Assembly (NCBI RefSeq): GCF_036669915.1
Contig: NC_089313.1
Span: forward strand, 2,895,085 to 2,959,084
DNA: 64,000 bases
Direction: 5' to 3'
DNA from: Pocillopora verrucosa
Taxonomy: Eukaryota > Cnidaria > Anthozoa > Scleractinia > Pocilloporidae
In this document: positions 1 to 64,000 of the stretch, piece by piece
Numbering within the stretch: the stretch's first letter is position 1
Layout of the letters: every line of letters begins with the position of its first letter
Notes under the pieces: generated by a model
What the model was told of the DNA's origin: nothing
The model's input: only the letters and a program-made list of their open reading frames with translations
The model's database searches: none
Position numbers and translations under genes: made by a program

Positions 1-129
1 GAATGTGGGGAGGGCATAGCGTGAAGTTTTGTATGTTGCATCCAGTAGGCAAATTTTTCACCACCATACTTTAAAAGCAGCTCTCTTTGCCACTTCGTCT
101 GGTGAACAAGGAGGAGGTTGTTGGATGGA
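1..129 (-). pseudogene. frame-broken MULE transposase-like segment
   Basis: After exon 5 of the CaRF-type gene reaches a TGA near base 130, the next minus-strand bases encode HQTKWQRELLLKYG in a different frame. The expected continuation LLDATYKT is in yet another frame from about base 50 to the edge. Two frame changes within 130 bases suggest decay of the transposase half. A tiny unannotated intron or an assembly indel is the alternative. Only the edge of this domain is in the window. Confidence 0.5.
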
Positions 130-742
130 TCACCTACTTATTTTAATTACATCAGTGCTGTCTTCTTCCTTCAGTGACTGTGGTTGTTGATAGGACTCAC
201 TATCACTTGTAAGGCAGTAAGGCCTGAAAAAGAAATTATCATCTGGGCTTTCTTCTTTCCACTTCTTGATTTTTAAGTCAAGGTTTTCTTGATCAATTTG
301 TGAATGTCTGCACACCACTGTGGCATGATACATGTGGTTCCTGACATCCATGGTTGTTGGGAAGAACCGTCTGTTGGTTAGATCTGGAGGCTGTTGGCCT
401 GTGAAAAGTTCCTTCTTTACATAATGATGCAGGTGCCGTTGCATTTCAGAAACACAATTAACACCACTTCCAACAAGCTCATGAATTTTTTTAACCAGTG
501 TCTCATCAATAGGCTGAAGTAGCCCAGCAGTCTGATTACACAACAAGAAAGAAAGAATAATTGCTTTATTATTTATTCATTTAAAAAATTACACAACCTC
601 ATCCCCAGGTTTTCTTGGTCAACGGTTCAATAACCTGGAGCCAGCTGCTTTTGATGTCATTGGTTCAATATGAGAAAATTTTTTCCAAATTTGGTCAACA
701 GCAGCTGGTTATGATGAAATATGCGAGTGGTTTTAACCTATC

Positions 743-774
<32 letters not shown>

Positions 775-3134
775 TGCAAATTATACCAACATTACTATCG
801 GCAGTCCTCTGGTAGGGCTTTTCAGTAATAGTTACAGAATGTTATAATTACAGATTACTGAACACTGTATTTTTTAAGAAAATCCATTTAAAAAGTCCAT
901 GACAGCATTCCATTAAAACAGTCCCAGTGGAAATCCCTCTCCGATAAAATTGTGATATTATAGTCTTGACATTGAGTTTGAGGAATAACTGCCAGTGTAG
1001 CTAAAAGAAGCTGTACATGTAGTACATTTAATTGGTCTTTTGTTGTGATGTATAATCTTTATTCATTCATTCTTTATATATTCCACATGACAGTGGAAGC
1101 AGCACAGTCTACAGTAGACTGATGATCTGTGTTAAGTTAAGTCACCTTAAATCCCCCACCAAACTTCAGTTTCCTGATTCCAAAAAAAATTTAATTGATG
1201 GCCAAGTACTTACCCTCCCCATGGGGTGAAATAAGTGATCCGTAGGTTTAGGAAGTAATATGTAAATACGCTCCTCTGTAGCTATTGTTTGCTTCTTTTC
1301 TGACTCTAGGGATGTTCTCAGAAATTTTGACATTGTCTCCCTTCTACTCTTTGTGTTCTCTGAAATCTAATGATACAATGTTTTAATTAAAATAATATTT
1401 GAAAAATTGGTTTCTAAAATATTCACTCTGTTTCCATTACAGGTAAATTTGTTTCAATTCTGCACAACGAAATGTCCAGGTTGTCTTATCATATGTCCAC
1501 TTCACCTACATGTAACACAAGGCCCATGGGATTAAGCACCCTTTATTAGGCTAGTGATCATTCATGTTAATGGTAGTGCCCCCTGAACCCTTATTCAATA
1601 ATTTAAATAAACTGACCTTATTTTCAGGATACTTGATTATTTTCCTTAGGTGGATCTTTGCTGGACAGTCACATTTCTTCGTATCCTGTACTATAAAGCG
1701 CTGTTTGGTGTGTTTATAGCAGTGATCAGCATTCTCCTTCTGAAACCAAATAGATTTATTGGATTGTTAGATAGAGCAGTCATATGGGAATAGTCAAGTT
1801 ATCAATAAACTTAGAAGTAATGAAAAGTATCCTTAAAAAATAGTACTTGATTCCTACCTTGTAAACTGCAGTCACAGTGGTCCTTTTTTGCGACTTTGCT
1901 TATTTTAACAAATAAAATGTGATATGTCCTTTTACTTGCAAGTGGTAAAAAAGAAAACATTATTGCATGCTATTAGCCCTGAGGGAGAGGTGAGTGCTCA
2001 CCAACTTGCTTAGAAAAATCAGTTGGGACTTACCACCTTGTTAGCTTAAGAGCAAATAGGTGAAGGTAAATCAATAACTATGTAATGCCCTATATATGAT
2101 ATCCTCTTTGGGAGTCCTTAAGTAATAATATCATCTTGTTTACATTCTTATTTAGTTAATTATTATGCATGCTTACATCTTTTTGTAGTCTCTTTTGAGC
2201 CTCCTTCCTTTTGAGTGCCTTATTTCTGTCTGGCCCATTTTGGCATTCTAAAACTTTGACCCCCACAATTTGGAATGGGATGCCATCAAAACTTAGTCTG
2301 CATCCTGTCATCTCCTGTGAGTCAGCCCATTGTATACGGTGGTTCTTAGCATTTTTATCTGCATTTTTTTTACTCCTACGTTTTTATGTGAGAAGAGGAA
2401 CAAGCTAAGTTAGCAATACGATACATGTACACAAACACATACGTACATATGTACACATGGGTGCTTAAAATGGGGGCCTGAAAATCAAGCCTGCCCCACC
2501 CAGATGTAGCCCAAGGACTGGTGTAATGGATGGGGATGCTGGCAGCTGTGTGTCAATAGCACTGAGTAGGGTTTTGACACTTTAAGCTTGATCTTAATTA
2601 ATTAAGCATTTCTTGCCAACTCTTGCTGCAGGCTCACAGTAAATTGACACTTGAAGCTAAGTTGAATTTTAATTACATTTAATTTTGAAAGTCTAACTGA
2701 CCAGTGTAAACCGAAGAATAATGATGTGTACATGTGTATTCTTAAGATATCAATAATTATTGGAAAAAAGTTAAATCCCTTTTTTTATTTTGATTTATCT
2801 ATATTTCATGTTAATAACACGATCTCACACGCCCCTGGCTTTAAATACCTATAGTGTCTAAATAAAGTTATACTTCACTTTACTTTACTGTCAGTATGGT
2901 TTGTTTTGTAAATCTTTACATGTGAGCTTACTTACCCAGCCTACTGCAATTTGAAAATCCTCCTGTTTGTTTAAATACAGTGAAGCGTGTCGTCGTAGCT
3001 ATCTCGTACTGTTTTATGAGTTCGTCAGCGCTGCTTTCATCGTTAACATACCCGGAATAAGGGTCAAACTGTACGGTCCATCTTGAAGCCCAAGGTGTAC
3101 TGTTATCAGCCATGTTTGTTCTTCTACCAAACAT
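1..3134 (-). CDS. ALS2CR8/CaRF-domain gene joined to MULE-like transposase region (partial)
   Basis: Five minus-strand exons can be read: 3134-2936 (start Met), 2375 or 2358 to 2177, 1739-1617, 1357-1214, and 531 to about 130. Phases match across the junctions; for exons 1 and 2 two donor/acceptor combinations fit equally well. The protein has the layout of calcium-responsive transcription factor (ALS2CR8) relatives: an N-terminal SADELIKQYE segment, then SFDGIPFQIVG with a CQNGPDRN stretch, a KKCDCPAKI cysteine motif, ERIYILLP, and in exon 5 NRRFFPTTMDVRNHMY followed by SQIDQENLDLKIKKW. Downstream (1-124), HQTKWQRELLLKYG and DATYKT match the start of the MULE transposase-like domain that follows this domain in many such proteins. 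That part is in another frame from exon 5 and shifts again near base 50. The gene leaves the window at its 3' end. It may be a domesticated or a decaying element-derived gene. The family call is from recognised motifs; function is inference. Confidence 0.62.
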
Positions 3135-4203
3135 TTAGATTTCCCGCCATATTTACCCGCGAGCCGCAAAACATAAATGCATGAGTGTTAAATATTAACT
3201 GGACCACCCCTTGGCAAATATATTTATTAGTAGCAAATAAGATGTTGAACAAAAACCAAGAGATCATGGTCAAATAAAACGTAAAGATAATTTATTACAA
3301 ACAAAAGAACTGTATGTTTGTTCCAATCGAAAGATTTTACAGTGCAAAGTTATGCAAATGATCTTTGACCTGAATCTGCTTTTGGTCGATGATAGCGAGG
3401 TCAGAGGATAACATCGACCGAAACTATTAGGCCGGTCATATTTAAGTGTCGATCCTCCTTTTAACGCCTTTATAACAGCTAGATTTTTTCTTAAATATGT
3501 GATCTAGACAGAAATTAGTTTGTACAAGTTATGGGAAGAATACTTTCGCAATAAAATATTGAAGAATACGACGCTTTATCGTCAGTCAGTCACACAGGTC
3601 ACGGTCTCTTGATTCGCCGGAAACGAGCAGAAAAATAGAAGACTCTCGCTACGATTCCGCTGACGTGTCATGGGCTCATCTGGTTTGGGACGATGATATG
3701 TATTGCCCTCGGGGTGTTGTCAATTAATCAGATCGACCGAAACCAGGTCGACAACTTACGAACCAGCCAAACATTTCGTTAACAGCGCCATCGATCAAAA
3801 TGTCATTACACTCCAACAAAAGACCCGCTTTTCTGTTCAAATCTGCCAGAAACTGGCTCAAACGCACTTCCTATTCCATGAGTACACTGTAAAATACGCT
3901 TAGTGCTTTCCGTTCATAAATGCTAAAACTGGGCAAGAAAAGCCAATGTGACGTCACCTATTATTATTAGTAGGAACGCTATCAGAGAGGTCTAAGCTAA
4001 TGAAGAAAGACTTCTTTTGTTTGAAATTTGTGGTCCAATTACCATTAACTGATATCTCTAAGCTCTTTAGGCAGATGCATGTGGAGTTGAATTAAAAAGA
4101 TCTCCCACTCGCATACTGTTCCATATCTCCTTTCATCAACGCTTCAAGTCGACGACAAATTTACGCGGTTATCAGATCAGATTCAGTAATACATCAAGAA
4201 AGG
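3135..4203. other. intergenic; 5' flank of first receptor
   Basis: No gene is seen between the divergent CaRF-type start and the first receptor. From about 3905 to 4203 the sequence is clearly homologous to 8283-8595 in front of the second receptor, sharing phrases such as TAGGAACGCTATCAGAGAG. The promoter and 5' UTR were therefore duplicated with the gene. Confidence 0.6.
3949..3956. promoter_or_regulatory. CRE-like palindrome upstream of receptor 1
   Basis: A perfect TGACGTCA lies about 250 bases before the first receptor ATG, just after a CCAAT pentamer (3944-3948). The equivalent place in the other receptor flanks carries degenerate versions: TGACGTTA at 8325, TGATGTCA near 24030, and GACGTT near 19610. 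This is a sequence match only; use by CREB/ATF factors is inference. Confidence 0.35.
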
Positions 4204-5094
4204 ATGGATTTTATTCGGGTGGTTTTTTGGTTTTTCATCTTCTTAAGTTTGGTTGGAAACTGTTGGGTTATTTTCGTCATCACAAGAAGAAGACAATTAC
4301 GGACAACAGCCAACTGGTTCATTCTTTCCTTGGCGGCGGCTGATCTGGGTGTTACTTGTGTATATTTCTCGACCTACGTGATTTGCGAAGTGATTTTGGA
4401 TACGTGCAATGAAAAAGTTGCTGGGATATTCACCTTTTTCTTCGCGAACGTCTCCGCCATCGGGTTGATCGCCATGGTTGCGGAACGCTATGTTGCAATT
4501 GTGCATTCGCTGAAATACGTCCGTGTTTTCACGACCGCCAGAAGAACATTTATTATAATAGGGGCCTGTTGGGGATTTCCATTTCTATTCACCGTTTTGA
4601 GACGCGCCATGTATCTTGCCGACGGCAGACATTCGGTTGTTAAAACCCGTATAGTCGATGTTATTTACATTTTGCTTTTTGTATTGTCACCAACAGTGCT
4701 TCTCTTGACAGCACATTTTCATATCCTATTAATTGCTCGCAAACTCTCTCTGCAAATGAGAGCTCTCATGAAACAAGTTAGATTTAACATAACTGCAAAC
4801 TCTTTGAAAATAAAGGAAATTAGAAACGTGGGAATAAAAGCATCCACAGTGAGGTTGGTTTCTGTACTAGTTGCTATTTTTACCGCTTGTTATGGAATAG
4901 GTTTTTACGTCGTGAGCTGCAACACCTTGGAAACTTGTCACGTGTCCGAATATATAAGAGTGATAAATAGGTTGCTTCTATTAGCCAATTCTACGTTAAA
5001 TCCTCTTGTGTACGCGTTCCTCAAAGAAGACATCAAGAGAGAATCAAAAGCTTTTCTTTGCTTCAAGAGGCACTTAAAAAAACTTCCCTTTTAG
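4204..5094 (+). CDS. class A (rhodopsin-like) GPCR, paralogue 1
   Basis: Single-exon 296-aa receptor with seven hydrophobic segments and almost no N-terminal tail, since TM1 starts at about residue 5. TM1 has the GN pair (residues 18-19), TM2 the LSLAAAD aspartate, TM3 ends in ERY instead of DRY followed by VAIVHSLKY, and TM7 has NSTLNPLVYAF with NPxxY. TM6 reads FTACYG and lacks the usual CWxP. ECL1 has a cysteine (LDTC) but ECL2 has none, while ECL3 has a C-x5-C pair. The short ECL2 without cysteine and the paired ECL3 cysteines recall melanocortin-type MECA receptors, but ligand and coupling cannot be told. The ATG sits in good context (AAGGATGG) and aligns with the start in paralogues. 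An AATAAA lies at 5238. It is the first of a plus-strand tandem cluster. Confidence 0.9.
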   Translation: MDFIRVVFWFFIFLSLVGNCWVIFVITRRRQLRTTANWFILSLAAADLGVTCVYFSTYVICEVILDTCNEKVAGIFTFFFANVSAIGLIAMVAERYVAIVHSLKYVRVFTTARRTFIIIGACWGFPFLFTVLRRAMYLADGRHSVVKTRIVDVIYILLFVLSPTVLLLTAHFHILLIARKLSLQMRALMKQVRFNITANSLKIKEIRNVGIKASTVRLVSVLVAIFTACYGIGFYVVSCNTLETCHVSEYIRVINRLLLLANSTLNPLVYAFLKEDIKRESKAFLCFKRHLKKLPF

Positions 5095-8000
5095 ATTCAT
5101 CAAGAGTGACAAGTTTGGAGAATTCCTTTCAGCGATGCTGACACGACAAAGTATGAAATCTGATCATGCAAAATGGCCCGCGAACATTGTGAATACATTT
5201 AAATTTAGAACTAGGCGTAGTGCTGTTGATTCATGGAAATAAAGCGAAAGACTATTGAGCGATTTGAATGTTTTTATAGAATTTTAACAGGTCGGTAGTT
5301 AATATCACCCCTCAATCTGTCACCTTCTCAATTTATCTTTTTGTGCCAAAGAAAGGTTAGGCCCTGTTTGGTTCAGTGATGTTTAGGCCATAACTGTTTT
5401 TTTTCCCCCATCGTATAGAATAGTCCTAATTCAGTGTCCATGAGTTCATGGATCTTCTGTCAGCAGAAAAACCTAGTTAATATAAGCTGAAAACGTGCAA
5501 ATGAATAGATCCTCAGTATTGGTACTTACGAAAACTAATGCATACCGCTTACAAAAATAACTTTCTTCTCTACTGCCAATTTTTAGCTATCATCTTTTAG
5601 GGGACAGATATGGAAACGCAGAATCGAAGGTAGACTGACAAAATGAAGAGAAACGAACGAAAGAAGAAAGGGAAAAAAAATGCTATTTCCGTCCCCAGGA
5701 ACTACGCAGTATTTATCATTGGGGCGCCTTGAAAAAGGCATAAGCTTCATAGGGGAACAAAACAGTAAGACAACTATACATGCTTTCCCTTTGTGGAGAG
5801 CCACTATTATTAATTATAAGTCCTCGCAGGAGCGAAGTGAATGTTTCCAACATGCTAAGGGACACAGACACTTCAAAGGTGCATTTGTTACGCTACGTGT
5901 CGCATGATTGTGCCTTTTACCAAGCAGTTGTTTTACTCTTTGTTGAATAAAAAATAACTGGCAAAAATCCCTGAAATTTGGTTCCCGAACAATATAAAAA
6001 CCAACCTTTCTGCCAGCAGCTGCATACATTTGAAGGGTCAATAAAACATGTTTCCATAAGCTGTCATAAATTTTTCCATCGAGTGTTTGGAACGCCTTTA
6101 GAATGCAAATATAAACCTCTTTTTTCGCCGTTGCATATTTATATTAGCTTTTGACTTCAAAATGACATGCCAAAAGTTTAAGTGCTCAAAGTGATCAGAA
6201 AATTAAGAATGCTTATTCCATGGTCCGGGATCATAAGCCGCTGCTGTATCCATCTTTGTCTTCGTTGAGCATCCGTTACAACAATCCAAGAGGCAGTCCT
6301 CTCATGCATTTTTATGAACGAACAGCCTGTTTCAAGCCTTATATGTCCGGGAATGTGAGAGATATTTTAATTAAGCAAAGTGTGACTTGCACAATAAACA
6401 AAATATTGCTCCTCTGCCAACACTCTGGCGACTCGAGTGACATTTATACTGTTACCACTCAGCAGAATGTTCGATGATTTTGGTATTTTATGTATGTTAC
6501 TATTGCAGATTGATCAATTGATTCACTTTTCTTCCTTCCATATTATTCCTTGTCTTCACAGCAATTTTCTTCTTTTCAAGGCGCATCTTGATTTTCTAGA
6601 AACTTAGATATGAGACAGAGGAAAGCCTGAACTTCTGATAAACATGTCGTGGGAAAAATTGGGAAAAGTAAAGAGCTTATTTTCCCCATTGCTTATATCA
6701 GCTTGCGAGAGCAGATGCCCTTTCGGCTTTTAGGTCCAAACTAACAAGCAGAAAGTTGACTAAGTACTCAAAGTGATGGGTGAATTAAGAAAGGCCATTT
6801 CCTAGTCTGGGATCTTAGGTTAGCTGATGCATCCATTTATGTTTAACAACAGATATAACAACACAAGAAGCTGTCTTCTTCTGCAGTCTTGCGATCAAAA
6901 AGCCCTTATCTAGCCTTACGTGCCCATTAAATGTAGGGGATATTTTAATTAGGCGAAGTGAAAGTTGTCTAATTTGTCTTACTCTCTGGCAACGTAACTG
7001 ACATTTCTATTGTTGTCACTCAGAAGAATGATAAATTAATCATTTATTTTTCAATATAGCCTGACAATTCAGTTTAATCAACTAACACTCTGCTTCGCCC
7101 CCTCGAGGCCTTGAAAAATAAGCTTAACTGCTGGGCAAATAAGGAAGAGTCATTTCAAAGCTATCGTACGAACGAGATTGATTGTTTCCAAGGTAGCTCA
7201 CGAATGAAGACCCATGGAGAGCGCATTCATCAAGCCTAGAGTCGCTTAGCTGTGTCTTCCCATTCTAACTGTTTATTGAGTTCTTCATTGAATAAAAATC
7301 ATCTTTAAAAAATTATTATGGTTTGTTTTCTGTCAGTTGTGAAAGCTACTTTTCTGTCAATAGCTGCATACATTTAATGGGTAAATAAAACATGCTTTCA
7401 TTAGCTCTCAAAAAGTGATTGGAATTTTGAATTGAAGAGAACGCTTCTCGACAACTGATTAAAAGCTCAATTTTTTGCCGGTGGATATTCTTATAAGCTT
7501 GCGAGAACAATTTCTGTGTTCAAAATTGCTGGTGGAAAGTTTAGTAAGTGCTCAAAGTGATGGTGAATTAAAATGGCAATTTGGTAATCTGTGATTTAGG
7601 TTCAAGAAACTATCCTCTGTGATCGAACGGACTGTTGTCATGTTAAATACTCCAAAAATTGTTATTTTTAATGGGCTAAGAATAAGCATAACGAACTTGA
7701 ACAAATAATTCCAAAGAAAGTTAATTCAAATGCCACTGGTAGAGGAATAAGCATGTTTATTTTATCGTGGGTGTCATGGAGAAAACAAGGAAAAGTCTAT
7801 CAAATGTCAGCAGGTTTCCAAAATAGTGAACGGACAACTTATCTTCGATTAATAATTTTCTGATTTTTATTAGCACCCCTCTTTTCGTTTTAACTTTTAA
7901 TGAACTTTTAAGAAAGTAAGTCTTGAGTTATTATCTTAGACATATATGAATATTTAGTTTTGCAGTGTAAAATTATACATTAATAGTTTAATTAATACAG

Positions 8001-8595
8001 TTTTTTAGAGGATTTAAAGTGGTGATGCATAATTCTTTTAGCTGATGTTGGAAGTCTTGGTTCCATTTCAGTTCATTCATAGCATGCGTTTCGATAATGA
8101 TAATAAAAATATGTGACAAGGTATCACCGACACAAGACACTGTTTGGTGATGATCAATAAGTTATTGGCTGTCGAAATCAAACGTTACTCTCGATCGCTT
8201 TGCTGACTGAATAAAAGGCAATGACATGGAACGGGTATGCTCTATTAGTTTGCAAGCTCGTAATTGTCCATGTTGACAAAAGGTCCATAAATGCCAAAAC
8301 TGTGCAAAAAAAAATAACACTTAATGACGTTACCTATTGTTGTTAGTAGGAACGCTATCAGAGAGTTATTAGCTGATGAAGAAGGACTTCTTTTGATTGA
8401 AATTTGTTGTCCAATTACCATCAACTGATATCTTTGAGCTCTTTAAGCAGCCGCATGCAGAGTTTTATCAAAGAGGTCTCCTCCGACTCGGATCTGAAAA
8501 CTCGTTCTACTACCTGATATCTGCTTTCTTCAACGCTACAAGTCGACAGCAAATTTACCTTACAGGAGCAGATTCAGTGAGACAATCCGTAAAGG
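5095..8595. other. intergenic with duplicated flank modules
   Basis: No gene is seen. The 3' flank from 5100 to about 6560 is repeated after receptor 2 (9470 to about 10260), including the GATTTTGGTATTTTATNTATG phrase near 6475 and 10178. A second, more diverged copy occupies about 6780-7040 and another about 7080-7600. A further module at 7670-7830 recurs at 22890-23050, and 7900-8110 recurs at 18540-18730 and 23180-23400. The small ORFs here are not conserved between the copies and look non-coding. Confidence 0.6.
5238..5243 (+). promoter_or_regulatory. poly(A) signal of receptor 1
   Basis: AATAAA about 145 bases after the stop of the first receptor. In the second receptor the aligned flank reads AATTAAAA. 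Confidence 0.45.
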
Positions 8596-9468
8596 ATGGA
8601 TTTTATCCTGGTGGTTTTTCTGTTTTTCACCTTCTTAAGTTTGGTTGGTAACAGCTGGGTTATTTTCATCATCGCAAGAAGGAGAAGATTACGGACAACA
8701 TCCAACTGGTTCATTCTTTCCTTGGCGGCGGCTGATCTGGGTGTTACTTGTGCATTTTCGCCCTACATGATCTGCAAAGTGATTTTGGATACGTGCAAGG
8801 AAGGAGTAGGCGTGATTTTCGCCTTTTCCTTCGTGAACGTCTCCGCCATGGGGTTGATCGCCATGGTTGCGGAACGCTATGTTGCCATCGTGCATTCGCT
8901 GAAATACGTCCGTGTCTTCACTACCACCAGAAGAACATTCTTTATTATTGGGGCCTGTTGGGGATTTCCATTTCTATTCCCCGTTTTGCAACTCGCCATG
9001 TATCTTGCCGGCGGGGTAAGACATTCGGTTTTAAATTTCCCTTTATTAGGAGTTATTTACATTTTTCTTTTTGTAGTATTACCAACAGTACTTCTCTTGA
9101 CAGCTCATTTTCATATCCTCTTAATTGGTCGCAAACTTTCTCTGCAAACGAGAGCTCTCATGAAACAAGTTAGATTCAACATGACCGCAAACTCTTTAAA
9201 AATAAAAGAAATTAGAAACGTGGGACTAAAAGCATCCACAGTGCGGTTGATTACTGTACTTGTTGCTATTTTTACCGCTTGTAATGGAGTAAATTTTCAC
9301 ATCCTGATCTGCCACGCTCTCAAAATTTGTCATGTGTCCCAACATACACTAGTGATAAATAGGTTGCTTCTATTAGCCAATTCTACGTTGAATCCTCTTG
9401 TGTACGCGTTCCTCAAAGAAGATATCAAGAGAGAATCAAAAGCTTTTCTTTGCCGCAAGAGGCACTGA
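8596..9468 (+). CDS. class A GPCR, paralogue 2
   Basis: Single-exon 290-aa receptor, closest to paralogue 1 in sequence and in both flanks. It has the TM1 GN, TM2 LSLAAAD, TM3 ERYVAIVHSLKY, and TM7 NSTLNPLVYAFLKED. TM6 reads FTACNG, so the CWxP switch is absent. ECL1 keeps the LDTC cysteine, ECL2 has none, and ECL3 has C-HALKI-C. The C-terminal tail is short (RESKAFLCRKRH) and stops a few residues earlier than its neighbours. The ATG (AAAGGATGG) aligns with paralogue 1. An overlapping upstream ORF (8397-8651) is in another frame and is not needed. Ligand unknown. Confidence 0.9.
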   Translation: MDFILVVFLFFTFLSLVGNSWVIFIIARRRRLRTTSNWFILSLAAADLGVTCAFSPYMICKVILDTCKEGVGVIFAFSFVNVSAMGLIAMVAERYVAIVHSLKYVRVFTTTRRTFFIIGACWGFPFLFPVLQLAMYLAGGVRHSVLNFPLLGVIYIFLFVVLPTVLLLTAHFHILLIGRKLSLQTRALMKQVRFNMTANSLKIKEIRNVGLKASTVRLITVLVAIFTACNGVNFHILICHALKICHVSQHTLVINRLLLLANSTLNPLVYAFLKEDIKRESKAFLCRKRH

Positions 9469-12400
9469 AAATTACGTCCCTTCCAGGTTCTCCAGAGTGA
9501 CAAGTTAGGAGAAGATTTCCATTCAGCAATGCTAACACGACAAAGTATGAAGCGATGCAGAATGGCACGTGAACATTGTAAATACATTTGGATTTAGTAC
9601 TAGTTATAGTGCTGTCGATTCATGGAATTAAAAGCGAAAGGCTATTGAGCGATTTGAATGTTTTTATACTATTTCAACAGGTCGGTAGTTAATTTCACCC
9701 CTCAATAAAACATGTTTCCATAAGCTGTCAAAAATTTTCTATCGAATTTTTGGAACGCCTCTAGAGAGCAAATAAAAACCTCTTTTTTCGCCGTTGCATA
9801 TTTACATTAGCCTACAAGAGCAGATGCATTTTTCAGCTTCTTTTTTTCCAAATAACACGCGGAAAGTTCACAAAGTGTTCAAAGTGATCGGAAAATTAAG
9901 AATGCTTATTCCCTGGTCTGGAATCGTAAGCTGCTCTATCCGTCTTTGTCTTTGTCTAGCGCCCGCTATAACAATCCAAGAAATAGTCCCCTCGTACATT
10001 TTTATGAACAAACAGCCAGTTTCAAGCCTTACATGCCCGGAAGTGTAAGAGATATTTCAATTAAGAAAAGTGAAAGCTGTCTCATAACTTGCACAATAAA
10101 CAAAATATCGATCCTCAACCAACACTCTAGCGACTCGCATGACATTTATACTGTTACCACTTGGTAGAACGTTCGATGATTTTGGTATTTTATATATGTT
10201 ACTATAGTTGCAGTTTGATCAGTTGGTCCACTTTTCTTCTTCCCATATTATTCCTTGTCTTCAAAGCAATTGCAGTGCATTCATCCATTGTAAAGGTATA
10301 CTTCATTACTTGGAGATAACAAGAGTAATTCTGCGTCCTCATGGTTTTAAGCGTGCGACTACTTCTCCTAACCCTTCTAGTTTGCGCTTTGTTGTCGATT
10401 CACAGGCTACATTGTACTGATAAAAAATTGTAGTGTTCTATAAATGACTTTTTTTGAAGCTACTCCTGGATTAGATTGTATGAAATATGTACGTTTGGTC
10501 AGGTTAGAAGTAATTAAGGTTATTATCTACACAATCCACTTTTGTTTGGTGACTACCACTGGGTGATTAGCTGAAAAGACCAAGGGCAACTCTGTTTGTT
10601 GATTGATTAATTTGAATGACAAAAGTGATAGCTTACAAAGGAAATTTTCTTTCTTATTTTCCAACTTTCTGGTTCAGAGCAAATAACAGCTGGTCAGTTG
10701 AGTGCAATATCTTCTTTATCGACTTTTGACATTAAAACGTATCTTTATATGCCTTCTTTTGTCACCTTCACCCATTCCTGGTTTGGACCCTGTACGATGA
10801 GAAGCAAAACTTCTGTCAACAGCTGCATCCATTTGATGGGTCTTGCTCGAAACATGCATGAACTTTCAACTGAAGTGAACGCTTCTCGACAACAAACAAT
10901 TTCTTTTCGCCAATGCACATTCATATTAGGTAATTAAGTGTTAACAGCTGAGTTGAAAACGTAAATTGGCCACCGTAAAGAGTAAAAAAGCTGACGTTTC
11001 GAGCGTTAGCCCGAAGAGAGTGATATGTTAGGGTGACGAAGGGCTAATACTCGAAACGTCAGCTTTTTTATTCTTTACGGTGGCCAATTTACGTTTTCAA
11101 CTCAACTGTTAACACTTAATTACCTGCTACACTCCCCCACCGACGCAGCACCGCAGTTTCTTTTGAAACTTACCCCGTTTATTCATATTCATATTAACGC
11201 GCGAGAGCAGATGTCTTTTCAGCTTCTGCTTTCAAAACTATACGTGGAAGGTTTAGTAATAACTTAAAGTGATCGGTAAAATGGTTATATGCTGCACATT
11301 TTTCTAATTGAACGAAGATCTCTTTATAGTCCATTTGAGTCCATTAATATTTATGGGAGATGTTTCGAGAACAATAAAGAATTAGTCTCACTAGATGGCT
11401 TAGAGATGGCAAATTGCACAGGAGTTAAAAGTTATGTGAACTTTAATTACGAAGTAAATGATATTGAAGAGTGTTCCTTTTTATCTTCGAAAGCGTAGAA
11501 GGAAGAAGAGGAACTATTTTTTAATTTAATAGTTAAATGTAAGATGCTTAAAAACACAGGGTGTATCATCCAAATGTTGGAGCCCAAAAGCGAGATGAAC
11601 TCAGCTTTACGGAATGAATCCTGACATCAGAACTCAAATATTCCTTCCGAGTAAGATGACGAGCTCTTGGCAGGTTGGTGTGTTTTGTAACTAATTGTAT
11701 TGTTGGTACTATTTCGCCGTTTCAAAAGCAGAATCCTAAACATGCGATCGTTCTTTTTAATTTCTTTCACATTTTCTTACGATTGGTCACATGGGGTATT
11801 CAGTCCTAAATGACCACTTCTTACCTGAAAACTGTGGCGAAAAAGCCATGTATTTTTAGTAAAAAAAAATTAGTTGTCCTGTTGCGATGACCAACCAATC
11901 AACTCGAAAATCGATTTCATATTGTAAGTGCAAAACCCATTGACTGCCTTTCTGGTAATTTTTCCGTCGATGTTGTTTTCGTCTACCTTTAAATGTTGTG
12001 GATATTTTACTTTCAAATAAATAATGAATTGAAGAATAAAATTACCAACGAACAAAATATCTCTTCTCGTAACGTATTCCATCGCTTTTACATCTCCAAA
12101 TCTACTCTCAACTGTGATAACTTCCCTCGCTTAAAATCAACTCGAGATACGAGATGTCAAATCGGTCATAGATTGTAAAAGAGGTTTATGAGTAAAGAGC
12201 TTTTTAACTTGTCTTTGTTTATTTCCTCGCACCCTAATACATACAGCTAGCAGTGTTCGCAGCAGCGCGCCAAGAAACCCCGGCAGGAAAAAAGCTTCTA
12301 AAACTCCATTTCTTTAGTTAATGATCGCCTTAAACTAAATTGCTTTCTTAGCAATTAGCCAATTATGTACTGCAGGCGAAGGATGCGGTACACTTCGTTA

Positions 12401-13129
12401 TATTTCTTTACGGGTCAATGTTCTAGAAAAAACTTGAGCGTTCTGCTGCGCTGTGTGATCCGTGAGCGTTTTCATCGTGGTTTGAACTTGCTGTTTGCGG
12501 TTTAATTCCCCGGAGTGGACATACCGTTACTATGTTTTTTTTAGCGTTTAAAATCGACTTTGATTAAAATACATGGTTTTGGTGAAAACCCTCATCCTTT
12601 TCAACTCCCACGACTGTCTTGTTGTGTGTATCAATAGAATAGGTAAGCAAATTTGCAATTAATGTTTCGCGAGGGGCTAGAGAAAATGGTTGACTCCACG
12701 AGAGTGAAGCCAACGCTTTTAATAAGGTCGTTTGTTAACTGATTTATTTGAATAAAAAAAAGTGATGCCTTAGACAAGGGTATGTTGTTTATTATTTGGC
12801 AAACTTTTAAACATCTATGTCAGCAATAATGCAGATACTGTCCAGAAATATGTCAGTGACGATATTTATAATTATTGCTAGGGCGGCTGTAACCGAGCAA
12901 TTGGCTGGTGATGAAAGGACTTTTGTGATTAAAATTTGATGACAGATAAGCATGTAAATGACATCTTTAAACTCTCTAGCCAGCCAGCCATAGAGTTGTA
13001 TTGAAAGAACTCGCCTCCGAGTGGCATTCTGAAAACCCTTTAATTAAACGCCCTTGCTTCTATCAATGCTCCAATGTAAATTTTCATCATCCATCCAGAT
13101 CCATATACAGTTACGAAATCAAAAAAAGG
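9469..13129. other. intergenic between receptors 2 and 3
   Basis: No gene is seen. It begins with the copy of the receptor-1 3' flank (to about 10260), holds the hairpin element at 10929-11124, and has at 11289-11500 a segment resembling 23360-23510. From about 12850 to 13129 it resembles the upstream flank of the other receptors (GGCTGGTGATGAAAGGACTT and following). The small ORFs are unsupported. Confidence 0.55.
10929..11124. mobile_element. foldback (hairpin) element
   Basis: Two 84-base arms, 10929-11012 and 11041-11124, are near-perfect inverted copies around a 28-base spacer, with only a few mismatches. Each arm contains CTCGAAACGTCAGC or a close variant. The downstream tail to about 11187 includes CCCCACCGACGCAGCACCGC. 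Such CGAAACGTCAGC-bearing sequences are, to my knowledge, frequent repeats in cnidarian genomes. The structure fits two head-to-head element ends or a foldback MITE. No coding capacity. Confidence 0.75.
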
Positions 13130-14032
13130 ATGGGTATTGACTGGATTGTAGGTTGGTTTTTCACTTTCTTTGGTCTGTTAGGAAACACCTGGATTATTTT
13201 CATCATCGCTAAAAGAAGAAGGCTACAAACGACCACAAACTGGTTCATCCTTTCCTTGGCGGTGGCCGATCTGGGTGTTACTTGCGGATATTTTCCAGCG
13301 TCCATGATCTGCAATGTGCTTGTGGATACATGCAACAACGGCCTTCGCCTCATATTCGCGAACTTTTTCAGTGAAGTTTCTGTCACTTGCTTGATCGCTA
13401 TGATTGGTGAACGCTATATCGCTATCGTACATTCGTTGAGATACATCCATTACCTGACCACTTCTAGGGCAGTCACCGTTATCACGATCTGCTGGGCATT
13501 TCCTTTTCTTTTAGCCATTTTCCGGCTTATGGTCTATCTTGGCAGCGGTGAGGATTTAATCGCAGAAACGCCTGTATTCGCTTTCATTCACATCATGCTT
13601 TTTCTATTCCTACCAACAATATTTCTTTTCGCAGCACATCTCCATATCCTATTAATTGCTCGCAAACTCTCTCGTGAGATGAAAGTTCTTTTGAAACAGG
13701 TGAGATTTAACGTAGCAGCAAACTCGGTAAAAATAATGGAGGTTAGAAATGTAGGATTAAAAGCATCCACAGTCAGGCTGGTAACTGTGCTTGTTATCAT
13801 ATGTATGGCGTTTTACGGAATAGACATCCATCTGTCGATATGCTTTTATTTTAATCTCTGTGATGAGTCCTATTATGAAACAGTGGCAGCTGAAATGCTC
13901 CTCTTGACCAATTCTACGTTGAACCCTCTTGTGTACGCTTTTCTCAAAGAAGATATCAAAGCAGAATCAAAAGCTTTCCTTTGCTGCAGAAGGAAACTGA
14001 AACGATGTCCTTCTCAGCTTCATCCAGAGTAA
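13130..14032 (+). CDS. class A GPCR, paralogue 3
   Basis: 300-aa single-exon receptor. The open frame extends upstream to 13001, but ATG at 13130 (MGIDWIVGW) is chosen because it aligns with the starts of paralogues 4 and 7 and the upstream 43 residues have no counterpart. Motifs: GN in TM1, LSLAVADLGVTC in TM2, GERYIAIVHSLRY at TM3, NSTLNPLVYAF in TM7. TM6 reads VIICMAFYGI without Trp or Pro. ECL1 has VDTC, ECL2 no cysteine, ECL3 C-FYFNL-C (first Cys codon at 13841). It differs from paralogue 4 at about nine residues. AATAAA lies at 14196. Ligand unknown. Confidence 0.88.
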   Translation: MGIDWIVGWFFTFFGLLGNTWIIFIIAKRRRLQTTTNWFILSLAVADLGVTCGYFPASMICNVLVDTCNNGLRLIFANFFSEVSVTCLIAMIGERYIAIVHSLRYIHYLTTSRAVTVITICWAFPFLLAIFRLMVYLGSGEDLIAETPVFAFIHIMLFLFLPTIFLFAAHLHILLIARKLSREMKVLLKQVRFNVAANSVKIMEVRNVGLKASTVRLVTVLVIICMAFYGIDIHLSICFYFNLCDESYYETVAAEMLLLTNSTLNPLVYAFLKEDIKAESKAFLCCRRKLKRCPSQLHPE

Positions 14033-14958
14033 CAAGCCGCGAGATAAATTCATACCTCGGTGACTATGAAAATGGGTAAAAACTGACACACGACTGAAAA
14101 TATCTGTGCTCAAGAGAGTCTTTGTTGCGTGCTCTCCCCAAATATGCATGATAGATGACTTTTTTGCATAGGTCTTTCATCGCCATCATTGTCCGAATAA
14201 AGGCCTGAGAAACAATGTAACTGCAAGTGATCATAAGATGCTTCGCGAAAACCTAAGGATTCCCCTGGATTGAAACCGATTAAAAGCAAAGAACTTGTAA
14301 ACAACTGTACTTTCTCTATTGTAAGCCTTGAGCCATCTGTTACAGCGATGAGAACTGAACACTGAGAATTTGTGTATAATTACAAGAATGTAGAGAGACG
14401 AAATTAAACAAATATTAATGTCCATGAGAGAGGAGGAGGGTATGTGTACGCAGATTACGTAGTTTCAAGGACTAGTGGCTCCCGTCTTTGTGTTTTGTTG
14501 TCGCTTCGCAGCTTAAATATGCGCATAAAAATATGTTGCGTTATGTCATTCAACGACTTTTATAAACTGCAGCTCTGTAGGATCGCATGAGATATGTATA
14601 TACGGCGGGTTAAAATGAATCAATACCGACATAATACATTTTGTCTGAGTGATTGGCTGACATGAAAGGAAGTAACTGTGTTTGTTGATTTATTTAAATA
14701 ACAAAAGTGACAAAAAACCAAATATACAGAAGCCGAGCAAATATAATTTGCTGACCACACTTAACGATGTTAATAGGGCACAAGTCAGAGACCAATTGGC
14801 TCTCCAGAAAGTCGCACTCAAACGTGTGTTAAAAGAACTCACCCTCGTGTTACAATCTAAAAACCCGTCAATTTAATACCTTTGCATCCATCAACGCTCC
14901 AAACTCGTCGGCATATTTTCATTATCAATTCCAAATTCAGCCTCACAGCGAGCAGAAG
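14033..14958. other. intergenic between receptors 3 and 4
   Basis: Carries the receptor-3 3' flank with AATAAA at 14196-14201, then a module (about 14470-14700) that recurs at 16095-16228 and 19310-19560, followed by a 5' flank (14700-14958) homologous to 19500-19845. The ORF at 14682-14876 covers this duplicated flank, is not conserved as protein and is rejected as a gene. Confidence 0.6.
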
Positions 14959-15861
14959 ATGGATATTCACTGGATTGCCGGTTGGTTTTTTACTTTCTTT
15001 GGCCTGTTGGGAAACACCTGGATTATTTTCATCATCGCTAGAAGAAGAAGATTACAGACAACAACCAACTGGTTCATCCTTTCCTTGGCGGTGGCCGATC
15101 TGGGTGTTACTTGCGGATATTTTCCAGCGTCCATGATATGCAATGTGCTTGTGGATACATGCAACAACGGCCTTCGCCTCATATTCGCGAACTTTTTCAG
15201 TGAAGTTTCTGTCACTTGCTTGATCGCTATGATTGGTGAACGCTATATCGCTATCGTACATTCGTTGAGATACATCCATTACCTGACCACTTCTAGGGCA
15301 GTCACCGTTATCACGATCTGTTGGGCATTTCCTTTTCTTTTAGCCATTTTCCGGCTTATGGTCTATCTTGGCAGCGGTGAGGATTTAATCGCAGAAACGC
15401 CTGTACTCGCTTTCATTCACATCGTGCTTTTTCTATTCCTACCAACAATATTTCTTTTCGCAGCACATCTCCATATCCTATTAATTGCTCGCAAACTCTC
15501 TCGTGAGATGAAAGTTCTTTTGAAACAGGTGAGATTTAACGTAGCAGCAAACTCGGTAAAAATAATGGAGGTTAGAAATGTAGGATTAAAAGCATCCACA
15601 GTCAGGCTGGTAACTGTGCTTGTTATCATATGTATTGCGTTTTACGGAATAGACATCCATCTGTCGATAGGCTTTTATTTTAATCTCTGCGATGAGTCCT
15701 ATTATGAAACAGTGGCAGCTGAAATGCTCCTCTTGACCAATTCTACGTTGAACCCTCTTGTGTACGCTTTTCTCAAAGAAGATATCAAAGCAGAATCAAA
15801 AGCTTTCCTTTGCTGCAGAAGGAAACTGAAACGATGTCCCTCCCAGGTTCATCCAGAGTAA
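14959..15861 (+). CDS. class A GPCR, paralogue 4
   Basis: 300-aa single-exon receptor, about 97 percent identical to paralogue 3 by eye; differences include residues 2, 4 and 7, F/L and M/V in TM5, and M/I in TM6. All seven TM segments and the ERY and NPLVY motifs are intact. One change matters: the first ECL3 cysteine is now glycine (GGC at 15670-15672), so the C-x5-C pair conserved in the other members is lost. The 3' flank has AAAAAA where paralogue 3 has AATAAA. It is probably functional, but these two changes leave open early decay. Confidence 0.87.
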   Translation: MDIHWIAGWFFTFFGLLGNTWIIFIIARRRRLQTTTNWFILSLAVADLGVTCGYFPASMICNVLVDTCNNGLRLIFANFFSEVSVTCLIAMIGERYIAIVHSLRYIHYLTTSRAVTVITICWAFPFLLAIFRLMVYLGSGEDLIAETPVLAFIHIVLFLFLPTIFLFAAHLHILLIARKLSREMKVLLKQVRFNVAANSVKIMEVRNVGLKASTVRLVTVLVIICIAFYGIDIHLSIGFYFNLCDESYYETVAAEMLLLTNSTLNPLVYAFLKEDIKAESKAFLCCRRKLKRCPSQVHPE

Positions 15862-16095
15862 CGAGCCGCGAGATAGCAGAGATAGCATAGGTCGTTCATC
15901 ACCATCATTGTCCGAAAAAAGGCCTGAAAACACCGTAACTGCAAATGATCATAAAATGCTTCACGAAAACCTAAAGATTAAAAACATTTCTCAAGACTGA
16001 AACCAATGATATGCAAAGAACTTGTAAACAACTGTACTTCCTCTATCGTAAGCCTTGAGCCATCTGCTGCAGCGATTAGATCTGAACGCTGAACG
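15750..16095 (+). repeat. 3' tail and flank, first copy of tandem duplication
   Basis: The last about 110 bases of receptor 4 plus about 230 bases of its 3' flank are repeated almost identically at 16229-16565. Between the copies lies a 130-base piece (16095-16228) of the module otherwise found upstream of receptors 4 and 7. Confidence 0.75.
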
Positions 16096-16228
16096 TCTTT
16101 GTGTTTTGTTGTCGCTTCACAGCTTAAATATGCGCATAAAAATATGTTGCGTTATGTCATTTAACGACTTTTATAGACTGCAGCTCTGTAGGATCGCATG
16201 AGATATGTATATACGACGGGTTAAAATG

Positions 16229-16340
16229 ACCCTCTTGTGCACGCTTTTCTCAAAGAAGATATCAAAGCAGAATCAAAAGCTTTCCTTTGCTGCAGAAGGA
16301 AACTGAAACGATGTCCCTCCCAGGTTCATCCAGAGTAACG
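16229..16340 (+). pseudogene. 5'-truncated receptor tail (TM7 and C-terminus only)
   Basis: Encodes the end of TM7 and the tail in frame (LVHAFLKEDIKAESKAFLCC and onward to the same TAA), with Tyr of NPxxY changed to His (TGCACG). Everything upstream is missing: at 16228/16229 the sequence jumps from the intergenic module (GGGTTAAAATGA) into the receptor at CCCTCTTG. It is the product of an unequal duplication, not a gene. Confidence 0.8.
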
Positions 16341-17035
16341 AGCCGCGAGATAGCAGAGATAGCATAGGTCGTTCATCACCATCATTGTCCGAAAAAAGGC
16401 CTGAAAACACCGTAACTGCAAATGATCATAAAATGCTTCACGAAAACCTAAAGATTAAAAACATTTCTCAAGACTGAAACCAACGATATGCAAAGAACTT
16501 GTAAACAACTGTACTTTCTCTATCGTAAGCCTTGAGCCATCTGCTGCAGCGATTAGATCTGAACACTGAGAATTTGTGTATATTACAAGAACGTAGAAGA
16601 CGAAATTAAACAAATAATAATTTCTGCAAGTCCATAGTCCTAATAGAATATACAGCGATATAGTATACAACCATGTGACTGTAGAAATTTAATACTGCAT
16701 TTCTCAATTGCATCAACCCCGCTGATAATGGTTCGACTCATTTTAAATCAATACAGTGATTATTTGTATTTCTGTGTTAACAAACCATGCGCTTTGTATG
16801 AGATGAGGGCTGCGCACAAGTTTCGTGGTTCAAAGAAAAAAATAGTATGAAAGAACATTGTGGGGTAAGTATTTGACTATGGAGCCAACAGACCAGAAAA
16901 CAAACCTTTAAGAAAACAAACCTTCATAGGGCGTCTTTAGTAATCAAAAGCTCGATTATGAAAGAGTTTCCCTTCGACACAGTTGTTTTAAAGCTGTACA
17001 ACAAAAACATATCGATTCCTTTTATGAATTTCGGG

Positions 17036-17125
17036 ATGGATGACAGCGAAAAACTGCCTATTATTGCTATTGCAGCAATAGATCTGTGTGTTACATGCGT
17101 CTTCATACCCGTAGTATGTACATAT
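17036..17125 (+). pseudogene. possible TM2 relic of a receptor
   Basis: A short stretch translates as IIAIAAIDLCVTCVFIPV, resembling the family's LSLAVADLGVTC-YFP segment, with nothing recognisable around it. It may be a very old fragment or chance. Confidence 0.3.
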
Positions 17126-17439
17126 TCAGTACTGTTCTATGTCTGTATCTTGCTTCGTTACTCATATAAAAACAAGCAAGAGAAAAATACCTTGGGTAAA
17201 AAGGGGAAGAGTTTGAATAGCTGTCGTAAACTGGCCAATTAACACTGTCCATGAAAGAGGAGAGGAGGGTATATGAACGCACATTATGTAAGTTGAATGA
17301 TCTGTATAGAGATTGGAATTCAAATTTAATAATTGGCTGACTCAAGAGGCTTGCGAGTTTTACAAACTAAAGACCTAAAAAAGGATACACTGGTTTTATA
17401 TATTGAAAGCTCATAGGCTATACAGTGTCGGATCTAGGA

Positions 17440-17845
17440 GAGGGGCCCCGGGGCCCGACCCCTTCCACCCCTTTTATTTTGGTTTAAAAAAAAGAATCGC
17501 AAAAGGAAGAAAAGCCGGCAGGCCAAGCGACAAAAAAAGCGCCCCCCCCCCCCCCCCCCAGCTCAACGTCTGGAGCTCCGGGGACCCCGGCCCGACCCCT
17601 TCCACCCCTTTTATTTTGGTTTAAAAAAAAGAATCGCAAAAGGAAGAAAAGCCGGCAGGCCAAGCGACAAAAAAAGCGCCCCCCCCCCCAGCTCAACGTC
17701 TGGAGCTCCGGGGACCCCGGCCCCACCCTCTCCACCCCTTTTATTTTGGTTTAAAAAAAAGAATCGCAAAAGGAAGAAAAGTCGGCAGGGCAAGCGACAA
17801 AAAAATAAGCGCCCCCACGCCCCCCTCCCTCTCAGCTCAACGTCG
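17440..17845. repeat. C-rich tandem repeat, three units of about 130-137 bp
   Basis: Three successive units begin near 17454, 17591 and 17721. Each runs CCACCCCTTTTATTTTGG, A-run, AAGAATCGCAAAAGGAAGAA, CCGGCAGG, A-run, GCG, a C-tract of 9-18 bases (interrupted in the third), then AGCTCAACGT. Unit length varies with the C-tract. The overlapping proline-rich ORFs on both strands are by-products. A single inverted relative lies at 31190-31275. Confidence 0.8.
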
Positions 17846-17887
17846 TACGTGGACAGAAAAGAACGGGCTTTCCAAGGTATGATATTT

Positions 17888-18015
17888 TTATTTCATACAT
17901 GCTGAGATTTACTCTGTGAAGTACGACGCGAACCACTGTGAAAATACATCGTTCGTCCAATCAGAGTCAAGAAAGATAACATTTTACAGTATAAATCTCA
18001 GTATGTATGAAATAA
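17888..18015. mobile_element. 128-bp MITE-like element
   Basis: Terminal inverted repeats of 24 bases, 17888-17911 and 17992-18015, differ at one position (TTATTTCATACATGCTGAGA in the left arm). The interior is non-coding. No convincing target-site duplication was seen. Confidence 0.65.
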
Positions 18016-18805
18016 GATCTGATGGGTTGTGGTATGATGTGGTATGATGTGTTTTTATAGTGTTGTGCAAGATTAATTAAAAAATGTAAAATAGTCAAGT
18101 CTCAAGGAAATATGGAAATTTTCTTGACTACACAATCCTTTCTAACTTATTGCTATTACAAGGGAAGCTGTTGGAGAGCAATTTACTGATGGGATAGATT
18201 CCTCTTGTTTGAATTATCTTCCAAAGAGTATGTAAATTACAACTTTTAACTCTGTATCCAGCCGCACGAAGAGTTGCATTAAAAGTGACCGTCTCAGACT
18301 CGCTATGTGAAAACCCTATTATCAACATCGCAGTGATTTACTTTTCACTCTGCCTATTTTATTACACATGAAGTCAATTTCATTTTAAAAAGGTCACTTT
18401 TCGCCGATGAGTATTTATATTGGCAGCAAGAGCGGAAGCCTTTTCAGCTTCAGCGTTTAAAAAGTACGCGTGGAAAGTTTAGTAAGAGCTCCTTTGTCTT
18501 ATCAAGCTGTACTAAATTACCAGCTTCGCGCCTTCGTTTCCTTTTAAGTATAAATGAACTTTGGGCTCCAGTGAAGTTTGATATGAATTGATCTTTTATA
18601 ATAAGGATTCATTTTAGTCACAAATGCATATTTTGTTTTGCAAAAGGAGGGATTAAAGCGGAGGCAAATTATTTTCAGTTAAGGTAGGAAGTCTGTGGTC
18701 AACAGGAGTCCATTCATAGCAGTTGTATCCCTAAAAGTATAAAATCAGTCTCACTGATTGGCTAGGCGTTTGAAGAGTAAAATACATCAAATCATGTTTG
18801 TTCTT

Positions 18806-19250
18806 TAGGGCGCCAGGGCTAAGTAGATCTAACACGCCACCTGCGCGTAAAAAAGGAAAAGAAAAACATCCTCAGTACGCAATATCTAATAAGGGCACTA
18901 ACATTTTCCCCTTGCTTTTTATACAGCCTTTCATATCCATGCTTTCACTGAGACCTATTAGTTTGAAGATATCGCTTTTAACATTAATTTAAGCTTAACA
19001 ATAAGAAGTCTGCAAGCACGTTCTAACGTTAGGCCGCGACTGGATGGTATCTCGTCAGTGGCTTCGTTGCTTCTGCTGTGGCCCTCATGTCTAAGCACTT
19101 ATCAGGGCTGTTTCCAGACTGAAGGGTACTGAAGCAAAAAAATCCTGGCTAGTGCAGTCATCCATAGCACCAGTATACTTCATTGCTTGGGGAAAACAAG
19201 GGTTGTTCTCTATCGCCATGAACTCATTCCCCCCCCCCCCTCCGCTACCC
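18806..19250 (+). repeat. duplicated intergenic module, copy 1
   Basis: Shares ordered phrases with about 20940-21400 and 23510-23830: GGCGCCAGG..TA..AGATCTA.., CGCCA.CTGCG..TAAAAAA, TTTTCCCCTTGCTTTTT. The spacing and order of landmarks are kept although point differences are many. It marks ancient tandem duplication of receptor plus flank. Confidence 0.6.
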
Positions 19251-19845
19251 CTTCTTTGGTAGTTAAGTTAAGTCTTGCGGCCATAAAAAAAGGTTTATTC
19301 TCCATTAAAGGTCTAGCGGCTCCCGTCTTTGCGTTTTGTTGTCGCTTTACAGCTTAAATACGCGCATAAAATGTGTTGTGTTATATCATTCAATGACTTT
19401 TAGAAGGTGCAGCTCTGTAGGATCGCATGAGATATGTATATATGGCAGGTTAAAATGAATTATTACCGACATAACCCATTTTGTCTAAGTGATAAGCTGA
19501 CATGACAAGGAGTAACTGTGTTTGTTGATTTATTTAAATAACAAAAGTGACAAAAACACCCGAATATGCAGAAACTGAGCATAAATAAATTACTGAGCAC
19601 ACTTAACGACGTTAACAGGACACAAGTCAGTAATTGGCCGGTGACTGCCATTTGTTGTCCGGTAAGGATTAGGATGATTTCTCTAAACTCTCCAGCAAGT
19701 CGCACTTAGACGTGTATTAAACAACTCACCCTTAAGTTACTAACTGAAAAATCCGTCAATTTAATACCTATGCATCCATCAACGCTCCAAGTCGTCCATA
19801 AATTTTCAATATCAAATCCAAACCTAGCCTCACAACGGGTATAAG

Positions 19846-20745
19846 ATGGATATTGACTGGATTGTCGGTTGGTTTTTTACTTTCTTTGGTCTGTTGGGAA
19901 ACAGCTGGATTATTTTCATCGTCGCTAAAAGAAGAAGATTACAGACGACAACCAACTGGTTCATTCTTTCCTTGGCGGTGGCCGATCTGGGTGTTACATG
20001 CGGACATTTTCCGGCGTCCATGATCTGCAATGTGCTTGTGAATACATGTAACAATGACGTTCGCATAATAACCGCTTTCTTCTTCCTAGAAGCTTCCGCC
20101 CTTTGCTTGACAGCCATGATTGGAGAACGCTATATCGCTATCGTGTATTCGTTGAAATACGTCCGTTTAATGACGACCAAAAACACAATTATTATCATCG
20201 CGACCTGTTGGGCAATTCCATTTCTTTTAATCGTTTATGAACTCATCATCTATCTTACCAGCATCGATTATTACGCTATAGGAACACCTATATTCGTTGC
20301 TATTTACACAGCACTCCTCCTAGTTTTACCAACAATACTCTGTTTCGGGGCACATCTTCAAATTCTAGTAATTACTCACAAACGCTCTAGAGAGATGAGA
20401 GTTCTTTTCAAACAGGTTAGATTTAACGTAGAGGCAAACTCGGTGAAAATAATGGGATTTAGAAATGTTGGAATAAAAACGTCCACCGTAAGGTTGGTGA
20501 CTGCACTTGTTATTATATTTATAGCATGTTACGGACTAGAAATCCGTGCGTCAATTTGCACTTACTTCAGTCTTTGTAATGTATCTGATCATGAACTAGC
20601 AGCAACAAATTTGCTCCTATTGGCCAATTCTACATTAAATCCTCTTGTGTACGCGTTCCTTAAAGAAGATATCAAGAGAGAAACAAAAGCTTTGCTTTGC
20701 CGCAGGAGGGAACCAAAACTACGTCCCTTCCAGGTTCATCCATAG
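19846..20745 (+). CDS. class A GPCR, paralogue 5
   Basis: 299-aa single-exon receptor starting MDIDWIVGW. TM1 GNSWIIF, TM2 LSLAVADLGVTCGHFP, TM3 GERYIAIVYSLKY, TM7 NSTLNPLVYAFLKEDIK. TM6 reads VIIFIACYGLEI, with no CWxP. ECL1 VNTC, no ECL2 cysteine, ECL3 C-TYFSL-C. It is more diverged from paralogues 3 and 4 in TM4-TM5 than at the ends. A poly(A) signal AATAAA lies at 20852-20857. Antisense ORF 19830-20117 is a shadow. Ligand unknown. Confidence 0.9.
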   Translation: MDIDWIVGWFFTFFGLLGNSWIIFIVAKRRRLQTTTNWFILSLAVADLGVTCGHFPASMICNVLVNTCNNDVRIITAFFFLEASALCLTAMIGERYIAIVYSLKYVRLMTTKNTIIIIATCWAIPFLLIVYELIIYLTSIDYYAIGTPIFVAIYTALLLVLPTILCFGAHLQILVITHKRSREMRVLFKQVRFNVEANSVKIMGFRNVGIKTSTVRLVTALVIIFIACYGLEIRASICTYFSLCNVSDHELAATNLLLLANSTLNPLVYAFLKEDIKRETKALLCRRREPKLRPFQVHP

Positions 20746-20851
20746 TAGCAACGAGCTGGAAGAATTCCTTCCAGCAATGCCGACTAAAAAATAGGAAAAA
20801 ACTGGGACGCGACTGGAGAATTATTGCAAATAGTCTTAATTCAGTGAAGCA

Positions 20852-20857
20852 AATAAA
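20852..20857 (+). promoter_or_regulatory. poly(A) signal of receptor 5
   Basis: AATAAA about 110 bases past the stop codon of the receptor. Confidence 0.45.
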
Positions 20858-21649
20858 GGTTGTTTAATTTGCAAGCAATATCGCTCTTCAGGTAACTTTA
20901 TTGACGGGTGGTCTGTTGTCATTTATATATTTCATTTATTTTTCATGGCGTCAGGACATGCTACTCAGATCTATTACGCCAACTGCGCATAAAAAAACGA
21001 AAATATACTCACCCATGCTACACCTAATTAGAACAGCATTATTTCCCCCTGCTTTTTCGCAGCTTTTCATTTTATGTTTTTAGGAAGACCTGAATACATT
21101 TTTGAAGAACACGCCTCTTACACCTGGGCATAACTGTAATACTCTATGAACAGGTTCTGACCGACGTTCAAGCTCGACTAGTTTTTATTTCATAGCTTCA
21201 CTGCTTCTGCCGTAGCCCCCGTGTCGATGCACCTATCAGAGGCTGTTTGCAAGTATAGATTACTGACACAAAAACTACAGCCAGTCCAGTCATCTATCAC
21301 GTAAACGTACTACATTATTTGTGGACAACAGGGACATATTTTGCATTGCCATTAATTAAGCCTACTTTTTCTGAAGTTAAGCTACATTTTGCGAACGGAA
21401 ACAATCGATTACTTTCCATTAAAGGTTGAGCTGCTCCCAACTTTAACATTCTGGTTTGTGGTTTGTTTGCAGCTTCTCAGGCTAAATAACACCAGTAGAA
21501 AATGTGTTGTGTACTAGCAGTGATGCTTTGTTATGACGTTACTTACTCTGTTGCATAACAAAAAGGACATCTTATAGCGTTCTTTATATTTTGCAAATTT
21601 TAGCCATCAGTTTCCTCACTTATTGTTCTGAAAGGGCGGCTGTGGTGAT

Positions 21650-21838
21650 ATGCTTTTATTTTAAAATTTGTATCTAGCTACTCATAAAAAAGTAGCATTT
21701 CATTTGCTAGTTCTGGCCAATTCTACGCTAAATCCTCTTGTCTACGCGTTCCTCAAAGCAAATATTAAGAGAGAGTCAAAAACTTTCTTCCTCTGGAGGA
21801 CTCTAAAACAACATCCCCTTCAAGTTCACTCAAAGTAA
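21650..21838 (+). pseudogene. receptor fragment, ECL3 to C-terminus
   Basis: Translates as ICFYFKIC, then two stops, then LVLANSTLNPLVYAFL and the short basic tail to TAA at 21836-21838. NPLVY is intact but nothing upstream of ECL3 remains. It is a dead copy, older than the 16229 fragment. Confidence 0.75.
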
Positions 21839-24249
21839 CAAGCTAAGGTTAGAGAAGTGTTCATTCAAGCAATGCTGATTAGAAATTAGATAATGACTGA
21901 ACAAAAAACTGGTAGCCTTTGTAAAATAGATTTGAATTTAATCCTAAATGTAGTAAAGCGAAAAGCCACAAAACGATTTCTGTTGTCATTCAGTTGGATA
22001 GAGCCTTTTCAAAGTTATCGTAGGCACGGGATCGATGTTCCGACGTAGCCAACGGATAAAGAACCACAGAGCAGCCACAGAATATTGCTTGGTGATGCGT
22101 TTCTATTCTACGCGTTTGCTTAGCATTTTGCTGAATAAAAGTTTTGATCAAAGTCTTTGGGATGTGGTCCTTGTACGATGAGAGAGCATCATTTTTGCTA
22201 AAAGCTGAACGCATTTGTTGAAATAATGAAACGCACTTCCATTTGCCGTCATGAATTATTCACTGAGTGTCTCCAACTTTAATTGAAGAGAAAGCTTCTC
22301 GACAAAAAACAAAAAAACCCATTTTTCGACGTGCATATTCATGTTAGACAGCACTGAGAGATGCCTTTCTAACTTCTCCGTTCAAAATTCTACCCTAAAA
22401 GTTTAGTAACTGCTCAGAATGATCGACAAATTGTCCTAGAATCGAATTTTGGGCTGCATTATAAGTCTTCGTCCAGCACCGGCTAACAATTCCCATTGAG
22501 CAAACTTGTGATCTATCAACCTATTTCTGGTTTCATATGCCGGAAAATGCGAGGAAAATTTCAATTAAGTAAAGTATAGGGTTGTCTAATTTGCAAACAA
22601 TATCGCTATCCTGTTAACACTTCAGCGACTTCCTGACAATTGTCAAGTTCTTGGCATCTAGTAGAGTGATAAATCATTTTAGTCTTCGATATAGACTTCA
22701 AAAGCAGTTTTATCAACTTACACACTTTTCCTTCCTTGCCGCCATAGCACTGTTCTTCTTTTTAAAAAAATGGCGTGATATTATACAAAGTTAAGCATTA
22801 AGGCAGGGGATCAACTTTTGACTCACAATCCATTAAGAAAAACCAGCAGGTGCATTCTTATTCATATAACAATTTTCTAATTTTATTGTACTAAGGATAA
22901 ACATGATAAGCACGGACAAATAATTCATGAGAAATTTTAAGCAAATGTCATTGGTAAAGGAACATTTTTATTTTACTGTGTGAGTCAATGACAGAAAATT
23001 GAAAAACTCCCTCAAATGTCCGTAAGTTTGGCATCTCAGTGAACAGCCAGTCTTTTTCAACAATTAATTTTTGAGTCTTTTGAACCCAAAAAACCTAGTT
23101 ATTTCCTTTTTTTTGACCAATGCTAAACAAAAAATTCTAACTTCGGTTCGTCTCTTAATTTCGTTCTGAACATTGATCAAATTTTGATTACAGCGAAATT
23201 TGATTCTGAATAATTTTCTATATCTAGGCACCAATCTTAGATGACATCAACATACTTCAAGTTTTGCAGTAGAAAGTTATGCCTATGTACCTAAATATAT
23301 AGATATAGGTGTTTTAAGAGAAATGTTGCACTCTTTTTTTTAAGCGGTAGTAGCACATATATCGTCTATTTGAGTCCGTTCATTATAGGTGAGTCGATTA
23401 CTAATAAAAAAGGTTCATTGATTAGCTTAGCGTTGGCAAACTGCGTATAGGAGTAAAAGTTAATGCGTAATTTTATTTACAAAGTAGATGATATTGAAGG
23501 TGGTTACTCCTTACAGCTCTGGACACGCTACGCAGATATACCGCGCCAACTGCTTCATAAAAAAGGAAAACACACTCATTATGACAACACCTAATGAAGG
23601 CAGCATTAATTTTTCCCCTTTTCATTGATACTGATTTCTATATCTATGTTTTCACTAAGTACTTTAGTGAAGGAAACGCTTCTTACGCTTACGCTAAAAA
23701 ATATGTAGCTTATGCGTGAATAGATCTTGTTGTTACGGCACGACTACCCCGTATTAATGTGTCTTCGCGGCTCATGTCACAACCTCCATGCCGAAACACC
23801 TATCAGGGCCGGTTTGCAAGCCATAGGGCGCAAGAAAAGAGATACCAATGGTTTTTTTCTGCATAGCCATGACATAACCATTATTGGTTTAGTAGAGTTC
23901 TGTGACAAAGAAAAACCACCGAGGTGGAGTGACTATTAATGGGTAAGTTAATTATCATTTTGCAAGCTAATATCATCCGTTTCTATACGAGAAGATCTCA
24001 AATTGCAAAAACTGTTCAAAAATATATCAGTGATGTCACCAAATGTTATGAACGGCCCTCAGGGAGTGATTGGTTACCAACAGAAAGATCTCTTTTGTTA
24101 AATTGTTTCTGGCTGTTATAAACTGTCAATTTGCAAAGTGAAAATCCTTCAATTAATTACTCCTCGTATTGACATGCTTCCGTTGACGTTCCTAGTTACA
24201 AATTAATTTTCAGTGTCAGATCCAGATTAAGTCACACAGCCAGTGAAAG

Positions 24250-25106
24250 ATGGTTATTGACTGGTTCTGGATCGTAGGATGGTTTTTCATCTTCTTCGGT
24301 CTGGTTGGAAACATCTGGGTCATTTCAATCATTGCCAAAAGGAGAAGATTACAGACAACCACAAATTTGTTCATTCTTTCTTTGGTGGTGGCCGATCTGT
24401 GTGTATATCTGTGTGGCGGATAAATGCGATTACGGCGTTCGTATAACATTCGCCTTTTTCTTCAGAGACGTTTCCTCCATGGGCTTAATTGCCATTGTAG
24501 CAGAGCGTTACATCGCTATTGCGCATTCGTTGAAATACGTCCGTGTGTTTACCACCACCAGGAGAACATTCATGATCATTGCAATCTGTTGGGTAATTCC
24601 ATTTCTCTTTAATGCAATTTTTCTCAGCAAAGCTTCGATTGAGAAACGTCTGCATTTTTTTGTCATTTACACAGTGCTCTTTGAACTGTTACCAGCTCTT
24701 TAACTCTCAGCTGCACATCTGCATATCGTGGTAATTGCTCGCAAACTCTCCCTCGAAATGAAAGCTCTTTTGAAACAAGTTAAATTCAACATAGCAATAA
24801 ACTCCATGCAAGTAACTGAAGTTGGAAACGTGGGCCTAAAACTTTCCACAGTGAGGTTGGTAACTAATCTCGTTATCATTTTTATAGCACATTATGGATC
24901 TCCACATCTGGATCTGTAGTACCTTTAATCTTTGTAAGGTTTCTGAACGTGAGGTGACAGCAACTAGTTTGCTCTTGTTGGCCAATTCTACGTTAAATCC
25001 TTTTGTATACGCGTTCCTCAAAGAAGATGTCAGGAGAGAATCAAAAGCTTTTCTTTGCTGCAAGGGGCACGTAAAACTACGTGTCTTAAAGGTTTATCCA
25101 GAATAG
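24250..25106 (+). pseudogene. class A GPCR pseudogene, nearly full length
   Basis: Begins with an intact start and TM1 (MVIDWFWIVGWFF, GNIWVI) and TM2 (LSLVVADLCV). About 45-50 bases are then missing near 24405, removing the end of TM2 and most of ECL1 and shifting frame. TM3-TM5 continue (AERYIAIAHSLKY) to a stop at 24701-24703, TM5-TM6 resume in the same region (MVIARKLSLEMKALLKQV), a further frame change follows near 24890, and the tail (LANSTLNPFVYAFLKEDV) ends at 25106. With three or more lesions it cannot make a seven-TM receptor. Its 5' flank still resembles those of live genes. Confidence 0.85.
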
Positions 25107-26418
25107 AAAGATATGGGCCGATTTCCTTCCAGCAATGCTGACTAAAAAATACTACCGAACTTGTTAGATGTGTTTTAATTTAGCACATTCTTAGGTTGAT
25201 CAGTGGAGACAGCTATTTGCCGCCGTAATGTGTTGTGAACAAGTTTCGTTTTCTATGGTGTACACTCTGCCTGGAGCACAATTCAGGACGTTTTCCTATG
25301 AGTCTCTTGTTGCTGTCGGTGTCAGCTAAAAGGCCTGAAAAAGCCGAAAATGTGATCATTAAAGGCTTAAAGAAAAACGAATGACTTCTAAAATCCTCAG
25401 CATGATTGAATCTAACAATGAATAAAGAGCTTGTAAACAACAACATTCTCTGTTGCGAGCCTGTAACCATATATTTCAGCGAATAGATGTCAAAAAGGCA
25501 TAGAGATTCTTATATCAGAACATAGGTAAAGATAATTAAATCAAAAATAACTTATAAAAATCTTAAATGCTGTTAAGAAATACAACCATGTAACTGCAGA
25601 AATTTAATCCTGTTTTTCTCAACAGTCATAATCCCCTTCTTGGACGGCAAGCACTTATGAAAATTTTATCTGCACAAATAAGAATCATTTATATCTTGGT
25701 CCTGACGAACCATGTGATGTTCATGAGATAGGCATCTTAACGAAGTAATGGACCTCACAGAGAAAAATATAATTCAAATTAAGATTATCAGGAAAATACA
25801 AAGTTTATCAAACAATTTGGCTTTAAAGCAAACAAACCGGTGTGGAGGCCTTTATGGGACATCTTTGACAATCCGACGGTCGATTAAGGAAGCGTTTTCC
25901 TACCTGGGAATTGTTTTAATGCTGAAGCGAAAAAGTCATGCTGAAGTTTGACCCATTGTTTACCTGACGCAGTTTAGTTATCTTCACAGTTCTGTAACGT
26001 CAGTTTACCGTCCACACTCTCTTTCGAATCGTGTTGAGTCATCAGAGTAATGTTTAAGTCTAATTTGGATAGGTTGGCAAAAATAAATGATAATCTTTTA
26101 TTTTTTCGTAGGCCTGGCTTCCAAGCTTTCTTGTATTCTCTTTTGCCTAAGTTTCTCAAACAATCTTTCCACTGACTGCTCAGCGATTAATTCCAGTCAG
26201 TAAGAGGCTATCATAAACTGGCTACTTAGCGCTGATTCAGTATTAGTCTTTCCAGGAGAGGAGGGTGAATGTAAAATGTTTGTGTAGGATGTGCTATACT
26301 TCTTTATGCAGATTGGAATTTAAATGACGGCTTCAACCAGCTGACTACAAGAGGCTTCACAAAGTGCGTAAACTGACAGAGAAGTGTAACACATGCGCCG
26401 GCGCATATTCAGACGAGG

Positions 26419-26830
26419 ATGGTATTTCACTGGTTTTTGGATCGTAGATTGGTGCGGAACACTCATTATTTTCATTATTGCGAAGAGAAGAACACAAAAA
26501 TGTAAGCAACTTAGTATAGAATAAAAAAAATAAGATAATAAAAAATAATAGAAAATGGGCTTGTTCTTTCTTTGACGGACTCCGATGTCAGCATCATGAG
26601 CGGATGCTTTCCACGAAGGTTCTGTGATTTTTCACATTTACGTTCTGTCCTACAAAAACGCTTTTGTCCTGTATTTCCTAAATACATATCTTTGCGTTGA
26701 CTGCCACGATTTTTGCCAACATTCATTCGCTTAATTAACTCCGTGTTATTGAGACAAAGTCAACAATAATCATCATCTCTACGGCTTCTTGGGGGAGAAT
26801 TCTAAGAATTTTCACTGCGCTTCGTCTTAC
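26419..26830 (+). pseudogene. ancient receptor relic
   Basis: Starts with ATGGTATTTCACTGGTTTTT and GATCGTAGATTGG like the 24250 pseudogene, then ATTATTTTCATTATTGCGAA of TM1. A TM2-like stretch follows at 26556-26615 and a TM3-TM4-like stretch at 26700-26815. All frames are broken, and there are insertions of A/T-rich sequence. It is recognised only by order and similarity to paralogues. Confidence 0.55.
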
Positions 26831-27839
26831 GTGCAAACAACCCTTCATGGTCAGCCGAAAAAGACTGCAGATATTCTCCGTAGCGGGATTTGCAACCACA
26901 CCAATCGCAGCTACTCTAAAAAATTTGCTCGTTTCCCGTAAATTTGCAATAGAAATGACAAACTCTTGTCTTGATTTGATGTGGCGGCAAAATTGGTGAA
27001 ACTAATTTTGTAAACCATCATTAAGGAGGTTTATTCTTCACTTTCTGATTTTCGATGAGTACAGAAGAAGTTAATAATCTACCTTATGAACTTTGCGTCG
27101 TTTCCGTAAAATGCCATGACGAACTAATAAACATTGTTAGAATGTAGCCATAACATTTCTTGAAGATAGTGAGGCTGAAAGCGTTGTCATTTATCCGACG
27201 CAGGCCAGGAGGAAAAAAAACAATTGCAGTAATTCAACCCAAACTTCCAAAAACAAAATCTGAGACACTGGCAGAGCCGACTCCATCAATTAACTCCGCG
27301 AGAATGGTAACTTTATCCGCTTTTGGAACAAAGATGAGGGAGAGGACGTCTTAAAAGATAGTCGCTGCGAAAGGCCTCCTCACCGTTAGTCTTTGAAAGC
27401 AACTAGGTTTTTGGTACTTTGAGTGATTAAGGAAAGGATGTTGAACTTACTAAGTTGAGCAAGAGGCATCCTGCGTGTGCACTACAAAGTTTTTTTTTCT
27501 TGAACTGAGCGAGCTTGTCGTGCTCATACAATTCAGAGAAATGACTGAAGAAACAACGAGCAACTTAGTCTGACTCAAAGTTGGCGGTTATCGTCAATTT
27601 AACATAAGCACTCAGGCCTATACTGCTATGGCATATAAATGTGAAATTAAGGTGCAAGGCTGTAAAAGCAGACCTGTTGGAATAAGCCTGATGATCGTGG
27701 ACACGCGTAGTTTTCGTACGCCGCCAATATTGTGTTACAGGTGTGTTGGAAATGAAAAGCAAAGCTAAAAGTCAAACCAAATAATTTAAAGGACAAAAGA
27801 TGCTGATTTGTGATAACATAAATTATAGCCCTGCCGGTA

Positions 27840-28244
27840 TTAGAAGATAAGACTAGAAGAAATATTATGGCAGATATTTTGACGGTCACACGAGTAACTA
27901 CAACACTGAAATTTAGCCAACATTCTATTATTCACGAAAACATTGCCACTAAGTGTCATTTTTTTAAGTTCACCACACCGGCATGAAGCTGTTAAGTTGT
28001 ATTTTTTTAAAAGAAGACAGACATAAGTGGAATCTGAATATTTCTGAAAGATGGTTTTCCCTTTATTGTTTGTCTTTGGCTCTGAAAAAAAAACAAACCA
28101 CGCAAGATTATCAGTTAGTTGAGTCTCCTTCGAACAGGTTAATTTCACTTCATTAATAAAAATTTTATCAGGAATAAAATCATCCCTGATAGTAGATCTA
28201 GGAAAATTGATTAATTTTAGGTCATTAGGCGCTAAATTTGGCAT
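27840..28244 (-). CDS. hypothetical ORF, 134 aa
   Basis: Open frame with six cysteines in the second half (CRCGEL, CCSYSCDR, ICHN) and no recognised domain. No splice partner, paralogue or clear promoter is visible. In AT-rich DNA an ORF of this size can arise by chance. Confidence 0.2.
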   Translation of the reverse strand: MPNLAPNDLKLINFPRSTIRDDFIPDKIFINEVKLTCSKETQLTDNLAWFVFFSEPKTNNKGKTIFQKYSDSTYVCLLLKKYNLTASCRCGELKKMTLSGNVFVNNRMLAKFQCCSYSCDRQNICHNISSSLIF

Positions 28245-28897
28245 GACTCATACAGAAATAGACTGAAATAAAGGATAGCCACTACAATGGCGAAATACAC
28301 GGCGCGATTTCGAAGGTTCAAAGACAGATTTTTATTGAAGTTTTGAATCTCCAAGAATAGCTTATTTTCCTATCTCAAGAGCCAATAAAAGACACAATCA
28401 ATTACCGAGGTGCTATTATCTCCTACGCTGTCCTTATGATAAAACATATGTCATAAATATATCGGAAATTAGGTAGACGCACATACACGACCTGGTACAA
28501 ATATATAAGTTTATTTTGGAACCAAATACGTTCAGTCTCTTTTCGGTCCGGTTTTTAAGATTATGTATGCAACTTCACGGTTTTAATTGTCATCACTCCA
28601 TGTTTTTTCATTATGGCACAGGTAGTGCATGCACGACGTAGAGTTTACTTAGGTGGTATGAATAATATATCGCTCCATGCTAATTCGCGCTTGATTTATA
28701 ATAATAATTACCATACATCTTTGCCATAAGATTTCCAAGTGAAAATTTCTTTTACGGCTTGTCGTACTGTAAACCTGTAAGATTAGTACTATTGAGATTT
28801 ACTTCTGAAATGGTATTTTTGCTTCCTTCAGAGGAAATGCATATGAGTCATGTTTGCGTAAAATGGAAGACCAAGTCACCTGTCTTGCCTAATAAGC

Positions 28898-28903
28898 TTT
28901 TAT
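28898..28903 (-). promoter_or_regulatory. poly(A) signal downstream of the 432-aa ORF
   Basis: AATAAA on the minus strand about 100 bases past the stop codon of the 29003-30301 ORF, in the expected position. Confidence 0.4.
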
Positions 28904-29002
28904 TGGCGCAAATGTTTCTTGGCAACTGTGACAGCTAAGCTGAAAAATAAAACACAACCGACCGTGTGATCGGCTTTGCAAGGATCAGCTTGAATAATTC
29001 GT

Positions 29003-30301
29003 TTAAAGCAAGCCTAAATCTCGAAGATTATGCACTAGAAGAAAATCATCTACTTGTTTCGAATTATTTCTACACAGTGCCGACCGTCTTCGTTTCTCCC
29101 TCAACGAAGTATACGGAACATCCATAGAAGCTTTTGGAAGTTCCTCTCTTGCGTTTTCAAGCGAGTCGATTAAAATTTGAATTTGTGGCATTCCTTGCAG
29201 AGAGTATGCAGTTTCTTCGCTTTGGTCTCGCTTCTTGTTTGAAGCGGTTTTTTCCTTAGATTCATAAATACTTATTGATGGCGGCGAATTTGATCGCTGC
29301 TCATTCAAAACATGTGTATCTTGCTCAAATGACATAGATGAATTGACATTCAAGTCTATTTCGCATCGACTTACAGGTCGTCTGCCATTTGCAAGTGTTG
29401 CAACCGATAAACCTATTCTTTCTGATTGTCTTGTGGCTGTAGTAGAGCCTTTTCTTCTTTCGGATTGAATTCTGTTATTATTCTTTTCGTAGGCATGATG
29501 TTCGCTTTGTAAATGTAAGCTGTTTGAATTCAATCTCTTTTGAATTTTACCCGAAAATTCCTCACTTCTGATACACGTGTGTTGTACGACGTCAGCTCTT
29601 GATTGCGAGTCAATAGGATATTGCCCACCTTCTGTTTTTGAACGCTGCCTTATTAGAAGTGCATTGCAGCCTTTACAACTGGATTTGTAACTATCAGATC
29701 CCACAGGGCTACTGAAAGATCGTTGAGGGATTCGCGGTTTAGATCGAAGCTGATCTTTCCCCAGAGTTTCGCGTTTTTCAGCTAAGCAAGGCCTACCAAC
29801 CACTTGTAAATGCTTATCATATTCACCGCTCGAGTCCTTTCTTTGCTGAGCTACGAAACTGGAGAAGTCTACGTTTTTATGCGATTTCCCCTCACTGCTT
29901 TTCCTGCTTGTATCGCGACTAGCAGCTGACCCGTTCGACGACGCAAATGAAAATCTACGCGCGTTGCTCAATCTTCTCCCGTGTCGTGCGTTATCCTGTA
30001 TCGGTGGTAAAACAGAAAAACGCGTGAAAGTACCCATATTGTAGTTGAGATTTAACAGAGGAATTTTCTCCTCAGTTTCAGATTCACCATTGCTCTTTTC
30101 TAGCTCGTCATCGGAAAAAACGGTCTTCATGTTTGGGTTTTCGTCGCCTAACGGCCTGTCTTCTGTAAGCTTTGCATATTCAATTTTCGGTAAAAACAGT
30201 TTGTTTCCTTTGGGTATTTGCGACCTGGTGTTCATGGCGATAAAACTGTGGTCTTTTTGAATCTGTAAGTTCAATACTATTTGAGTTTCATGACGAACCA
30301 C
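29003..30301 (-). CDS. single-exon, disordered basic protein of unknown function (up to 432 aa)
   Basis: The longest ORF in the window. No family is recognised. The protein is rich in Ser, Arg, Lys, Glu and Gln, with no membrane segment or signal peptide. Arg/Ser clusters such as RRLSNARRFSFASS (about residue 109), RKSSEGKSHK and REKRRRSALCR near the C-terminus look like basophilic kinase sites. A more ordered patch near the end (MPQIQILIDSLENAREEL) could form a helix. The first Met is at 30301; a second (MNTRSQIP) 22 codons in is equally plausible. A minus-strand AATAAA follows at 28903-28898. It lies between the receptor cluster and the inverted receptor without shared orientation. Its ORF length makes chance unlikely; function unknown. 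Confidence 0.65.
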   Translation of the reverse strand: MVRHETQIVLNLQIQKDHSFIAMNTRSQIPKGNKLFLPKIEYAKLTEDRPLGDENPNMKTVFSDDELEKSNGESETEEKIPLLNLNYNMGTFTRFSVLPPIQDNARHGRRLSNARRFSFASSNGSAASRDTSRKSSEGKSHKNVDFSSFVAQQRKDSSGEYDKHLQVVGRPCLAEKRETLGKDQLRSKPRIPQRSFSSPVGSDSYKSSCKGCNALLIRQRSKTEGGQYPIDSQSRADVVQHTCIRSEEFSGKIQKRLNSNSLHLQSEHHAYEKNNNRIQSERRKGSTTATRQSERIGLSVATLANGRRPVSRCEIDLNVNSSMSFEQDTHVLNEQRSNSPPSISIYESKEKTASNKKRDQSEETAYSLQGMPQIQILIDSLENAREELPKASMDVPYTSLREKRRRSALCRNNSKQVDDFLLVHNLRDLGLL

Positions 30302-31189
30302 AAAAGGATTTTTGCCACTTTCCTTCCAACCTCATTTTACGTGTTTATAATTCCCCCGATGCACCATCTGTTTTGTAACATTATGTTGATCAAGTAGATC
30401 ACGTGGCACTCTTTTAATGAGCAGTTGTGAACAAGACGCCACAAACATAAATGAATTCGGCATTCGCATAGAAGTTAAATACGCATAAAGAGAGCTTCTT
30501 CCCTATTCGTCAAAATAATCTATAACAAATATTTCAGTTCACTATTCAAGTTTGCACGCAAACTCTCGTCTTAAATTGAAACGAGAGTGAAGTTGCATCT
30601 CGTTTTGATCGAAGTTTCCCCGAGACGTTTTTGAATAATTTTACACAATTCTAGTGTGTTTCGTCCCATTTTTTCAAAATTAAATTTAAACGAGGATTAC
30701 TTACCGAAAACCCGATTAATTAATTCATTTTAAAATTTTAATAGTATGAATAAGCATTGGCTGACCATTCGAGTTTGGATTTTGGAAATACACATCAAAC
30801 GATCATATGAACCAAAATCAGTGATAAGTGATTAAAATAGGAATTTTTTTAGTATTGAAAAATTTTTGGGAGATGCATGACATTGTTTTTAAAGTAATGG
30901 TGAAGTCAAATATGGTATTCTGAAGCTTAAAGTAATTATAAGTTGTGCTAAATGTATTTATACGTGGATCGACAGCTCTGCCTTTTGTCAGTAAACTGCT
31001 GAACCACGTTTTTGTAACTGATGATTTTGACTGTCTATATTGACCGGTAATTATTTAGTTAATGAAGTGCGCTAAATCAAGTATTTTATCATTATCATTA
31101 TGCCGCTTTTTTTTCTTTGAAAAAAAAGAAAAAAATCGTATCATCCCCTGAAGCTATTATCTACAAGATAATATCTTATATTACCAGCG

Positions 31190-31275
31190 GCGGGTCCAGA
31201 AGTTGAGCTGAGGGGGTCCCCGGTTTTTTTTTTCGCTTTCCCTGCCGGCTTTTGTTCCTTTTCTTCCTTGATGTA
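31190..31275 (-). repeat. single diverged copy of the C-rich repeat unit
   Basis: On the minus strand it reads GGAAGAAAAGGAACAAAAGC, CCGGCAGG, AAGCG, A-run, CCGGGGACC, AGCTCAACTTCTGGA, sharing landmarks with the units at 17440-17845 but with a rearranged order at one end. Confidence 0.6.
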
Positions 31276-32228
31276 TTCAATAGTGCTTCCATGTTCAAAG
31301 ATGGTTTTTCTTCTCAGATTAGTTACGGCTAATGGTTGTCATGCAATTAATATATTGAGAAACGATAACAAAAAAATCACTTTACAAGGTTAATTTCACC
31401 TTCATAAATCTAAGCGTTTCTTTTTTAAAGCAACATTTAAAACTGTCATTCCGTTCACCACGGGGCCAAAGAAGCTAAGAACATCCCCATTATGTTGGGA
31501 CACCTCACACAATACGAAGTATGCTGTCAAGCGGGTCTCAATGGGGTGATGGTTTTTACGGCTAACAGTTAACACTATTTCATTGTTGTCACCAGAAACT
31601 TCCCTTACGGTTAACTTCTTTTACGACCGTCGGTTAAAATTTGTCAATTTGTACGCCTAGAGGCTAAATTTTTTTGTTCGTTTTACAGCTATCGGTTTAC
31701 CCCATTAAGACCCCCTGTTAGGCCTAAAATTAAACCATTCTATAGTGTATGATACTGATTTTTACGTGTTTACGAATATCTCTCAATGTTTTCCACTGAA
31801 AAGTAACAGGAAAGTCAAAAACTGTCTATAATGTAGAATCCATTTCTTAGCCAAAAATATTATAAGTAAGTGTAAATAAAATTTGCCAATTGGTTTTGCT
31901 CTACCTGAAAGGTAATATAAAATTTAATCTAAATATATATATATATAAATATATTCTCTTTAATCCACGTTCTGATTATGCAAATCAAACTCATTTATTA
32001 GTTGTTATGATAGTTCATAACAGACTAACGATTTAACAACAACAGTAATAATTTATTACTCTTTTAATGAAAGCTCTCCCGCTGACTAGGAAAAGAGTTT
32101 GATTGACGATAGTCGATATTGAAAAAGATTTCGTGATATTTAATTGTTTTTTTTGGATTTAAAAAAAAAAAAGCTTGCGGATGAACTTAACATGTTTGTT
32201 AAAAATTAAATTGTTCTGCCATTAAAGC

Positions 32229-32505
32229 TAAAAAAAATCCAAAATAATTCCTGTTGTTGTTGTTTTTTTTTTGTGTGCTTATTTCAATTTCGCCCTCTCT
32301 TCGGTCACATGAAAGTATGGACCGCCTTTTAACTTGGAAGAAGAAAAATAGCAGACAGTAAAAGGTGTGACAAATGAAATTTTCCACCCTTTTAATGCGA
32401 GACAAACCCAAAATAATTCTGGTTTTTTTTTTTTTGGTTTCAATTTTGCTATCACTTTGGTCGCATGAAAGCATGGATCATTTTTCAACTTGGAAGCAAA
32501 ATATG
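32229..32505. repeat. two-copy direct repeat, about 110-120 bp unit
   Basis: Copy 1 (about 32229-32340) and copy 2 (about 32400-32505) share AAAATAATTC, a T-run, TTTCAATTT, GGTCRCATGAAAG.ATGG and TTCAACTTGGAAG-type ends. They are moderately diverged. Overlapping minus-strand ORFs reflect the duplication. Confidence 0.65.
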
Positions 32506-33485
32506 GCAGGTGGCCACTTAACCCTAAATTGAAGGCGTGTTCGCTTCCTGTAATTGAATTCTTGCCAGTTTAGATAAATAATTTCATTCAAGCGGTTCTT
32601 TTTAAAATAGGAATGCATCATGAAAAAAGCAGGATCGATTAGACTGTCGAAAACGTAAATGTTCACTCTGCAAAGTGCATCATTCGATTACAAAATAGGA
32701 TTGTACCAGAATATTCCTACGTTATACATACAAACAGGTGCAATAAGTTTATTCAGTAACCTCACCCAAAGTCTCCTGTAATGGTCTATAATGAAATACA
32801 ACCGTGGGATATTTTGCGTCGCTTGCAAGCGTGAGAAAAATTAACTAAAAATTGTAGTCGAGAAAGGTCACTTTAAACCGCATATTAATTGGTACAGCTG
32901 GATCAAAAATGGAATCAAAAAAGGGCATGCGGAACTCACATGGATTGGGCAGGAAAGGAAATCTACCTCTAAAGCCATTTCATAAAGACCAATTTTCACT
33001 TCAACTGTCTAATACCGTAGTAAATATGCAGGAGATATCATCCTTCCGCCTAATCAAATTAAAAATACCTCTCCAGCTGATAAGCGCGAGTGATTAAATA
33101 GCCAAACCATCCACAAATCTTGTGTAAATGATAAGAGATAATATTAGTGGTAAATGAGCTGAAAACGCCGCAGGTTTGAAATACGATTGATAATCCGTTT
33201 TAGGCCATTAATGCATTGATATACACTTTGCTTCGGGAAAATTTTAAGTGTGAATTGTTAAGTAAATAAATAAATCCTTAGTTTCTGGAGGCAAGCTTGG
33301 AAGTTTTTTGGACGCTTTTTGAACGCCGTAACGTCTTCACCTGTCACGTGTTCAAACATGGGCACCATCTTAACCCAATGGAAATTACAAAGTGGCCATG
33401 GAAACTTTGTAATTTTATTTTGCGCCAAAATTAAAGAGTAATTGCCAACAATGATATCACGAGAAAGAGTGAAGAGTGAAATCGC

Positions 33486-34430
33486 TCATGATGTGATTAC
33501 TGAGTAGAATCCGCTCCTAGCAGTTCTCAGAGATCCTGAATGTGATCTGCTATCCTTTCCGAAACGAAACACGGCTCTTGTCTCGTTCTTGATATCCTGT
33601 TTTAGGAATGCGTATACAATCGGATTAAGAACTGAGTTAACCATAATTAGCAGAGAAAAGAATGTTTGGACATCGTCAGGGACTGCACAAAGGTTATACG
33701 GGGCTTGACAGAATGTGACGTAGATTTCTGTCCCGTAGCATACTACGAATATAGCAACAACTGCAACCACTAATTTTACCGTTGACGATTTCAACCCAAT
33801 TTTAACTGGTGCGTTCAGTATTCTTGCAGAGTTTGCCGCCACGTTAAATCTAACCTGAGTCAACAGAACTGACATCTGCTTCGAAACTCTTCGGGCGATG
33901 AACAAGATATGCGAGGTTGTTACGATAAGGATTATCGTTGGCACAATTTCAAACAACAGCGTATACATGGTGATTATTACGAACTCTGCCTGGGCAGAAA
34001 TCTCATTGTAATACAGTTCGTATGCCCATCTAGCGAAGATGAGAACACTCGGAACTCCCCAAGATGCCACAATGATAGTGATTGTTTTTGCAGCGGTCAT
34101 AACGTATACGTATCTTAATGAATAAACGATGGCGATATAACGTTCCACAATCATCGCAATCATCGAGAAGGTGGAGGCTTCGATGAAAAAGCTGTAGAAA
34201 TTAAAGCGAATGCTGTTGTTACATGAGTGAACGAGTATGTTGCAAACAAAAGATGCTGGGAAATATCCACAAGTGACGCCCAGATCGGCGATTGCCAAAG
34301 AAAGAACAAACCAGTTGGCTGTTGTTTGTAATCTTCTTCTTTTCACGATGATGAAAATAATCCAGGTGTTTCCCAGGAAACCGAAAAGAGTTATAAACCA
34401 ACCAACGACCCAAAACCAGTGAAGAGCCAT
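33486..34430 (-). CDS. class A GPCR, paralogue 6 (inverted, diverged)
   Basis: 314-aa single-exon receptor starting MALHWFWVVGWFI. Family motifs: GNTWIIF in TM1, LSLAIADLGVTCGYFP in TM2, VERYIAIVYSLRY at TM3, NSVLNPIVYAFLKQD in TM7. TM6 reads VVAIFVVCYGTEI, again with no CWxP. ECL1 has VHSC, ECL2 no cysteine, ECL3 C-QAPYNL-C (six residues rather than five). The C-terminal tail is longer than in the others, with a Ser/Arg-rich end (RSHSGSLRTARSG) that could be phosphorylated. It is the only family member on the minus strand and the most divergent. A minus-strand AATAAA lies at 33419-33414. Ligand unknown. Confidence 0.9.
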   Translation of the reverse strand: MALHWFWVVGWFITLFGFLGNTWIIFIIVKRRRLQTTANWFVLSLAIADLGVTCGYFPASFVCNILVHSCNNSIRFNFYSFFIEASTFSMIAMIVERYIAIVYSLRYVYVMTAAKTITIIVASWGVPSVLIFARWAYELYYNEISAQAEFVIITMYTLLFEIVPTIILIVTTSHILFIARRVSKQMSVLLTQVRFNVAANSARILNAPVKIGLKSSTVKLVVAVVAIFVVCYGTEIYVTFCQAPYNLCAVPDDVQTFFSLLIMVNSVLNPIVYAFLKQDIKNETRAVFRFGKDSRSHSGSLRTARSGFYSVITS

Positions 34431-36313
34431 CCTTATTTTGACATCAAAGGTTTGATTCCTGAGACGATTTTATCACAATGCCTCAGAAATGAATAAATAC
34501 CTACGTTTTCCCTTAAAATTATTACACCTCTGGGTAAAAATTGTCATAAAATGTGAAGATCGTATTTTTCTTTCTCCGTTTCTAAACGGTAGCTTATCAC
34601 GACGTTATTACCTAAGAAAGTTTCTTTCAATTTCACTGAGAAACCTGCTGAAAGCTTACAAATAATTATGATCAAATTGAGCATAAATTTTAATTGTTAA
34701 TTCCCGCCTTTTCAATGAACCATACCTCCCCGCATTTCACGAAGGCTGGAACAGTTGTTCAGCTGAAAACAATTGAAAAGGAAATGATTTTCTTCAAATA
34801 ATCTCCTCCTTTGCGTGGATGTGAAAAGTGTTATTTGACAAATGACACTATTTGTTAAATAAAAATGCACAAGTCAAATCTCGTTTCATCCCGAAACATT
34901 TGTTAGACCCTAACAGAACGTTGCTGGACAACAGGGAATTCATTTTGCATGATATTTTGAGAAGAAGCAGCATACAGGGAGATGTTCTATTTTGTTCTCT
35001 TTACACACACAAAAAAAACCCTTGCTTCTAAGTGGCATGAAACAATTAACTGTGCTAAGGTCCGAAATTTGCATTAACTTAGGATAATCAAACAAACCTA
35101 CAGGTAGAACAAAGGTAGACAACTACAAAAGACGAAAATTATTTACACAAAAATATTTAAAAAAAAAGCGTTGAAGCGGTTATACATGCCATTTGAAACG
35201 CTAGTTAGTTAAAAATAGTTACAACGATTGCAAAACCATGATAACAAAACTGTACAACATTCTAGTAATAAATGAACTGACTTAAATTAAATCTTAGTCT
35301 GTTATTATAATTTTAAGTTACCAGAAATTACATTGGAAAGTTATTATACAGGACTACATAAGGCAGCTTTATCTTCTATCTTTCGAAAAAAAACAACAAC
35401 GAGAAGGAAAAAAAAAAGGAGATCTCTATCCTTGACCACTTCGAGAATTTTTCAGCCAATTTCAACCATGAGCGATACTCATTTGCATTTAGCTATAATA
35501 TGATATTGAAAGACGCTGACACCCTACACACCCGCGCAGTTTATCAGAGAGTTGAAACAAGCGTGAAGAACAGATATATTCATTTAGTTCGTCTTGGTCG
35601 TAAAAGATGTCAATTTTCGCTATTTAACCCCACACTCAAAACGGCAATACCTCAACCGGTAGCCTCGAGGTAAATGAAGAAATTTACTTTTGAATTTTTA
35701 TCTTCTCACTAGAATGAATAGAGCTGATATCTTGAAGACGGGGAGTTGGCGTGTAATCGATAGGATACGCAGATTCGCTCCGACAAGCAAGTTTTAAAGG
35801 ATCGATGTGCAAGCGATGAAAGTTTAGAAATGGTGTGGAGAAAAGAGGAAAACATCTTAAGCCACAATGACAAATGACGAATCAAAACCCAGCCGAGCAA
35901 TTACCGACCGCATACTCTACTGCTAAACTAAAGCGAAGTCCTCGGCGAGCGACGAGGCTATATTATGCTTAGTTCTCAAGGGTCCTAACGTGTACTAAGA
36001 TCGACATTCAGTGCTTCCAATCTCGATAGGAGTCAGCTCCATCAAAAAAGAAAGCTATTAAATCCTTTTCGAGGAAGAGTGTGCACTCTTCTCCTATTGA
36101 AGCATTTTACTGTAATTTTCTACCGCACACTGAGAAGCAACTGTAGGGTTTAGGTCAAACTCCACCTCCTGTGTTCTGAGGGTGAAAAGTCAACAGAAAG
36201 GAGAGAATTGGAGAAGAGGCCTGGAACTAGAGTAATCCAATATGGCGGAGTACTTTGGCTATCACCTGTGAAATTCAGGTTCATAGTTCCAGATTATTCT
36301 AGGAATAGAAAAT
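34431..36313. other. intergenic, upstream of receptor 6 and ureF (divergent)
   Basis: The two genes are head to head, separated by about 1.9 kb. No gene, RNA or clear repeat is seen. Confidence 0.5.
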
Positions 36314-39300
36314 ATGACTGATATACACAATCAAGAAATTACTGGAAAAGAGACGGATTCAACGACAACATGGATTTTGCTGCAGATAGCTGATTCAGGT
36401 ATGAGTATATCAGCCAGTACGTAAATTGTAATTGGAAAGCTGATGTAAATTACGTGCAGGCTTAAAAGCGGTGTAATTTGTTTAACGAAAAAAAAAACAT
36501 TATTAGTATTATTCATTACAAGTTATTTTCAGAAAAATAGTGAAACAATACTCCTTTCAAAGCGAGAATTCAATGATATTTTCAAGATTATGTCGGTAAA
36601 CAGCTGAATAGACGTCAAGTGTTCCACGTTGAAGGCTATAAAAAGTAACATTTTAAAGCTAAGATGAACATATTACCTTGCCTCAATACCTTTCTTTGAT
36701 AACGAGGTGAAATTTTTGACGGGATATGAAATGTTTGACGTTTTTTCAAATGATTTTCGACTAATTTTTAGACAAAGCAGGTTAGTAACAAGTACACCAT
36801 GTTCACGAGTTTTGTTGCAGCAGCAGCAGCAGCAGCGGCAACCGCGTTTTCTGGCGCGTAATTTAGGCGGGAATTTTCAGGCAGATGTGAACCAACTAGA
36901 TTCAATTATTTCAGTATACAGTACTTTAAAACCAGCTTATGGTCTCGCAAATTCCAGAACAGCAGAGGAAATTTAAAACAAAAACTTATGAAACATTGTA
37001 ATCAAGCAGACAAGTAAAGAGAATAAAGAAAAATATCAGTTAGGGGATTGTAAGTTGATTCAACACCAAATTCTCCAAACTAACATCACAAGAACTGTAT
37101 GGTAGACATTAAGGAGAATTACTTATGAGATCTTGGGGGTTAGATGGTTAATGAAAGACTGAAACTAATTGCCGTACAGTCTTACAGTTTTAGAGCATTA
37201 ACACATTTCTTTGAGGCAATTATGTTTGAAAGAAGACAATTGTAAAATTGATAATAATTATTATAAAACATCTCTAAAGAAGGTTTAAAAATATCCAACT
37301 TTATTCAAATGATGACTGGTTGACATATGGCTGAAGTAACAGTTACAGTAACAGTAACAGTAACACAAAACTTCTGGTGAGCAGAAAATATATATCAAAA
37401 TTATCTTCTCTAGAATTATATCAGTTTCATCTTTTGATTGGTAGCATTTCCTACTGGAGGATTCTCACATAGTTTTGGATTTGAATCTGCAACAAAACAT
37501 GGCTTTGTAACAGAGTATAGTAAGTATGAAACAGAATGCAGTGTTCAGTGAATTGTAATATTGGAGTACACAATGTAAATATATGTTAGCAACTTTAAAA
37601 TTTATGTTTGATGGTAAAGAGTAGGTTTTTGTTGCTGTTTCCATGTTAATTTTTTTCTTCTTCCTTTTTAGGTGCATTCAAAGCTTTTTTGTTCTCTTGC
37701 CTTCAAAACACAGGTAATACTTGGTGAAAGCTACCATTAATGACTTTTATCATTTAAAAAAGGAAACAGTTCTTTGCACTTACACATATTACCTAGTTTG
37801 GCAAGTTGTCTTAATGAAACATTAATCCAAAATTTCTATAAACCAGAAAATGTTTTCATGTGCTGTCCACTGGTGATGCAATGTTATAGTACGGGCTGTG
37901 ATCACATGCCTCCTCTCTCGTTTGGGAGAGCACATTTAAAATACAAGTTTGTAACCACTTAAATCCTATGGAAAATTCAGGTTGTCAGTTCACTATTTCT
38001 GATTTTTCTTCAGTTAAACCTAGTTTAGCTATAAATATTTTGCTGGTGTGAATAGGTAGGGTATCAGACCAATAGAAGAAGTTTAATGGTTAATACTCGT
38101 TTTCATTCTTTTCAGCTGTGCTTTTAACTACTAGTAAGGCAGAGGCCATGTAAAGTAAACACTCCTTTCTCTCCTCACCACAAAGAGCCATTGATTTGCC
38201 TTTTCTCACAGCCCCAATGTTTTGTCCTCTATCTGCAAAGCTATAGTTAAACTAGAGAGCTAACTGAAGTCCTTCATTTCAAATCTTTTAGCATCATTCA
38301 GTCTCTCTTTTGTCAATGAATCACACAAGAATTGCCATAATGTTGAGCGGATCAAAGAGTTGGATGGAATGGTTCAAGCTTACCTCAGTAACCATGTAGC
38401 GAACAGAGCAAGCATCAGGCAGGTCAGTTATACATTATCTATAATAAATCTATTATACATTATTGATCAACAATAAAGCTCGCTACATATCTTTATTTTG
38501 AGGTGAATAAGTTGTTGATTCTGTATAATTTTTCTTTATTTTATCAACTAAAAAAACTGGCATTTGAATAGTAAAACTTGTTTAGCATAAGAACATGCAT
38601 TTGTACCCCTAGTACTTATCTGCATATGTGTAATTAACCATTTCTTCCCAGTAGTGATTAACCTGTTACTTCTCTCTATAACATCCATACATTATCCAGC
38701 AAACAGGTAATGAGAATACTCAAACTAATCAGGTGGAAGTTGTTATCTTGATTTAACTCCAAATTCTCATGAATAATTTACAAGAAAATGTGTAGCTTGT
38801 AAAAGGGAGAGTTAGCAATAGATCTTAGGGGTCAAAGGGTTACTAGTGTTTAGGAGAATAAAGCTATCCATCAAGCATCTCCTGCTCCTCTTACTTAAGG
38901 CATAATTTCTTAGACCACTAACCCATGTAAGAAAATTTGAGAACTTCAATTATCTATTTGTTAAGTACTATGTAGCTTACAAGTCTCAACTGCTTGTTTC
39001 TAAGATTTTCTTTTTTATAATTTCTTTTTTATCAGAAAAGCTATTACTGGTCATTAGAAGTCCCAAATTATTAGGCCATTTTAAGTCTCTCAGATTGAAA
39101 CTTTGAAAAGGACATGATTAATTGTGATGTGTCACCGCATTACAAGTATCTAAAGCTTTTGTGGTACCATTGTTTATCAGGGAAACTCCTTACTTGACAC
39201 AGCTTGCAAAACATTTGGAAAACAAGAAATGAAAAACTTACAGGTATGTTCTAAATGACAAATGTTTGTAGTTATAAAAATACAACTTACATTTCTGCGT

Positions 39301-41143
39301 GGCACTGAGGTAGTATGTGTCTCTGGCAATGTTTTTTTCCTTTCTTGAGCCCATTATTTATGTTTTAAAAGAGAAAGAAAAGTAACAAGGTAAAGAACAT
39401 GATAGCACCTCACTATTCCGCCTTGAAAGACAACACCCCTACTTAACAGGAATTTTATGAAGACAAGTTATCAACCTTTCACGTGTCTGCAACAAGGATG
39501 AAAATCACGAAGTGTTTTTTCCTTCAAACTGTAGAAGAACGTTGTAAGATAATCAAGAGATGAAAGTGCCCTGTCAGTAGTACTGATAGTCGACAGTAAA
39601 CATCTGTAGTTTTGGGGAAAATTTCTGGTATAAATTTCAATGATAAAATTTCCGTCTCATTCCACGGTTCATGAAAGGTGGAATCCTACTTCCTAACCCT
39701 CTCCCTCTTGTCCACTCCTCCTCGTAACTTCCGTCCGACCCTCTTCAGCGCTGGGAAGTACCGAGATAAGCTGCGGCTAGGTGGTCCAATACGCTCCAGA
39801 ACAGGCCTTACCTATAACTGCTTTATTTCAGGTCCAACTCGAGAACAAATGCCTCTTTGGTCACTTTGCCGTTGTGTTTGGCTTCATGTGCGGCATGTTA
39901 AACCTCTCTGTGGTCCAAACACAACAACTTTTCCTTTTCTCGACTCTCCGAACGGTAATTGCCAGTGCTGTGAGACTTGGTAATATTGGACCGTTACAGG
40001 TACTTGTAGAACGTCAGGTTTTGGGCAGCTACGAATAACAATACAAGATAAATATATGACAATAGGTGATATCTACATTTGTCGCGCTCGTTCTTTTCAT
40101 CCCACTTTCATATAGTCGTCCTTTACAACCGTTTTTCCCTTTTTTTGTACGGGGAGGATGTCAATCATGATTTCCCCTTTTCGTTAGTGGAGGGGTGGGA
40201 ATCGTTGTGTGAAATTCCCCCCCCCCCCCTTCCAAAAAAGAAAAAGTTTCGACAAAGACTTCACATTGAAGAAAACCTGTGCAGTTAAGGACAAAGTCAA
40301 TCTGAGACGGATTCTGGAAAATCCTACGTGTGCTGAAATCTGGATGCAGAAGTTACACATGAATATGGCTTTGCATAGTCTGTGTTGGCGTCTTATCATA
40401 CGTTCTGAATCCCAGGGGTGCTAACAGAAAGGATGCCACGACTACAGCTTATCTTAGTTATGGGAAAGAATGTCCAAGGAATACGTAACGTGTCTTACAA
40501 TTACATGTTTTGAATTCTGACGAGAAGGCTATAGACAATCGGCTGTTTCATGACTCCTCAATGATAATCCCTTGAGGATTCAAACACTGGCACGGAATGC
40601 CCGTATAAGAAGTGAGCATAAAAACTCAAGGTCTCTTGTGTACGGTTATTGTTGTAGTTGCAGCTCCGCTAATTAATGCGGTACTATATTTTGATTCATG
40701 AACTTTAGGCTCAATCCATCCAATTTGAAATGCAGAAGACAGCAGAAGAAATAAGGAAAAAGTGAGTATCGTGAGCGGAATACTGGTCTGAACACCAAAC
40801 TGGTGGACGCAACACAGCCTTTGTTTTACTTAGGTTTTTGGACTTATGTTTGTGAATGGATTTTCGACTTAAGAGTTACCTTTATTTGGATTTTTACTGT
40901 GTTTGACGCCTTTCGCAGCAGTGTCTATTGTTGTAGAACGAGATCAACTACCACAACAGGTGTTCAAACTAGACGAAAACCAGGTCATCTGACCATTAGC
41001 CCACTTATTTACCTGAACTGTTGTTTTTATACATTCCTAGGTTCGAAATGACCACCGTGGAGGAAGCAACAACAACAGCCCCCGTTGCTGACTTTCTTCA
41101 GGGTGCTCACGACAACCTGTTTTCAAAACTTTTCTACTCGTGA
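36314..41143 (+). CDS. ureF: urease accessory protein UreF (8 exons, 239 aa)
   Basis: UreF works with UreG and UreH/UreD to load nickel into urease. Exons: 36314-36398, 37445-37519, 37672-37713, 38292-38422, 39181-39243, 39832-39999, 40709-40761, 41041-41143. All introns are GT-AG and phases agree, giving 720 coding bases. Family signatures in order: LLQIADSAFPTGGFSHSFG (residues about 22-40), FLFSCLQNTASF, LSNHVANRASIRQG, GHFAVVFGFMCG (about 142-153), SVVQTQQLFLFSTLR, AVRLGNIGPLQAQ, and the C-terminal ADFLQGAHDNLFSKLFYS. Length is normal for UreF. The start ATG gives a short polar lead. A poly(A) signal lies at 41395. Urease itself and UreG are not in the window. Urease use by corals is known; its role here is inferred. 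Confidence 0.93.
37340..37363. repeat. (AACAGT)n microsatellite in ureF intron 1
   Basis: Four tandem copies of a hexamer of the type ACAGTA, starting near 37340. Confidence 0.6.
38645..38842 (+). mobile_element. MITE-like repeat in ureF intron 4
   Basis: Starts CCCAGTAGTGATTAACCTGT and ends GGTCAAAGGGTTA. It is homologous along its length, in opposite orientation, to 55080-55291, and partly to 53827-53950. The full copies share short inverted ends of the TAACCCTTTAACTCCC type. Non-coding. A truncated relative may be at 37065-37155. Confidence 0.65.
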
Positions 41144-41394
41144 AAAGAGGCATGGAAATGTCGTTAATTCCGAATGACTGGTCGTCAATGTAGCGCCTCT
41201 AAATGAAACAGGTCGAGGTAAAAGAACTGCAAGTTATGTGAAGTTTTCGTGGTGAATAACCAGAGATCTCTACACGTTTTGTAGGGGCTGTGATCGAAGC
41301 AATAACGTGTCTCGAGCGCCGGAAAGCTATAGCACGCGAGGGCTACAATGCGGTCAACAAGGCAGTGATCCATTTGGGTAGTCCACATAAATGT

Positions 41395-41400
41395 AATAAA
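41395..41400 (+). promoter_or_regulatory. poly(A) signal of ureF
   Basis: AATAAA about 250 bases after the ureF stop, and about 135 bases short of the FAM167-like poly(A) signal on the other strand. Confidence 0.45.
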
Positions 41401-41535
41401 AACATGGAAAACTGTGTATGACTTGCATCAAATACCAAACTTGACTCTAATGACCCTGATGGTGACTTTCGCTCAGGTTGATGAAGCGTCAGTGACTAAT
41501 ATCGACAGCAGTCAGAATACACGATTATGCCGAAC

Positions 41536-41541
41536 TTTATT
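41536..41541 (-). promoter_or_regulatory. poly(A) signal of FAM167-like gene
   Basis: AATAAA on the minus strand about 120 bases after the stop at 41662. Confidence 0.45.
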
Positions 41542-41661
41542 AAATCTCAACTCTGGAAATTAATCTTTACAAAAATTTACAAATATTTAAATCCGATTGC
41601 GCGAAAAAGCTATTCGTTAAACTATGTTCATAAGTCTTAGTCCATCTTCTATAATTTTTTT

Positions 41662-43423
41662 TTATATCACAAAGTGCTCAAAGTTTTCGTTTGTGAAGTC
41701 GCTTTCGTCAAAAGACAATGAAGACATGGAATAAGTCAGAAGTGGCCTTCCCGAGTTATCTGACGCTGCCCTTTTTCGGAGACCCGGAGAGGCTTCGTCT
41801 CTGTAATACGTCTCCGAAGACTTTTCGGGAATCCGATAAAATGGACTGATTGGTGAACTCGGAGAGGTGTCGGGAAGACTGATCTTTCGATCGATTGGAG
41901 ACACTGGAGGCGGGCAATTCCTGATTGAGTTGAGAACACCTCGGAGTTGTACAAACTGCTTCATAAGGTTCTGGTCTTGCTGCTTGAGAAATTTCTGTTG
42001 GATGAAAAATTAAGTTAGAGAAAAGCGGATGCTTACTTTCTTGACAGTTGAAATTTGAACATGTGTATTCCTAGAAGTTACGGGAAATTTTTTATATCTT
42101 AGCTCAAACGAATGAGATGTTAGAGATAGAAGCGTTGATGGAGCTAAGATTCTCAGAGCAGAAATTAGAGAAAAATGCATATAAGTTGTTTCCCGTTGCC
42201 TACAAGCAGACGCTACAGGACACGCGTTTCTCCACCCGCGGAAGGACTCGAGACGAGTCGAGAGAGTTCTACTCTTTGCAGCGCATAGCTTAAGGCTCGT
42301 ACTTTTCGTCGGGCGAAGGCACACTCGTGCTGAAGCGGTTCCTGATCCTCTTCGCGGGCTGTGTTTTCTAGAACAGATACAAGACATATCTTTCTCCCCA
42401 TGGGTTTTGTTTATTTGTCTCAATCATTTTTTTTTCTCAGTGGGCAATCACCCCGCCCGCAACAATTCAATCGTCACCGCCATCACAGTTTGTCAAGAAT
42501 TTCAAGGAGCGTAGCATTTTTTAACGTTCAAGTACATAACACTTCCAAGCTACTATCCACTGAAATTGAAGATGGACAACAAGGTAACCCCTTACTTCAA
42601 ATTCATCTATTTCCTCAATATCCTGCTGTGCGAAGATCTAATGTTTAGTTTTCAAAATCTTGAAAATACAAAAGCTTGTCTGATATTTTCAAGAGATAAG
42701 AGAAACGTTTCTGCTCCGCCCAAGTGACACGCGCAATCATAGACTTCAGTAACACAAACACCACAGGAATTTTTCGAGCAGAATCGATTGATGCAGGGTT
42801 TATTCCTAAACGCACGTGTCTCCATTGAAAGGTCATTTATTTGGGGCACGGTGGCGGGGAATAATTTAGGCTATTATTATTGTGGACAGATAACATCAGT
42901 GGAAAAATATTGTTCCTGTGAATGAAAACAATTACAGTCGGGAGGAAAGTTATCAAAGCTTAATTGCATGTATATGAATCATGGGTTGAAAAACATTTGC
43001 GCCTTAGTAACCAAGATGTCTTTTACGATATTACGAGTAAATCCCAATACCGAAGGGGCGTTAATCTCAAGTACAGCTAAATGAATTTAATATATTGAGA
43101 GACCTTAATTTATAATCTCCGCGATTAGCCATAATTTTTCTTTATAGCACGTATCTAGATTATCTTCGAGTATGACATTAAAATTAAATAACTTGTTAAG
43201 CGCTTACGATTTCTTTCACAATCCACTTGATTGCCGCGTCTAGGTCTGTTTTGCGTTCGTGAAACGTCTTCAACTTTCGCTCTTCTTCATTCAAACAAAA
43301 TGCGGGTCTTTCCGACTCCAGAATCTCATCAACGGAGCTGATCATAACGCTCGGCTGAGTTTCTGAGTCCTCCTCCTCGCTCGTACTCTCCGTAGATTGC
43401 TGTTCTGTCATGAGGAAAGACAT
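41662..43423 (-). CDS. FAM167-like protein (2 exons, 182 aa)
   Basis: Exon 1 is 43423-43208 and exon 2 is 41994-41662; the donor ATC|GTAAGC and acceptor CATCCAACAG|AAA join in phase 0. The protein has an acidic Ser/Glu-rich start, then DLDAAIKWIVKEI running across the junction into KFLKQQDQNLMKQFVQLRG, a helical segment like the conserved core of vertebrate FAM167A/B (W, then QD-L--Q---L). The rest is Ser/Pro-rich with repeated SP sites and ends in an acidic stretch. Human relatives are about 160-215 aa, so length fits. The biochemical role of the family is poorly defined. It lies tail to tail with ureF. Gene structure is well supported; family naming is moderate. Confidence 0.68.
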
Positions 43424-46148
43424 AATTTTGTACGTTTAGGATTACAGGTAAGCCCTGGTGCAACATACACCGAGCTATGAAAATTCCTGTGTTGACTGGA
43501 TCGCACTAAGTGATAATTACCGAAGCGGTAAGTCTGTCCTTTCTAATTCTTTGTGCAAATAAATGATGAGTTTGACAAATGATGACCCTAGGGTTCTAAT
43601 CAAAATGACATATCAGTGTTGACTGAAGAAGTACTTGCCTATGAGTCAGCTTCGTGTTTCGACGTAATTGCTCTCTTGTTACAAGTTATGACGATTTTTA
43701 TTATTGTGTCAAAACTTTTCTGCAAAGTAACCGGATTTAGCTAAAACCTGACGTTTATTCTGGGCACATTAATTCAAATTTGACGTAATTTAGGTACATC
43801 AGGCGTGACAGCGAGATCCGGCAAGAGACACAAGCAATGTTTGTATTGACAAAAAGCTACAATGATGTTTCAAATTGTGTTGTGTATCAAACCTTGTCCC
43901 TCCGACTGATCGCCGTAATCTGACCACAGCCAATAAAAATAGATCGATAACTTTACGTTCCTCTATCTCCAAGATTTGATCAATATGCAGCCTCTCCTTA
44001 CAATTCCAGTATATCTTGAAATAAGCAGTTGATAAGAAAAGACGAACCTATCAGGCTATAAACACTATCTTTACGACCAAAATTTCATCGTAGATTTACA
44101 ATCCAACGTATCGCAGCTTCAAGAGAGAAATAATACAATGATTTTTAGAGTTAATCGGCTAAGATTCTGTTGCGTTATTCAAGTCGTGTGCTTTGTCATA
44201 GCTACGTGGTCTATTCTTAGTCCCCCCGGGCCTCACATCGTTTTTTCGGAACAGTGTTACGCACGGGTCGTAGTAGCCAGGGGGGGGGGGAAGGTCCTGA
44301 ATACCCCCTGCCCTGCTGGTGAGAAGAATTTTTAATAAATAAACGACGAAACCTTGAAATTCAGGAGGCGAAAACGCGCGTGAACCGAGGAATCAACACG
44401 CATGCATAGCAGAGGATTCCCATCACTAACAACTCATTTATTCTTATTCTTCAAAATCTTGCTAGGGGTAAAACACAGCGTTAATGTCGCGAAGACAGTC
44501 GAAAAGGTACCCTTGATAAATCCCAGTGTGACTCCACTCCAACCCCCCTTTTTCAAAAAATCCTTGCTACTTCCCTGGACATCTCTTTAAAAAGCCCTAC
44601 TTTGAATTGAAAGAAAAGTCGTTCTCGGATTTCATCCCGAACTTATTCTTCTTAAAAGCAACTATTCAACTTGCCCTCCATTTCTGAAAAGAAAGGACGT
44701 AACGCTGTCATCACCTTAATTACATACCAAGCCAAAAGACTGAAAGCACGCAGAAAACATAACAAGCAATTAAGAAAAAAAATACTTTGTAATCATTTTA
44801 CCGGATGGCCACCCAGACTTCGAAATACAAGAACGAGGGACTTGCCTCCCACACGTGGCCGAAAAGGTTTCGTACACAAAGTGACCTTGTTGAGCTGGAG
44901 CTTAGGCCGCTTGTGGTTAAGAAAGGAAATCGTTGTTGATACATGAGAAATACAACCTACCGACTGTAAAGGTCATAAGAAGAATGGAAATGATCACAAA
45001 TTCAATAAGCTTCTGATAGTCAAACAAATACTCCTTGTCAGTACCGTGGGGAATATAGAAAGAACAGTATGGATAATGAAGGGCATGGGCAGACAAACGT
45101 GTGGGTTTCAAGTTTTACGTCTGCGTAGAGGAAGGGAACTAACCCTTCCTAAACAGCCACGAAATCACTTGAGTCAACATACAAAAGAAAAAATTTAAAT
45201 TGACTTCAGCCACTGGAAAAGTTTTATTAGGGCGGAATTTGAGGATCAAATGTTACGTATAAAGCATATCCCGCAATCACTTGAAACGCTGCAAATTACA
45301 GCAAATGTAAGAAATCAATTACCGTGTCTAATTGTTGACGTCAATCTCATAAGGTTGTGAGCTCGCGAATCTTCTACAGAAGAAATGCGGCTCAAAGGAA
45401 AACAAAATGAAATCGTTAATTCCCATTATTCGTCGTGTAAAATGTCTCAAACGGGCCTTTGTTATCTGTATTCAGCAACTTCGCTCGAACAGACGGTTAG
45501 CGCACGATTCGGCTAGTCAACTTATCATGACAGTGTATAGTGTATCTGATTAACTTCGTTTGATTCAAAGACCAAATCCCCCCCATCCCCCATTCTCTCC
45601 CCCCCCCCACCTCAATCTCCAATGAAGCAAAAGGAAGTTACGCGGGAAAATGAGGTCGGAAAACAAAATGGAGATTAGGCTTTACATGGTCAGTTTTAGC
45701 CGCCTTGTTTATTACATAATGGCTGTCGTTTAAAAAAAATAAAAATTTCATTTGCATTACAATTGGCCTTACCATGAAAAGGCCATTGTCTGAAACAGGT
45801 CTTTGTTGTCTGCCTTCAAAGGGCTGATGCTCGAAACTTCGACTACGCAAAATTCGCCAGGGCGATCAGTGTCTCCCTCGATCAAGCTCGAGTAAAGAGT
45901 ATGCTAAGTAAGTCTTCTAGAGAATCAGTGCCCCCCCTCTCCCATAAGGAGAAACTAGAGTGGCTAGTGGGGACTGAAAGCAAGATGAATATTAGGCCCC
46001 TGCAGGAGCCCATTATCCCTGACGTGAAGGTAAACATTACACATGAGTGAAGATTACTTTAAATTAGTGGTATCCTGTTGTGAAGAAACGCTCTTGCTGA
46101 AGTAATAATAACCTATTATCGGAACATTGAGATAGGAGATTTTTAGCA

Positions 46149-46278
46149 TGATCGTGGAGTAAAAGTAGATAAAAAATAACGATAAAAAAGTCTTCTAACG
46201 AGCCCCTCATCGAATCCCACACCTTCAGACTCACGCCGGATGCTCCACCACAGAGCTACAGCTACATTGCTACGATCA
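46149..46278 (-). mobile_element. tRNA-like SINE/MITE
   Basis: On the minus strand an A-box-like TAGCTCTGTGGTGGAGC (46258-46242) is followed by a degenerate B box GGATTCGATGA, then a T-run. The ends TGATCGT and ACGATCA are inverted. It resembles a tRNA head within a short inverted-repeat element. Confidence 0.5.
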
Positions 46279-47323
46279 ACAACGTCAAGAGACGAAATTG
46301 TGTGGGTAAATAGAAAAGGAGAAATGGTAAATGCTGGTATATCTGAACCTGCTCTAACATCGTAAGTGACCCCATTCATCTCGCAGAATCCCGAGCAAGA
46401 ATAGGTCTCAAAACGAACAAAGATGGCTGGGCACCTCCCATTTTCGAGGCTCTTTGAGAGCCAGGGTCCGTCCAGTTATCGAAGGTAAAAACCATTTATT
46501 ATTTACCACCCAAGGGGGGAGGGGGGGGTTTGAATGATTTTGGCTATGTCGCAATGAAAACTACCTTATCCCACCATAAGGCTCTCTAATATTCTTGTGA
46601 TCTCACTCATTGGCATGCCCCTTTTACACCCTGTCGGCGACCAGGCCTTTTCCGATTGTGCTCGGCAACTTTTGAGCAACTTTTGGCGTTTGGAGCAACT
46701 TTTAGCAGTTCTAGGAACCTCGAGTAATTCTGCATTTTTGAACAATTTTTGAGGAAAATGTAGATTTAGAGCACATATCAAGCTCGAAAGACTACTTAAT
46801 GATACATTAACATACTTCAATAGGCCATTTTATAGTTGTGTACTTAAAGTTGCCAGGCCTTTGATTTGGAGTGAGGCTGAAGTTGACCGTGTTGTGATAC
46901 ATATGAGACCAGTATTTAGTTAGCATGATAACAAAGTCATTTACATTTGAAAAGTAGCAAGGTTTGTATCATAACAAAGTCACCCTTAGCTCACTCCTGT
47001 TCCAAAGCTTGGCAACCAAGCACGCAACTGTCAAATGAACTATTTATGTAAATTTCTTGCATGTTTATCAACCTTTCGAACACAAATAAACCATGTGTTT
47101 TGTTCCGTTAGACCTAAGTGTATCCCTAAATTTCGCCCATATTTGCACATCAGTCTTAAACACGTTTCAAGCTATTTTTATAGACCGATGAGAGCAATTA
47201 TAAGAGGGAAGGAAAATAAAGCTTTAATTAACATTTCTATAAATATATCCAAAAAATTAGTCAGCAATTTGTGAAATTTAGATGGCGACTTTTTGGATTT
47301 TTCGCAATTTTTTATAGCCTACT

Positions 47324-47403
47324 TGTAGCCGTACCCTCCCTCTGCCAAGATGAAACGGAGGCGAGGTTCCGTTTCACCTTGAAGGGAGGGGAGGGTACGG
47401 CTA
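47324..47403. mobile_element. 80-bp palindromic element
   Basis: Left end GTAGCCGTACCCTCCCT is inverted at the right end (AGGGAGGGGAGGGTACGGCT); inner GATGAAACGGA pairs with TCCGTTTCACC. Probably a MITE core. Confidence 0.6.
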
Positions 47404-48831
47404 CTCGTTGGCTAAATTTTTTAGCACGACTTTGCCATTCCAGCAAGCATCTTTTCGGCATTTTACGAACACAATCGGGAGACTCTTACTGGCGACGATC
47501 GATCCTCGGTTCCCCGCTGAAAACTATGTGATTCTCAAAATCCTCTAAGCCCCCCTCCCTTGCCCAGGCGATAAACAAATAATGCCCCCCCCCCCCACTA
47601 TTCCTAACTGTCATTTATGGCTCAAAGATGAAGTAAAATACCAAGAAATCTGAGTGAACTGTTTCGACCCTTGTTACTTTCGCAACCATCGGCCTATTCT
47701 TCTTACCGATTTATGGGGGGTCGTCGATTTTCCGAACGCTCTATCATCGACACAAACAAATTTACTCAATTTTTTTTTCTCTCACAAATGGGCATATCGA
47801 AAAATAAAAAGGAGAAATACGTATATGTTCCATTGTTATTGTTGAAAAGAAATAAACTGCTTGGGTCACAAGTGTCGCCACGTATGCGCTCTTACTTTAC
47901 ATTGGATTAGTTGAAAGTGTCACGCGATCATAGAGCAAATATCTCCGTTTTCTACCGTTTTCGCGCGACAAAGAAGAGATATCATTTAGTTGAGAGTGAA
48001 CTCAATACAAGACCCCTTCTTACCAGGGCTTTTTTCCCCAGCAGGACGGCGAACAGCAATTTGATGTCACTGAAAGCCCACACAGACCCACTTTAGCATT
48101 CTAACCTCAGCTGGCGAGTATAGTTACCACCTTTTACAAAGATATATCAGTTTTCAATACAGCGGTGTGTTTATCCATTCATCAATCAAAACTCGGTATC
48201 AGTTATCAAGCGTGGTTTCACAAGGGTAGCTTAAAAAGGAAATGTATAAATTGTCGTCACAAAGCTATTGACGCAGCTACTCCCTGTCACGCGTATGAAC
48301 ACGGAAAAAATACAAGTACCTATGGACAAATAGATCTTGATTTAAAACATTTTTATTGCCACGAAGACAGGTATCAAAACCAAAAACCTACAAAAAAAAA
48401 AAAAGAAAAACTGTAACGGCTCGTAATAACAGCGAATCATTTGAAAAATGCCTAAAATCGTGACATTACCAGATACAAACTCACTCGAGCTCATTAATGA
48501 TTAACGTTTCATTAAACACATGAGAGGTGAAACCCTATTAGTATACATAAAGAATACATGGCTCGCTCTTTAACAGAATATAACGCTTTGTTTGGCGATG
48601 CTTTTAGGGTTTCAAGCACTTTAGAATCATTATCGTCAGTAAAAATACCAAAAATAACAAGAGTTATAGGCGTTACGAAGAGATGTATTACAATGCTTTG
48701 ATATCTTACGCCAATGGAGTCACTACTTGGACTGTATCTTGATCTTGAAGCCTTTAAAAACAAATTCAGTCACTGAGATAGTTGGTTGAGAATACCTTTA
48801 TGGGCAACATTTTTTTTACGCCGCACATCGA

Positions 48832-49161
48832 TCAAGACCGAGCGATGGACATGGCTCCAGGACTGCCTTTTACTTCTTGGGCTGATTGCACCAGCATGCA
48901 AAGAGGACAACAGCAAGTCGCCAGAATATCATTCAGGAACGTGCCATCGATGCCTTTCTGTTCCCGGATCTTAGAACGGATCTGCGCCATGAAGAAGATG
49001 TTTGCCAGCGGAACAAAAGTGGCCAGTCCACAGAGCAGGCAACTGTCTCCGACCGCCTCGGCGTTCTTGCCAGCCGTGTAGCAATGACAGAAGTGGGTAA
49101 CGAGACATGTGCCACAATCATCAAAACAACCGAACAATCCGTGAGACCACTGTCTTGCCAT
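48832..49161 (-). CDS. PLAC8-family cysteine-rich protein (109 aa)
   Basis: Single-exon ORF with the PLAC8 (onzin/cornifelin) layout: N-terminal WSHGLFGCFDDCGTCL (residues about 5-20), THFCHCYTAGKNAEAVG, a central hydrophobic patch SCLLCGLATFVPLANIFF, RSKIREQKGIDGTFLND, then the typical ATCCCPLCMLVQSAQEVK. The length of about 110 aa is normal. An in-frame stop lies just upstream, so Met at 49161 is the first possible start in this exon. In other eukaryotes members associate with membranes and affect metal content, cell size or immunity; the role here is unknown. Overlapping ORFs on the plus strand and at 48933-49181 are shadows. Confidence 0.85.
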   Translation of the reverse strand: MARQWSHGLFGCFDDCGTCLVTHFCHCYTAGKNAEAVGDSCLLCGLATFVPLANIFFMAQIRSKIREQKGIDGTFLNDILATCCCPLCMLVQSAQEVKGSPGAMSIARS

Positions 49162-50218
49162 GGCGAATCCAACTGAATCAAGTTCAGCGAAAAAAGATCG
49201 TTAAGATACAGGAGTTGAACAGATGAATAAACAGAGCTGTGACCAGCTTGCCACGCCGTAAATTGGAGACAGCGCCTATCGCACCGGAAGTTATACCTGC
49301 TTTCTCAGAATGGCAGCACCAGCCTATTGATTGACATATGCCACAATGAAAGCCAATCGCAGTTTCGACGACGTCATAGTAAAGTTTTCCACGGATTCTT
49401 ATAATAGGGGAGATTATATAGTTAAGGCGGTGAAAATTATTTATTCAGCTTTAAATCGAAGCCAAATTAGCATAGAATATAAGGAAAAAAAAATACTCGG
49501 CAGGGTGCTTAGCAAATGTAATGTTTAAACAGCTTACAGGGTTCTTAATCAAATTTATCGTTCGAGCGAATTTGTTTGCAATCGTTTAAATTAAAAAAGG
49601 AGATTTTTAGGTGTGAAAGTAATAATTTGAAAAGAGCAGAGTCGTCATAACCGACCGTTGAAAGAACACAAGTTTTGCGCTGCGCATCTTAAGATCGTGA
49701 CCTGTTTCGATTAGTATCCCTAAAGGTGTGGGAGGGGAGACTCTCTTACAAACTGACGAGATCATTTCACATCAGGAGAAAAATTTGGTTGTATATACGC
49801 TCTGAACTGTCTTTACGGTGATATCCTAAAACCGTAAACATTTTTCTTTTTCAAAAAAGAAACAAAGGTGAGAAATAGCTTAACGGTGATGTTTCTACCT
49901 CCCTCCCACCCCTCCCCCCCCCGATCGATCCACCCCAGTAATCATGATGATCGATACTCGAAGCGAGCAGAGTTGATTAACCACAAACAATACCCCTCGA
50001 TTTATCATGATTTAGAAAATATCCGTGTGCGTCTTTGAAAGGTCACTCAAGGTAGGCTACCCGCGACGAAAGCCCTAAGACTTGACGCGATCTTAAATAA
50101 AGTTGTCAGAATTTAATATGACGGGAACTTTTGGGAATTTCAAACTGAGAGATATGTTAAAATGCAGAAAAGCATCTCAGGCTTGTATTGCACCCGAAGG
50201 AAGTCGTCTGAATAACAA

Positions 50219-50517
50219 TTAGCTTGTTTTATTCTGTCCGGAAGCACTACTGAACCCTGCTCTCAGTTGAGAAGGCGTCGTTCTGTTTCGTTCATGTACA
50301 GCTTGTTGCTTTGTTTCGGCAACCTTAAAAATATCGCCGAGTTTAAGTGCGACTTTCATGTCAGGCTTTTTTTTCGGACAGGCTGTTTGATAATTTATTA
50401 GCGTCTTTTGTTCTTTCGAAACAGGAAGAACTGAGATCCTTTCAAGAACAGGAAGAAGCCACTTAACGTTTGTCAAGTTCAAGCGATTGGTATAAGTTTT
50501 AGCTCGGGCTACGTGCT
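50219..50517 (-). CDS. possible terminal exon, unknown protein
   Basis: A strong acceptor (pyrimidine-rich CTACTGTTGCAG) precedes an open frame encoding REHVARAKTYTNRLNLTNVK and onward, ending at a stop at 50219. The frame may instead begin at Met 50539. The protein is Lys-rich with no recognised domain, and no partner exon was found upstream. Chance cannot be excluded. Confidence 0.3.
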
Positions 50518-51474
50518 CTCTGCAACAGTAGGCGTTCAAGGCAGGTGACAGATGTTTCCGTTTCGGAGTTTCAAATGGTCACTCTCATATGAAGGGACCC
50601 CGTTGCACGAAAGAGAGAATATATCTCGTGAGCCTGCTTCTTTTGGAGTTCAGCACACAGGGGCGTTTTACTCCAATTAGGCAGAGATATTGCATGCAAC
50701 TATCACACGCACCTTACAAATAAGAACAATTTAAAGTTGAAGCAATATTTCCGCTTGACGTTTCGTCGTTACTTTTTCAGCGACGGGTGTAAATTAATTT
50801 ACTAGCACAATGATAAATCTCTTCAGCAACTTTTCTGAACGTATTTATAATATTATTCTCTTATTTCAAATTAAATTTCCGCCTTTATTTTTTCATACAG
50901 CAAAGGACACAACGGGGGTAAAACCACCCTAAAAAAAACACACATAAAACTCATTACTTCCCACGATACAACCGATCATAAATGCTTTCCACCAAAGAAA
51001 GCAGAGATGGAGAAGGAAAATCATTAGTACCATGAAAGTATTACGCAGGGACAAAGAATATCGTTCATATATCAAAGTACTTAAATCTTTCAACCAAATA
51101 TTTCTCTATAATGAAAAAATAGTCGCATCTCTTAGTTTACTATTTTGAGCGAAAATACTAACTCATGCGAAAATACCGTACGCGTACCCTCCCCATGAAA
51201 TAATCTATAAATATCATATCAAACAAATTTGCTGAAATCGGACATTACTGACGATGAGAGCGAAGAGATTAAGGCCTCTCTCTCGATATTTCATTTTTTT
51301 TTTTGAGGAAATAGCTTTTCGTGACAAGCTCAAAAGGTCAACTTCATGAACAAATCCAAAAAATGTAATAAATAAAGATTGATCACATCACGGCCCTCTT
51401 TTCAAAACCATAATTTACGATGTTTCAAATGATTAGTTTTTCCCAATTTTCATGTAAAGATTTCAAGTCGCTGT

Positions 51475-51620
51475 CAGTATCTGAGCAACAACGTACCTAC
51501 ACCCCACCCCCCCCCTCTCCTCCCCCCCAACAACAGTAAACTGACAACTGGTTAGAATTGAAGTTGGGTTAAGGAAGGGGTAGGTGCGCAATTGCTCAGA
51601 TGAGATAAGTGATCCAATAT
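51475..51620. mobile_element. decayed palindromic MITE
   Basis: A diverged relative of 55494-55632: CAGTATCTGAGCAACAACG..CCTACACCCC, AACAACAGTAAACTGA, and GGGGTAGGTGCGCAATTGCT..GTGATCCAATATTT in the same order, with a C-tract inserted. Confidence 0.6.
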
Positions 51621-52273
51621 TTGTGTAGCTTTAATATTTAAAACTAATTTTCAAGAAAACACCTCTCTAAAAGCGTAAATTGTACATCCTTCCCCTGAGC
51701 TAGAAGTGAACTCGTTGTCTGTCTATCATCGTATGAACCCAAAAGCACCGACGATAGGCAAATTGACAACTGACGTTTGAACGAGAAAAGATTGGGTCGC
51801 GAAACAGCCTTTCTAGTCGATCTGGCCCAGCTTGTTTTAAGGCTGGATAAAACCATTCAGCGGTTAAGCGTTTACAAAACAAAGCATGCTATCCGCTGGA
51901 TGGTACTTTAGCCAGTAGATAGCGTTATATCCACCGTTTGAACAACTAAGGCCTGGTGCCCAATCTTTCCTCGACTTAGTCTCTCGCTCCATTCATCAAG
52001 AGAAAAGCAGATTCCTAGCAGTCTACAAGCGAGGAAATGGAAAAGCTTTGACTGTTAGAAGCAGAGCAAAATATGCAGAGCACTCTGTGGAGAGATATCG
52101 AGACTTTCGAAAACTCTCTGCATCAGCGAGATATTTGCTTTAATAGAGACAACCCCTTTTGAGACAAGTTCATAGTTTACGCATCTTGAAATATTTGCCC
52201 TGAAATTTTCAAGTTCATAATCTTCAATCCGTCTAAATCTTCTCCATCCTAAACAATCCTTATTCCCCCGTTT

Positions 52274-52279
52274 TTTATT
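52274..52279 (-). promoter_or_regulatory. poly(A) signal of slc35b3
   Basis: AATAAA on the minus strand about 150 bases after the stop at 52429. Confidence 0.4.
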
Positions 52280-52428
52280 CTTGCCTCTTCTGTACTTTTC
52301 TATCTCACCAAACTAATATTTCGTAATATCTTTCCAGTTTCAGGAAATTTTTCCACACCGCAAAAAGACATCTCAATATCCTGGCATAACTCCCTTGCGC
52401 CATGATAAATAGAACTTCTCATCTCATA

Positions 52429-55400
52429 TCAAACGTTTTCCATAAAAGGAGTTCCCTTTTGTCTTCGTAAGAACAACTTTAAATACTGCGATCCATTTTG
52501 AGCAAGCCATGCGTTGATTCGTGTTTCATTTTTACTATAAACATTCAGAAAAATCCCAAGAAGAACTATGAAACCAGACCAAACGTAGCTGCAAAGATAG
52601 ACAAGGTAACTACCGTTAGAGGAATTACAACGACCAATCACAATAAGAGGAAAAAAAACAACGAATAAGGATTAAAAGTCATTACACGTGACCGTCGAAA
52701 AGTGCCGGGGAAAACGCGTCTGATCCGTGTCAAGCGATAGAATCGCATGTGACAAGGTGCGTTTGGCTTGACACACGAAGTTATTCATGAAAAATTGAAA
52801 AACCGTGTTTGTCAAGAAAACATAGAGCTCAGTTAAGGTTTCCTGCCAGCACACTTACTGAATCGTGAATGGTTTTGCGAAGAATATGAAAGATAATACC
52901 ATCGTCACAGCTTTCCGGCCAGTCGTCACTGAAAAAGAACGAATCACCATGTAAGGATTTATCGCGCACGAGAATTAATTCGGTATTAAATATCCTTAGG
53001 TTGTTTTAGAAGATGAATAGCAAGCTCTTCATTTGATGTTTACCTGTAACAGCGAGAAGAGCACCGAACGCTTTTATAAGAGTTAAGACAAATGTTATTC
53101 CTAGATATCCAGAGATTGAGAAGAGGAATGATAATCCGTAGGCTTGGAACGGATTCTACAAAATAAATAAATAAATAAAAATATAAAACTCAACAATTAA
53201 GTTTTCGTCATTCAACTACCGATACACAACCCAGAAAAATCTTTTTTTTTTGGTTAATCATTTTGCAAATCGTGCGCTACGTTTTGGCGCTTACCGCACG
53301 CACCATCGAACCAATCAAAATGTAGCGTACAGAACAGGCATCAAATTTTTTTGCGTTTGACAGTTGAGAGGATGAACACGCGAGGCGAGACATGCACGAG
53401 ATGAGGAGCGCGAAAACCAAATGCGTTTTTTTTTCGCGTTTCTCATCTCGTGCGTGTCTCGTTTCTCGCGTTTGCCTCCGTCCCTCTGAAAAACGCAGAA
53501 AGAGGACGAACGTCCTCCTAACTGAACATGCAGGCCCACCACATCTCCAGATTTTCCATAAAATACAGAGTCTAAAATCAGTAATTGAATATGTGAGACC
53601 AAAAGCCACGTTAACAATTCATTACTTACTTTCCTCTCACCTGTGCACAAAATTTGAAAGCTGGTCCAAGCCCGCCAGAAAATATCAAACCAACGAAAAT
53701 ATAAACAAATCCAATACTGTAAGAATACAATACCTAAAATAAAAACAAACGAACCGAGCACTTAAGGGTGAAGTCCTAAGTATGGAGATTGATCACCACA
53801 ACCAACTCACACTTAGCTTTATGAACCTTACCCCTTCACTTCCCAGAAGTGATTACCACGTAACTTCTCCCTATAATATCCATATATTATCTACCAAAAG
53901 GTAACGAGAATACACAAACTTATCAGGTAGAAATTGTAATCTTCATCAAACAACCAAATTATCTTGAAAAATGGGTCTTTGCAAATAAATGTGTACACTT
54001 ACCACTTCTGTGTTTGAGCTCTTGTGTGCCTTCATGGCCTTCTCTTGTACATTTCCAATAACAGCGTCAGCACACAGGGCCATTGAGATCAAAACTACCC
54101 CTAAGAAAAATAAACTGTTCAAAGCAGACATCCTCTTTATTTCACTATGTATAACCCAGATCATGAATTGCCTTATAGATAAAGATTGTTAGAAAATAAT
54201 AATAATAATAATAATAATAATAATTATTATTATTATTATTTATTTTTGGTTGATGACATGGGAAGTGGTGCCCAATCTTCTGAGCAAATGAGATATGGAA
54301 GCTACAGCTTACCAGTATGGTTGAACTCCGGTTGGACAGTGCTGTCTGCTAAGGTGAAGAGTATTAAGCCAATGCTCATACTCAGGCAAGCCAGAAAATC
54401 AAGGAGTCTGTAGGATTTTCCTACAGACAAAGAAAAAGGACAACTTTCCAAGAAGTCTTCTTCGAATTAAAGCATTGCAATTCATTCTGAAATGGAGCCT
54501 AATTACATCATAACTACTGAAAATATTTTTCAGAAAAGTCTTTGTAAAATGATGGCTAAAGCAACTGTCTTATAGTTATATCTCAATTCCAGGCAACATT
54601 TTATCAATCACAATTCATTATTACCTTGTATAATAATGCCTCCAACCATCACTGGAATTAACTTACAACATTTAAAAATGACCTGAAATCAATGAAAATT
54701 ATCAGGGGCAAATTTAGAAAACTTTGAGTCAATAGTTTCTCAATTTAATAAATTAGAGTTACTTAATCTAGCCCTTTACACCCTAACATCAGTATGCATA
54801 TTCTCCATACTGTTCTCTAGAAATTTCCTAAGCTTCTGACAAGGAGAATTTGTTTTAATCAACAATTAAGAGCTTCCTTAGTTGGTGATCATTTCCTTTA
54901 TTCTTGTAACCTTAATGTGTGATTTGGTGGTGTTATTGTAAGGAGAAATCAGATGCTTATCACCCTTAGAGGACAAAGGGTTACTCTGCACTGTTTCAAT
55001 AATGCCTGAAATTAGTGGTTTCATCACAGAGAAATTGGAAATTATCTTGCTTAATGATTCTCAATTTGAAGTGAATTATGTTAACCTTTAACTCCCAAGA
55101 TCCAATTATTAATTCTCCTCACTACCTGCTACACATTTCCTTGTAAATTGGTTATGAGAATTTGGTATTTGATCAAGATAATATCCTGTACCTGATAAGT
55201 TTGAGTATTCTCACTACTTGTTTGCTGGATAATGTAAGGATACTCTGGGGAGAAGTGACAGGTTGATCACTTCTGGGAGTTAAAGGGTTAAGGAGTTAAT
55301 AAAATATAGAGACAATGAAACTTAAAATTATTTTTATTTTTAAATTCATTATGATTCCTGTACCTGTGTAGGATAATTTAAATAGCTAAGAGATGTATTA

Positions 55401-57649
55401 GAGAGTCCCATTGTGGCCACAGTCAAGAATGCTAAAAGTGAATATGTCTTCAGAGGAATTCTGCCAACAAGAAGAGGACAAGGATAAATATTATGGATCA
55501 ATATCAGTATCTGGGTAACTGCCCACCTACCCCTCCCCTAACTCAACAACAGTCAATTGATAACAAGTTAGGGTTAATGTTGGATTAGGGGAGGGGTAGG
55601 TGGGCAGTTGCCCAGATACTGATATTGATCCAATATTATCGTACATTTAAGACTCAATATGAAAAATTTGTTGGTTGAGAGCATTCAATCAAATATACAA
55701 TATTTAGCATCAGAAGTTTAACTGATATTTGGAATAAGTCAAGTTCAAAGTCTGCCTAGTTTCCAAGCCCTTTGGCCATGTCGAGTCCTCAGCCTTTCAC
55801 AAACTCAGAAAGAGGTGTTGTTTTTAAAAAAATGTATAATAAAACAAGTTTTGAATTTGGTTTTTGTGCAATATCATGAATTATCAAACCTTGTGTCTGA
55901 GTTGTCTAACCGAGCCTTTGCCTCGACAGATAACCTTGGACCTCAGTTTTGCTAATTCATGAAATCAAGCAAAACTGAATCCAATAACTGCTTAATGTTC
56001 AGATACCTTCATTTAGTTAAGGCTAAAGGGTAATAACTCCTTATACTTACTTTCTTGTTTTGTCTTTTTTAAAGCTGGTTTCAAATATTCCAAATATTGA
56101 ATACCAAGCAAACTGGACAAGAGTGAGATACCAACCAAATGGTTTCATTCCTGTTCTAAAGATCCATTCCTGTTTAAGAAATAAGAAAACAGTTGGTCTC
56201 TAAATTCTAAAGGATCAGAACTCAAGACGGTCAATAAGTTTCAAAATTGAAGGAAAGTAGAGGAAGGTCAGTTTGCTGTGGACACCATGCTGTTTGTAAC
56301 ATTACAAGCAACATGGCATTATTCTGATATGTCTCAAGTATTCCACAAGTAGTGCATGAACCTTCCGGCAATTCTGAAAATGTAGTCAATTCACACATTT
56401 AAACCTGTTACTAGTCAAATATGCATTCCATTCTTTTAATCTTTTAAATAGTGCTGCTGTGCAAATTTCCTAGATGGTATTTCAATAATTATTGTTTTCA
56501 TCCTCATTATTTATTTCACTTCATTATATACTGTATAATGAGGTGAAATATGGCAGACTAACTGGTAGTTTTTACCATGACCATGTCCCAGTCTAGGGGG
56601 GGGGGAGGGGGGGGAGGGAGAGGGAGGGAACTATGCTCTCATACACAAAATGTGGTCATTTATCTCCTGATGAGAGCACAGTGGCTCACCTTCATGGTTT
56701 TGTGATAAATAAATATCTTTAGAAGTTATAAGGGGCTTATTAGAGAATGAGGCATTTTAGTGAGGGAGAGGGAGGGGGGGGGGAAATTGTAAAAAAAGGA
56801 AAGAGGGGTGACAAAGAGGTGACTTGGTAGCAAGAGGCAAGGCGTATCACAAAGTCATAGTTGGTATGGGGGGGGGGGAGACTCACTAAAGGATAACTAG
56901 AAGCTGATTAAAAGATTTGTTAGAGAGTTTTTGGTAAAGCCTCAATTTCCAAATTAGAACTAGATAATATCAAAAAGAATAAAAGAGATGGCAAGTTTTG
57001 AGCTCGGTAAGAAAATAGAGAAAGATGTTTTTTCGTTTGTCACGAGCGTAAGAGAGAGAAAATATTCTGAGTCCCCATGAGGAATCGAACCTCAGACCTT
57101 CGGATTCCGCGTTCCGATGCTGTAACACTTTGTCCCACGCTCGTGATAAGTAGAAAAGAATCATCTCTCTCTACATAAGTTTAGCACCTAATGTCATTCC
57201 TCGGGAAGATTTCACTAAAACCCTATCGTGTTTTAAACAAAGAATTCGTCCCAGAGGTGAACTATTGTTTACTGCTCTGTTTTCTTCATTAAAAAATAAA
57301 TAAATAAATAAATAAATAAAAATAAAAAAAAACTGTATGCATAATAAAATATGGGGTTATACAGACATATTGTCTCATTACTTACCTGAACATATCCATA
57401 TATCAGATAAAATACGAAAACTCCACCACAACAAACAAAGAACTGGGCTGACTTCGGAAGTGAATCTAGAGCGATTCCCAGGACAACAAGCTCTTTGCGG
57501 CCGTCTGAATTTCCTCCGCTCCCACCATTAGAAATCGATATTATGGAGTGATTGAGCTTCAACTTCTGAGAGTCAGCCATCAGACTTCTCAAAGTTGGAT
57601 TATTTCTCGCAAATTTCAACGTCTTAGGACGAAAGTCGTTTCTCGACAT
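52429..57649 (-). CDS. slc35b3: SLC35B3, PAPS transporter 2 (10 exons, 392 aa)
   Basis: Nucleotide-sugar-transporter-family protein that in other animals moves the sulfate donor PAPS into the Golgi for sulfation. Exons (minus): 57649-57386, 56169-56051, 55460-55364, 54682-54625, 54420-54313, 54100-54003, 53733-53641, 53155-53044, 52928-52859, 52588-52429. All introns are GT-AG and phases agree, giving 1179 coding bases. Landmarks: FFVCCGGVFVFYLIYGY (first TM), GWYLTLVQFAWYSIFG, TMGLSNTSLSYLNYPTQ, VIFKCCKLIPVM, SIGLILFTLADS, LCADAVIGNVQEKAMK, VLYSYSIGFVYI, GLGPAFKFCAQN, TTGRKAVTMVLSFIFFAKPF, and YVWSGFIVLLGIFLNVYSKN. All match human SLC35B3 (about 400 aa) in order. The N-terminal 65 or so residues are polar. 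An AATAAA lies at 52279-52274. Orthology is strong; a sulfation role is from family knowledge. Confidence 0.95.
53379..53470. repeat. inverted repeat in slc35b3 intron 7
   Basis: Arms 53379-53416 (starting CGCGAGGCGAGAC) and 53431-53470 (ending CTCGTTTCTCGCG) are imperfect inverted copies around a 14-base loop, rich in CGAGA/TCTCG. The overlapping ORFs on both strands arise from it. Probably a small mobile element. Confidence 0.65.
53827..53950 (+). mobile_element. truncated MITE copy
   Basis: CCCTTCACTTCCCAGAAGTG and onward, in the same order as 38645-38770, ending before the second half. It lies in slc35b3 intron 6. Confidence 0.6.
54195..54245. repeat. AAT/ATT microsatellite
   Basis: About eleven AAT units followed by about six ATT units, making a self-complementary run in slc35b3 intron 5. 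Confidence 0.85.
54770..54983. mobile_element. MITE-like repeat in slc35b3 intron 3
   Basis: Begins AGCCCTTTACACCCTAACAT and ends GAGGACAAAGGGTTAC, giving short inverted ends (CCCTTTAC-type). Non-coding. It has the same end type as the 38645/55080 family but a different interior. Confidence 0.55.
55080..55291 (-). mobile_element. MITE-like repeat, same family as 38645-38842
   Basis: Reverse-oriented full copy in slc35b3 intron 3, ending CACTTCTGGGAGTTAAAGGG, with the inner landmarks GAGTATTCTCA and TTGCTGGATAATG shared. Confidence 0.65.
55494..55632. mobile_element. 139-bp palindromic MITE
   Basis: Inverted arms 55494-55541 and 55585-55632 (48 bases each, one or two mismatches) start TGGATCAATATCAGTATCTG. 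The loop holds AACAACAGTCAATTGATAAC. It lies in slc35b3 intron 2, just upstream of exon 3. Confidence 0.8.
57040..57146 (-). mobile_element. tRNA-derived element with inverted ends
   Basis: Minus strand carries a perfect pol III B box GGTTCGATTCC (57091-57081) within GGTCTGAGGTTCGATTCCTC, preceded by CAGCATCGGAACGCGGAATC; the A-box region is degenerate. The ends TCACGAGCGT (57040-57049) and ACGCTCGTGA (57137-57146) are exact inverted repeats. It lies in slc35b3 intron 1. Confidence 0.7.
57290..57330. repeat. (AAAT)n microsatellite
   Basis: About seven AAAT units and an A-rich tail, in slc35b3 intron 1 just below exon 1. A shorter one lies at 53160-53180. Confidence 0.75.
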
Positions 57650-58363
57650 CTAGTTTAGCTCAGTGTAAAGATCACCGGTAACATCTTTCTGTGCTTAGTA
57701 CCGATGACAAATTAATTGAAATATATTCTACTGACATTAATCGTAGAAAATCAGACGTTCACGTGTCATTTTTATATTAATGCAAGCCTATAGAAATAAC
57801 AAAAAGTTTCTCTCCCCGTAGTTGATACATCCGCCATATTGAAAAACCGCAAATTCCTGGGAACAACTTACAACAATTTCGAACCCAGGGCTTCACGCTC
57901 AGCAAACTTTGAGAGATGATAAAGAGTGAAAAGTTAGGATGATTTAGTTCACTTTCTTTCAATGACGTAAATCTGCATCTATCCCATATCACCTCGTGAT
58001 CTCCATAGTGCATAGATGGTCAACTGAGCTATGAATAGATTGCACTGTGCGCCCAGAATCTATTTTTCCCTTACCTCCTCCCATGACACCCCGCTCACCT
58101 CAGTCCATCCTAGTGTCCAGTCATCTCTTCCCAGAAAACACTTATAGCGCGACTAGGTACGAGTCTGCTTTGCGCGTGCCATTAACGGTCAGCGCGCACT
58201 TATGCTACGTAACAATAAAACAACTTACTAAAAAACGAAAACTAAAAACAAAGCAGCGATCGAAAGGTTACCGCGCTTTCTTTGACAAATTGCTCCAGTA
58301 TCACAAATGATATGATTACACAAGAGCCAAACTGGGGGCCCTAACGAAAGGATTTATATTAAA
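57650..58363. other. slc35b3 upstream region
   Basis: About 700 bases between the slc35b3 start and the minisatellite. The small ORFs (57777-58013, 58047-58310) are unsupported. The slc35b3 promoter must lie in here or be disturbed by the array. Confidence 0.5.
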
Positions 58364-61300
58364 TTTTAAAGTTGCGGTGTATATATCTCAATGGTCAGTA
58401 AAGAAGGAAGCAGTGTTAAAGTTGTGGTGTATATATCTCAAGAGTCAGTAAGGAAAGGAAGCAGTGTTAAAGTTGCGGTGTATATATCTCAATGGTCAGT
58501 AAAGAAGGAAGCAGTGTTAAAGTTGCGGTGTATATATCTCAATGGTCAGTAAAGAAGGAAGCAGTGTTAAAGTTGCGGTGTATATATCTCAATGGTCAGT
58601 AAAGAAGGAAGCAGTGTTAAAGTTGCGGTGTTGATATCTTAAGAGTCAGTAAGGAATGGAAGAGGTGTTAAAGTTGCGGTGTATATATCTCAAGAGTCAG
58701 TAAGGAAAGGACGCAGTGTTAAAGTTGCAGTGTATATATCTCAAGAGTCAGTAGGGAAAGGAAGCAGTGTTAAAGTTGTGGTGTATATATCTCAAGAGTC
58801 AGTAAGGAGAGGAAGCAGTGTTAAAGATGCGGTGTATATATCTCAAGAGTCAGTAAGGAAAGGAAGCAGTGTTAAAGTTGCGGTGTATATATCTCAAGAG
58901 TCAGTAAGGAAAGGAAGCGGTGTTAAAGTTGCGGTGTATATATCTCAAGAGTCAGTAAGGAATGGAAGCAGTGTTAAAGTTGCGGTGTATATATCTCAAG
59001 AGTCAGTAAGGAAATGAAGCAGTGTTAAAGTTGCGGTGTATATATCTCAAGAGTCAGTAAGGAATGGAAGAGGTGTTAAAGTTGCGGTGTATATATCTCA
59101 AGAGTCAGTAAGGAAAGGACGCAGTGTTAAAGTTGCAGTGTATATATCTCAAGAGTCAGTAGGGAAAGGAAGCAGTGTTAAAGTTGTGGTGTATATATCT
59201 CAAGAGTCAGTAAGGAGAGGAAGCAGTGTTAAAGATGCGGTGTATATATCTCAAGAGTCAGTAAGGAAAGGAAGCAGTGTTAAAGTTGCGGTGTATATGT
59301 CTCAAGAGTCAGTAAGGAATGGAAGCAGTTTTAAAGTTGCGGTGTATATATCTCAAGAGTCAGTAAGGAATGGAAGCAGTGTTAAAGTTGCGGTGTATAT
59401 ATCTCAAGAGTCAGTAAGGAAAGGAAGCAGTGTTAAAGTTGTGGTGTATATATCTTAAGAATCAGTAGGAAAAGGAAGCAGTGTTAAAGTTGTGGTGCAT
59501 ATATCTTAAGAGTCAGTAAGGAATGGAAGCAGTCTTAAAGTTGCGGTGTATACATCTCAAGAGTCAGTAAGGAAATGAAGCAGTGTTAAAGTTGCGGTGT
59601 ATATATCTCAAGAGTCAGTAAGGAAATGAAGCAGTGTTAAAGTTGCGGTGTATATATCTCAAAGGTCAGTAAGGAAATGAAGCAGTGTTAAAGTTGCGGT
59701 GTATATATCTCAAGAGTCAGTAAGGAAATGAAGCAGTGTTAAAGTTGCGGTGTATATATCTCAAAGGTCAGTAAGGAAATGAAGCAGTGTTAAAGTTGCG
59801 GTGTATATATCTCAAGAGTCAGTAAGGAAATGAAGCAGTGTTAAAGTTGCGGTGTATATATCTCAACAGTCAGTAAGGAAAGAAAGCAGTGTTAAAGTTG
59901 CGGTGTATATATCTTAAGAGTCAGTAGGGAGAGGAAGTAGTGTTAAAGATACGGTGTATATATCTCAAGAGTCAGTAAGGAAAAAAAGCAGTGTTAAAGT
60001 TGCGGTGTAAATATCTCAAGAGTCAGTAAGGAAATGAAGCAGTGTTAAAGTTGCGGTGTATATATCTCAAGAGTCAGTAAGGAAATGAAGCAGTGTTAAA
60101 GTTGCGGTGTATATATCTCAAAAGTCAGTAAGGAAAGGAAGCAGTGTTAAAGTTGTGGTGTATATATCTCAAGAGTCAGTAAGGAGAGGAAGCTGTGTTA
60201 AAGTTGCGGTGTATATATCTCAACAGTCAGTAAGGAAAGGAAGCAGTGTTAAAGTTGCGGTGTATATATCTTAAGAGTCAGTAGGGAGAGGAAGTAGTGT
60301 TAAAGATACGGTGTATATATCTCAAGAGTCAGTAAGGAAAAAAAGCAGTGTTAAAGTTGCGGTGTAAATATCTCAAGAGTCAGTAAGGAAAAAAGCAGTG
60401 TTAAAGTTGTGGTGTATATATCTCAAGAGTCAGTAAGGAAAAAAAGCAGTGTTAAAGTTGTGGTGTATATATCTCAAGAGTCAGTAAGGAAATGAAGCAG
60501 TGTTAAAGTTGCCGTGTATATATCTCAAATGTCAGTAAGGAAAGGAAGCAGTGTTAAAGTTGCGGTGTATATATCTCAAGAGTCAGTAAGGAAAAAAAGC
60601 AGTGTTAAAGTTGTGGTGTATATATCTCAATAGTCAGTAAGGAAAGGAAGCAGTGTTAAAGTTGTGGTGTATATATTTCAAGAGTCAGTAAGGAATGGAA
60701 GCAGTGTTAAAGTTGCGGTGTATATATCTCGAGTCAGTAAGGAATGGAAGCAGTGTTAAAGTTGTGGTGTATATATCTCAAGAGTCAGTTACGAAAGGAA
60801 GCAGTGTTAAAGTTGCGGTGTATATATCTCAAGAGTCAGTAAGAAAAGGAAGCAGTGTTAAAGTTGCGGTGTATATATCTCAAGATTCAGTAGAGAAAGG
60901 AAACAGTGTTAAAGTTGCGGGTTACATATCTCAAGAGTCAGTAAGGAAAGGAAGCAGTGTTAAAGTTGCGGTGTATATATCGCAAAAGTCAGTAAGAAAA
61001 AAAAGCTGTGTTAAAGTTGTGGTGTATATATCTCGAGAGTCAGTACGGAAAGGAAGCAGTGTTAAAGTTGCGGTGTTGATATCTTAAGAGTCAGTAAGGA
61101 ATGGAAGAAGTGTTAAAGTTGCGGTGTATATATCTCAAGAGTCAGTAAGGAAAGGACGCAGTGTTAAAGTTGCAGTGTATATATCTCAAGAGTCAGTAGG
61201 GAAAGGAAGCAGTGTTAAAGTTGTGGTGTATATATCTCGAGTCAGTAAGGAAAGGAAGCAGTGTTAAAGTTGCAGGTTACATATGTCAAGAGTCAGTAAG

Positions 61301-64000
61301 GAAATGAAGCAGTGTTAAAGTTGCGGTGTATATATCTCAAAAGTCAGTAAGAAAAAAAAAGCTGTGATAAAGTTGCGGTGTATATATCTCGAGAGTCAGT
61401 ACGGAAAGGAAGCAGTGTTAAAGTTGCGGTGTTGATATCTTAAGAGTCAGAAAGGAATGGAAGCAGTGTTAAAGTTGTGGTGTTGATATCTTAAGAGTCA
61501 GTAAGGAATGGAAGAGGTGTTAAAGTTGCGGTGTATATATCTCAAGAGTCAGTAAGGAAAGGACGCAGTGTTAAAGTTGCAGTGTATATATCTCAAGAGT
61601 CAGTAGGGAAAGGAAGCAGTGTTAAAGTTGTGGTGTATATATCTCAAGAGTCAGTAAGGAGAGGAAGCAGTGTTAAAGATGCGGTGTATATATCTCAAGA
61701 GTCAGTAAGGAAAGGAAGCAGTGTTAAAGTTGCGGTGTATATATCTCAAGAGTCAGTAAGGAAAGGAAGCTGTGTTAAAGTTGCGGTGTATATATCTCGA
61801 GAGTCAGTACGGAAAGGAAGCAGTGTTAAAGTTGCCGTGTATATATCTCAAGAGTCAGTAAGGAAAGGAAGCTGTGTTAAAGTTGCGGTGTATATATCTC
61901 GAGAGTCAGTACGGAAAGGAAGCAGTGTTAAAGTTGCGGTGTTGATATCTTAAGAGTCAGTAAGGAATGAAAGCAGTGTTAAAGTTGCGGTGTATGTATT
62001 TCAAGATTGGGTAAGGAATGGAAGCAGTGTTAAAGTTGCGGTGTATATATCTCAACAGTCAGTAAGGAAAGGAAGCAGTGTTAAAGTTGCGGTGTATATA
62101 TCTTAAGAGTCAGTAGGGAGAGGAAGTAGTGTTAAAGATACGGTGTTTATATCTCAAGAGTCAGTAAGGAATGGAAGCAGTGTTAAAGTTGCGGTGTATA
62201 TATCTCAAGAGTCAGTAGGTAAAGGAAGCAGTGTTAAAGTTGCGGTGTATATATCTTGAGAGTCAGTAAGGAGAGGAAGCAGTGTTAAAGTTGCGGTGTT
62301 TATATCTCAAGAGTCAGTAAGGAAAGGAATTAGTGTTAAAGTTGCGGTGTATATATTTCAAGAGTCAGTAAGGAATGGAAGCAGTGTTAAAGTTGCGGTG
62401 TATATATGTCGAGTCAGTAAGGAATGGAAGCAGTGTTAAAGTTGTGGTGTCTATATCTCAAGAGTCAGTTACGAAAGGAAGCAGTGTTAAAGTTGCGGTG
62501 TATATATCTCAAGAGTCAGTAGAGAAAGGAAGCAGTGTTAAAGTTGCGGTGTATATATCTCAAGAGTCAGTAGAGAAAGGAAGCAGTGTTAAAGTTGTGG
62601 TGTATATATCTCAAGAGTCAGTAAGGAAAGGAAGCAGTGTTAAAGTTGCGGTGTATATATCTCAAGAGTCAGTAAGGAAATGAAGCAGTGTTAAAGTTGC
62701 GGTGTATATATCTCAAGAGTCAGTAAGAAAAGGAAGCAGTGTTAAAGTTGCGGTGTATATATCTCAAGAGTCAGTAAGGAATGGAAGGAGTGTTAAAGTT
62801 GCAGGTTACATATCTCAAGAGTCAGTAAGGAAAGGAAGCAGTGTTAAAGTTGCGGTGTATATATTTCAAGAGTCAGTAAGGAATGGAAGCAGTGTTAAAG
62901 TTGCGGTGTATATATCTCAAGAGTCAGTATGGAATGGAAGGAGTGTTAAAGTTGCGGGTTACATATCTCAAGAGTCAGTAAGGAAAGGAAGCAGTGTTAA
63001 AGTTGCGGTGTATATATTTCAAGAGTCAGTAAGGAATGGAAGCAGTGTTAAAGTTGTGGTGTATATATCTCAAGAGTCAGTAAGAAAAGGAAGCAGTGTT
63101 AAAGTTGCGGTGTATATATCTCAAGAGTCAGTAGAGAAAGGAAGCAGTGTTAAAGTTGTGGTGTATATATCTCAAAAGTCAGTAAGAAAAAAAAGCTGTG
63201 TTAAAGTTGCGGTGTATATATCTCGAGAGTCAGTACGGAAACGAAGCAGTGTTAAAGTTGCGGTGTTGATATCTTAAGAGTCAGAAAGGAATGGAAAAGG
63301 TGTTAAAGTTGCGGTGTATATATCTCAAGAGTCAGTAAGGAAAGGAAGCAGTGTTAAAGTTGCGGTGTTGATATCTCAAGAGTCAGTAAGGAAATGAAGC
63401 AGTGTTAAAGTTGCGGTGTATATATCTCAAGAGTCAGTAAGAAAAGGAAGCAGTGTTAAAGTTGCGGTGTATATATCTCAAGAGTCAGTAAGGAATGGAA
63501 GGAGTGTTAAAGTTGCAGGTTACATATCTCAAGAGTCAGTAAGGAAAGGAAGCAGTGTTAAAGTTGCGGTGTATATATTTCAAGAGTCAGTAAGGAATGG
63601 AAGCAGTGTTAAAGTTGCGGTGTATATATCTCAAGAGTCAGTATGGAATGGAAGGAGTGTTAAAGTTGCGGGTTACATATCTCAAGAGTCAGTAAGGAAA
63701 GGAAGCAGTGTTAAAGTTGCGGTGTATATATTTCAAGAGTCAGTAAGGAATGGAAGCAGTGTTAAAGTTGTGGTGTATATATCTCAAGAGTCAGTAAGAA
63801 AAGGAAGCAGTGTTAAAGTTGCGGTGTATATATCTCAAGAGTCAGTAGAGAAAGGAAGCAGTGTTAAAGTTGTGGTGTATATATCTCAAAAGTCAGTAAG
63901 AAAAAAAAGCTGTGTTAAAGTTGCGGTGTATATATCTCGAGAGTCAGTACGGAAACGAAGCAGTGTTAAAGTTGCGGTGTTGATATCTTAAGAGTCAGAA
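58364..64000 (+). repeat. 51-bp minisatellite array (over 5.6 kb, continues beyond window)
   Basis: About 110 head-to-tail units, consensus close to GTGTATATATCTCAAGAGTC plus AGTAAGGAAAGGAAGCAGTG plus TTAAAGTTGCG (51 bp). Several of the first units (to about 58620) are 50 bp with AATGGTCAGTAAAGAAGG. Because 51 is 17 codons, one frame stays open for long runs (VYISQESVRKGSSVKVA); stops arise from single changes (GAAATGA, TCTTAAG). Higher-order structure: 62702-63277 and 63416-63991 are apparently identical, 714 bp apart (14 units). The blocks starting 58679, about 59087 and 61531 share a unit order, as do 60695 and 62375. Confidence 0.97.

Follow-up and report, generated by a model that had tools for sequence, protein, structure and literature searches.

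The window analysed here, a stretch of 64,000 nucleotides of the coral Pocillopora verrucosa (contig NC_089313.1, positions 2,895,085 to 2,959,084), carries a row of closely related single-exon receptor genes together with their broken copies, and it raises the question of how far such an array can be read as a record of its own duplication and loss. According to the part of PMC10236652 drawn on here, 34 of the 192 orthogroups that have expanded in corals carry the rhodopsin-like GPCR domain, more than any other domain, most of the expansion reflects tandem duplication in a birth-and-death mode, and gene conversion is very rare, as judged from the introns of duplicates diverging more than the exons. 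By analogy with those families, with which it shares the rhodopsin-like domain, the tandem genes and the birth and death of copies, the array itself appears to be of a kind already known in corals.

Intact Receptors and Their Arrangement

The five intact single-exon receptors of the initial annotation were recovered as plus-strand open reading frames of 290–300 aa: R1 (4204–5094, 296 aa, Pfam 7tm_1 80.2 bits), R2 (8596–9468, 290 aa, 79% identical to R1), R3 (13130–14032, 300 aa), R4 (14959–15861, 300 aa) and R5 (19846–20745, 299 aa). A sixth intact receptor, R6 (33486–34430, minus strand, 314 aa, 79.9 bits), lies outside the interval of 3.9–27.0 kb to which the array had been assigned. The 7tm_1 scores are 73.7–87.0 bits against a cut-off of 30.5, both for the five and for all six. 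The protein identity among the R1–R5 pairs ranges from 54% (R1/R5) to 97% (R3/R4), that of R6 with R5 is 49%, and the start codons from R1 to R5 are spaced by 4392, 4534, 1829 and 4887 bases. Since R6 and a short relic upstream of it (35684–35809, nhmmer 17.8 bits) are both on the minus strand, the cluster runs past 27 kb with mixed orientation, so that the common orientation described initially, like the duplicated flanks, is confirmed within 3.9–27.0 kb, and the orientation changes beyond it.

As far as the sequence can show, the coding regions of R1–R6 would be single-exon; reading upstream in frame from each of the six starts, the first stop, at -111, -6, -153, -129, -21 and -42 in R1 to R6, respectively, is reached with no ATG in between. 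An AG dinucleotide, aligned by eye about 20–30 bases 5' of the ATG, is present in all six plus-strand copies, including the pseudogene P described below, and could be the splice acceptor of an untranslated first exon. A candidate poly(A) signal, taken as the nearest AATAAA or ATTAAA, stands 67–164 bases 3' of the stop in each of the six intact copies, in AT-rich DNA where such a motif may arise by chance.

Receptor Class and Relatives

The (D/E)RY motif in TM3, always as ERY, and NPxxY in TM7 are present in all six intact copies, as are the cysteines 52, 61, 68 and 244 (R5 numbering). The CWxP of TM6, usual though not universal in class A, is absent from all six and replaced by [C/F][Y/N]G, and the likewise usual, not universal, cysteines of the TM3–ECL2 disulfide are found in no copy, either 25 residues before R3.50 or between W4.50 and the TM5 proline. 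The olfactory profile Pfam 7tm_4 (cut-off 27) is passed by five of the six (31.3–34.2 bits), with R6 at 25.6, while 7tm_1 scores higher in every one; two adrenergic receptor controls reached 21.6 and 21.3 bits with 7tm_4. Vertebrate-type odorant receptors are marked by a MAYDRY-type motif in TM3 and a PMxNPxIY-type motif in TM7, and simple patterns for the two matched none of the six copies. The best PDB matches were the alpha-1B adrenergic receptor with a single sequence (2.1e-12; 447 sequences pass 0.001), the nociceptin receptor with a profile (5.9e-21; 617 sequences pass 0.001) and galanin receptor 1 with the C-terminal part (8.9e-6). The placement in a melanocortin-like or other named subfamily was considered and dropped, as none stands out among the best 60 of the 447, 617 and 262 PDB matches. 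AlphaFold2 on the six-sequence alignment gave an unusable model (mean pLDDT 41.9, pTM 0.34). By these sequence criteria, R1–R6 are assigned to class A (rhodopsin-like) as a subfamily without placement, with a mild lean towards odorant receptors.

FYG is an odorant-receptor motif, which the [C/F]-[Y/N]-G of TM6 resembles in all six copies, and a single coding exon in tandem arrays is a further likeness to the vertebrate-type odorant receptors that Churcher and Taylor (2011) reportedly found in Nematostella; unlike odorant receptors, the six copies lack both tried patterns and a cysteine in the extracellular loop 2 region. Anctil et al. (2007) reportedly described four coral GPCRs distinct from the classifiable rhodopsin members, and the likeness to R1–R6 would be one of unclassifiable rhodopsin-family receptors. 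In the crown-of-thorns starfish, clustered olfactory-type rhodopsin-like GPCRs form tandem arrays inferred to arise from duplication, and these receptors average 522 aa and have demonstrated tissue expression, in contrast to the 290–314 aa receptors known here from sequence (PMC5442662, in the part consulted). Searches for relatives in two collections that are not animal, viral_contigs and genome_contigs, each gave 33 pattern matches with none confirmed; no relatives were found in phages, and an exact search of viral_contigs with an intergenic repeat had no matches. The window contained no tRNA genes in a scan with the bacterial setting and no Rfam matches at gathering scores.

Broken Copies

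Broken copies were sought over the 64-kb window with a nucleotide profile of R1–R6 (nhmmer, E up to 10), for which chance matches reached at most 4.2 bits in 40 shuffles that preserved dinucleotides and 1.2 bits in the reversed window; for the protein profile, the best of 20 shuffles was 9.3 bits. The near-full-length pseudogene P (24250–25103, plus strand, 570.2 bits) is confirmed: relative to the intact copies it has gaps of 33, 21, 1 and 5 bases and two 1-base insertions, several of these indels breaking the frame, and its middle part is interrupted in frame by a TAA at 24701. Also confirmed is the 3' fragment (16229–16335, plus strand, 95.6 bits), which comprises the last ~36 codons, shows a single difference from R4 over the 109 bases compared in its coding part, and belongs to a copy running on into the 3' flank to about 16579.

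The initial annotation had counted three older relics in the interval, and two were recovered on the plus strand, both above the DNA-level shuffle maximum of 4.2 bits: the 3' end of a receptor at 21633–21835 (100.4 bits) and, in two pieces, about the first two thirds of one at 26411–27026 (9.4 and 48.2 bits). With the protein profile, the latter scored 10.6 and 9.3 bits, near the shuffle best of 9.3, and the minus-strand relic upstream of R6 scored 4.4 bits, below it. The third relic was not found, the sole other nhmmer match (E up to 10) within 3.9–27.0 kb, near 17.05 kb, being within chance at 0.6 bits against the shuffle best of 4.2. A special truncation mechanism for the 3'-end remnants at 16.2 and 21.6 kb was entertained and dropped, as the relic at 26.4–27.0 kb retains the opposite end.

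R4 as a Mosaic Gene

R4 is a mosaic: its 5' flank and 5' end resemble R5, and its body and 3' flank resemble R3. Its R5-like 5' module (14464–15066, plus strand) differs from R5 at 74 of 492 sites in the flank (14464–14958; 15.0%) and at 7 of the first 107 coding bases. Against R3, the 5' flank of R4 differs at 47 of 143 sites in the nearest 150 bases (32.9%) and is scarcely alignable farther out. On the other side of the gene the affinity is reversed: the 3' flanks of R3 and R4 differ at 28 of 209 sites (13.4%), and no alignment could be obtained between the 3' flanks of R4 and R5. Between these edges, from +109 to +881 (15067–15839 in R4 and its partner 13238–14010 in R3, both plus strand), only 7 of 773 sites (0.9%), silent sites included, distinguish the two genes, so that the body of R4 is much closer to R3 than either flank of R4 is. 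The silent sites behave in the same way. For R3/R4, pS is 0.43 in codons 1–40 vs 4 of 180 sites in codons 40–300, and for R4/R5 it is 0.09 in codons 1–40, 0.34–0.64 in the windows of codons 60–280 and 0.30 in the last window.

Among 274 informative sites from -200 to +960, a single breakpoint is located between +107 and +119, to the left of which R4 agrees with R5 at 49 sites vs 21 and to the right of which it agrees with R3 at 199 vs 5; the maximum chi-square is 150.3 vs a permutation maximum of 20.7, with the observed value reached in 0 of 2000 permutations. The coding alignment was also put through 60 triplet tests, in three of which, all involving R3 and R4, none of 1000 permutations reached the observed value. 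In the other 57, including those with P or R5 as the mosaic, it was reached by at least one permutation in 1000, and a correction for 60 tests is not clearly survived; signs that R5 and P have a further exchange point near +228 are likewise not secure among the 26 of 60 tests listed. A tree built from the first 108 coding bases fails to join R4 with R5 (support 40–42), so that it is the flank and the silent sites that carry the 5' affinity of R4.

The pattern is consistent with two events, an older unequal exchange and a recent gene conversion. The 5' flank of R4 relative to R5 (15.0%) and its 3' flank relative to R3 (13.4%) are similarly diverged, which points to one unequal exchange creating the chimeric R4; the divergence of these two old edges is about that of R1 from R2. 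Later, conversion between R3 and R4 would have homogenised the tract from +109 to +881.

Purifying selection does act on the receptors overall, as judged from the whole-CDS dN/dS of 0.17–0.57 in 15 of 15 pairs, and it could be argued that the body shared by R3 and R4 is merely more constrained than the flanks, with no recombination involved. Yet the silent sites of the tract are equally depleted (4 of 180) vs 0.43 in codons 1–40 of the same genes, and since constraint cannot equalise silent sites in just one part of a gene, that reading is contradicted and we regard it as close to untenable. The other doubt concerns the assembly, in which haplotypes placed in tandem, or polishing with mis-mapped reads, might have produced the 3' fragment and perhaps even the near-identity of R3 and R4. 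The junctions of the fragment are readable directly in the sequence. At 16094–16229 (plus strand), adjoining it, stands a copy of the piece 14483–14618 of the R4 5' flank (97.1% identity over 136 bases; 4 of 125 sites different over 14494–14618), and 16229–16579 copies the R4 3' end and flank at 15752–16104 with 7 of 351 sites different. In a heterozygous animal, a divergence such as the 2.0–3.2% between R4 and the fragment could be allelic, and it is possible that the fragment is a haplotype artefact. For R3 and R4, however, the divergence exceeds what a simple haplotype duplication would leave, at 13% for the 3' flank and 33% for the closest 150 bases of 5' flank, and seven differences are still present in their tract; an assembly artefact is on the whole improbable. 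A tandem duplication of 14483–16093, with the new copy losing 1,133 bases (matching 14619–15751), would account for both pieces and leave the 3' fragment as the third step after the exchange and the conversion.

History of the Array

The self-comparison of the window revealed flanks common to several copies. Thus, the non-coding flanks of R1 and R2 differ at 54 of 289, 27 of 219 and 70 of 525 sites (18.7, 12.3 and 13.3%), and the divergence is only 2–19% for the flanks of R1/R2, 5' of R4/R5, 3' of R3/R4 and around R4 and the fragment. This low flank divergence argues, from within the array, against the copies all being old one-to-one orthologues. The record of tandem duplication and loss proposed at the outset is therefore upheld in part: the alignable non-coding flanks and truncated copies support it well, but exchange between copies means that the array is more than a simple succession of gains and losses. 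As the copies have swapped sequence, R4 being a mosaic, a single gene tree fails to describe the array. In the segment trees, P groups with R3 over its first 108 bases (support 75) and with R1/R2 over the remainder (95 and 88); P was nevertheless dropped as a candidate mosaic because the triplet tests with it are weak despite this split.

In the reading that we prefer, a gene and its flanks would be duplicated together in tandem, copies would disappear by deletion and frameshift, and neighbouring copies would trade sequence. A tandem array with recombination of this kind is very probable; as a whole, with the function discussed below included, the explanation is still likely and somewhat less so.

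Selection along the Protein and Possible Function

The receptors are under purifying selection overall, with amino-acid change concentrated, as the coding comparisons indicate, in the extracellular half. The two halves were divided by class A landmarks, drawn after the 40-codon windows had been seen, and with pairs that share genes and so are non-independent, the non-synonymous divergence was higher in the extracellular half in all 7 pairs tested of 15 possible (P 3.5e-8 to 1.2e-3). For R1/R2, pN/pS is 1.04 in the extracellular half and 0.22 in the intracellular one (P 3.5e-7); in R1/R5 and R5/R6 the silent divergence, too, differs between the halves. The variable extracellular half of each receptor may bind an external small molecule or peptide, and the conserved intracellular face may signal through G proteins. 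The "chemoreceptor-like" label given initially derives from the form of the array, the single coding exon and the ligand-side variation, and not from membership of a known chemoreceptor family. Chemosensation appears the most likely use, with a chance of being correct that is close to even.

The tandem receptors might instead serve endogenous peptides, amines or lipids and not environmental chemicals, as the best PDB matches, namely the nociceptin, alpha-1B adrenergic and galanin 1 receptors, are receptors of the hormone, peptide and amine kinds. However, no subfamily is prominent among the 447 and 617 PDB sequences passing 0.001, and recent duplication combined with variable extracellular halves is commoner in receptors that sense external cues, so that we hold endogenous ligands to be a less likely use. 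A proposal that the coral-amplified GPCR-like families act in innate immunity or host–symbiont interaction is made in PMC10236652, which in the part drawn on here contains no functional test of it. Nothing within the window points to immunity, and such a role is rated as unlikely, below that of endogenous ligands.

Implications for Coral Receptor Families

The array is ordinary for a large receptor family, and its value lies in the legible order of events, in which one can read an intact gene of chimeric make-up, a tract resembling a conversion whose 5' bound is placed within about a dozen bases, and the duplication and deletion points of the fragment. Unlike the coral families of PMC10236652, for which the part of that work drawn on here holds conversion to be very rare, the R3/R4 single-coding-exon pair has a sharp conversion-like tract. 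Single-exon genes offer no introns and presumably cannot supply the intron-based evidence on which that view was founded; no report of gene conversion in coral GPCR arrays was found in a limited search of the open literature. If similar tracts recur in other coral single-exon arrays, gene trees would give a biased picture of how many copies were born or lost and how old they are, and whether conversion is very rare in corals, as published, would have to be tested on intronless genes.

More speculatively, and with a probability that we put well short of even, the single-exon arrays of this lineage, probably cnidarian, may evolve by module swapping, in which a promoter-plus-TM1 end and a TM2–TM7 body are traded between neighbours; conversion would then be common in intronless families and hidden from comparisons of introns. 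Were this true, a receptor body could fall under the regulatory flank of its neighbour.

Other open reading frames and repeats in the window

On the minus strand, the open reading frame at 48832-49200 contains a complete PLAC8 domain (75.5 bits), and another, of 410 amino acids, was called on the same strand at 29003-30235, between the plus-strand receptor array and R6, the sixth intact receptor; the stop-to-stop frame of the latter had no matches when searched against Pfam at E 0.01. Self-comparison of the window revealed a dispersed repeat, of which the stretches 37001-37151 and 38634-38843 both match a third, at about 55080-55291, in inverted orientation at 73-79%. The minisatellite array at 58366-63998 (51-base unit, 110.6 copies, 90% matches) reaches the end of the window, and its unit is a multiple of three, with the plus-strand reading open over long stretches.

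Features of the receptor array

Within the array interval, self-comparison identified a near-perfect palindrome of about 200 bases (10928-11125, 86% self-complementary), which is perhaps a small inverted-repeat element, and a 130-base unit is tandemly repeated in 2.8 copies at 17452-17825, between the 3' receptor fragment and R5. Among the six intact receptors, only the mosaic copy R4 (14959-15861) has no cysteine at position 238, which falls within extracellular loop 3; R3, otherwise 97% identical to R4, does have this residue. In all six copies compared (the intact receptors R1-R5 and the pseudogene P), an AG dinucleotide is aligned, as judged by eye, some 20-30 bases 5' of the start codon and may represent the splice acceptor for an untranslated first exon.
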